From the NCBI GenBank assembly GCA_014376815.1, contig JACMQV010000098.1, positions 1 to 32,762 of the forward strand: a stretch of 32,762 nt of DNA, given 5' to 3'. This document shows, piece by piece, positions 1-32,762 of this stretch (position 1 is the stretch's first letter; each line of letters opens with the position of its first letter). The DNA comes from Cryobacterium sp. GTDB taxonomy: Bacteria; Actinomycetota; Actinomycetes; Actinomycetales; Microbacteriaceae. The translations under genes and the position numbers were made by a program. The notes below the pieces were generated by a model that saw nothing but the letters and a program-made list of their open reading frames with translations, did not search any database and was not told the DNA's origin.

Positions 1-1
1 C

Positions 2-508
2 GAAGACGCCATGGTTGCCGACGCCAACAAGTCAGACAAGGCCTCTGACGACCTCGGCGAGGAATTCACCTGGCAGGCCATCGACTCCCAGGCCACCTTC
101 GACATGGTGATGTTCAACGGGGACGAGTTCGGCGAGCTGGCCGAGCCGGGCACCGACGAGGAATTCGACTTCATCGGGATCCCGGGGCTGCTCGAGCCCG
201 AGCAGGTCTCCGAGTTGCTGCGCCAGCGGCAGCACCGGCAGGCGAAGCGTTCAACGGACCGTCGCAAAGACCCGGTCACCGGTGAGATCGCACCCGAGGA
301 GCCGCCGCCCCTCTACCGCACGCTGAAGGAACAGCGCACGCTGCTGGCGAGCCTGGTGGGCATGTGGTCGAAGCTGGCGGGCGAACCTCACGGCATGGTG
401 CACGCGGAGCTCCGTCGAGAGTGCGGCGGGCCCGCCGTGGCGCAGGCCAGCGTGACGCAGTTGCAGAACCGGATCGATCTGCTCCGCCGCCGCCTCGGCC
501 GCAGCTGA
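2..508 (+). CDS. C-terminal part of a DEAD/DEAH-box helicase (cut by window edge)
   Basis: The reading frame is open back to the first base, so the ATG at 11 is probably internal and the gene begins outside the window. The visible 168 residues contain no helicase motifs. They match what I recall of the conserved tail of actinobacterial superfamily 2 helicases: a segment reading EEFDFIGIPGLLEPEQV, a basic stretch rich in R and Q, then PHGMVHAELRRECGGP and a final helix with LQNRIDLLRRRL. In that family the tail follows the two RecA-like domains. The gene ends at 508, nine bases before the stop of the convergent PLP-enzyme gene. The family assignment rests on recalled similarity and could be wrong; a free-standing hypothetical protein is the alternative. 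Confidence 0.65.
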   Translation, partial: EDAMVADANKSDKASDDLGEEFTWQAIDSQATFDMVMFNGDEFGELAEPGTDEEFDFIGIPGLLEPEQVSELLRQRQHRQAKRSTDRRKDPVTGEIAPEEPPPLYRTLKEQRTLLASLVGMWSKLAGEPHGMVHAELRRECGGPAVAQASVTQLQNRIDLLRRRLGRS

Positions 509-516
509 ACGGGCAC

Positions 517-1743
517 TCAGGCGACGGCGTCCTGAGGCAGCCCGACCGCTGAGCGCAGGGTGTCGTCCTGAGCCACGGCAAGCGCCGCCAGGATATCCGC
601 CGTGAGGTCGTCGGCATGCTCGAGGCCGATCGAGATGCGCACGATCCCCGCGCCGGGACGCGCGCCGGCCTCGACCGGGCGGTGGGTCAGGGACGCCGGA
701 TGCTGCACCAGGGAATCGACCCCACCGAGCGAGACCGCGTGGGTGATCAGCGAGCAGGCCTCGGTGAAGCGAACGGCCGCGTCGAAGCCACCGGTGAAAT
801 CGAGCGCAATGATCGACCCGGCGCCCGCGCACTGGCGCCCGATCAGGTTCTGCGGGTCCTGCCCGGGCAGCGCGGGGTAGAGCACGCGGGCCAGCGCCGG
901 ATGGCCCACCAGACGCTCCGCGACGGCGCCGGCGGTAGCCTGCTGCGCTCGCACTCGGACGGGCAGCGTGCGCAGACCCCGGTGCAGGAGGTAGGCGGCG
1001 AAGGGATGCAGAATGCCGCCGGTCAGCGCACGCACCTGCCGCAACCGCACCAGCCACTCCTCGGGGCCCGACACCGTGCCGCCCATCACGTCCCCGTGGC
1101 CGCCGAGGAACTTGGTGGCGCTGTGCAGCACCAGGGTCGCGCCCGACTCCACCGGGCGCTGCAGCACCGGCGTGGCGAAGGTGTTGTCGACGAGCACGGG
1201 GATCCGGCCGGCGGCGACCGCAACGGCCCGGATGTCCGTCAGGGCCAGGGTGGGATTCGCGGGCGACTCGAGGATCACCAGCCCCGTGTCGGGTCGGATC
1301 GCCGCCGCCACGCCGGCAGCGTCCACCCAGGTGACCGTCGTGCCGAGCAGGCCGGTGGCGAGCACGTGGTCCGTCCCGCCGTAGATCGGCCGCAAGGCAA
1401 CGACGTGCGGTGTTCCGGCGGCCACGGATGCGATCAGCACGGCCGCCAGCGCGGCCATCCCGCTGGCGAAGGCGACGGTGCCCTCCGTGCCCTCCAAGGC
1501 GGAGAGCGCCGTTTCGAACCGGGCCACGCCGGGCTGCCACAGCCGCTGGTACACCGCGGAGTCGCCGGCCCCGATGACGCCTCCGGTGGCCAGGTTCTCG
1601 TAGGAATCGCCGCCGCACTCCACACCGGGCAGGGGATTGGTCGTGGACAGGTCGATCGCCGGAACGTGGGAACCCGACTCGGTCACGCCCTCCATCCCGG
1701 CGTGCACGGCGATGGTTTCCAGGTGCGGTGTCGTTGGCATCAT
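517..1743 (-). CDS. PLP-dependent trans-sulfuration enzyme (cystathionine gamma-synthase/lyase family)
   Basis: A 408-residue protein of the Cys/Met metabolism PLP-enzyme family, full length for that family. Visible hallmarks are the substrate-domain start ETIAVHAG, the glycine-rich ASGMAAL helix that holds the PLP phosphate, the VDNTFATP segment with the aspartate that pairs with the pyridine nitrogen, and the Schiff-base lysine in HSATKFLGGHGD (about K211). The C-terminal domain keeps the SLGGVDSLVQHPAS segment. Members make or cleave cystathionine, homocysteine or methionine in the cytosol; the exact reaction cannot be read from sequence. The start has two adjacent ATG codons (1743 and 1740). 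The gene is divergent from an Lrp/AsnC regulator, an arrangement that often marks local control by that regulator. No defects are seen. Confidence 0.88.
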   Translation of the reverse strand: MMPTTPHLETIAVHAGMEGVTESGSHVPAIDLSTTNPLPGVECGGDSYENLATGGVIGAGDSAVYQRLWQPGVARFETALSALEGTEGTVAFASGMAALAAVLIASVAAGTPHVVALRPIYGGTDHVLATGLLGTTVTWVDAAGVAAAIRPDTGLVILESPANPTLALTDIRAVAVAAGRIPVLVDNTFATPVLQRPVESGATLVLHSATKFLGGHGDVMGGTVSGPEEWLVRLRQVRALTGGILHPFAAYLLHRGLRTLPVRVRAQQATAGAVAERLVGHPALARVLYPALPGQDPQNLIGRQCAGAGSIIALDFTGGFDAAVRFTEACSLITHAVSLGGVDSLVQHPASLTHRPVEAGARPGAGIVRISIGLEHADDLTADILAALAVAQDDTLRSAVGLPQDAVA

Positions 1744-1754
1744 GTTCAGACGAA

Positions 1755-1767
1755 AACAGATTCTGTT
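1755..1767. promoter_or_regulatory. Candidate AsnC/Lrp operator between divergent genes
   Basis: A perfect 13-bp inverted repeat, AACAGA-T-TCTGTT, lies 12 bases upstream of the PLP-enzyme start, in the 106-bp gap shared with the AsnC-family gene. Size and placement suit binding by the adjacent regulator. The link is inference; such a short repeat could also occur by chance. Confidence 0.4.
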
Positions 1768-1849
1768 CTCGGCCGCAAGAGGACGTGCAGACCCTTCCGA
1801 AAGCGACCCGATCGTCGCATAAACTGCTCAGGGAAGAAAGAGTGTGCCG

Positions 1850-2329
1850 ATGGAACCGAAGAAAACCGAAATCGACCGCGTCGACCGCGCCCTGCTGCGC
1901 GCCCTGTCGATCAACGCGCGCGCCTCCGGGGCCGCGTTGGCCGCCGAAATCGGGGTGGCGGAATCCACCGTGTCACTTCGCCTGCGCCGGCTCCAGCAGC
2001 TCGGCCACATCCGGGGGTACCGGGCGATCATCGATCTCGCCGCGCTCGGGGCATCCCTGCAAGCCCTGATTTCTATCCGGCTGGTCAAGCACGCCCGCGG
2101 CCAGATCGACGACTTCCGGGATGCCGCGCCGCACTGGCCAGGGGTGATCGGGCTGTTCCACACGGCCGGGGCCGACGACTACCTCCTGCACGTGGCCGCC
2201 GCGGACGCCTCCGGCCTGCGCGACTTCGTGCTCGAGCATCTCGCGGAGCATCCGGCGGTCGCCCACACCGAGACCAACCTGATCTTCGAGTACGTCGACG
2301 GTGACGGCTGGCAGGACCTGGTCAAGTAG
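1850..2329 (+). CDS. Lrp/AsnC-family transcriptional regulator
   Basis: A regulator of about 159 residues. An N-terminal winged helix-turn-helix has the family order IDRVDRALLRALSINARAS, then LAAEIGVAESTVSLRLRRLQQLG and a wing reading IRGYRAIIDL. A C-terminal ligand-binding alpha/beta (RAM) domain follows, with the typical GADDYLLHV strand. I chose the ATG at 1850 because the purine-rich AAGAAAG at 1834-1840 sits nine bases before it; the GTG at 1844 would lie too close to that site. It is divergent from the trans-sulfuration enzyme and probably controls it in response to an amino acid, with the repeat at 1755-1767 as a possible site. The effector is unknown. Confidence 0.87.
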   Translation: MEPKKTEIDRVDRALLRALSINARASGAALAAEIGVAESTVSLRLRRLQQLGHIRGYRAIIDLAALGASLQALISIRLVKHARGQIDDFRDAAPHWPGVIGLFHTAGADDYLLHVAAADASGLRDFVLEHLAEHPAVAHTETNLIFEYVDGDGWQDLVK

Positions 2330-2408
2330 GGCCGCGCGCCGTATCCACCTGTACGTCGGACCCGGGTGGGCGTTCCCCCGCTATCATGGTGCTCCGAAAG
2401 GGGCGCCC

Positions 2409-2820
2409 ATGGACAAGACCCGGCCGGAGGCCTTCAGTGATGGTGTCCTGGCCATCATCATCACGATCATGATCCTGGAGGCTTTCCCTCGTTCCCTTCA
2501 CGACACGGTGGACCGATGAATCCGGCTTCGCGCAGGTTCCCGTGATGGTCTACGGGATCAACCTGTTGCTCGCGGCCGTGGCCTTCTACCTGCTGCAGAC
2601 CTCGCTGGTGCGGCAGCAGGGCCCGAACGGCCGGCTGGCGCGGGCGCTGGGCCGGGACTGGAAGGGCAAGTTGTCACCGGTGATCTACCTGTTCGGCATC
2701 GCCCTGGCCGTCGCCTGGCCGCTGCTCGCCCTGGCGGCGTTCGCTGTGGTGGCCGTGATCTGGCTGGTCCCTGACCGCCGGGTCGAACGGGCCGTGGCTC
2801 AGGCGGAAAGCCAGCCTTAA
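2409..2820 (+). pseudogene. TMEM175/DUF1211-type channel gene with internal deletion
   Basis: The frame starting at ATG 2409 gives the TMEM175 first helix with its RxxxFSD signature (KTRPEAFSDGVLAIIITIMI), then runs out of family-like sequence after residue 24 and stops at 2519. The family sequence resumes one frame over at about 2482 with LSLVPFTTRWTDESGF and continues through the second half (GINLLLAAVAFYLLQ, then KLSPVIYLFGIALAVAWPLL) to the TAA at 2820. The middle of the domain, about 65-70 residues including helices 2-3 of the first repeat, is absent, and the join near 2479-2482 shifts the frame. Normal bacterial members are about 195-200 residues, with two three-helix repeats forming a potassium channel. 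No working channel can be made from this copy. Confidence 0.85.
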
Positions 2821-2823
2821 CGA

Positions 2824-2855
2824 GACAACGCCCCTGCCGGAGCAGGGGCGTTGTC
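2824..2855. terminator. Strong hairpin between TMEM175 pseudogene and csp
   Basis: A perfect 14-bp stem (GACAACGCCCCTGC) with a CGGA loop starts three bases after the TAA of the TMEM175 pseudogene. It lies between that gene and the convergent cold-shock gene. There is no long T tract, as is usual in actinobacteria, and it could end transcription from both sides. Confidence 0.8.
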
Positions 2856-2898
2856 GAAGCTCAGTGGGGCGGTGACGCCCGAAGAGCAGTTGCGCTAC

Positions 2899-2946
2899 AG
2901 CTGTTGGGCTATTTAGCTGTTGGGCTATTTAGCCGTTGAGCTATTT
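2899..2946. repeat. Three tandem 16-bp repeats at the csp 3' end
   Basis: Two identical units, AGCTGTTGGGCTATTT (2899-2914 and 2915-2930), are followed by a third with two changes (2931-2946). The csp stop codon (2945-2947 on the minus strand) lies at the edge of the third unit, so the repeats form the start of the csp 3' UTR. Read on the minus strand, each unit carries AAATAG. Confidence 0.85.
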
Positions 2947-3148
2947 AGAGGGCGCGGATGTTCTCGGCCTGAGGACCCTTGGGGCCCTGGGTTACCTCGA
3001 ACTCGACCTTCTGGTTCTCGTCGAGGGACTTGTAGCCGTTCGAGGCGATCGCGGAGTAGTGCGCGAACACGTCGGCGCTTCCGTCGTCGGGAGCGATGAA
3101 GCCGAAGCCCTTTTCAGCGTTGAACCATTTCACGGTACCTGTTGCCAT
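2945..3148 (-). CDS. Cold-shock protein (CspA family)
   Basis: A 67-residue single cold-shock domain, the normal length. It has the two RNA-binding motifs: KGFGFI (RNP1) in the segment starting at W8, and DVFAHYSAI (RNP2). The conserved [21 protein letters not shown] tail completes the five-stranded barrel. Members bind single-stranded RNA or DNA and melt RNA structure in the cytoplasm. A clear GGAGGAG site precedes the ATG. The 249 bases between this start and the DUF3097 stop hold no other gene and probably contain the csp promoter and a long 5' leader, as is typical for cold-shock genes; I found no convincing promoter hexamers. Downstream are three 16-bp repeats and a hairpin. Confidence 0.96.
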
Positions 3149-3397
3149 TTTTGAAACTCCTCCAGGAGTGTTAGAAAGGCCCCGACTTTCGAGGCCGTTC
3201 GTCGCGGTATTCGTCGTCCGCTTCCGAAAGGAATACGCCGCACCGACCGAGATCGCTGCGTTTTAAGACGTGCAAGCACTACAACTACTGAGATAACTCT
3301 AGCCCACATCGCTCGGTGCCACCCGGATTCTGTGCCGATTCGGTTCCAAAAGCGTTACGTTTCCTGACGCATCTGCCCAAAACCGGGACACACTGCC

Positions 3398-4279
3398 TTA
3401 TTCGACGGTCACGAAGTCGATCAACTGCTCCACCCGGCCCAGGAATTGCGGTTCCAGGTCGGCATATGTCCTCACTCGGCCGAGAATCCGCTGCCAGGCC
3501 CGGGCGATATCTGCCTGCTCCTCGTGCGGCCAGCCGAGGGCTTCGCAGATTCCATGCTTCCACTCGATGGTGCGCGGGATCACCGGCCACGCCGTCCACC
3601 CGAGCCGCTCCGGCTTCACGGCCTGCCAGACGTCGACGTAGGGATGCCCGACGACCAGCACGTTCCGACCGTGCGGCCCGCGGGCCACGGCGTCCGCGAT
3701 CCGGATTTCCTTCGACCCCGCGACCAGGTGGTCGACGAGCATCCCGGCTCGGCGCCCGGGGCCCGGGCGGAACTCCGCCAGGAGCTCCTCGAGGTTGTCG
3801 ACGCCCTCGATGTACTCGACCACCACTCCTTCGATGCGCAGATCGGCGCCCCAGACCTTCTCGACGAGGTCTGCGTCGTGGCGGCCCTCGACGAAGATGC
3901 GGCTGCCTCGCGCCACCCGGGCGGGCGCATCCGCGACGGCCATCGAGCCGGATGCCGTGCGCGCTCGCCCCCGCGGCGCCGGCCGGGTGGGGGCGACGAG
4001 CACGACCGGCTTGCCGTCGAGCAGGAATCCGCCGCCGAGGGGGAACAGGCGCAGCCTGCCGTGCCGGTCTTCGAGGGTGACGATCTTCTTCTCGATCCGG
4101 ATCACGGCCCCGCAGAAACCGGTGGCCACTTCCTCGATCACGAGGTCCGGCGTGGCTTCCTGCGTCGGAACGACCGGGCGGCCGACCTCCCGCCAGCCGG
4201 GGGACAGCACATCCGCGCTGTACCGATCCGCGCCGTACCGATCCGCGCTGTCCCGATCCTGCATATGTCGCCCATCCAT
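3398..4279 (-). CDS. DUF3097 family protein
   Basis: A 293-residue protein of the actinobacterial DUF3097 family. It has a small N-terminal barrel-like part (about residues 40-95, strands around VIRIEKKIVTLEDRHGRLRLF), then a TOPRIM-like segment (IFVEGRHDADLVEKVWG, then GMLVDHLVAGSKE) and the conserved C-terminal block VVGHPYVDVWQAVKPERLG through WPHEEQADIARAWQRILG. The acidic residues in VEGRHDAD and LVDHL resemble a TOPRIM metal site, which would suggest nucleic-acid work, but no function is established to my knowledge. The start is uncertain: ATG 4279 or ATG 4264, the latter preceded by GGATGGG. Residues 8-22 are a repeat coded by a 15-bp tandem array and are unlikely to be part of the fold. 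Confidence 0.85.
   Translation of the reverse strand: MDGRHMQDRDSADRYGADRYSADVLSPGWREVGRPVVPTQEATPDLVIEEVATGFCGAVIRIEKKIVTLEDRHGRLRLFPLGGGFLLDGKPVVLVAPTRPAPRGRARTASGSMAVADAPARVARGSRIFVEGRHDADLVEKVWGADLRIEGVVVEYIEGVDNLEELLAEFRPGPGRRAGMLVDHLVAGSKEIRIADAVARGPHGRNVLVVGHPYVDVWQAVKPERLGWTAWPVIPRTIEWKHGICEALGWPHEEQADIARAWQRILGRVRTYADLEPQFLGRVEQLIDFVTVE
4211..4255. repeat. Three 15-bp tandem repeats inside DUF3097 N-terminus
   Basis: Three units of ATCCGCGCTGTACCG, with one base difference each in copies 2 and 3, encode the peptide R(D/Y)(S/G)AD three times on the minus strand. Fifteen is a multiple of three, so copy number can change without breaking the frame. Confidence 0.85.
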
Positions 4280-4322
4280 CCTGCCACCGTCGGTGCCGCG
4301 CCTCGCGGCACCGGAATCGACG

Positions 4323-5126
4323 CTAGCGGATGCCCCGTGCGATCGCCTCCGCGGCCTTGGTCTCCCGGGCGAGGAAATCGCCCAGCTCGCCGACGGTGCT
4401 CATCAGGGGCGCCGGGAACACGACCACGGTGTTCTTGTCCACACCGATTTCGACCAGGCTCTGCAGGTTGCGCAACTGGAGTGCGAGCGGGTGGGCCATC
4501 ATGATGTCCGAGGCTTCACCCAGCGCCGCCGCAGCCAGCGACTCGCCTTCCGCGTTGATGATCTTGGCGCGCTTCTCCCGCTCGGCCTCCGCCTGTCTCG
4601 CCATCGCGCGTTTCATGCTTTCGGGCAGGAGGATGTCCTTCAGCTCGACCAGGGTGACCTCGACGCCCCAGTCGAGGGTGCGAGCGTCCAGGATCTCCCG
4701 GATGTTGACGTTGAGGACGTTCGTCTCGGCGAGCGTTTCGTCGAGGGTGTGCTGGCCGACGACCTTGCGCAACGTGGTCTGGGCGATCTGATCGATCGCC
4801 GCCCGCACGTCTTCAATCGCGACCACGGACCGCACCGGGTCGACGATCCGGTAATACGCCACGGCGGACACACCGACGCTGACGTTGTCCTTGGTGATGA
4901 TGCCCTGAGACTGGATCGGCAGGGTCACGATTCGCAGACCGACCCGGTGCAGGACGTCGATGAACGGAATGAGGAAGGTAAGCCCGGGCAGCCGCGTGCC
5001 GGTCAACCGGCCGAACCGCAGCACCACGCCCTGCTCGTACTGCTTGATCACCCGCACCGACAGCACCAGGACGAGCAGGCCGATCACGAGCAGCACTACC
5101 AGGACGATTGTCAGCGTCATGCTCAT
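4323..5126 (-). CDS. Slipin (stomatin/band-7, SPFH-domain membrane protein)
   Basis: A 267-residue slipin. One N-terminal membrane helix (about residues 4-25, TLTIVLVVLLVIGLLVLVLS) is followed by the SPFH domain (EQGVVLRFGRLTG, PGLTFLIPFIDVL, QSQGIITKDNVSV, VRAAIDQIAQTTLRKVVGQHTLDETL), a helical AEREKRAKIINAEGE segment and a C-terminal LRNLQSLVEIGVDKNTVVVFPAPL typical of slipins. The open frame reaches 5549, but the family start and a good ribosome site (GGAGAGGG) place the start at ATG 5126. Slipins form oligomeric cages or scaffolds on the inner membrane. Many are paired with an NfeD-type protease partner, but none is next to this one. Confidence 0.92.
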   Translation of the reverse strand: MSMTLTIVLVVLLVIGLLVLVLSVRVIKQYEQGVVLRFGRLTGTRLPGLTFLIPFIDVLHRVGLRIVTLPIQSQGIITKDNVSVGVSAVAYYRIVDPVRSVVAIEDVRAAIDQIAQTTLRKVVGQHTLDETLAETNVLNVNIREILDARTLDWGVEVTLVELKDILLPESMKRAMARQAEAEREKRAKIINAEGESLAAAALGEASDIMMAHPLALQLRNLQSLVEIGVDKNTVVVFPAPLMSTVGELGDFLARETKAAEAIARGIR

Positions 5127-5235
5127 GGGAACCCTCTCCGAGGCTCGGGACACCGTACCCTCCATGTTCACCCGGAGGAGCGGGTTTGGCCAGTGCCAGG
5201 CCGGTTCCGTCGCGGGTCGGTAGTAGCCTGTCGCT

Positions 5236-5949
5236 ATGTGCGGTCGCTTCATCATCACGGACACGGCGTCCGATCTCGCCGCGATGTTCGACGTCGAACA
5301 CGAGGGGGAGAACCTCCCGGAGCCCTCCTGGAATATCGCCCCCACGGAGCAGATCCCGATCGTGCTCGAGTCGGCGAAGTCCGGGGAGGTCGTGCGTCGT
5401 CTCGAGGCGGCGCGCTGGTCGCTGGTTCCGTCCTTCGCCACCGAGCTGGCCTCGGGGTTCCCCACCTTCAACGCCCGATCCGAAACGGCCGGCGGGAAGG
5501 CTTCGTTCGCCAACTCCGTCGCCTCCAGACGCGCCCTGGTGCCGGCCACCGGTTACTACGAGTGGCGAACGGTCGGCACCGTCAAGACGCCGTTCTTCAT
5601 CCATTCCGATGACGGCCTGCCCCTGGCCCTCGCCGGACTGTATTCCTGGTGGCGTAACCCGGCCATGGCCGACAACGACCCGGCCCGATGGGTGCTGTCT
5701 GCCACGATCCTGACCCAGGACGCCCAGGGGGCGTTGGCCGACCTCCACGACCGCATGCCCGTCATCCTCGCCGAGGAATCCTGGGACCAGTGGCTGGACC
5801 CGCACACTCCGGGCGACCAGGCCTTCGTGGACGCGGCTGTCGCGGCGTCCCGTGAAGCCGCAGACGGACTCCGGTTCCACGAGGTGGCCCCGATCAGGGG
5901 AAACGGACCGGAACTGATCGAGCCGGCCGGCGACCGCGCGACGGGCTAG
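5236..5949 (+). CDS. SRAP domain protein (YedK/HMCES-type abasic-site shield)
   Basis: A 237-residue single SRAP domain of normal length. Cys2 directly follows the start Met (MCGRF), and in this family its freed amino group and thiol form a thiazolidine link to abasic sites in single-stranded DNA. The other active-site residues are present: N33 in WNIAPT, E109 in GYYEW and H171 in HDRMPV. Also typical are RWSLVPSF and NARSET, which line the DNA-binding cleft. The start is fixed by the need for Cys at position 2. The gene diverges from the slipin across a 109-base gap. In many bacteria relatives lie next to SOS genes; no such neighbour is seen here. Confidence 0.95.
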   Translation: MCGRFIITDTASDLAAMFDVEHEGENLPEPSWNIAPTEQIPIVLESAKSGEVVRRLEAARWSLVPSFATELASGFPTFNARSETAGGKASFANSVASRRALVPATGYYEWRTVGTVKTPFFIHSDDGLPLALAGLYSWWRNPAMADNDPARWVLSATILTQDAQGALADLHDRMPVILAEESWDQWLDPHTPGDQAFVDAAVAASREAADGLRFHEVAPIRGNGPELIEPAGDRATG

Positions 5950-6044
5950 ACGAGGCGTCGGCCCGGTCACGGCCCCGAAAACCGGTACGCTCGAATCATC
6001 GGCCCGGCGAACCTGCGTGGGCATCGTTCGAAAGGGCCCCCACC

Positions 6045-6209
6045 ATGAACGTCATCTACTTCACGATCTCGATGGCCATTTTCGTCTTCGGCCTCTGGCT
6101 CTTCGGGTTCGCCTTCGAGGCGGCCTCCCTCCAGGCCCCGCTCTTCATCGGCGGCGTGCTCGCCGTGTCGCTGGCCGTGGCGATCCCGGTCCAGATCCTC
6201 CGCGACTAG
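6045..6209 (+). CDS. Small two-helix membrane protein
   Basis: A 54-residue protein starting MNVIYFTISMAIFVFG. It has two hydrophobic stretches (about residues 3-22 and 34-49) separated by a short FEAASLQAP linker, and ends in ILRD. A purine-rich GAAAGGG lies upstream. It is too short for most gene callers. The stop is 17 bases before the GTG of the SMP-30 gene, so the two may be co-transcribed. I do not recognise the family. The clean two-helix pattern, the ATG with upstream ribosome site and the strong G/C third-position bias are the support. Confidence 0.65.
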   Translation: MNVIYFTISMAIFVFGLWLFGFAFEAASLQAPLFIGGVLAVSLAVAIPVQILRD

Positions 6210-6226
6210 GGCCGCGGGCACCGGCA

Positions 6227-7072
6227 GTGCTCGCCGTTCAGAGGACTGACCCGGTCTCGTTCCACGCCGAGGGTCCGGTCTGGTCCGATTCCTGGGGCGG
6301 CCTGCGCTGGGTCGACATGTTCGCCGGTGACGTGCTCTCCCTCGACGGCGACACGATTCATCGCCGGCATGTCGGCCCGATAGCCGCTGCTCTCCGGCCC
6401 CGTCAGCGCGGCGGAGCAGTGATCGCGCTCGAGCGCGGGTTCGCCCTCGAGGACGCTTCGGGCAGGATCGAGCGGCTGGGTGACCTGTGGGAGAACCCGG
6501 GGATCCGCATGAACGAGGGCGGCTGTGACCCGGACGGGCGCTTCTACTGCGGGTCCATGGCCTATGACCAGCGCCCCGGTGCGGGGGTCCTGCACCGCCT
6601 CGACCCGGACGGCACGGTGACTCCGGTCCTCCGGAACCTGACGATCTCCAACGGCCTGGAGTGGAGCCCGGACGGCTCCCTGGCCTATTTCAATGACACC
6701 CTCAGCGGCCGGGTCGCGGTCCTGGATTACAGCCCGGAGCGCGGGCTCACGGGGTTGCGCACCTTCGTCGCCATCCCGCCCGAGGCCGGGTTTCCGGACG
6801 GCCTCACCGTGGACCGTGAGGGCGCTGTGTGGGTGGCCCTCTATCGCGGGTCCGCCGTTCGGCGCTACACGCCGGCGGGCCTGCTGGACGGGATCGTCGA
6901 GGTGGCCGCGCAGAACGTGACCGCCTGCACCTTCGGCGGACCCGGTTTGGACCAGCTCTTCATCACCACGTCCCGGGAGAACCTGCAGCCCGGCCAGGAT
7001 CCGTTGGCCGGATCGGTCTTCGTCGCCGACGTCGGCGTGGCCGGGCTGCCGGTTCGGCAGTTCTTCGGCTGA
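6227..7072 (+). CDS. SMP-30/gluconolactonase/LRE family protein
   Basis: A 281-residue six-bladed beta-propeller of the SMP-30 family, which hydrolyses sugar lactones with one bound divalent metal. The metal and active-site residues are visible: E15 in HAEGPVW, the asparagine in ISNGLEWSPDG and the aspartate in GFPDGLTVDREG. The block RMNEGGCDPDGRFYCGSM is the family's RxNDGxxDxxGRFW segment, here with Glu in place of the usual Asp. The open frame runs further upstream, but the GTG at 6227 gives the family length and starts just before the first blade. It is convergent with the DUF1345 gene. The sugar substrate cannot be read from sequence. Confidence 0.9.
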   Translation: MLAVQRTDPVSFHAEGPVWSDSWGGLRWVDMFAGDVLSLDGDTIHRRHVGPIAAALRPRQRGGAVIALERGFALEDASGRIERLGDLWENPGIRMNEGGCDPDGRFYCGSMAYDQRPGAGVLHRLDPDGTVTPVLRNLTISNGLEWSPDGSLAYFNDTLSGRVAVLDYSPERGLTGLRTFVAIPPEAGFPDGLTVDREGAVWVALYRGSAVRRYTPAGLLDGIVEVAAQNVTACTFGGPGLDQLFITTSRENLQPGQDPLAGSVFVADVGVAGLPVRQFFG

Positions 7073-7102
7073 ATCGGGCTGCCGGCCCCGTTCAGATCGT
7101 GC

Positions 7103-7750
7103 TCAGCGCAGCAGCCCGGCGACCAGATTGATCAGGGTGGCCAGGATGAACGAGCCGAACACATACGAGAGAAGCCCATGGCGGAGGGCCGTCATCCGGA
7201 TCCTGTGGTCCTGGAGGCTCGTGTCCGACACCTGGAACGTCATCCCGAGGGTGAAGGCCAGATAGGCGAAGTCTCCGTAGCTCGGCGGCGCGGGCTGGTT
7301 GAAGTCCACCCCGCCGTCGGGTCCCGAGTAGTACAGCGAGGCGTAGCGGAGGGTGAACAGCGTGTGCACCAGCACCCAGGAGAGGCTAACGCTGAGCACG
7401 GCACCCGCCGCCAGGACACCCCGTTGAGCGCCCGTCGTGGCGTGGGTTCCCACCAGAAGCAACACGAGCGCGCCGAGGCTGCCGAGGCTGCTCAGCAGGA
7501 TCAGGACATCTGCCGCCCCGCGGGAGGAATCCTCCCGGGTGGCGTGGCTGGCCGTCGTGTCGCTGTCCATCGGGCCGATGGTCACCCACACCCAGGTGAT
7601 ATAGACCACGCAGGCCGCCGCCCAGCCCACGATGGGACCCAGGACCCATTCGGTGGCGAACCCTGTCGCGACCGCGGCGAGAACGCCGACGGCGAACATC
7701 ATTACCAGCCGGGTGCTCGAGCGGTGGATCCTGCGATCGTGCATCGTCAT
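7103..7750 (-). CDS. DUF1345 integral membrane protein
   Basis: A 215-residue membrane protein of the DUF1345 family. Helices are visible at about residues 12-32, 36-55, 80-102, 108-130 and 190-213. The family signature is GDFAYLAFTLGMTFQVSDT, followed by RRxxLxHGLLSYVFG-like sequence (here MTALRHGLLSYVFGSFILA). The start is ATG 7750 (or ATG 7744 in the same frame); the longer open frame to 7891 adds sequence without family character. The function is unknown. Its stop lies 31 bases from that of the convergent SMP-30 gene. Confidence 0.88.
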   Translation of the reverse strand: MTMHDRRIHRSSTRLVMMFAVGVLAAVATGFATEWVLGPIVGWAAACVVYITWVWVTIGPMDSDTTASHATREDSSRGAADVLILLSSLGSLGALVLLLVGTHATTGAQRGVLAAGAVLSVSLSWVLVHTLFTLRYASLYYSGPDGGVDFNQPAPPSYGDFAYLAFTLGMTFQVSDTSLQDHRIRMTALRHGLLSYVFGSFILATLINLVAGLLR

Positions 7751-7905
7751 GTGCTGATCGTTGCACGGAATCGGCGACACGCTCGGCGGGCGCACGTGGC
7801 GCGCCCGGCGATATGCCAGCCAGGGTCGGTAGTCTGAGATCAACGATTGGCCGGTAGCTTCAGCGTCGGCCCCGACTGTCGACCGCACCAAGCCTGAAAG
7901 AGACC

Positions 7906-8847
7906 GTGAGGATGTCAGAGAGCCCGGCCGCGGCGTCGCCGTACGAGGTGCTGGGCGTCAGCCCCACCGCGAGCACTGACGAGTTGCGCCGCGCCTATCG
8001 CCGGCTGCTCCGTCGCACGCATCCGGATGTCGGTGGAGACGCTGCTGCGTTCCACTCCGTTCAGGTGGCGTGGGAGCGTGTGGGGACCCCGGACAGCCGG
8101 GCGGCCTACGACCGGAGGCGTTACCCGGATTCTGACGCCGAGCCGGCGCGCACCGCGTATGCGTCGTCCGGCGCGCACCGGGGCGCGACCCAGACCGGCC
8201 TGCGCGCGCGGATGTACGGCCACCCCGGCGGGCTCGCGCGGCAGCGCTACCTGGACCTGTTGCGGGAGTGGGCCGGCCGCGGTAGCTCGATCGACGACCC
8301 GTACGCTCCCGCCCTGATCCGCTCGGCCCCGCGGGAGATCCGGCATTTCCTGGCCAAGGCGCTGGCCGAGGAATCGACCGCGCAGCTCGTTTCCGCCCTC
8401 GGTATCGGCTTCACGGGCTGGCATGACGTGGCCGCGGGGTCCCACCGGACCAAGGTGGACCACGTCGTGCTAGGTCCGGCGGGACTGTTCGCGGTCCTGT
8501 CCGAGGATTGGGGCGGGCCGGTGCAGCTGCGCCGCGGGGAACTGGTCGGCGACGCCCTCGGTCCCGACGACTCTCCACTCCAGGACTTCGAAGGGGCCGC
8601 CCGCGCTCTGGCCAAGGAGCTCAGGGTGAAGTTCACCGCCATCGTGATCGTCCTGCCCGACGACGCCCTGGCCGACCCGCTGACCGTGCCCGGCCGCGGC
8701 CGCCGCCCGACCGTGATCACCGTGCCGAGGTCTCGCCTGATCGGTCTGCTGCGGGAGGGGCTGCCGGGCATGGAACGCGGCAGTTTCGAGAAGGTGTTCG
8801 AGCTGCGGAGCCGGCTGCAGGACGGCATCCGCTTCAGTTCGGACTGA
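7906..8847 (+). CDS. J-domain protein with a NERD-like C-terminal domain
   Basis: A 313-residue protein. Residues 11-70 form a J domain (SPYEVLGVSP, then RRAYRRLLRRTHPDVGGD) with the HPD motif at 39-41 that stimulates DnaK ATPase. The glycine/phenylalanine and zinc regions of DnaJ are absent, so this is a class C J protein. The C-terminal half carries a segment like nuclease-related NERD domains (TKVDHVVLGPAGLFAVLSEDW and a later VIVLPDD strand). The catalytic set is not obvious, so nuclease activity is not claimed. The start may be GTG 7906 or ATG 7912. The gene diverges from the DUF1345 gene and is convergent with the HAD gene. Confidence 0.85.
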   Translation: MRMSESPAAASPYEVLGVSPTASTDELRRAYRRLLRRTHPDVGGDAAAFHSVQVAWERVGTPDSRAAYDRRRYPDSDAEPARTAYASSGAHRGATQTGLRARMYGHPGGLARQRYLDLLREWAGRGSSIDDPYAPALIRSAPREIRHFLAKALAEESTAQLVSALGIGFTGWHDVAAGSHRTKVDHVVLGPAGLFAVLSEDWGGPVQLRRGELVGDALGPDDSPLQDFEGAARALAKELRVKFTAIVIVLPDDALADPLTVPGRGRRPTVITVPRSRLIGLLREGLPGMERGSFEKVFELRSRLQDGIRFSSD

Positions 8848-8866
8848 CCCGTTCGGAACGGCCGCT

Positions 8867-9742
8867 TCAGCGCAGTCCGAGCCGATCCACCCAGGAGCCG
8901 AGGAACTGCGCCCCGGCCGCGTCGTGGATCAGGTCGCCTTCGATGATCACCGGGTAGGGCCTGTCGAGGATGCCGTCCGCGGGCCGCACGTCCACATGGG
9001 AGACGTCGTAGCCGGCGGCGTGCAGGTGATCGGCCATCAGGTAGTCGCTGCGGGAATCCCCGACCGACCGCCAGGTCCGGGGGAGCGGCCCGGAGACCGA
9101 GAAGAAGGCCAGGGCCCGCTTCGCGCCGTGGTCCTTGTCGAGGGTCACCGACTCGATGTCGGTCGAAATGATCGTCGGGTCGATCCGGAACGGCACGACG
9201 CCGCGCGCGTCCGGATGGACCCGATCATTGAAACGGATGCCGAGGCCGAGGCCGGTGAGCAGGGTGAACGCGGCCTCGTTGAAGTCAGCGGCCGCGATCT
9301 GGTAGGCCGCATGGTCGGCGTCCGTGCGCTGTTCGACCGACACCATGGCCTGCTTGGTCTCGTCGAAGAACATGGTGTCGCTGAACCGGTCGGCGACGAG
9401 AGCACGGATGGCCTCGATCGCAGGAGTCGGCAGCGCAACACTCTCGTCCACGACGACGTCACCGATGCCGGCGGCCGTGATGGGGAACCAGACCGCGCCC
9501 TTCTCGCAGACCCCGTACATGCGCATGGATTCGGGCAGGCCGGCGGCGCGGAGCGGCACCACCACCTCGTCCCGGATGAAGGCGACCGAGCGGCCGGTGA
9601 TGAACGCGATCGGCACGTTGGCGCGGGCGAGGAGGATCAGGTCCGTGATGATGCTCGGGGTGGCGATGGTGCGGGTCACCGGGCTGGCGATCGGCCCGTC
9701 CACGTCGAGGAGCAGGCCGAGGGGAGAGGGGGAATCAAGCAT
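8867..9742 (-). CDS. HAD-superfamily hydrolase (subfamily IIB-like)
   Basis: A protein of about 291 residues with all HAD signature motifs. Motif I is LLLDVDG (nucleophile D13 and acid D15 from the ATG at 9742), motif II is AFITGRS, motif III is the lysine in TLDKDHGAKRAL, and motif IV is SVGDSRSDYLMAD. The large cap between motifs II and III fits the C2B cap of sugar-phosphate phosphatases such as trehalose- or sucrose-phosphatase. Members remove phosphate via an aspartyl-phosphate in the cytosol. The substrate is unknown. A GTG at 9757 in frame is an alternative start. Confidence 0.82.
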   Translation of the reverse strand: MLDSPSPLGLLLDVDGPIASPVTRTIATPSIITDLILLARANVPIAFITGRSVAFIRDEVVVPLRAAGLPESMRMYGVCEKGAVWFPITAAGIGDVVVDESVALPTPAIEAIRALVADRFSDTMFFDETKQAMVSVEQRTDADHAAYQIAAADFNEAAFTLLTGLGLGIRFNDRVHPDARGVVPFRIDPTIISTDIESVTLDKDHGAKRALAFFSVSGPLPRTWRSVGDSRSDYLMADHLHAAGYDVSHVDVRPADGILDRPYPVIIEGDLIHDAAGAQFLGSWVDRLGLR

Positions 9743-9763
9743 GCCCCAGTCTTTCACGCCCGG

Positions 9764-10347
9764 TCAGCGCCGGCGGATCGTCACAGTGCCGTTGGTCGTG
9801 CGCGCGTCGACGGAATAGGTCGTCTCGTCATCGGGCACACGCACCGTGACACTGCCGTTCGTGCTCCGCGCCACGACGGCGGCAGGCGGCAGGTCGAAGT
9901 CGAGTTCAACCCTGCCGTTGGTCGTGGTGGCAGAAACGCGGCGGGAGCCCGACTCCTGAACGCGGATCGCGCCATTGGTGGTGACCGCGTCGACCGCGCC
10001 GCGGGAACCGGTCACCGTGACCTGGCCGTTCGTGGTGACCAGTTTCTGCGGGCCGGTCAGCCCGGCTGCCGTGAGCCCGCCGTTCTGCGCGGCGACGGTC
10101 AACGGAAGCGGGGGGCCGGCAACGTCACCGTCAGCTCCAACGAGCAGTAGCCGAACCACTGGCTCGGACAATCTCCGGTGATGGTCGTCACATCGTTCTC
10201 CGTCGTCACGGCCAGGGGCGACACCAGAATGACGCCCAGCGCCGCCACGGCGGCGATCAGGGACAACCCGACGATGAGGGCGGTTCGGCTGGCGGTGGAC
10301 ATCCGCGGGCGATTCTCGGGCGCCGGGGGAGGCGGTGCGACCGTCAT
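9764..10347 (-). pseudogene. DUF4097-type beta-repeat surface protein, frameshifted
   Basis: The first frame (start 10347) gives a proline-rich start, one membrane helix (TALIVGLSLIAAVAALGVILVSP) and the beginning of a beta region ending LELTVTLPAP before a TGA. The same protein continues one frame over as PLPLTVAAQNGGLTAAGL and runs to 9764. The second part is a stack of short beta-solenoid turns, each ending in TTNG or STNG (five copies), as in DUF4097 proteins. Adding one base to the six-G run at 10110-10115 (C run on the coding strand) joins both frames smoothly. This is either a real frameshift or a homopolymer sequencing error. The intact protein would be membrane-anchored with the repeats outside. 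Confidence 0.82.
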
Positions 10348-10426
10348 CTCAGCCTCCCCGGATTGTGCCGAGCCCCAGTGCGCACGATGTTACTCGGACC
10401 GAGGGGCACGGGCACCGATCAGCGCC

Positions 10427-10432
10427 TATTCT
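10427..10432 (+). promoter_or_regulatory. Candidate -10 box for a near-leaderless gene
   Basis: TATTCT fits the actinobacterial TANNNT -10 pattern and ends nine bases before the ATG at 10441. No ribosome site precedes that ATG. Transcription would start within a few bases of the start codon. I see no clear -35. Confidence 0.35.
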
Positions 10433-10440
10433 TAATCGAC

Positions 10441-10803
10441 ATGATTACGCGACGAATGGCTGCCCTGCGCCTTGACATCCCGCTCGAAATGGCGCAGCGC
10501 CACGAACTCCCCTCGCGGATGTCCGAGGCTGAACTGGCCGAGATCGAGCGCAACCCCCCGGCCTGGCTGGTGCAGTCCCGGGCCAACCGAACCGGCAAGA
10601 AGCCAGTCTGGGTGGAACTCCGCTGCGAAGTCTGCGGGTTCACCGAGGCCGCGCGGCCGAAGAAGTGGTGGCCGACGTTCACGTACCTGACCTGCGACTA
10701 TCACGGCTCAGATGAGCTGCCGGAACCGGCGGCCGGGCTCAGTCGCACGGAAGTCGACGGAATCGGCAGCGGCTTCATCGGGATCGTCGACGAGGCTCCG
10801 TAG
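10441..10803 (+). CDS. Small conserved protein with CxxC and CxxxH motifs
   Basis: A 120-residue protein. The N-terminal half is helical and charged (EAELAEIERNPPAWLVQSRANR), a segment that recalls small actinobacterial DUF5997-type proteins, though I am not sure of the match. The second half has CEVC, an aromatic/basic loop (KKWWPTFTYL) and CDYH, which together could bind one zinc ion. The ATG at 10441 fits the similarity better than the upstream in-frame GTG at 10363. A possible -10 element lies just upstream, so the mRNA may be leaderless. The stop is followed within about 10 bases by the truncated end of the reductase remnant on the other strand. The function is unknown. Confidence 0.6.
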   Translation: MITRRMAALRLDIPLEMAQRHELPSRMSEAELAEIERNPPAWLVQSRANRTGKKPVWVELRCEVCGFTEAARPKKWWPTFTYLTCDYHGSDELPEPAAGLSRTEVDGIGSGFIGIVDEAP

Positions 10804-10906
10804 GCTGACTCCTCCGAACCAGGATGTCGGCGAATTCGGCCAGACCACGGACGCGCGCGGCCACGGACGCGCCGGCTGCGACTCCGCCAACGACGACGAT
10901 CTTCAT
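10775..10906 (-). pseudogene. N-terminal remnant of a CoA-disulfide reductase/NADH oxidase-type flavoprotein
   Basis: The ATG at 10906, preceded by an AAAGG ribosome site, opens a frame reading MKIVVVGGVAAGASVAARVR followed by GLAEFADILV. This is the FAD-binding dinucleotide fold (GGxAAG) that begins CoA-disulfide reductases and related pyridine-nucleotide-disulfide oxidoreductases of about 450-550 residues. Family similarity ends near 10815, after about 30 residues. The frame then runs into the 3' end of the neighbouring gene and stops at 10775. Everything after the first Rossmann strand-turn-helix is gone. The rest of the 302-base gap between 10804 and 11105 holds only the ribosome site of the MMPL gene. 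Confidence 0.75.
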
Positions 10907-11105
10907 GAAGTGCCTTTCGGTTGCCCCGGCGAGCGCTCAGGCCAACCCGGCGGAGACCCCCAGGGCTATGTGGGCCTTGGTTCTGACAGTGCACCTTGAG
11001 GTCCGGCTCCGCGGAACTGGGGGCGGGCGCACGGCCCAGGCAACCGGGCGCTGAGTCAGAGGAGTATTTTGGCGTAACCGCCCACTGACCGGAGGACTAT
11101 CGGCC

Positions 11106-13334
11106 ATGCTCCGCACCCTCGGTGTCTTCGTTGCCCGCCATCGGCTGAGCGCTCTCCTGCTCTGGGTGGTTGTGATCGCGGCCTGCGTGGCGACCGCGCT
11201 GTTCGGGGTCACAGGCGAGAGCCTGTTCCAGCGCCTCGCCAGCGCCGGGCCGTCCGTCGAGGGCGAGGCCAGTCAAGCCGCCGACCTGGTCCAGGACCCC
11301 GCGTCCGAAGGCACAGAGTCCCTGTCGCTGCTCGTCTACGGCGTGGACCTGGCCGCCCCCGAACTGACCGCGATCCTCTCGGCGGCCACCGTCGACCTGA
11401 CCGGGATCGACGGCGTCACCTCCGTGGTGAACCCGCTGGCCATTCCGCCGCTTCCGGACGGGCAGCCGAACCCCGCCGCGGCGCCGCTGCTCGCCCCCGA
11501 CAGCACCGGTCTGCTACTGAACGTGGCGATGGCGACCACCGACGGCGACCTCAGCGAGGAGGTACTCTCGGACGTCCAGGACCGGCTCGGCACGGCGGCC
11601 GACGAGATCCGGCAACGCGAACCGGGCGCAGTCGTGGAGGTCGGCGGCACCCCGCTGCTGGTGGATTCCCTCGTGGCGGTGGCCGAGGCCGACCTGCAGA
11701 AGGGCGAGCTGATCGCGTTGCCGATCGCCCTCATCGTCATGCTGATCATCTTCGGCGGGTTCCTGGCTGCAGGCATCCCGCTGATAGGGGCGCTCGCGTC
11801 CATCGCCGGCGCCCTCGGCGCGCTCTTCGTGTTCAGCCACCTGATGGTGATCGACACCACGGTCCTCAACGTGATCACCGTCATCGGGCTGGGCCTGTCC
11901 ATCGACTACGGGTTGCTCATCGTCAGCCGGTTCCGGGAGGAGTTCCGGCTCCTCGTCGCCCGGGTCGGCGAGGGCCAGACGCGCACGGAACGGCATGAGC
12001 TGATGCTGCAGGCAGTCGGCGTCACGGTCGACACGGCCGGCCGCACCGTGCTGTACTCCGGCCTGACCTTCGCCATCGCCACCGTCGGCCTGCTCGTGTT
12101 CGAGCCGACCATCATCCGCGCGATCTCCATCGGCGCGGTCTCCGTGGTGCTGATCGCGATTCTGACGGCCCTCGTGCTTGTACCCGCCCTTCTCGGGTAT
12201 TTCGGCGAGCGATTGTTGAAGCCGGGCGTGCTCACCCGGATTCCGGGCCTCGGCACGCTCCTGACCCGCTTCGGCGACGTCGCACCCCCGGAAGGCGTCT
12301 TCTCCAGGCTCACCCGCCGCGTGCAGCGCGCGCCCGCGCTCGTGGCCTTGGGCGGCATTGCGCTGCTGCTCCTGCTGGGCAGCCCGGTCCTGAACATGAA
12401 TGTCTCCAGCGGCGGGGCCGACGCAATCCCGAAGGCGTCGACGCAGTACGAGTTCGTCACGGCGCTGAACGACCACTTCCCACTGGCGACCGCCCCGCTG
12501 GTGCAATTGGTGGCGGACACCGACGAGGCTTCCGCCGCGGCCTGGGCGGACGAGGTGGCGGCCCTGCCGCACGTCACCGGTACCACGCCGCCGGTCGAGG
12601 TGAACGGCTATTGGGTGTCCCGCGTCGGCGTCGACCAGAACGAAGGTCCCGGTGTCGTGCGGGATATCCGGGGCGACCGGCCCGCGTTCGAGAATTGGGT
12701 CGGCGGCACGGATGCTGCGTCCGTCGACTACACCGACTCGCTCCTGCGCGGGGCGCCCTGGGCTGCCCTGATCATCGGCGGCGCCACGTTCGTGCTGCTC
12801 TTCCTGATGACCGGTTCCGTCGTGATTCCGCTCACGGCCCTCGTGGTGGGCGTCATCTCCCTGGGGGCTTCCGTCGGCATCCTGGTCTGGGGTTTCCAGG
12901 AGGGCAACCTGGCCGGGCTGCTCAACTTCGACGCCGCGGCCATTGCCGGTGTCGACCCGCTGGTGCTCACCCTGGTGCTGACCTTCGGTTTCGGCCTGGC
13001 GATGGACTACGAGATGTTCCTGCTCGCCCGGATCAAGGAGCACCATGAGCAGGGGGAGAGCACCCGCCGTTCCATCGAGACGGGCCTGCAAAGCTCGGGC
13101 CGGATCATCTCGTCGGCGGCTCTCATCATCGTCATCGTTTTCGCCGGCTTCGCCACCGGAAACCTGCTGCAGATGAAGCAGATCGGCATCGCCCTGGCCG
13201 TGGCCGTGCTCCTGGACGCCACGCTGGTGCGCACCATCGTCGTCCCGGCGGTGATGACGTCACTCGAGCGGAGCCTCTGGTGGGCCCCGAAATGGATGCA
13301 CCCGATCCACGCGCGGTTCGGGATGCGCGAGTAG
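11106..13334 (+). CDS. MMPL/RND-family membrane transporter
   Basis: A 742-residue transporter with the MMPL two-repeat design. There is one helix at the N-terminus, an extracellular loop of about 150 residues, and five more helices (about 195-370). A second half follows with one helix (about 420), a second loop and five helices (about 550-725). The signature helix-4 segments are present in both halves: GLGLSIDYGLLIVSRFREE and FGFGLAMDYEMFLLARIKE, whose Asp and Tyr residues carry the proton pathway. The C-terminus WWAPKWMHP is typical. Members export lipids or drugs across the cytoplasmic membrane using the proton gradient. The cargo is unknown. GGAGGAC precedes the ATG. The last 75 bases overlap the xdhC frame on the other strand. 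Confidence 0.93.
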   Translation: MLRTLGVFVARHRLSALLLWVVVIAACVATALFGVTGESLFQRLASAGPSVEGEASQAADLVQDPASEGTESLSLLVYGVDLAAPELTAILSAATVDLTGIDGVTSVVNPLAIPPLPDGQPNPAAAPLLAPDSTGLLLNVAMATTDGDLSEEVLSDVQDRLGTAADEIRQREPGAVVEVGGTPLLVDSLVAVAEADLQKGELIALPIALIVMLIIFGGFLAAGIPLIGALASIAGALGALFVFSHLMVIDTTVLNVITVIGLGLSIDYGLLIVSRFREEFRLLVARVGEGQTRTERHELMLQAVGVTVDTAGRTVLYSGLTFAIATVGLLVFEPTIIRAISIGAVSVVLIAILTALVLVPALLGYFGERLLKPGVLTRIPGLGTLLTRFGDVAPPEGVFSRLTRRVQRAPALVALGGIALLLLLGSPVLNMNVSSGGADAIPKASTQYEFVTALNDHFPLATAPLVQLVADTDEASAAAWADEVAALPHVTGTTPPVEVNGYWVSRVGVDQNEGPGVVRDIRGDRPAFENWVGGTDAASVDYTDSLLRGAPWAALIIGGATFVLLFLMTGSVVIPLTALVVGVISLGASVGILVWGFQEGNLAGLLNFDAAAIAGVDPLVLTLVLTFGFGLAMDYEMFLLARIKEHHEQGESTRRSIETGLQSSGRIISSAALIIVIVFAGFATGNLLQMKQIGIALAVAVLLDATLVRTIVVPAVMTSLERSLWWAPKWMHPIHARFGMRE

Positions 13335-14474
13335 CGCCGGCGCCGGTTCGTCCTGGTCGTCGTGGTGGATGCGGTCGACCAGGCCGCCCAGGGGCTCCCC
13401 GCTGCCGCCCCACTGCACGGCAATGATCTCGGCCGCGATGGACACGGCCGTCTCCTCCGGGGTGCGGGAGCCGAGGTCCAGGCCGATCGGGCTGTGCAGG
13501 CGCTCCAGCTCGGAGTCGTCCAGGCCGGCCTCGCGCAGCCGGGCAAGCCGGTCCTCGTGCGTGCGCCGCGATCCCATCGCCCCGATGTAGGCGAACTCGT
13601 GGCTCCGCAACGCCACCTCCAGGAGAGGAACGTCGAATTTCGGGTCGTGGGTGAGCACGCACACCACCGTGCGGTCGTCCACGAGCCCGGCGGCGAGTTG
13701 CTCGGCAAGGTACCGGTGCGGCCACCCCACGATCACCTCGTCGGCGTCGGGGAACCGCGCAGCCGTGGTAAAGACCGCGCGGGCGTCGCAGACGGTGACG
13801 CGATAGCCGAGAAAGGCGGCCAGGCGGGCCAGGGCCGCGGCGAAGTCGATCGCGCCGAAGACCAGCATCCGCGGGCGTGGGGCGAAACTGTTGAAGAAGA
13901 CCCGCATCCCCTCACCGCGACGCTCGCCGTCCGGGCCGTACGTGAGTGTGCTGTTCCGTCCCGCGGCGAGCAGCCCCCGGGCGTCGTCGCTGATGGCCCG
14001 GTTGGCGCGTTCGGAGCCCACGTCGCCGTCGACGTCGTGCGGGCGAACGACCAGGTGCCGGCCCAGCCACGCGGGGTCCGGGTGCTCGATGACGGTCGCG
14101 ACTCCCACCGGCAGTGAGTCCGCAATGTCCTGCCGCACGGAGGCCAGCTCCGGGAAGCTCTGCCGGCTGACGGGTTCCACGAAGACATCGAGGATACCGC
14201 CGCAGGTGAGTCCGACCGAGAACGCGTCGTCGTCGCTGATCCCGTAGCGCACCAGAACCGGCTGGCCGTCCTCGATGACCTGGGTCGCGAGTTCGTAGAC
14301 GGCGCCCTCCACGCAACCGCCGGACACCGAACCGACGACGGTCCCGTCCTCGGCGACCAACATCGAAGCCCCCGCGGGCCTCGGAGCGGATTTGAACGTG
14401 CGGACGACGGTGGCGAGCGCGGCGACGCCGCCGTTCTGCCAGCCGGCCAGCAGGGGATCCAAAATCTCACGCAT
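13260..14474 (-). CDS. xdhC: XdhC/CoxF-family molybdenum-cofactor insertion protein
   Basis: A 404-residue XdhC-family protein. Its N-terminal domain (about residues 8-75) has the signature ASMLVAEDGTVVGSVSGGCVEG. The C-terminal Rossmann domain (about 195-345) has RMLVFGAIDFAAALARLAAFLGY, then VLTHDPKFDVPLL and the AYIGAMGSRRTHEDR block. These proteins carry sulfurated molybdenum cofactor to xanthine- or CO-dehydrogenase-type enzymes. It lies 37 bases after coxG in the cox operon, fitting a CoxF role. The ATG at 14474 has GGAAGG upstream; TTG 14483 is less likely. The core is intact, but the last 25 or so residues are read antisense to the MMPL end and look non-family, so the natural stop may have been lost. 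Confidence 0.87.
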   Translation of the reverse strand: MREILDPLLAGWQNGGVAALATVVRTFKSAPRPAGASMLVAEDGTVVGSVSGGCVEGAVYELATQVIEDGQPVLVRYGISDDDAFSVGLTCGGILDVFVEPVSRQSFPELASVRQDIADSLPVGVATVIEHPDPAWLGRHLVVRPHDVDGDVGSERANRAISDDARGLLAAGRNSTLTYGPDGERRGEGMRVFFNSFAPRPRMLVFGAIDFAAALARLAAFLGYRVTVCDARAVFTTAARFPDADEVIVGWPHRYLAEQLAAGLVDDRTVVCVLTHDPKFDVPLLEVALRSHEFAYIGAMGSRRTHEDRLARLREAGLDDSELERLHSPIGLDLGSRTPEETAVSIAAEIIAVQWGGSGEPLGGLVDRIHHDDQDEPAPALLAHPEPRVDRVHPFRGPPEAPLE

Positions 14475-14511
14475 TGCGGTCAAACCCTTCCCGGTGTGCT
14501 CACCCGGCGGC

Positions 14512-14973
14512 CTATCGACCGCCGGCGCGCCGGCCGATGCGGTAGGACACGTACGCGACCACGGCGAGCAGGCCCAGCAGTTTGGGCAGGCTGCTGAGCT
14601 GGTCGGTCAGGATGCCCTTGGCCAGCGCGAGGGCGTTCAGGCTGGTCTCCGCCGGCGCAGCCGCGGGCCGGGCCGCGGGCGTCGGCGGCGCCGGTGTGCC
14701 CTGCGCCGTGCCCTGGCCGCGGGTCTCCTGCGCGCGCCCCTCGAAAACCGCCCGGTGGGCCGGCGCATCACGCTCGAGGACCGTCATCTGCCCCTTGTAC
14801 TGCATGGTCACCGGACCCAGCTTCACTTTCATCCCGACCTGATAGGCGTCATCCGACAGCTTGTTCAGCACCTGCGCCCCCGGGACGCAGCCGGCGACGC
14901 GTTCAAAGTCCATTAGAGTCTTCCACACCTGGTCGATCGGTGCGACGACGCAGAAAGTGCTGTCTATTTGCAT
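14512..14973 (-). pseudogene. coxG: CoxG-like protein with in-frame internal deletion
   Basis: The first 88 residues are the N-terminal half of a CoxG (SRPBCC/START-fold) domain: DFERVAGCVPGAQVL, VKVKLGPVTMQYKGQMTVLE and AQETRGQGTA. The family normally continues with a beta strand, a TDLxxxGRxAQFGRG-type segment and a long final helix. Here the sequence jumps at about residue 90 (near 14700) to a proline/alanine linker and a C-terminal membrane helix (LLGLLAVVAYVSYRIGRR). About 65 residues are missing, yet the frame is kept. CoxG anchors CO dehydrogenase at the membrane; without the second half of the fold this copy is unlikely to work. Its ATG overlaps the coxE stop as TAATG, which shows the original translational coupling. 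Confidence 0.8.
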
Positions 14974-16468
14974 TATCGTGTCCTCTGATTCTCGGATGTG
15001 CTCACACGGTCGGCGCGGATCGCCGCCGCTACTTCTGTCAGTGCCGCGTAACTGTGCCCGCTGACGAACGCGTCGACGTAGGGAGCGCCGCCGCCATTCC
15101 GCCCACCACCGGCTGGTAGTCCAGGGCGACCTTCCGGGGGGTTGACGCAGACGATGCGGTGGGCCAGGCGCCGCAGCCGGGCCATCTGGGTCCCCACCAA
15201 AGCCAGATCGTCCATCGCCCAGCGGTGGCCAGTTGCCGGGTCGGCCGGGTCAGCCGGGTCGAGAAGACGAAGGCTTCGACCTGGGCCCCGGCCACCGAAC
15301 CCTGCAGCAGGGAGAGGAACACCCTCGTATACGGTTCCATCGACCCGGACACATCGCACAGAAGGACCAGGCGGCTTAGGCGGGTGCGACGACGCCGGTA
15401 GACGAGCCGGAGGGGCTCGCCGCCGTTGCGCTGCGCCGCTCGGACCGTGCGTCGCAGGTCCAGCCGCGGGGTGGTCGACGAGGTCTTCCGGATACGACGG
15501 CTGACCCGCTCCGGCGTGGACAGGCTGATTCGCCGCACGAGCGCGCGCATCTGGGCCACCTCGTCGGGGGCCAGGTCGGCGAAGGACATCTCGTGCAGAC
15601 GCTGCTCGGCCGAGGCCATCATCAGGATCGATTCCCGCTCCGGCGCCTCGATGTCCTCGGAGCCGCCCCCGGCCGGGGCGAAGGCAGGTTCCTGCCGGTC
15701 CGTCTCCCGGCCGGCCGACTCGGTCGGCCGTTGGTCTGCCGGGATCGCGAACAGCGTGCGGTGGGCGTGCGGGACCTGGCTCGTCTCGTAGAGGGTGAGC
15801 GCGCCTTCGATGGGTTCGAAGTCCGCGACCGCCCCGCAGGTTTCCATCGGCGCCGGGTGCACGCGGGGATACACCATCTCCTGGGAGACGACGACATCCG
15901 CCGAGGCGAACACAGCGTCGGTCTCGGCCGCGTCACCGGCCTCCCAGTCGAAGATGTGGTTGTCCGTTCGCCCCTCGATGTCATCCCGGATGACGGGCGC
16001 ATCGGGGTCCAGAGCCTTCCGGACGTCGATCACCGGGGGCAGCACGTCGTAGTCGACCTCGATCAGTTCCAGCGCGTCGCGGGCTGAGTAGCGGTCCTCC
16101 GCGATGACGAACGCGACCTCCTGCCCCTGGAAGCGCACCTTGTCCGTAGCGAGGACGGCCTGCACGTCGGCGGACAGTGTCGGCGCCCAGGCGAGCTTGA
16201 GCCCCAGCAGGTCCTGGCCGGTGATCACGGCCACCACGCCCGGGTGGGCCAGCGTCGCACTCGTGTCGATCGAGACGAGGCGCGCGTGCGCGACGGGGGA
16301 GCGGAGGATGGCTCCGTGGAGCATCCCGGGCAGCACGATGTCGTCGACGTAGTTTCCTTTGCCGCGCACGAACCGTGGATCTTCCTTGCGCTGGATACGG
16401 CCGTAGCCGATGGGCCGGTCATCGTCACCGGCGGCCGGGTTCGCGGCCCGTTCCTCGATGATGGTCAT
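14973..16468 (-). pseudogene. coxL'-'coxE in-frame fusion with damaged coxE tail
   Basis: Residues 1 to about 243 are the start of the CO-dehydrogenase large subunit CoxL (IGYGRIQRKEDPRFVRGKGN, then DIVLPGMLHGAILRSPVAHA, up to LYETSQVPHAHRTLFAI). Near 15740 the frame passes without a stop into the middle of CoxE, a von Willebrand A protein (LVLLCDVSGSMEPYTRVF, AFVFSTRLTRPTRQL). The molybdenum-binding bulk of CoxL, any coxD between them and the CoxE N-terminus are gone. CoxE itself is broken again near 15210-15230, where about 55 residues are missing and the frame changes, and it has two one-base shifts in G runs (15136-15141 and 15081-15083). Its true C-terminus, VDAFVSGHSYAALTEVAAAI, ends at 14973. 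The start codon overlaps the coxS stop as ATGA. Confidence 0.85.
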
Positions 16469-16962
16469 GCGGTCACCTCTTCTCCTGCGGTTTCTTCCTG
16501 GGCCACCGGGTGTTCTGCGGCCCACTGCACCGAGCGCACGATGGTCGCGTAGCCGGTGCACCGGCACATCTGGCCGGAGATCGCCTCGCGGATCTCGCCC
16601 TCATCCGGATGTGGGTTATGGTCGAGCAGGGCGCGGGCCGTGAGCATCATGCCCGGCGTGCAGAACCCGCATTGCAGGCCGTGTTCCTCCATGAATCCCT
16701 GCTGCACGGGGTCGAGGGTGGTGCCGGAGGAGAGCCCCTCGACGGTCGTGATCGAGAGGCCGTCGGCCGTCGCCGCGAGCACCGTGCAGGACTTCACCGG
16801 CTGGCCGTCCATCAGCACGACGCAGGTGCCGCAGTTGGAGGTGTCGCAACCCCAGTGCGTGCCCGTCAACCGCAATACGTCACGGATGAAGTGCACGAGG
16901 AGCACGCGCGGCTCGATCTCCTGGTTGATGTCCTTGCCGTTGACGGTCATGCTGATCTGCAT
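16465..16962 (-). CDS. coxS: CO-dehydrogenase-type small [2Fe-2S] subunit (CoxS)
   Basis: A 165-residue protein of normal length. The N-terminal plant-type ferredoxin domain has cluster cysteines C39, C44, C47 and C59 (WGCDTSNCGTC, then KSC). The helical C-terminal domain has the second cluster's C98, C101, C133 and C135 (LQCGFCTPGM, then QMCRCTGY). In the holoenzyme it passes electrons from the molybdenum centre in CoxL to the FAD in CoxM. This is the only structural subunit left whole here; both partners are truncated. It sits five bases after coxM and overlaps coxL by ATGA, which fits one operon. Confidence 0.93.
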   Translation of the reverse strand: MQISMTVNGKDINQEIEPRVLLVHFIRDVLRLTGTHWGCDTSNCGTCVVLMDGQPVKSCTVLAATADGLSITTVEGLSSGTTLDPVQQGFMEEHGLQCGFCTPGMMLTARALLDHNPHPDEGEIREAISGQMCRCTGYATIVRSVQWAAEHPVAQEETAGEEVTA

Positions 16963-16967
16963 CGACT

Positions 16968-17552
16968 TCAGCTTTCCTGTGCTTCAGTTGCGCGCGCGGT
17001 TGCGCGTCGCAGGACCCGTCGGGTGAGCTCGTCTGCGAGGTGCCGCTTGTAGTCGACCGGTCCCCGCTGGTCGGCAACGGGATCGCTGGCCAGGGCGGCG
17101 AGCCGGCCGGCCTCAACGAAGAGGTCTTCCCGGGGGTGCTGGCCCCGGGGCATGGCTTCGGCCTCGGTCACGGTTCCTTCGACGCCCACGGCGGTGAGAC
17201 CGATCGTGAATTCGTCGACCGTGCCGCCGGCTGCCAGGGTGACCGACGCCCCCGCTGCCACGACGGCCCAGTCGCCGACTCGGCGCTCGACCTTTTCGGA
17301 GGCGCTCAACGAATGCGCCCCGATGCGGAGCGTGTCCCCATCACGGAGCACGAAGTCGAGTTCGAACAGGTCGTTGATGTCGATCAGGCACTCCGGCCTG
17401 GCCAGCCGCAGCTTCATCATCGGGAGCAGGCTGTGCCCGCCCGCCACGACCCGGGACTCCGGGCCGTGGCGCTCGAGAAGCGCGAGAGCATTGTCGACCG
17501 TGCTACCACGCACATAGTCGAAGGGAGCCGGAATTTGCTCGATTGCCTCCAC
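16968..17552 (-). pseudogene. coxM: CO-dehydrogenase FAD subunit (CoxM) with in-frame internal deletion
   Basis: Residues 1-79 match the CoxM N-terminus, including the first FAD loop AGGHSLLPMMKLRLA (37-51) and CLIDINDL. After DTLRIGA the sequence jumps (near 17300-17320) to EKVERRVGDWAVVAAGAS, which belongs to the C-terminal domain. The missing part, about 110 residues, would hold the second FAD loop (TxGGxxxxADP-type) and the rest of the FAD domain. The result is 194 residues against about 290 normally. The frame is kept, so a protein could be made, but it should not hold FAD. The start is GTG 17552, behind a good promoter. Confidence 0.85.
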
Positions 17553-17596
17553 GTCGCAAGGTGCCCGACCGCAGCGTCTGACACGAATTGGAACAC

Positions 17597-17625
17597 ATTT
17601 TGCTCTGGGGCATTCCGGTCGTCAA
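17597..17625 (-). promoter_or_regulatory. Candidate sigma70-type promoter of the cox operon
   Basis: On the minus strand TTGACG (17625-17620) and CAAAAT (17602-17597) are separated by exactly 17 bases. Transcription would start near 17590, about 38 bases before the coxM start. The match to consensus is good for a high-GC genome. Confidence 0.6.
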
Positions 17626-17668
17626 TGTGCGTCGCGGGCGGTTCGAGGGCCCCGAAACGCAGACGAAA

Positions 17669-17696
17669 GAAGCCCCGGCGAAAACGCCGGGGCTTC
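17669..17696 (-). terminator. Rho-independent-type terminator of the TetR gene
   Basis: A perfect 12-bp stem (GAAGCCCCGGCG) with a 4-base loop lies 120 bases after the tetR stop and just before the cox promoter. On the minus strand it is followed by TTTCGTCT. It should insulate the cox operon from tetR transcription. Confidence 0.85.
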
Positions 17697-17815
17697 GTGC
17701 ACTGTCTCAACCAGCGCTCGTCCGGTCACAGTCAAACTGATCCCGGAAGTCCGCTTGCCAGCATACATCCCGTGAGGTGCCAACCGGGGGAGCGGACCGT
17801 GCCTCGGGGTGGGGT

Positions 17816-18454
17816 TCAGAAATCCGACCCGTCCGCCGGCCCGAGGGCCCCCACGGTCAGGCCCAGTTCGTGTTCCGCGACCGTGCGCACGAGTCCGCGC
17901 AGCCGTTTCGCATCGCCGTAGCGCACGATCGCGTGCGCGTTGAGCCCGTCGATGATTGCGAGCAGCTGCCAGGCGACCGCATCGGGGTCGGTCGCCCGGA
18001 ACTCGCCCCGCTCGCAGCCGGAGGTCAGGAGTCCGGACAGGAAAGCCTGCCAGGCATCCATCTGGACACCCACTTCCGCCGCCAGCGGGGCGTGGCGACG
18101 GCCGAGGCTCCAGGCGTCGAGCCAGACGGCGGTCACGGCGCTGCGCTCAGGACCGAGCAGCGTGTTGATCAGGGCCTGCAGCGTTGCCACCGACGTCTCG
18201 CAGGGCGCGAGCTCCTCGGCGACCTCCACGATCTCGGCCGCGACGATCGCCCCGAAGGTCGCGGCAACGAGAACGTCCATGCTCGGCTGGTAGTGGCTGA
18301 TCAGGGCGGGCGTCACTCCGATCCGCGACGCGACCGCGCGCAGCGTGATGGCCGGCAGCCCCTCGTCCAGGGCGATCTCCCTGGCGGTGCGCGCGATCTC
18401 CGCCGCACGCTCGACCGGTGCCTTTCGCCGGGCTGCGCTCTGATCGGTTGACAT
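17816..18454 (-). CDS. TetR-family regulator
   Basis: A 212-residue TetR-type regulator. The N-terminal DNA-binding domain (about residues 15-62) reads RAAEIARTAREIALDEGLPAITLRAVASRIGVTPALISHYQPSMDVL, with the helix-turn-helix ending in the ISHY recognition helix. The C-terminal part is helical and includes a DAWSLGRRHAPLAAEV segment like that of BetI-type members. The gene is divergent from aguB, with a perfect palindrome in the gap, so local control of the agmatine genes (and of itself) is the simplest reading. It also lies upstream of the cox genes but is separated from them by a terminator. The ligand is unknown; agmatine or another polyamine is a guess from context. Confidence 0.9.
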   Translation of the reverse strand: MSTDQSAARRKAPVERAAEIARTAREIALDEGLPAITLRAVASRIGVTPALISHYQPSMDVLVAATFGAIVAAEIVEVAEELAPCETSVATLQALINTLLGPERSAVTAVWLDAWSLGRRHAPLAAEVGVQMDAWQAFLSGLLTSGCERGEFRATDPDAVAWQLLAIIDGLNAHAIVRYGDAKRLRGLVRTVAEHELGLTVGALGPADGSDF

Positions 18455-18488
18455 GAAAGCACAGTCTATATATCTTTAGGCATCGCCT

Positions 18489-18506
18489 ATTGATCAGCTG
18501 ATCAAT
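18489..18506. promoter_or_regulatory. Perfect 18-bp palindrome, probable TetR operator
   Basis: ATTGATCAGCTGATCAAT is fully self-complementary and lies in the 93-bp gap between the divergent tetR and aguB starts. On the tetR side, a TATATA-like -10 lies at about 18468-18475, so a protein bound here could block both promoters. Size and symmetry are typical of TetR sites. Confidence 0.75.
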
Positions 18507-18547
18507 TAATCTGTCCGCACACCAGCCACCACCAGGGAGATCTCCTC

Positions 18548-19540
18548 ATGCGTCTGATCGTTGCCCCCGGAATCGCCGAACCGCTGACCCGCACCTCGAA
18601 CCAGGTGGCCCCGCCGCTCCGGGTCGCACTCGTGCAGCACCGCTGGCACGCCGACGAGGCGCGGCTGCGCGCGGAACTGGCCGACGGCATCCGCCTGGCC
18701 GCCGGAGAGGGCGCCCGCGTCGTCTTCCTGCCCGAATTGACCCTGCGGAAGTACCCGGGCAATGCACGGGCACAGGGCGTGCCCAAACAGGGCGCCGAAG
18801 AGCTGCTGACCGGGCCGACCTTCACGTTCGCGGCAGAACAGGCCCGGCTGCACGGTGTCGTCGTGCACGCCTCCCTCTATGAGAAGCCGGCCGAGGACGA
18901 CGCCCCGGATGACCCGCGCGGCTACAACACCGCGATAATGGTGTCACCCGGCGGGCAGCTGATCGGGCGTACCCGCAAACTGCACATCCCGGTCACCGAG
19001 GGATACTACGAAGACACCTGGTTTCGGCCGGGCCCAGGCGTGGACGCCTACCCCGTGTACGCGCCGGAGGACCTGGGAGGCGCGCGAATCGGGCTGCCCA
19101 CCTGCTGGGATGAGTGGTTCCCCGAGGTGTCGCGACTGTATGGCCTGGCCGGCGCCCAGCTCCTGGTCTATCCCACGGCGATCGGCTCGGAACCGGGCTT
19201 CCCGGACTTCGACACCCAGCCCATCTGGCAGCGGGTCATCGTCGCCAACGGCATCACGAGCGGACTGTTCATGGTCGTGCCCAATCGCCATGGCGACGAG
19301 GGCGACCTGACCTTCTACGGCTCCTCCTTCATCTCGGACCCGTACGGGCGAGTGCTCGTTCAGGCTCCCCGCGACGAATCGGCGGTGCTTGTCGCCGACC
19401 TGGACCTGGCCCAGCGGGAGGACTGGCTCGCCCTGTTCCCCTTCCTGGCCACCCGACGCCCCGACAGCTACGCGGGGCTCACCGCGCCGGTCGACGCCGG
19501 GCATCCGTTCGGGGTCACCCGCGCGGCGGAACAGTCATGA
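18548..19540 (+). CDS. aguB: N-carbamoylputrescine amidase-like carbon-nitrogen hydrolase
   Basis: A 330-residue nitrilase-superfamily enzyme with the catalytic triad E63 (FLPELT), K144 (GRTRKLHIP) and C186 (PTCWDEWFPE). The WDEWFPE sequence after the cysteine is typical of N-carbamoylputrescine amidases, which release putrescine, CO2 and ammonia. Further family blocks are LVYPTAIGSEP and VVPNRHGDEG. GGGAGA lies seven bases before the ATG. The stop overlaps the aguA start as ATGA, so the two are coupled. The N-terminal 20 residues before the first beta strand are longer than in most relatives. The neighbour's identity supports the assignment. Confidence 0.9.
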   Translation: MRLIVAPGIAEPLTRTSNQVAPPLRVALVQHRWHADEARLRAELADGIRLAAGEGARVVFLPELTLRKYPGNARAQGVPKQGAEELLTGPTFTFAAEQARLHGVVVHASLYEKPAEDDAPDDPRGYNTAIMVSPGGQLIGRTRKLHIPVTEGYYEDTWFRPGPGVDAYPVYAPEDLGGARIGLPTCWDEWFPEVSRLYGLAGAQLLVYPTAIGSEPGFPDFDTQPIWQRVIVANGITSGLFMVVPNRHGDEGDLTFYGSSFISDPYGRVLVQAPRDESAVLVADLDLAQREDWLALFPFLATRRPDSYAGLTAPVDAGHPFGVTRAAEQS

Positions 19541-20562
19541 GCTGGCTGATGCCGGCGGAAACCGCCCCCCAGGACCGGGTATGGATGGCGTTCCCGGTGG
19601 CCGGGTACACGCTCGGCGCGAACGCGGAATCGGCCGACGAGGCGCGCCGCACCTGGGCCGCGGTCGCCCACGCGGTGCTCGACTTCGAGCCCGTCACCAT
19701 GGTCGTCGACCCGGCCGAGCGGGCTCTGGCACTTCGGTACCTGTCCTCGGAGGTCGAGATCATCGAGGCGCCGCTCGACGACGCCTGGATGCGTGATACC
19801 GGCCCGACTTTCGTGCTGGGCGATGATGAGCAGCTCGGGGCGGTGGACTGGACGTTCAACGGCTGGGGCGCTCAGGACTGGGCGGCCTGGGACAGGGACG
19901 CCCAGATTGGCCGGCGCGTCACCGCGGTCTCGGGCGCGACGGGGATCTCCTCGGTTCTCGTGAACGAGGGCGGCGGCATCCACGTCGATGGGGAGGGAAC
20001 GGTGCTGGCCACCCTCAGCGTCCAACTCGACCCCGGCCGCAATCCCCATGCCGACCGGGCCAGGGTCGAGGCCGAGTTCGCCCGCACCATCGGTGCCACC
20101 CGCGTGGTCTGGCTGCCTCGTGGGCTGACCCGCGACCAGGAACGGTACGGCACCCGGGGGCACGTCGACATGGTCGCCGCCATCCCGTCACCGGGCACGG
20201 TCCTGGTGCATGCCCAGAACGACCCGGCCCACCCCGACTACGCCGTGACCCGGGAGCTCCGCGCCGTGCTCGCCGCATCGACGGATGCCGCGGGCCGGCC
20301 CTTTACCGTCGTGGACCTGCCGGCCCCGGCCGCGCTCACGGACGGTGACGGCTTCGTCGACTACAACTACGTCAACCATCTCGTCGTCAATGGCGGCGTC
20401 ATCGCCTGCGGGTTCGGGGAAGACCAGGCTGACCAGGCGGCACGGGAGCTCCTGGCCGCCGTGTACCCGGGCCGCACGGTCGTGTCGGTCGAGGCGCGGC
20501 CCCTGTTCGCGCGGGGCGGCGGCATCCACTGCATCACCCAGCAGCAGCCGTCAGTCCGGTAG
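19537..20562 (+). CDS. aguA: Agmatine deiminase (AguA, peptidylarginine-deiminase fold)
   Basis: A 341-residue agmatine deiminase of normal length. It hydrolyses agmatine to N-carbamoylputrescine and ammonia. Visible family blocks are the start MPAETAPQDRVWMAFP, the substrate-binding DDAWMRDTGPTFV, the WTFNGWG segment, NEGGGIHVDGEGT, the catalytic-histidine block GHVDMVAAI and the nucleophile C332 in RGGGIHCIT. All catalytic positions appear intact. The start codon overlaps the aguB stop, giving a two-gene route from agmatine to putrescine under likely control of the divergent TetR protein. Confidence 0.95.
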   Translation: MSWLMPAETAPQDRVWMAFPVAGYTLGANAESADEARRTWAAVAHAVLDFEPVTMVVDPAERALALRYLSSEVEIIEAPLDDAWMRDTGPTFVLGDDEQLGAVDWTFNGWGAQDWAAWDRDAQIGRRVTAVSGATGISSVLVNEGGGIHVDGEGTVLATLSVQLDPGRNPHADRARVEAEFARTIGATRVVWLPRGLTRDQERYGTRGHVDMVAAIPSPGTVLVHAQNDPAHPDYAVTRELRAVLAASTDAAGRPFTVVDLPAPAALTDGDGFVDYNYVNHLVVNGGVIACGFGEDQADQAARELLAAVYPGRTVVSVEARPLFARGGGIHCITQQQPSVR

Positions 20563-20657
20563 CGGTGCGGGCGGCGTACCGGAGCGTGCCGCTCGTCAGG
20601 CAGACTGGCCGTGGCCGTTCGCCGGCCGCAAACACAACACTCAGCGGAGGAATCGAC

Positions 20658-21206
20658 ATGGCACGTGGAGTACTCGTCATCGACATCCAGCAGGACTATT
20701 TCCCGGGTGGGGCCTATCCGCTGGTCGGATCGCCTGAAGCCGCCCTGGTCGCGGAGGCCGTAGTCGCCGATGCACGATCCCGCGGCGAGTGGGTCGGCCA
20801 CATCCGGCATGCGTCGGAAGCCGAGGCAGGCGGGTTCCTCATCGCGGGCACGCCGGGTGCGGAAATCCATCCGCGGGTCCGGCCCCTGGGCAGCGAGGTC
20901 GTGCTGACCAAGGCCGAGCCGAACTCGTTCGTGGGGACGGGGCTGGACGGCATTCTTCAGGGCGCCGGAATCGACAGGCTCGTGGTGGTCGGCATGATGA
21001 CCAGCATGTGTGTCGACGCGACCGTGCGGGCCGCGCTCGACACCGGCCGCACCGTGTCCGTCGTCGAGAACGGCTGCGCCGCACCTGATCTCGAGTTCGG
21101 GGGCGAGACGATCGGCGGGCGCACCGTGCATCACGCGTTCGCGGCGGCACTTCGGGATGCCGGCGCCGACGTCGTGACATGGCCGTTGGCTGAACAATCG
21201 GCATAA
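20658..21206 (+). CDS. Isochorismatase-like cysteine hydrolase
   Basis: A 182-residue protein of the isochorismatase/nicotinamidase-like family. The catalytic triad is visible: D9 in LVIDIQQDYF, K85 in VVLTKAEPNSF and C118 in GMMTSMCVDATVRAA, the last preceded by the family's cis-peptide region. The family includes nicotinamidases, ureidoacrylate and N-carbamoylsarcosine amidases; the substrate cannot be read here. A strong GCGGAGG site precedes the ATG. It lies 95 bases after aguA on the same strand with no terminator seen between, so it may be the third gene of the agu operon, perhaps acting on a related C-N bond. Confidence 0.9.
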   Translation: MARGVLVIDIQQDYFPGGAYPLVGSPEAALVAEAVVADARSRGEWVGHIRHASEAEAGGFLIAGTPGAEIHPRVRPLGSEVVLTKAEPNSFVGTGLDGILQGAGIDRLVVVGMMTSMCVDATVRAALDTGRTVSVVENGCAAPDLEFGGETIGGRTVHHAFAAALRDAGADVVTWPLAEQSA

Positions 21207-21234
21207 GGCAGACGTTCAGGGGACTGTGGCAACA

Positions 21235-21263
21235 TTGACAGGTTGCCACAGCGCTACCTGAAT
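21235..21263 (+). promoter_or_regulatory. Candidate promoter of the CarD-like gene
   Basis: A perfect -35 TTGACA (21235-21240) is followed after 17 bases by CTGAAT (21258-21263). The -10 is poor. The predicted start near 21270 is only a few bases from the TTG start codon, so the mRNA may be nearly leaderless. Confidence 0.4.
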
Positions 21264-21272
21264 CGAGGAAGT

Positions 21273-21773
21273 TTGAAGTTCATCGTCGGGGAAACCCTCG
21301 TCTACCCGCACCACGGTGCGGTCACCCTCACGGAACTCTCCACCATCACCCTGAAAGGTGTCGCTCAGCCGGCGATGACGCTTCGCGTTCACTCGTCGCA
21401 GCTCACCATTCAGCTGCCCATCGCGAACGCCGGACTCGTTGGAGTCCGCGACGTCATCGATGCAGCGGGGCTTGAAGAGGTGTACAAGGTCCTGCGCGAC
21501 CCGTTCACGGAGGAAGCCACGAACTGGAGCCGCCGGTTCAAAGCGAACCAGGAGAAGATGGCCAGTGACAGCGTGACCCGCGTCGCCGAAGTCGTCCGCG
21601 ACCTGTGGCGCCGTGAACAGGACGGCGGCGTGTCCGCCGGAGAGAAACGGATGCTCGCCAAGTCCAGGCAGCTGCTCGAATCAGAGCTGGCACTGGCACT
21701 CGGTACCTCGCCTGAGGACACCGTGATGGCTTTGGACGAGGTGCTCTCCGGGGCCCTCACCGAAGTCGCCTAG
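21273..21773 (+). CDS. CarD-family RNA polymerase-binding regulator (divergent paralogue)
   Basis: A 166-residue CarD-type protein from the TTG at 21273 (the frame is open to 21243). The N-terminal RNA-polymerase-interacting domain starts KFIVGETLVYPHHGAVTL, as in CarD. The C-terminal helical DNA-binding part has NWSRRFKANQEKM and VVRDLWRREQDGGVSAGEKRMLAKSRQLL, nearly as in the essential housekeeping CarD. CarD binds the beta subunit and stabilises open promoter complexes. The middle (STITLKGVAQPAMTLRVHSS) is much less typical, and the usual neighbour ispD is absent, so this is probably a second copy rather than the housekeeping gene. The start codon TTG is unusual for this family. Confidence 0.88.
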   Translation: MKFIVGETLVYPHHGAVTLTELSTITLKGVAQPAMTLRVHSSQLTIQLPIANAGLVGVRDVIDAAGLEEVYKVLRDPFTEEATNWSRRFKANQEKMASDSVTRVAEVVRDLWRREQDGGVSAGEKRMLAKSRQLLESELALALGTSPEDTVMALDEVLSGALTEVA

Positions 21774-21786
21774 ACCGCTCGCGCTT

Positions 21787-21849
21787 CGCCGAGCCGTGAG
21801 CTGAACTCCTGAAAAGTCTTGAAAAGGGAGCCGAACTCACGGCTCGGCG
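21787..21849. repeat. 14-bp inverted repeat with a long loop after carD
   Basis: CGCCGAGCCGTGAG (21787-21800) is repeated as its exact reverse complement at 21836-21849. The 35-base loop contains the direct repeat TGAAAAG-tct-TGAAAAG. It lies between the convergent carD-like and exonuclease genes and may act as a terminator for either, although the loop is long for that. Confidence 0.55.
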
Positions 21850-21868
21850 TGCTCGGAATCGGCTGGAG

Positions 21869-22816
21869 TCACCCCGTCAGTACGGCCAGTGCGGCTTGGG
21901 CGCGCTTCATCGACGCGGCGAGCCCCCAGTCGGCGGACAGCCGGTCCAGTTCGGCCTCCTGTTCGCGGTTGCTGACACGGATGCGCGCATCGAACGGGGT
22001 CAGCTCGAGGTCTCGCACCACCTCCACCACCGCCGGGGCGACCGCCAGGTAATCCGCCGCGGCGAGAATCCTGGCGCGCATCGGCGGCGTCATTCCTGAG
22101 CCCGAGTCTGCGGCTGCTCTGACGATGCCGTCGAGGCTCCCGTAGGACGACAACAGCGTGGCCGCCGTCTTCTCGCCCACCCCGGGCACCCCGGGCAGGC
22201 CATCCGAGGCGTCTCCGCGCAGGGCCGCGAAGTCCGCGTATTGCACCGGGGCGACCCCGTATTTCGACTCGAGCGCGTCATTCGTCAGAATCTCGAGCCG
22301 GGCCATGCCGCGTCCGGTATAAATCACCCGCACGTCGCGAGCGTCATCGACCAGCTGGAACAGGTCGCGGTCACCCGTGACCACATCCACGGGCATCGGG
22401 GAGTGCGATGCGAGTGTGCCGATGACATCGTCGGCCTCGTGATTCGGGCTGCCGAGCACCGGCACTCCAAGTGCGGTGAGCACATCGCGGATGACCGCGA
22501 CCTGAGGCGTGAGGAGGGCGGGGACCTCCTCGATCGGAGGGCCCCCATCCGCCGGCTGCGCCTCGGCGACTCGGTGGGTCTTGTACGTCGGGATGAGGTC
22601 CACGCGCCACTGCGGACGCCAGTCATCGTCCCAGCAGGCCACGATTTCGCTCGGCTGGAATTCGGAGGCGAGCCGAGCGAGCATGTCGAGCAGACCTCGA
22701 ACGGCGTTCACGGGCATCCCGTTCGGGGCCCGCACGGTGTCGGGCACCCCGTGAAACGCTCGGAAGTACAGGCCGGCGGTGTCGAGGAGCATACGGCGCT
22801 CGCGCTGATCGGTCAC
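21869..22816 (-). CDS. 5'-3' exonuclease (FEN/PolA N-terminal type)
   Basis: A 315-residue stand-alone 5' nuclease. Metal-binding acidic clusters are at RMLLDTAGLYFRAFHG (D12), ACWDDDWRPQWR with the arch region up to YKTHR, SPNHEADDVIGTLA, VVTGDRDLFQLV and RGDASDGLPGVPGVGEKTA. The last is the helix-3-turn-helix that grips DNA. These match the N-terminal nuclease domain of DNA polymerase I, but no polymerase follows. The start is GTG 22816 with GGGAGG upstream; the longer open frame to 23527 is antisense to the VOC gene. Relatives remove RNA primers or flaps. It is divergent from the VOC gene. Confidence 0.93.
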   Translation of the reverse strand: MTDQRERRMLLDTAGLYFRAFHGVPDTVRAPNGMPVNAVRGLLDMLARLASEFQPSEIVACWDDDWRPQWRVDLIPTYKTHRVAEAQPADGGPPIEEVPALLTPQVAVIRDVLTALGVPVLGSPNHEADDVIGTLASHSPMPVDVVTGDRDLFQLVDDARDVRVIYTGRGMARLEILTNDALESKYGVAPVQYADFAALRGDASDGLPGVPGVGEKTAATLLSSYGSLDGIVRAAADSGSGMTPPMRARILAAADYLAVAPAVVEVVRDLELTPFDARIRVSNREQEAELDRLSADWGLAASMKRAQAALAVLTG

Positions 22817-22957
22817 GGCAAAATCCTCCCACAGGCAGCACCGAAGTGTTCGGCGAATGTGGTGCGGTTTGGCCACCGGCGCTGTCATGCTGGGATGTAT
22901 GACCGGCCGGGCTCCCGCCGGCGTGCCGCAGAATTCATCGTGGAAGAAGGGATGCGC

Positions 22958-23326
22958 GTGGATATGCGACTTGAGCTGGTCCCGCTGCCTTCGACTGATG
23001 TTGACCGCAGCAAGGCCTTCTACGTCGACCAGGTGGGTTTCCACCTCGATCACGATGTCGAGCCGGGCAACGGCATGCGTGTCGAGCAGTTGACCCCGCC
23101 CGGATCGACCTGTTCGATTGTCATCGGTGTGGGGATCAGCGATCCGCACGCGGCACCTGTGCTGAACCTGCACCTGGTCGTTGATGACCTTGGTGTCGTT
23201 CGCGGCACACTCATCGGCAACGGAATCGACGTTTCGGAGATTCAGGACATGGGTGGAGGCATCCGCTACGCCTACTTCAGTGATCCCGACGGCAACTCCT
23301 GGGCGTTGCAGGAGATCTCCCGATGA
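22958..23326 (+). CDS. VOC-superfamily (glyoxalase/dioxygenase-like) protein
   Basis: A protein of about 122 residues made of two beta-alpha-beta-beta-beta modules. The first reads ELVPLPSTDVDRSKAFYVDQVGFHLDHD and the second LNLHLVVDDLGVVRGTLIGNGID, ending FSDPDGNSWALQEIS. The ending is the family's usual metal-side strand, and its Glu near the C-terminus could be a ligand. Reactions in the superfamily vary widely (lactoylglutathione lyase, ring cleavage, antibiotic binding), and nothing here fixes one. GAAGAAGG lies before several in-frame starts (ATG 22952, GTG 22958, ATG 22964); GTG 22958 has the best spacing. Confidence 0.88.
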   Translation: MDMRLELVPLPSTDVDRSKAFYVDQVGFHLDHDVEPGNGMRVEQLTPPGSTCSIVIGVGISDPHAAPVLNLHLVVDDLGVVRGTLIGNGIDVSEIQDMGGGIRYAYFSDPDGNSWALQEISR

Positions 23327-23441
23327 TGTGACTGTGTCGTCGGACTCTGCTCTGATACCGTATCCCAGGGTGTCGGGCCTGGGGCGCCGGGGCCAGCCTT
23401 GTGCCAGTGGTCGGCCAGACCTCGCGGAGACGGAGGATCGA

Positions 23442-23624
23442 ATGAGTACGGACAGTCGTGCACGTGTGATCGTGCGAGACGGGCCGTGGGGCTTCGTCTT
23501 CTTGTTGGCGTATATCGGAGCCGCCATCTACTTCATCTCCATCTCAGACGGCTCGTTCTGGGGAGTCATCAACGAAGAAGCCCCAGTCCGGAGACTGGGG
23601 CTTCTTCGTTGTCAACTCGGCTGA
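23442..23624 (+). CDS. Small one-helix membrane protein, probably truncated
   Basis: A 60-residue frame starting MSTDSRARVIVRDGPWGF, with one membrane helix (FVFLLAYIGAAIYFISIS) and then DGSFWGVI. Up to there it resembles small actinobacterial membrane proteins that normally continue with a second helix and a short tail. Here the frame after GVI runs straight into the hairpin at 23571-23610, so the last 17 or so residues (NEEAPVRRLGLLRCQLG) are terminator sequence, not a natural protein end. A CGGAGGA site lies nine bases before the ATG. The second half has probably been deleted. Confidence 0.6.
   Translation: MSTDSRARVIVRDGPWGFVFLLAYIGAAIYFISISDGSFWGVINEEAPVRRLGLLRCQLG
23571..23610 (-). terminator. 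Terminator of aceA
   Basis: A perfect 18-bp stem (AACGAAGAAGCCCCAGTC) with a 4-base loop starts 23 bases after the aceA stop. It is the longest hairpin in the window and the natural end of aceA transcripts. It overlaps the tail of the small membrane protein frame on the plus strand. Confidence 0.9.
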
Positions 23625-23633
23625 GCTGACGTA

Positions 23634-25250
23634 TTAGTGACGGCTCAGAGCCGGTTCCTCGAACTGGTTCATCGTGTTGTTCTTGCCGCCGGCCTTCAGC
23701 GCGGCTTCGCCGGCGAAGTACTCCTTGTGGTTGTCACCGAGGTCCGAACCAGACATGTTCTGGTGCTTGACCGTGGCGATTCCCTCGCGGATCTCGCGAC
23801 GCTGCACGCCCTTGACGTAGGCGAGCATGCCCTGGTCGGCGAAGTAGCCCTTGGCCAGGTCGTCGGTGGAGAGTGCCGCCGTGTGATAAGTCGGCAGCGT
23901 GATGAGGTGGTGGAAGATGCCGGCCTCGGCGGAGCTGTCCCGCTGGAAGGTGCGGATCTTCTCGTCGGCGACCTGGGCGAGTTCGGTCTCGTCGTAGGTG
24001 ACGCTCATGAGCTTGGCGCGGTCGTAGGCCGACACGTCCTTGCCCTCTGCGAGGAAAGCGTCGTACACCTGCTGGCGGAAGTTGAGTGTCCAGTTGAACG
24101 ACGGGCTGTTGTTGTAGACCAGCTTGGCGTTGGGGATGGTCTTACGGACCTCGTTCATCATGCCCGCGATCTGGCCGATGTGCGGCTTCTCGGTTTCGAT
24201 CCAGAGCAGGTCCGCGCCGTTCTTCAGCGAGGTGATGCTGTCGAGAATGCAGCGGGCCTCGCCGGTGCCCTGGCGGAACTGGAACAGGTTGCTGGCGAGA
24301 CGCCTGGGGCGCAGCAGCTTTCCGTCGCGCTTGATCACGACATCCCCGTTTCCGAGCTCGGCCTCGGTGATCTCCTCGACGTCGAGGAAGGAGTTGTACT
24401 GGTCGCCCAGGTCCCCGGGCTGGTAGGTCACGGCGAGCTTCTGGGTCAGGCCGGCACCGAGCGAGTCGGTGCGGGACACGATGATGCCGTTGTCGACGCC
24501 GAGCTCGAGGAACGCGTAGCGCACCGCGTTGAGCTTCGCGATGAAGTCTTCGTGGGGAACGGTGACCTTGCCGTCCTGGTGGCCACACTGCTTCTCGTCC
24601 GAGACCTGGTTCTCGATCTGAATCGCACAGGCGCCGGCTTCGATCATCTTCTTGGCCAGCAGGTAGGTCGCCTCGGGGTTGCCGAATCCGGCGTCGATGT
24701 CGGCGATGATCGGCACGACGTGGGTCTCGTAGTTGTCCAACTGATCCTGGATCGCGGCGGCCTTGGCGTCGTCACCGGCGGAGCGGGCCTGGTCCAGGGC
24801 TGTGAACAGCAGGTCCAGTTCGCGGGCGTCGGCCTGGCGGAGGAAGGTGTAGAGCTCAGCGATGAGCGCGGGGACGGCCGTCTTCTCGTGCATGGACTGG
24901 TCGGGGAGCGGTCCGAACTCTGAACGCAGCGCTGCGATCATCCAGCCGGACAGGTACAGGTAGCGCTTGTTCGTGGTCTGCAGGTGCTTCTTGATGGAAA
25001 TCATCTTCTGCTGGCCGATGAAGCCGTGCCAGACGCCCAGGGACTGGGTGTAAACGGAGGAATCTGCGTCGTACTCCGCCATATCCTTGCGCATGATGTC
25101 AGCGGTGTACTGGGCGATGTCCAGACCGGTCCTGAACCGGTTCTGGGCGCGCATCCGTGCGACAGATTCGGGGTTGATTGCGTCCCAGCTGCTTCCGAAC
25201 TCCTGCTTGAGGGCTTCGATGGCCTCGATGTCGTCCTGATAGGCGGTCAT
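23634..25250 (-). CDS. aceA: Isocitrate lyase (long form)
   Basis: A 538-residue isocitrate lyase, which splits isocitrate to succinate and glyoxylate as the first step of the glyoxylate shunt. The catalytic loop SDEKQCGHQDGKV has C222 (KQCGH instead of the common KKCGH). Other family blocks are YLYLSGWMIAAL, VPIIADIDAGFGNPEATYLLAKKMIEAG, ACAIQIENQ, IIVSRTDSLGA and NNSPSFNW. The length fits the larger bacterial subtype. ATG 25250 has AAGGA at the right distance. No malate synthase gene is in the window. The 248 bases upstream are gene-free and AT-richer, with GAAGAAG/CTTCTTC inverted motifs near 25380-25410; I could not name a regulator site. An 18-bp hairpin follows the stop. Confidence 0.96.
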   Translation of the reverse strand: MTAYQDDIEAIEALKQEFGSSWDAINPESVARMRAQNRFRTGLDIAQYTADIMRKDMAEYDADSSVYTQSLGVWHGFIGQQKMISIKKHLQTTNKRYLYLSGWMIAALRSEFGPLPDQSMHEKTAVPALIAELYTFLRQADARELDLLFTALDQARSAGDDAKAAAIQDQLDNYETHVVPIIADIDAGFGNPEATYLLAKKMIEAGACAIQIENQVSDEKQCGHQDGKVTVPHEDFIAKLNAVRYAFLELGVDNGIIVSRTDSLGAGLTQKLAVTYQPGDLGDQYNSFLDVEEITEAELGNGDVVIKRDGKLLRPRRLASNLFQFRQGTGEARCILDSITSLKNGADLLWIETEKPHIGQIAGMMNEVRKTIPNAKLVYNNSPSFNWTLNFRQQVYDAFLAEGKDVSAYDRAKLMSVTYDETELAQVADEKIRTFQRDSSAEAGIFHHLITLPTYHTAALSTDDLAKGYFADQGMLAYVKGVQRREIREGIATVKHQNMSGSDLGDNHKEYFAGEAALKAGGKNNTMNQFEEPALSRH

Positions 25251-25498
25251 TTGCATTCCTTTGACGTGTCGTTCTTGCTGAGGACTGGACTGCTGAATCG
25301 GCGGCCGCTCTTGGCCGCTACATGAAGACTGCGGCAAGTGCAACAGGTCTTCTTCAGTTTCCGGATCAGAACTTTTGCGATTCTTCTTCGTTTGAGAAGA
25401 AAGCGGGCCGAACGTTGACCGACGAGTCCGGAAAGAGGCCGGCGCTGGTCCTGGAGTGCTGGCAACAACCGGTGGACGTCACGGTGCTGCGGCTCCTG

Positions 25499-25909
25499 TC
25501 AGCTCACGGCCCGCTCCAGCAGGGCCACGAGTCGCGTCTGATCGGCGGCCGTCAGCTTGGTCACGGCATAAGAAGTCGGCCAGAAATTGCTCTCGTCAAG
25601 GTTGGCGTCCGGCTGGAAGCCGATGGTGGCGTAACGCGCCTTGAATTTCGCGGCGCTCTGAAAAAAGACCACGACCTTGCCGTCAGCGTTGGTATACGCC
25701 GGCATGCCGTACCACGTCTTTGCACCCAGGCGTGTGTGCGCCTTGACGAGCTGGTGCAGGGTATCGGCCATCTCCTTGTCCGTGCCGGTCATCTCGGCGA
25801 TTGCAGCAAGGCAGGCCGCCTCCAGGTCGGCGCCGTCTCGTGAGGCCTTGGCTTCGGCGGCCGCCGCCCGCATTGCGGCCTTTTCCTCTTTGCTGAATGG
25901 GGTGCTCAT
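25499..25909 (-). CDS. DUF1801/YdhG-like protein
   Basis: A 136-residue protein of the DUF1801 family, related to frataxin-like YdhG. A charged, alanine-rich N-terminal helix (KEEKAAMRAAAAEAKASR) is followed by the domain with its signature TWYGMPAYTNADGKVVVFFQSAAKFKARYATIGF and ending FWPTSYAVTKLT. YdhG-type proteins have been linked to iron handling, but members of this subgroup are uncharacterised. The ATG overlaps the stop of the short upstream frame (25906-26049) as ATGA, so the pair may be coupled. The length is normal and no defect is seen. Confidence 0.87.
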   Translation of the reverse strand: MSTPFSKEEKAAMRAAAAEAKASRDGADLEAACLAAIAEMTGTDKEMADTLHQLVKAHTRLGAKTWYGMPAYTNADGKVVVFFQSAAKFKARYATIGFQPDANLDESNFWPTSYAVTKLTAADQTRLVALLERAVS

Positions 25910-26049
25910 GGTCCGTTCCCTTCATCCGTCCGCTCGACGGCGCCACGATTGCGCGACCCAGTCGCCGCGCTCGCGCAACCAGGTTGCTGCGACGTGCCGG
26001 GAGCGGTCGTCAACTCCCACGGTTCGTCCGCTCCGGTTCCTGTCAACAT
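25906..26049 (-). pseudogene. Probable truncated remnant upstream of DUF1801 gene
   Basis: From ATG 26049 (AGGAG about 10 bases upstream) the frame reads MLTGTGADEPWELTTAPGTS. I associate this opening with a small conserved actinobacterial protein family of about 120 residues (possibly DUF6855), though I am not certain. After residue 20 the sequence no longer looks family-like. A different frame nearby reads TWLRERGDWV, which could be a later piece of the same protein. The frame ends in an ATGA overlap with the DUF1801 gene. A genuine 47-residue leader-type protein is the alternative. The rest of the gap up to 26185 holds nothing I can recognise. Confidence 0.4.
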
Positions 26050-26185
26050 GCCGCATTCATACTCCTGAACAACCAGACATGTCGGCTGAGGCGAAAGTAT
26101 CTGCAGGCCGGATGCCGTGAGTGCGCGAGTCTCGCATCGCCGGCACGGGCGCGGGCACGAGATCCTCCACCGGTCTCCTGCGCGA

Positions 26186-27169
26186 CTAAGCCGCCTCGGC
26201 AAACGCGTCGACCCGGGTCAGTTCCGCGGAAAGGGCCCAGAGTCGAGCCGCGGCATCCGGATCGATGGCGTGCGCGTTCACGCCGGAGCTGCGAGCCTCG
26301 GGGCTCTCCGGCACGGTGGCCTCTGCGATGTCGCAGTCCTCGCAGTACACGCCGCCAAGACCGTCGAGCGTCGGTGAGGTCGCCGCCCACGTTGCGGTCG
26401 CCGCACCCTGCTCTGGCGTCTTGAAGCGTTCGTTCAGGGTCCCGTCCGCGGTCATCCACCCGGAGGCGACCATTTCCTCGCGCGGCAGGTGCCGCTGGAG
26501 TTCAGTCATGATCCCGCCGGGATGCACGGCGAACGCACGAACCCCGTGCTCGGCGCCGAGCTTGTCGAGTTGAACGGCGAACAGGCTGTTGGCAGTCTTG
26601 GCCTGGCCGTAGGCGAGCCATTTGTCGTAACCCGCGGTGAAATGCGGGTCGTCGAAACGGATCCCGGACAGCTTGTGTCCTGTCGACGAGAGGGCGACCA
26701 CGCGAGCGCCGCCCTCCGCGACGAGAGCAGGCCACAGCAGGTTCGTGAGCACGTAATGACCGAGGTGATTCGTCGCGAACTGGGATTCCCAGCCGTGGCC
26801 GACCCTGGCTTCGGGGGAGGCCATGATCGCCGCATTGTTGATCAGGATGTCGACACTGCGCCCGGTCGCGAGGAAGCGTCCGGTGAACGCACGCACGCTG
26901 TCCAGATCTGAAAGGTCAAGGACGTCCAGCTCCACCTCGCCGAGGCCCCGGGCTTCGAGGGCGACTCGTGCCACCTCGGGCCGGCGGGCGGGCACGATCA
27001 CGTGGGCGCCGGCGCCTACGAGCGCGGCGACCGTTTCGATGCCGAGGCCCGAGTACCCTCCGGTGACGATCGCGAGCTTGCCAGCGAGATCGATCCCCGC
27101 GATCACCTGCGTCGCCGTGGTCCTCGGCCCGAAGCCGGACGGCAGCTTGTGCTGTGGTGTCGTCGTCAT
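26186..27169 (-). CDS. Short-chain dehydrogenase/reductase
   Basis: A 327-residue classical SDR-fold protein of the retinol-dehydrogenase-like group. The cofactor motif is TGGYSGLG (about residues 37-44) after strand KLAIVTG; then come LDLSDLDSV, the NNAAIM motif, the catalytic serine region VALSSTGHKL and the YGQAK active-site pair (Y and K four apart). The N-terminus has an extra 25-residue arm (PSGFGPRTTATQV) common in this subgroup. It probably oxidises or reduces a hydrophobic alcohol/ketone with NADP. It lies 127 bases after the F420-reductase-like gene on the same strand. The substrate is unknown. Confidence 0.9.
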   Translation of the reverse strand: MTTTPQHKLPSGFGPRTTATQVIAGIDLAGKLAIVTGGYSGLGIETVAALVGAGAHVIVPARRPEVARVALEARGLGEVELDVLDLSDLDSVRAFTGRFLATGRSVDILINNAAIMASPEARVGHGWESQFATNHLGHYVLTNLLWPALVAEGGARVVALSSTGHKLSGIRFDDPHFTAGYDKWLAYGQAKTANSLFAVQLDKLGAEHGVRAFAVHPGGIMTELQRHLPREEMVASGWMTADGTLNERFKTPEQGAATATWAATSPTLDGLGGVYCEDCDIAEATVPESPEARSSGVNAHAIDPDAAARLWALSAELTRVDAFAEAA

Positions 27170-27296
27170 GCGACAAGGCTATTCGCCGCGCATCCCATGA
27201 TGCTGGGCCACGCGGCGGATTGCTCACGGTCTCATCTGCGAGACCTGACGCTTGCCGGCCAGCAGTGAGTTCGGTCGCGCCCGCGAGGCGAGGGGA

Positions 27297-27938
27297 TTAG
27301 ACGGTGCGCGGTGCCTTCGCCAGGTTGGCCTCGAGCTCCGCAGTGTTCTGTCGTGTGCCGTACGCCGGGCGGTCGCGCTCGACGCGCCAGCTCTCGGAGA
27401 GCGGGCCGATATTCACGGTGTCGAAGCCGAATTCGTCATAGAGCTTCGTGACGAAGGCGGAGGCATCCGCGAAGTCGGACGAGGTGGCGAGCGCACGCCG
27501 CGCCGGGTCACCGGTCGGGAACGCGTCCGCGGTGATGTCTGCCGCCGTGATGTGATTGAAACCCTTCGCGACGCGCGAGGTCGGCAGGTGCTTCTGCAGC
27601 ATGCCGGTCACGGTCGCCTCGCCCTTGTCGAGGGCCTCGATGTGGCCGTCCCGTTCGAAGTAGTAGTTGTTCGTATCGATTACGATCTTGCCGGCGAGCG
27701 GCTGGACGGGTACGCCTGCATAGGCTTTGAGGGGCACGGTCACGACCGCCACGTCGGCGGCCTGGGCCGCCTGCTCTGAAGTCCCTGCGGTCGCCTTCGG
27801 GCCGAGTTCTGCGATGAGATCCGCGAGCGTCTCCGGGCCACGCGAGTTGCTGATCACGACGTCATAGCCGCTCTCGATCGCCTTGCGGGCGACCTGGCTG
27901 CCAATGTTTCCTGCACCGATGATTCCAATAGTTGTCAT
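27297..27938 (-). CDS. NADPH:F420 reductase-like NAD(P)-binding protein
   Basis: A 213-residue Rossmann-fold protein. The NADP-binding start is TIGIIGAGNIGSQVARKAIESGYDVVISNSRGPETL, with the SNSR segment suited to the 2'-phosphate. Later blocks are DVAVVTVPLKAY, KIVIDTNNYY and VAKGFNHI, as in the F420-dependent NADP reductase/dinucleotide-binding family. The ATG at 27938 begins right at the first strand; an open frame to 28013 adds unlike sequence. No ribosome site is obvious. Many members of this family in organisms without F420 have unknown substrates, so the label is structural rather than functional. Confidence 0.85.
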   Translation of the reverse strand: MTTIGIIGAGNIGSQVARKAIESGYDVVISNSRGPETLADLIAELGPKATAGTSEQAAQAADVAVVTVPLKAYAGVPVQPLAGKIVIDTNNYYFERDGHIEALDKGEATVTGMLQKHLPTSRVAKGFNHITAADITADAFPTGDPARRALATSSDFADASAFVTKLYDEFGFDTVNIGPLSESWRVERDRPAYGTRQNTAELEANLAKAPRTV

Positions 27939-28031
27939 AGTGTCTGTCAACGAAGACGGGACCGGAAATGTTCCCGCTGCCACCGACGGCACATGGCGGC
28001 GCCCTGGGGACACCGCACGAATAGGCCTGGA

Positions 28032-28967
28032 CTATTCGGCAGCAGCGTACCGAGGATCGGGACTGTGCGTTGGGGTGGAGGCGGCGCTGTTCCTGGCAGG
28101 ACCAGAGCCGCCGGTTCTCCGCGGGGTGATTTGTCCCGCGACAATAGCGGCAAGAGCGAACGAGAATCCGACGAGTTGCACGGGACCGAGGTTCTCTCCG
28201 AGAAGGATGACTCCCAGGGCCGCGGCGACCAGGGGGGAGATGAGCCCGAGGACCGCAACCGAGGTCACCGGGATCCGGCCGATACCTCTGAACCACAACG
28301 TGTAGGCGAGAAGCCCGCCTATGATTCCCAGCCACGTGTACCCCAGGACGGCGGGCGAATCGATGGTCTGGGGGATACCTTCGACGAGCAGGCTGATGGG
28401 AAGCAGGAAGAGCCCCCCAGCGGTGAGTTGCCACCCTGCCAACGTCAGGGCGCTGACTCCGGGCGGGCGTCCCCATCGCTTGGTCAGCGTCACGCCCAGG
28501 CCCATCGACACCGCTCCGGCCAGGCCCGCGGCGATGCCGAGGGTGTCGAGGGTGGCTGTGGAGCGCAAGACGATGAGTGCGATCCCGGCGATGCCGACCA
28601 ACCCCCAGATCAACCGCCACGCCGACAACCGCTCGCCCAGCAGCACAACAACGAACACCGCGACGACAAGCGGCTGCGCGGCGCCCAGGGTCGCCGCGAT
28701 GCCTCCCGGCAGGTGATAGGCGGCGATGAACAGCAGGGGGAAGAAGGCCCCGATGTTGAGGACGCCGAGGACCACCGACTTCCACCACCACATTCCCCTC
28801 GGGAGAGTGCGGGTGATGGCCAGCGCGATCAGGCCGGCGGGGAGAGATCTCACCAACGACGCGAACAACGGATGATCCGGCGGCAGGAACTCCGTCGTCA
28901 CGAAGTAGGTTGTGCCCCACACCATCGGTGCGAGTGCGGTCAGCAGTGTGGTGTAAACGGAATTCAC
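28032..28967 (-). CDS. EamA/DMT-family transporter
   Basis: A 311-residue inner-membrane protein with ten hydrophobic helices in two EamA repeats. The first begins LLTALAPMVWGTTYFVTTEFLPP; the second runs from about residue 145 (GLAGAVSMGLGVTLTKRW) to QLVGFSFALAAIVAGQ. Repeat-specific blocks are the short LGAAQPLVVAVFVVVLLGE in the first half and VLGLISPLVAAALGVILLGE in the second. Members export amino acids or other small metabolites. The start is GTG 28967 with GAGGAG five bases upstream, and that ribosome site lies inside the operator palindrome. It is divergent from a MarR regulator, which suggests a substrate-induced efflux pair. Confidence 0.92.
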   Translation of the reverse strand: MNSVYTTLLTALAPMVWGTTYFVTTEFLPPDHPLFASLVRSLPAGLIALAITRTLPRGMWWWKSVVLGVLNIGAFFPLLFIAAYHLPGGIAATLGAAQPLVVAVFVVVLLGERLSAWRLIWGLVGIAGIALIVLRSTATLDTLGIAAGLAGAVSMGLGVTLTKRWGRPPGVSALTLAGWQLTAGGLFLLPISLLVEGIPQTIDSPAVLGYTWLGIIGGLLAYTLWFRGIGRIPVTSVAVLGLISPLVAAALGVILLGENLGPVQLVGFSFALAAIVAGQITPRRTGGSGPARNSAASTPTHSPDPRYAAAE

Positions 28968-28971
28968 GAAA

Positions 28972-29006
28972 ACTCCTCAACGTTGAAATATTCAACGTTG
29001 AGGAGT
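28972..29006. promoter_or_regulatory. 35-bp nested palindrome, probable MarR operator
   Basis: Two perfect 16-base arms (ACTCCTCAACGTTGAA and its reverse complement) flank a 3-base centre. Each arm contains TCAACGTTGA, itself a perfect 10-bp palindrome, with centres 15 bp apart. It lies between the divergent EamA and MarR genes and covers the EamA ribosome site. On the plus strand, TTGAAA (28984-28989) and TGTACT (29007-29012), 17 bp apart, could be the marR promoter. Confidence 0.85.
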
Positions 29007-29055
29007 GTACTTGATAGTCTCGAACAAAGTCAGACCGTTCAGGCAAGAGGTTGCA

Positions 29056-29553
29056 ATGGAAGATAGCGTGGACCGGATCATCGCCCAGTGGGCGCAGGTG
29101 CGCCCGGATCTGGACGTGTCCCCGATGGGCATCATCGGCCGTCTCTCGAAGCTCACCAGGATCTTCGAGCGCGCCATGCAGGACGTGTTCATCCAGCACG
29201 GTCTCCAGCCCGGCGAATTCGACCTCCTGGCGACGCTGCGCCGAAGTGGCACCGGGACGCCAGGTCTTACCGCGGGGGAACTAGCCGAAAGCGCCATGGT
29301 GACGTCGGGTGCGATCACCAACAGACTCGATCGGTTGGTGGCCAAAGCGCTCGTCACCCGTCAGGCAGACCCGCTCAGTCGCCGAACGATCCGGGTGGCG
29401 CTCACCGAGCTCGGCCACAACGTCGTTGATCAGGCACTGGTCGACCACATCGCGAACGAAGACCAGTTGCTCTCCTCACTCAACGCCGACCAAACGGAGA
29501 GGCTCGAGGCGATGCTGCGCGACCTCCTGTCTACTCAGGAAGCACGCTCCTAA
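29056..29553 (+). CDS. MarR-family regulator
   Basis: A 165-residue winged-helix regulator. Helix 1 (SPMGIIGRLSKLTRIFERAMQDVF) is followed by the DNA-binding part QPGEFDLLATLRRSG, LTAGELAESAMVTSGAITNRLDRLVAKALVTR and the wing DPLSRRTIRVALTELG. A C-terminal dimer helix (ERLEAMLRDLL) completes it. AAGAGG lies just before ATG 29056; the in-frame upstream start at 29005 would run through the promoter. It is divergent from the EamA exporter, with a nested palindrome between them, so it most likely represses both until its ligand binds. Confidence 0.93.
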   Translation: MEDSVDRIIAQWAQVRPDLDVSPMGIIGRLSKLTRIFERAMQDVFIQHGLQPGEFDLLATLRRSGTGTPGLTAGELAESAMVTSGAITNRLDRLVAKALVTRQADPLSRRTIRVALTELGHNVVDQALVDHIANEDQLLSSLNADQTERLEAMLRDLLSTQEARS

Positions 29554-29601
29554 CTCAGCCAGCCCAGCCTTTACCGTCTCTGGTCTCAACGGCACCTTCC
29601 G

Positions 29602-29778
29602 GTGAGTGCAGTCAACGGGATCACCAGGGAGGGCCATTCGGATCGTGGTGAATGCCTCACGTCCACCGCCCAGTTGCGGGGCGAGCTTCGCGCCGACCTC
29701 AACAGGCTGATCTCGCCCGAGGCCGCGGCCTTCCACTCACTGCGTGTTCGTGGGCGCTACGCAAGCCCGGCCGGCTGA
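29602..29778 (+). CDS. Possible 58-residue protein, unrecognised
   Basis: In the 227-base gap between the MarR gene and the convergent DUF1232 gene, a GTG-started frame runs to a TGA at 29778. About three quarters of its codons end in G or C, as in real genes here, and the middle (STAQLRGELRADLNRL) could form a helix. There is no clear ribosome site and I know no relative. It may be a gene fragment or chance. Confidence 0.2.
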   Translation: MSAVNGITREGHSDRGECLTSTAQLRGELRADLNRLISPEAAAFHSLRVRGRYASPAG

Positions 29779-29780
29779 CC

Positions 29781-30275
29781 TCAAGTCGGCCTGAGCAAGC
29801 CGGCCAGGCGGAGAACAGCTGATAGTCCTTCGGGCGTGCCTCGCCAGTGCCGTCGGACCGCCTCGCTGCCTGCCCGGCGAGTCGCGAATCGCAGAACGAT
29901 CGCGACAATGATGGCGTCGTCGGCGTACCCGAGTATAGGGATGAAATCGGGAATCAGGTCGATCGGGGATACCAGGTAGACCAGTAGAACGGCGAGCCAG
30001 ATTCGAACCCCCACCGACACGGTTCGATCGGCAGCGAGGCCTCTGAGTAGACGTGCGACGTCCGGCGCAAGACGAAGTAGGTCACGAAGCGATGCGCCGC
30101 CAGGATGCCGGCGTTGTTCCAGCCACAGAACCAGAACGAGGGCCAGCCAGAGCACCAGGAACCCGGCAAGAATCGCCGCGGGGTCGGGGAAAGTCTTGTT
30201 CTCATTCTCACAGTCGACCGGATGCCGCGTTGCGGGTCCTCGAGATGGGGGAGGGCCCTGGTGATCAAAACCCAC
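29781..30275 (-). CDS. DUF1232 (YkvA-type) membrane protein
   Basis: A protein of up to 164 residues. One membrane helix (about 35-52, AGFLVLWLALVLVLWLE) is followed by a helical region and then the DUF1232 signature LLVYLVSPIDLIPDFIPILGYADDAIIVA, a conserved hydrophobic hairpin. The function of the family is unknown. The GTG at 30275 is the only in-frame start I found before the first helix, but the first 30 residues (polar, proline-rich) look unlike a folded domain, so a later non-ATG start is possible. It is divergent from the phospholipase gene. Confidence 0.8.
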   Translation of the reverse strand: MGFDHQGPPPSRGPATRHPVDCENENKTFPDPAAILAGFLVLWLALVLVLWLEQRRHPGGASLRDLLRLAPDVARLLRGLAADRTVSVGVRIWLAVLLVYLVSPIDLIPDFIPILGYADDAIIVAIVLRFATRRAGSEAVRRHWRGTPEGLSAVLRLAGLLRPT

Positions 30276-30289
30276 CGCCTGACGCGGTT

Positions 30290-30311
30290 GTTCACCCCCC
30301 GTTCAGGTCAC
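30290..30311 (+). promoter_or_regulatory. PHO-box-like direct repeat upstream of phospholipase C
   Basis: Two adjacent 11-base units, GTTCACCCCCC and GTTCAGGTCAC, match the actinobacterial PhoP site plan (GTTCACC plus four less fixed bases, repeated every 11). The site is about 95 bases before the phospholipase start. A phosphate-releasing exoenzyme is the expected kind of target. Confidence 0.6.
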
Positions 30312-30404
30312 ATTTGCCGCCCGTCAGGGTGTGGACGGAAAGCTGGTCAGGACGTGCGGCGGTCGCTCAGCGCCCGCTTCTTACACGCAACGAAAGGTAG
30401 TTGC

Positions 30405-32510
30405 ATGACCAGTGCAGGTTTCTCCCGGCGTCGTTTTCTCAGCACTGCGGCTGCCGCAGCGGCCCTGGGGGCCTCGAGTTCTCTTCTCCCTCCCTCTGTG
30501 CAGGCTGCGATGGCGTTGCCGATGCGCTCCGGCGGGCTGAAGGCCATCAAGCACGTCATCGTGCTTATGCAGGAGAACAGGTCCTTCGACCACTACTTCG
30601 GCTCCCTGAGCGGAGTTCGCGGCTTCGCGGATCAGGCGGCGTTGCGCTTGCCCAACGGCAAATCAGTTTTTGAACAAGCCGCGGTCGGAGGCGAGGCCGT
30701 ATTGCCGTTCTCCTTGCGGAAAGCCGCAGAGCTGGCCGGCCGCCCGGCCTCCGATATCCAGTATCTGGGCGCACTAGATCATTCCTGGACGGGGACGACC
30801 ACGGCGTGGGGCCAGGGGTGGTACGACAAGTGGATCCCGTCCAAGAGCCCGTCGACCATGACGTACTACGAACGCGCGGACATTCCACTGCAATACGAGC
30901 TGGCGGATACGTTCACCATCTGCGATGCGTACCACTGCTCAATCAATGGATCCACGAACCCTAACCGTAACTATCTCTGGTCTGGGACGGTGGGTAACGA
31001 ACCTGGTTCCGCGTCCCGTGCCGTCACAAACGCGGCCTATGGCTATGACCACGCCGGGTACGACTGGACCACCTACCCGGAGCGTCTACAGGAGGCCGGG
31101 GTGTCCTGGCGGATCTACCAGGACTGGGACAACTTCACCGACAATGCGGTGGAGTACTTCCAGACCTTCAAGAAGATCGGCCACAAGATGCTGGCCGCCG
31201 TGGACGGTCGCCTGCGCACCACGGAGGAGTTCTACGACGGTCTTCTCGCTCAGGCCCCCGCCGAACAGCAGCGGCTGCTGGCCCAACTCGACCAGGGCCG
31301 TGAGCTTCTCAGCGAGGCGGAGAAGTCGCTCTTCGACAAGGCAATGTGGCGCGGCAATCCGGATACCATGCTCGATCGACTGCGCGCCGATATTGCCGCC
31401 AAAGCGCTCCCCGAGGTCAGCTGGATTGTCCCTTCGGCCGCGGACTCTGAGCATCCCGGAGCCTCCACACCGGTGGGCAGCGCGGGATTCGTCTACCGAC
31501 TGCTCGACACGATCGCGAGCGACCCCGAGACCTGGGCGACCACGGCCATCTTCCTCAACTTCGATGAAAACGATGGCTACTTCGACCACGTCCCGCCGCC
31601 GGTTGCGCCGCGACCGGAGTCCGGCAGCGGCGATGACTGGTTTGGTGGCTCGCCCATCGGCTTGGGCCCGCGGGTGCCGATGACGGTCATCTCCCCGTGG
31701 ACGATTGGCGGGTATGTCAGTTCAGAAGTATTCGATCACACGTCCGTGATCCGTTTCCTGGAACGCTGGACTGGGGTTGAAGAGCCAAATATCTCCGCGT
31801 GGCGGCGCACCGTCTGCGGAGATCTAACCGGCGTTTTCGACTTCACCACGGCCGGGACTCAGCCCCAGCTGGATCGCCCTGGCCCGGTTCCCGGCACCAT
31901 CGACCGCTGGCATCCCACCCCACCGGTCGCTCAGACCTCACCAATCCAGGAGTCCGGCACCCGTCCGGCTCGCCCGTTGCCCTACCGTCCGCAGATTTCC
32001 GCCCAGGCCAATCAGGCGGGCAACCTGGCGCTGGTAATGTCCAACGCCGGTCCGCGGTCCACACACTTCACGCTCTACGGTTATGCGGCTGAATACGCTG
32101 TTCCGCAGCATTACGACGTGCAGACGCGACTGAGCGTTGACGTTCCGGTGAAGAGCGGGAAATTCGACCTCGCCATCTCCGGGCCGAATGGGTTCCAGTA
32201 CGAGCTCACCGGCACATCTGCCGGCGCGGCTGTTGGAGTGGACGCCAGCATCACGGAGAGCCGGGGCCTCAGCGAGGTTGAGCTCGCAGTCAGCAACGCC
32301 GGATCCGTTGCGCTCACGCTGACGTTTACGTCCCTGAACTACGTCAGCCATGCCCAAACCCAGGTCCTGCGCCCCGGACAGCGGAGGCAGCTCAGGTGGC
32401 CGGTCCTCGACGGCTGGTACGACCTTGAAATCGCGACGTCGGAGGATTCCACATTCCGCCGCCGACTGACAGGACGGGTCGAGGACGGCGGCACCGGCGT
32501 CACGGGCTGA
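30405..32510 (+). CDS. Tat-exported phospholipase C (phosphocholine-specific type)
   Basis: A 701-residue secreted phosphoesterase. The N-terminus is a twin-arginine signal (SRRRFLSTAAAAAALGASSS, RRRFL at 8-12). The catalytic domain (about 45-500) starts IKHVIVLMQENRSFDHYFGSL (ENRSFDHYFG at 57-66, holding the nucleophile region) and includes CSINGSTNPNRNYLWSG, VSWIVPSAADSEHP and FLNFDENDGYFDHVPPP. Two C-terminal beta domains of about 80 residues (DUF756 type) follow. The order is that of bacterial PC-PLC/AcpA-family enzymes, which cleave phospholipid head groups outside the cell. GAAAGG precedes ATG 30405. A PHO-box-like repeat lies upstream, which suggests induction by phosphate shortage. 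Confidence 0.95.
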   Translation: MTSAGFSRRRFLSTAAAAAALGASSSLLPPSVQAAMALPMRSGGLKAIKHVIVLMQENRSFDHYFGSLSGVRGFADQAALRLPNGKSVFEQAAVGGEAVLPFSLRKAAELAGRPASDIQYLGALDHSWTGTTTAWGQGWYDKWIPSKSPSTMTYYERADIPLQYELADTFTICDAYHCSINGSTNPNRNYLWSGTVGNEPGSASRAVTNAAYGYDHAGYDWTTYPERLQEAGVSWRIYQDWDNFTDNAVEYFQTFKKIGHKMLAAVDGRLRTTEEFYDGLLAQAPAEQQRLLAQLDQGRELLSEAEKSLFDKAMWRGNPDTMLDRLRADIAAKALPEVSWIVPSAADSEHPGASTPVGSAGFVYRLLDTIASDPETWATTAIFLNFDENDGYFDHVPPPVAPRPESGSGDDWFGGSPIGLGPRVPMTVISPWTIGGYVSSEVFDHTSVIRFLERWTGVEEPNISAWRRTVCGDLTGVFDFTTAGTQPQLDRPGPVPGTIDRWHPTPPVAQTSPIQESGTRPARPLPYRPQISAQANQAGNLALVMSNAGPRSTHFTLYGYAAEYAVPQHYDVQTRLSVDVPVKSGKFDLAISGPNGFQYELTGTSAGAAVGVDASITESRGLSEVELAVSNAGSVALTLTFTSLNYVSHAQTQVLRPGQRRQLRWPVLDGWYDLEIATSEDSTFRRRLTGRVEDGGTGVTG

Positions 32511-32667
32511 GATCCGCGAGGAAAGGCCTTACGCGTCAACTCGTCGAACGCGGGACTTTCGTCCCTTCGCCGAGCACTCGTGCTTGTGGGGCCATGCAGA
32601 TGGCCGCCCTCGAGGCAACCCTCGGGGCTTTGCCGCCCGTGGTGCCCAAGGAGAGGAACAGGTCCCC

Positions 32668-32762
32668 GTGACAACGACAACGACCAGGGAGTACCGAGAC
32701 ACGCAAGTCGATGTGAAGCTAGTGCTCTGCGCACTGTGGATCGCGATGCTGTTCGTGTTCGC
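32668..32762 (+). CDS. Start of a DUF6326-like membrane protein (cut by window edge)
   Basis: A GTG start with AGGAGAGGAA upstream opens a frame reading TTTTTREYRDTQVDVKLVL, then CALWIAMLFVFA at the window end. The REYxDxQVDV opening and the first membrane helix recall small four-helix DUF6326 proteins. Only 31 residues are visible. The 157 bases between the phospholipase stop and this start show no gene; the CCTCGAGG-containing stretch near 32610 may be a weak hairpin. Confidence 0.55.
   Translation, partial: MTTTTTREYRDTQVDVKLVLCALWIAMLFVF

Follow-up and report, generated by a model that had tools for sequence, protein, structure and literature searches.

The window analysed here, the whole stretch of 32,762 nucleotides of the draft genome of a cold-loving Cryobacterium (contig JACMQV010000098.1), raises the question of whether genes that keep recognisable ends and lack an inner block were shortened in the organism or in its assembly. 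The draft (G000) comprises 301 contigs, with a completeness of 87.5% and a contamination of 6%. It was compared with collinear relatives of the same genus, mainly G060, G008, and G012; G060, the nearest relative at this locus, is itself a draft with a listed completeness of 100%. Losses were called clean when at most 30 bases were unaligned in the draft and the relative had at least 100 bases more, and their genic or intergenic placement was taken from a gene finder. Whole-gene differences were excluded from the internal deletions (e.g., window positions 2331-2815, 17768-18532, and 20547-21199, present in the draft and absent from at least one relative).

Eight joins in the window lacked gene blocks found in collinear Cryobacterium genomes, affecting TMEM175-like, DUF4097, CoA-disulfide-reductase-like, coxG, coxE, coxL-coxE, coxM, and small membrane protein genes (Table 1). 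The original prediction had listed at least seven loci with missing inner blocks, and six of the seven were confirmed against relatives; the remnant at 26.0 kb is a coordinate hint only, with short matches to G060 at 25951-25983 and 25991-26074 and about 100 bp more between them in G060:C43. The same prediction held that both family ends survive, which failed for the CoA-disulfide-reductase-like gene, where a single end was left. Its view that neighbouring genes are whole was borne out, as aguA and the MMPL gene showed no frameshifting indel against three relatives and aceA showed none against G060.

Table 1. Coordinates and state of the damaged loci in the window and of the intact coxS gene.
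Feature	Coordinates	Strand	State
TMEM175-like remnant	2409..2820	+	Frame broken at ~2480
DUF4097 gene	9764..10347	-	Overlooked in the original prediction
CoA-disulfide-reductase-like gene, start	10816..10906	-	First ~30 codons survive
coxG remnant	14512..14973	-	Join near 14686-14697, frame kept
coxE remnant	15004..15743	-	5' part lost, inner block gone at 15228
coxL, N-terminal third	15744..16468	-	In-frame fusion to coxE
coxS	16465..16962	-	Intact, zero frameshifting indels against three relatives
coxM remnant	16968..17552	-	Join at ~17318, frame kept
Small membrane protein, N-terminal part	23445..23570	+	Join at 23570
Possible 26.0-kb remnant	25951..26074		Match coordinates only

The cox operon carried four of these joins. 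In coxM, a block of 306 bp was missing with equal length against G060, G008, and G012, and the FAD-binding domain thereby lost more than half. At the coxL-coxE join, 4,056 bp were missing relative to G060, corresponding to the remainder of coxL including the CSFR site (the active-site motif of form I CO dehydrogenase coxL), an XdhC/CoxI-like gene, a MobA-like gene, coxD, and the start of coxE. The resulting fusion has neither the CSFR site nor most of the molybdopterin-binding domains. The inner block lost from coxE measured 151 bp against all three relatives, and the gene was also frameshifted by a single-base loss near 15084 and a single-base gain near 15136, one single-base insertion lying within a run of C. 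The coxG block measured 288 bp against G060, 267 bp against G008, and 264 bp against G012; the breakpoints of coxG, the CoA-disulfide-reductase-like gene, and the DUF4097 gene come from imperfect alignments, and the true positions may lie some bases away. Judging from what is known of the family, an operon that is missing the active-site region of coxL, the coxD gene, and most of the FAD domain of coxM cannot be expected to yield a working CO dehydrogenase.

Outside the operon, the TMEM175-like gene lacked 179 bp according to match coordinates in all eight genomes that match both sides (G003, G005, G006, G019, G041, G045, G051, and G065). Its N-terminal piece (2409-2516) was assigned to PF06736 (E 1.6e-6), the C-terminal ORF (2542-2817) gave no Pfam match above the cut-off, and the corresponding place in G060 lacks the stretch 2331-2815, most of which is also missing there in G008. 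The DUF4097 gene combined a 165-bp deletion near 10223 with a frameshifting 2-bp insertion near 10108. Relative to G060, 2,481 bp of the CoA-disulfide-reductase-like gene were missing, the G060 gene encoding Pyr_redox_2, Pyr_redox_dim, Rhodanese, TusA, and DrsE_2 domains, and the small membrane protein gene lacked 322 bp.

The ends at seven joins had 0-7 bp in common. As originally predicted, coxM, coxL/E, and coxG stay in frame across their joins, but frame keeping was not special: five of nine lengths, including that of the 26.0-kb case, were divisible by three (binomial P 0.14), those of coxE, TMEM175, and the small protein being among the others, so that selection for in-frame joins was rejected. 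Frameshifting indels relative to all three relatives were confined to DUF4097 and coxE, both of which also carry large deletions, and 20 undamaged genes (~16 kb), each set against two or three relatives, had none. In ancestral length, the cox operon makes up about one quarter of the stretch compared and holds four of seven joins, indicating mild clustering only (P ~0.07).

Whether deletions are unusually frequent throughout this genome, as had been suggested, was answered differently for the window and for other contigs. Against G060, seven clean losses were found in ~23.5 kb of the window, all genic, and five in ~88 kb outside it, all intergenic. The number found outside is a minimum, as gaps within single BLAST alignments did not enter it, and the ~88 kb exclude L226 matches to G060 at 70-79% identity. 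Smaller losses of 72 and 93 bp inside genes and of 99 bp at a gene boundary occurred there as well, and two messy gene-touching replacements (net 392 and 467 bp) were not counted as clean. The ~60 kb aligned to G008 outside the window contained one clean gene-internal loss (1,167 bp, L226 near 4143) and one messy loss (net 118 bp, L027). A coarse Fisher test of seven in ~24 kb against zero gene-internal losses in ~88 kb gave ~1e-5, a value that takes no account of the window having been picked for its deletions. The suggested excess therefore stands for the window contig and was rejected for the rest of the compared genome (~88 kb against G060 with no clean gene-internal loss of at least 100 bp, and ~60 kb against G008).

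In G008 and G012, the cox operon is collinear at the corresponding place without the gaps, so that intact orthologues stand in position, and both G008 and L097 (the named G012 record) have an unbroken coxL frame. All 13 named Cryobacterium loci, which were found through their coxL, had an open coxL frame of at least 800 aa with CSFR. The coxL frame of C. sinapicolor is whole. Three further genomes, each listed as 100% complete, have cox lesions of their own that differ from those of the draft. G060 has a broken coxL of its own, with 4 bp inserted and 408 bp deleted relative to five of five relatives compared. By coordinates only, a stretch of ~4.7 kb that reaches from coxM to the mobA-like gene is missing from G044, which has also lost ~188 bp of coxD, ~560 bp of coxE, and perhaps a further ~130 bp; in G059, the missing stretch measures ~6.1 kb and extends from coxM to coxE. 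Among the matches listed in 56 other genomes, none continued for more than ~13 bases across a join of coxM, coxL/E, or coxE, and shared ancestral short forms of these genes were rejected on this ground. A coxG-like match in G068:C33 (68% identity) crosses the coxG join, where it has just 16 extra bases, and counts against the decay reading given below; it could represent either a naturally short coxG or low-complexity sequence stitched together in the alignment.

Selection on the remnants was assessed by dN/dS in a set without coxE and the coxG tail, with G060, whose operon is also damaged, as the sister copy. On the branch leading to the draft, dN was ~0.017 and dS 0.15-0.17 for the coxM, coxS, coxL, and coxG remnants, like the control genes, and dN/dS was ~0.1, the same as in intact genes. 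Relaxed selection on these four remnants was thus sought and not found. Consequently, all four of the large deletions and both small lesions would have to have arisen late, unless the joins are artefacts; the decay, if real, is too young for relaxed selection to show.

Taken together, these comparisons point with good confidence to real, recent decay of dispensable genes in the window, in which illegitimate deletions would have recently and repeatedly pseudogenised the operon for aerobic CO dehydrogenase, and other accessory genes would also have lost blocks. An ancestor would have possessed a whole form I-like operon, coxM-S-L-(xdhC/coxI-like, mobA-like)-D-E-G, that later became dispensable. 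The operon may then have lost four separate blocks (306, 4,056, 151, and 288 bp) and acquired two single-base lesions, several accessory genes nearby probably losing blocks as well. The short identities at the ends mark the deletions as of the illegitimate kind. Broken ends would have been rejoined by end joining, for which Ku is encoded in 53 of 57 genomes including the draft, or by slippage between very short matches, presumably without opposing selection. Loss of function is indicated by the missing coxL active-site part, the missing coxD, and the frameshifted coxE.

An assembly artefact, in which gaps were closed without their sequence (e.g., N-stripped scaffold gaps, or a contig of poor coverage containing chimeric reads) and the organism's genes are whole, is an unlikely alternative source of the joins. 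It would fit the normal dN/dS of the remnants, a draft in 301 contigs, the indel in the run of C, and those joins with almost no common bases, as a stripped gap would leave. However, the near absence of clean gene-internal losses from other contigs (none against G060, one against G008), the restriction of small frameshifts to genes with large deletions, and the similar cox losses in G060, G044, and G059 argue against it, as does the lack of a word-length repeat at the seven joins, although stripped scaffold gaps fall outside what repeat length shows. The originally proposed collapse of low-coverage segments by an assembler was accordingly not supported. A misassembly with the lost cox blocks placed on another contig was also rejected, since neither 2.8 kb of G008 nor 7.2 kb of G060 (coxM to coxE) had a strong match elsewhere in the 87.5% complete assembly.

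It is very improbable that the joins are real alleles in part of a population of which other strains keep the operon. The 6% contamination and the differing state of the operon among species would agree with such a mixture, but the cox region has no second copy in the assembly, a point tempered by the habit of assemblers of often retaining one allele only. Functional compact variants under selection (in-frame coxM, coxG, and the coxL-coxE fusion) are less credible still. The frame kept at three cox joins, the low dN/dS, and the G068 match speak in their favour, but this reading is hard to reconcile with a coxL part without CSFR and most molybdopterin-binding domains, the loss of coxD, the frameshift in coxE, the insignificant excess of lengths divisible by three, and, the G068 match aside, the lack of other listed matches in 56 genomes crossing the cox joins by more than ~13 bases.

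In pseudogenes, accessory genes shed blocks and pick up frameshifts as neighbours remain whole, and the window follows this pattern. The nearest known kind is bacterial pseudogene decay with deletional bias, as in young Salmonella pseudogenes (PMC2916853). In contrast to such decay, large deletions in the window precede any measurable rise in amino-acid change. The domains FAD_binding_5, CO_deh_flav_C, MoCoBD, VWA_CoxE, COXG, and XdhC_CoxI and the CSFR-bearing coxL of 13 named relatives resemble the aerobic form I CO dehydrogenase operon (coxMSLDEFG) of Actinobacteria, whereas in the window copy coxD and the greater part of coxL are absent and coxM, coxE, and coxG are incomplete.

Gene loss in extant Cryobacterium lineages, likened here to that in the window, is described as light in PMC7381226, with gene gain and gene loss proceeding at rates of the same order and amino-acid substitution rates two orders below those of reference strains; in its main text, the words 'pseudogene', 'deletion', and 'carbon monoxide' do not occur. 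A Mycobacterium ulcerans paper (PMC10986537) contains both 'coxL' and 'pseudogene'. Our literature search of titles and abstract openings did not find cox decay in Cryobacterium as a topic.

CO (trace-gas) oxidation is an energy source of dormant actinobacteria. Through the comparison, what was suspected to be a fault of assembly becomes a usable example of ongoing gene loss, and a simple test is gained by which real deletions in draft genomes can be separated from gaps in the assembly. Several Cryobacterium lineages appear to lose CO oxidation differently, with deletion ends still readable. More speculatively, dispensable genes of Cryobacterium might decay through many end-joining deletions, with point mutations lagging behind, an idea to which we give little weight. 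Long-frozen cells would not replicate and would gain few substitutions, and DNA breaks might accumulate and be sealed with base loss on thawing. If such deletion-rich, substitution-poor decay were true, its readable scar would be the cox operon, which is broken in a different way in each of four Cryobacterium genomes.

The draft assembly of this Cryobacterium sp. comprised 3.10 Mb in 301 contigs, with 87.5% completeness and 6% contamination. Positions 1-25,400 of the window were collinear with contigs C42 and C60 of G060, the closest relative at the locus (79-95% identity per main block), and contigs G008:C31 and G012:C58 of two other genomes of the genus were collinear with most of 1-20,500. 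The best coxL match among named records was C. sinapicolor TMT1-23-1 (NZ_SOGQ01000042.1). Synteny with G060 ended near aceA, and from 25,400 to 32,762 only scattered matches were found, in G060 and G012; this right end may be a lineage-specific stretch.

The original prediction that gene interiors are missing in the window is true, as clean losses (at most 30 unaligned bases here, at least 100 bases more in the relative) were seen against collinear relatives, including in coxM, coxE, coxG, and from coxL to coxE. Compared with G060, seven joins lay inside genes. In a four-way alignment, coxM lacked 306 bp and coxE 151 bp, each with identical length against G060, G008, and G012, and coxG lacked 288, 267, and 264 bp, respectively. 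A coxG-like match in another genome, G068 (68% identity, 463 query bases on 479), crosses the coxG join, and thus the coxG loss alone could be paralleled elsewhere or be an alignment effect. The loss from coxL to coxE was 4,056 bp against G060, in which this block contains the remaining coxL with the CSFR site, XdhC/CoxI-like and MobA-like genes, coxD, which encodes an AAA ATPase, and the first part of coxE.

Additionally, the CoA-disulfide-reductase-like gene retained about 30 codons and lacked 2,481 bp (G012 has no room for this gene at that place), the small membrane protein lacked 322 bp, and the TMEM175-like gene lacked 179 bp in the comparison with 8 of 8 genomes matching both sides (match coordinates). 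The DUF4097 gene, which had not been predicted, lacked 165 bp and carried a 2-bp insertion; the case predicted at 26.0 kb was based on two short matches only. A loss in the opposite direction was observed in what we take to be an SMP-30-like gene, whole here and without 131 bp in G060.

The cox operon was also damaged in relatives. The coxL of G060, a genome listed as 100% complete, carried an insertion of 4 bp and lacked 408 bp of its interior relative to 5 of 5 genomes compared. Judged by coordinates only, a stretch of about 4.7 kb extending from coxM to the mobA-like gene was missing in G044, which also lacked about 188 bp of coxD and about 560 bp of coxE, with perhaps a further 130 bp; in G059, the missing stretch ran from coxM to coxE and measured about 6.1 kb. 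The joins of these three genomes were unlike those of G000, the genome studied here. A coxL frame of at least 800 aa was kept in 13 of 13 named Cryobacterium loci, which were located via their coxL, so that broken copies may be overlooked; by our count, at least 32 of 56 other genomes had a match to the coxL part of the window.

Locations of features in the window and in the genomes compared
Feature	Location	Basis
Broken coxL of G060	G060:C60 34249-36256 (L178 14249-16256)	
Deleted cox operon of G044	G044:C31 189650-193213	match coordinates
Deleted cox operon of G059	G059:C29 164679-167556	match coordinates
coxG-like match in G068	G068:C33 8788-9266	
SMP-30-like gene	window 6227-7072	
Right end of the window	window 25402-32762	
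Gene-internal loss outside the window	L226 (G000:C30) near 4143	
Dispersed repeat	L256 (G000:C60) 122-249	

It is unlikely that an assembly artefact explains the missing blocks. The most telling result against it is that relatives have cox lesions of their own. The seven joins shared only 0-7 bp with either side, which makes repeat merging there impossible for a word-based assembler, although this says nothing on stripped scaffold gaps, and the lost cox sequence had no other strong match in the G000 assembly. Frameshifting indels separating the window from all three relatives were confined to two genes, DUF4097 and coxE, both with large deletions, and none was found in 20 undamaged window genes (approximately 16 kb; two or three relatives each). 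This count left out three indels against a single relative, of which those in 4323-5549 and 8867-9757 were contradicted by other relatives and that in 21869-22792 was comparable with G060 only. The predicted assembler collapse is therefore disfavored by these results. In favor of an artefact, the cox remnants show the same slow evolution as intact genes, with a dN of 0.017 on the G000 branch and 0.015 on the G060 branch and dN/dS near 0.1; control genes were alike, and no relaxed selection on the remnants relative to these genes was found. The deletions, if real, would thus be late and rapid.

The alternative that deletions are unusually frequent in this genome held within the window, but not in the part outside it that could be aligned. 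We compared 73 pieces of G000, amounting to 752 kb with the window among them, against G060 (416 kb of sequence) and G008 (470 kb), giving 70.4 and 77.7 kb aligned in chains, respectively; the window accounted for about 23.5 kb of the G060 chains (sum of blocks), and three further 20-kb pieces searched against all of G060 by match table added about 41 kb of matches. In the resulting approximately 88 kb outside the window, with genes positioned by a simple codon-usage gene finder, no clean gene-internal loss of at least 100 bp was found against G060. Five clean losses of that size (L245, L252, one in L244, and two in L256) all lay between genes. Of the smaller ones, two were gene-internal (72 and 93 bp) and one, of 99 bp, fell on the border of a gene. 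Two further differences that touch a gene, in L245 near 6900 (net 392 bp) and in L249 (net 467 bp), were messy replacements and were not counted. About 100 bases of L256 matched many places in G060, as a dispersed repeat. Against G008, the sole clean gene-internal loss found outside the window was 1,167 bp (L226), its join sharing about 6 bp; another gene-internal difference, in L027, was messy (net 118 bp).

The joins have little or no homology and lie in genes that are whole in relatives. Illegitimate deletion via end joining or slippage could have produced them, and the genes hit were presumably dispensable. Of 57 Cryobacterium genomes, 53 have Ku, G000 among them, indicating that end joining is available, yet not peculiar to G000. 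Among the results of one study, Cryobacterium gene gain and loss rates are of the same order as in reference strains and amino-acid substitution rates two orders lower (PMC7381226), and these rates are consistent with deletion outpacing substitution. As a bold suggestion, repair during frozen dormancy might be the cause. Taken together, the best explanation is ordinary but clearly visible gene decay, affecting one operon in several genomes of one genus.
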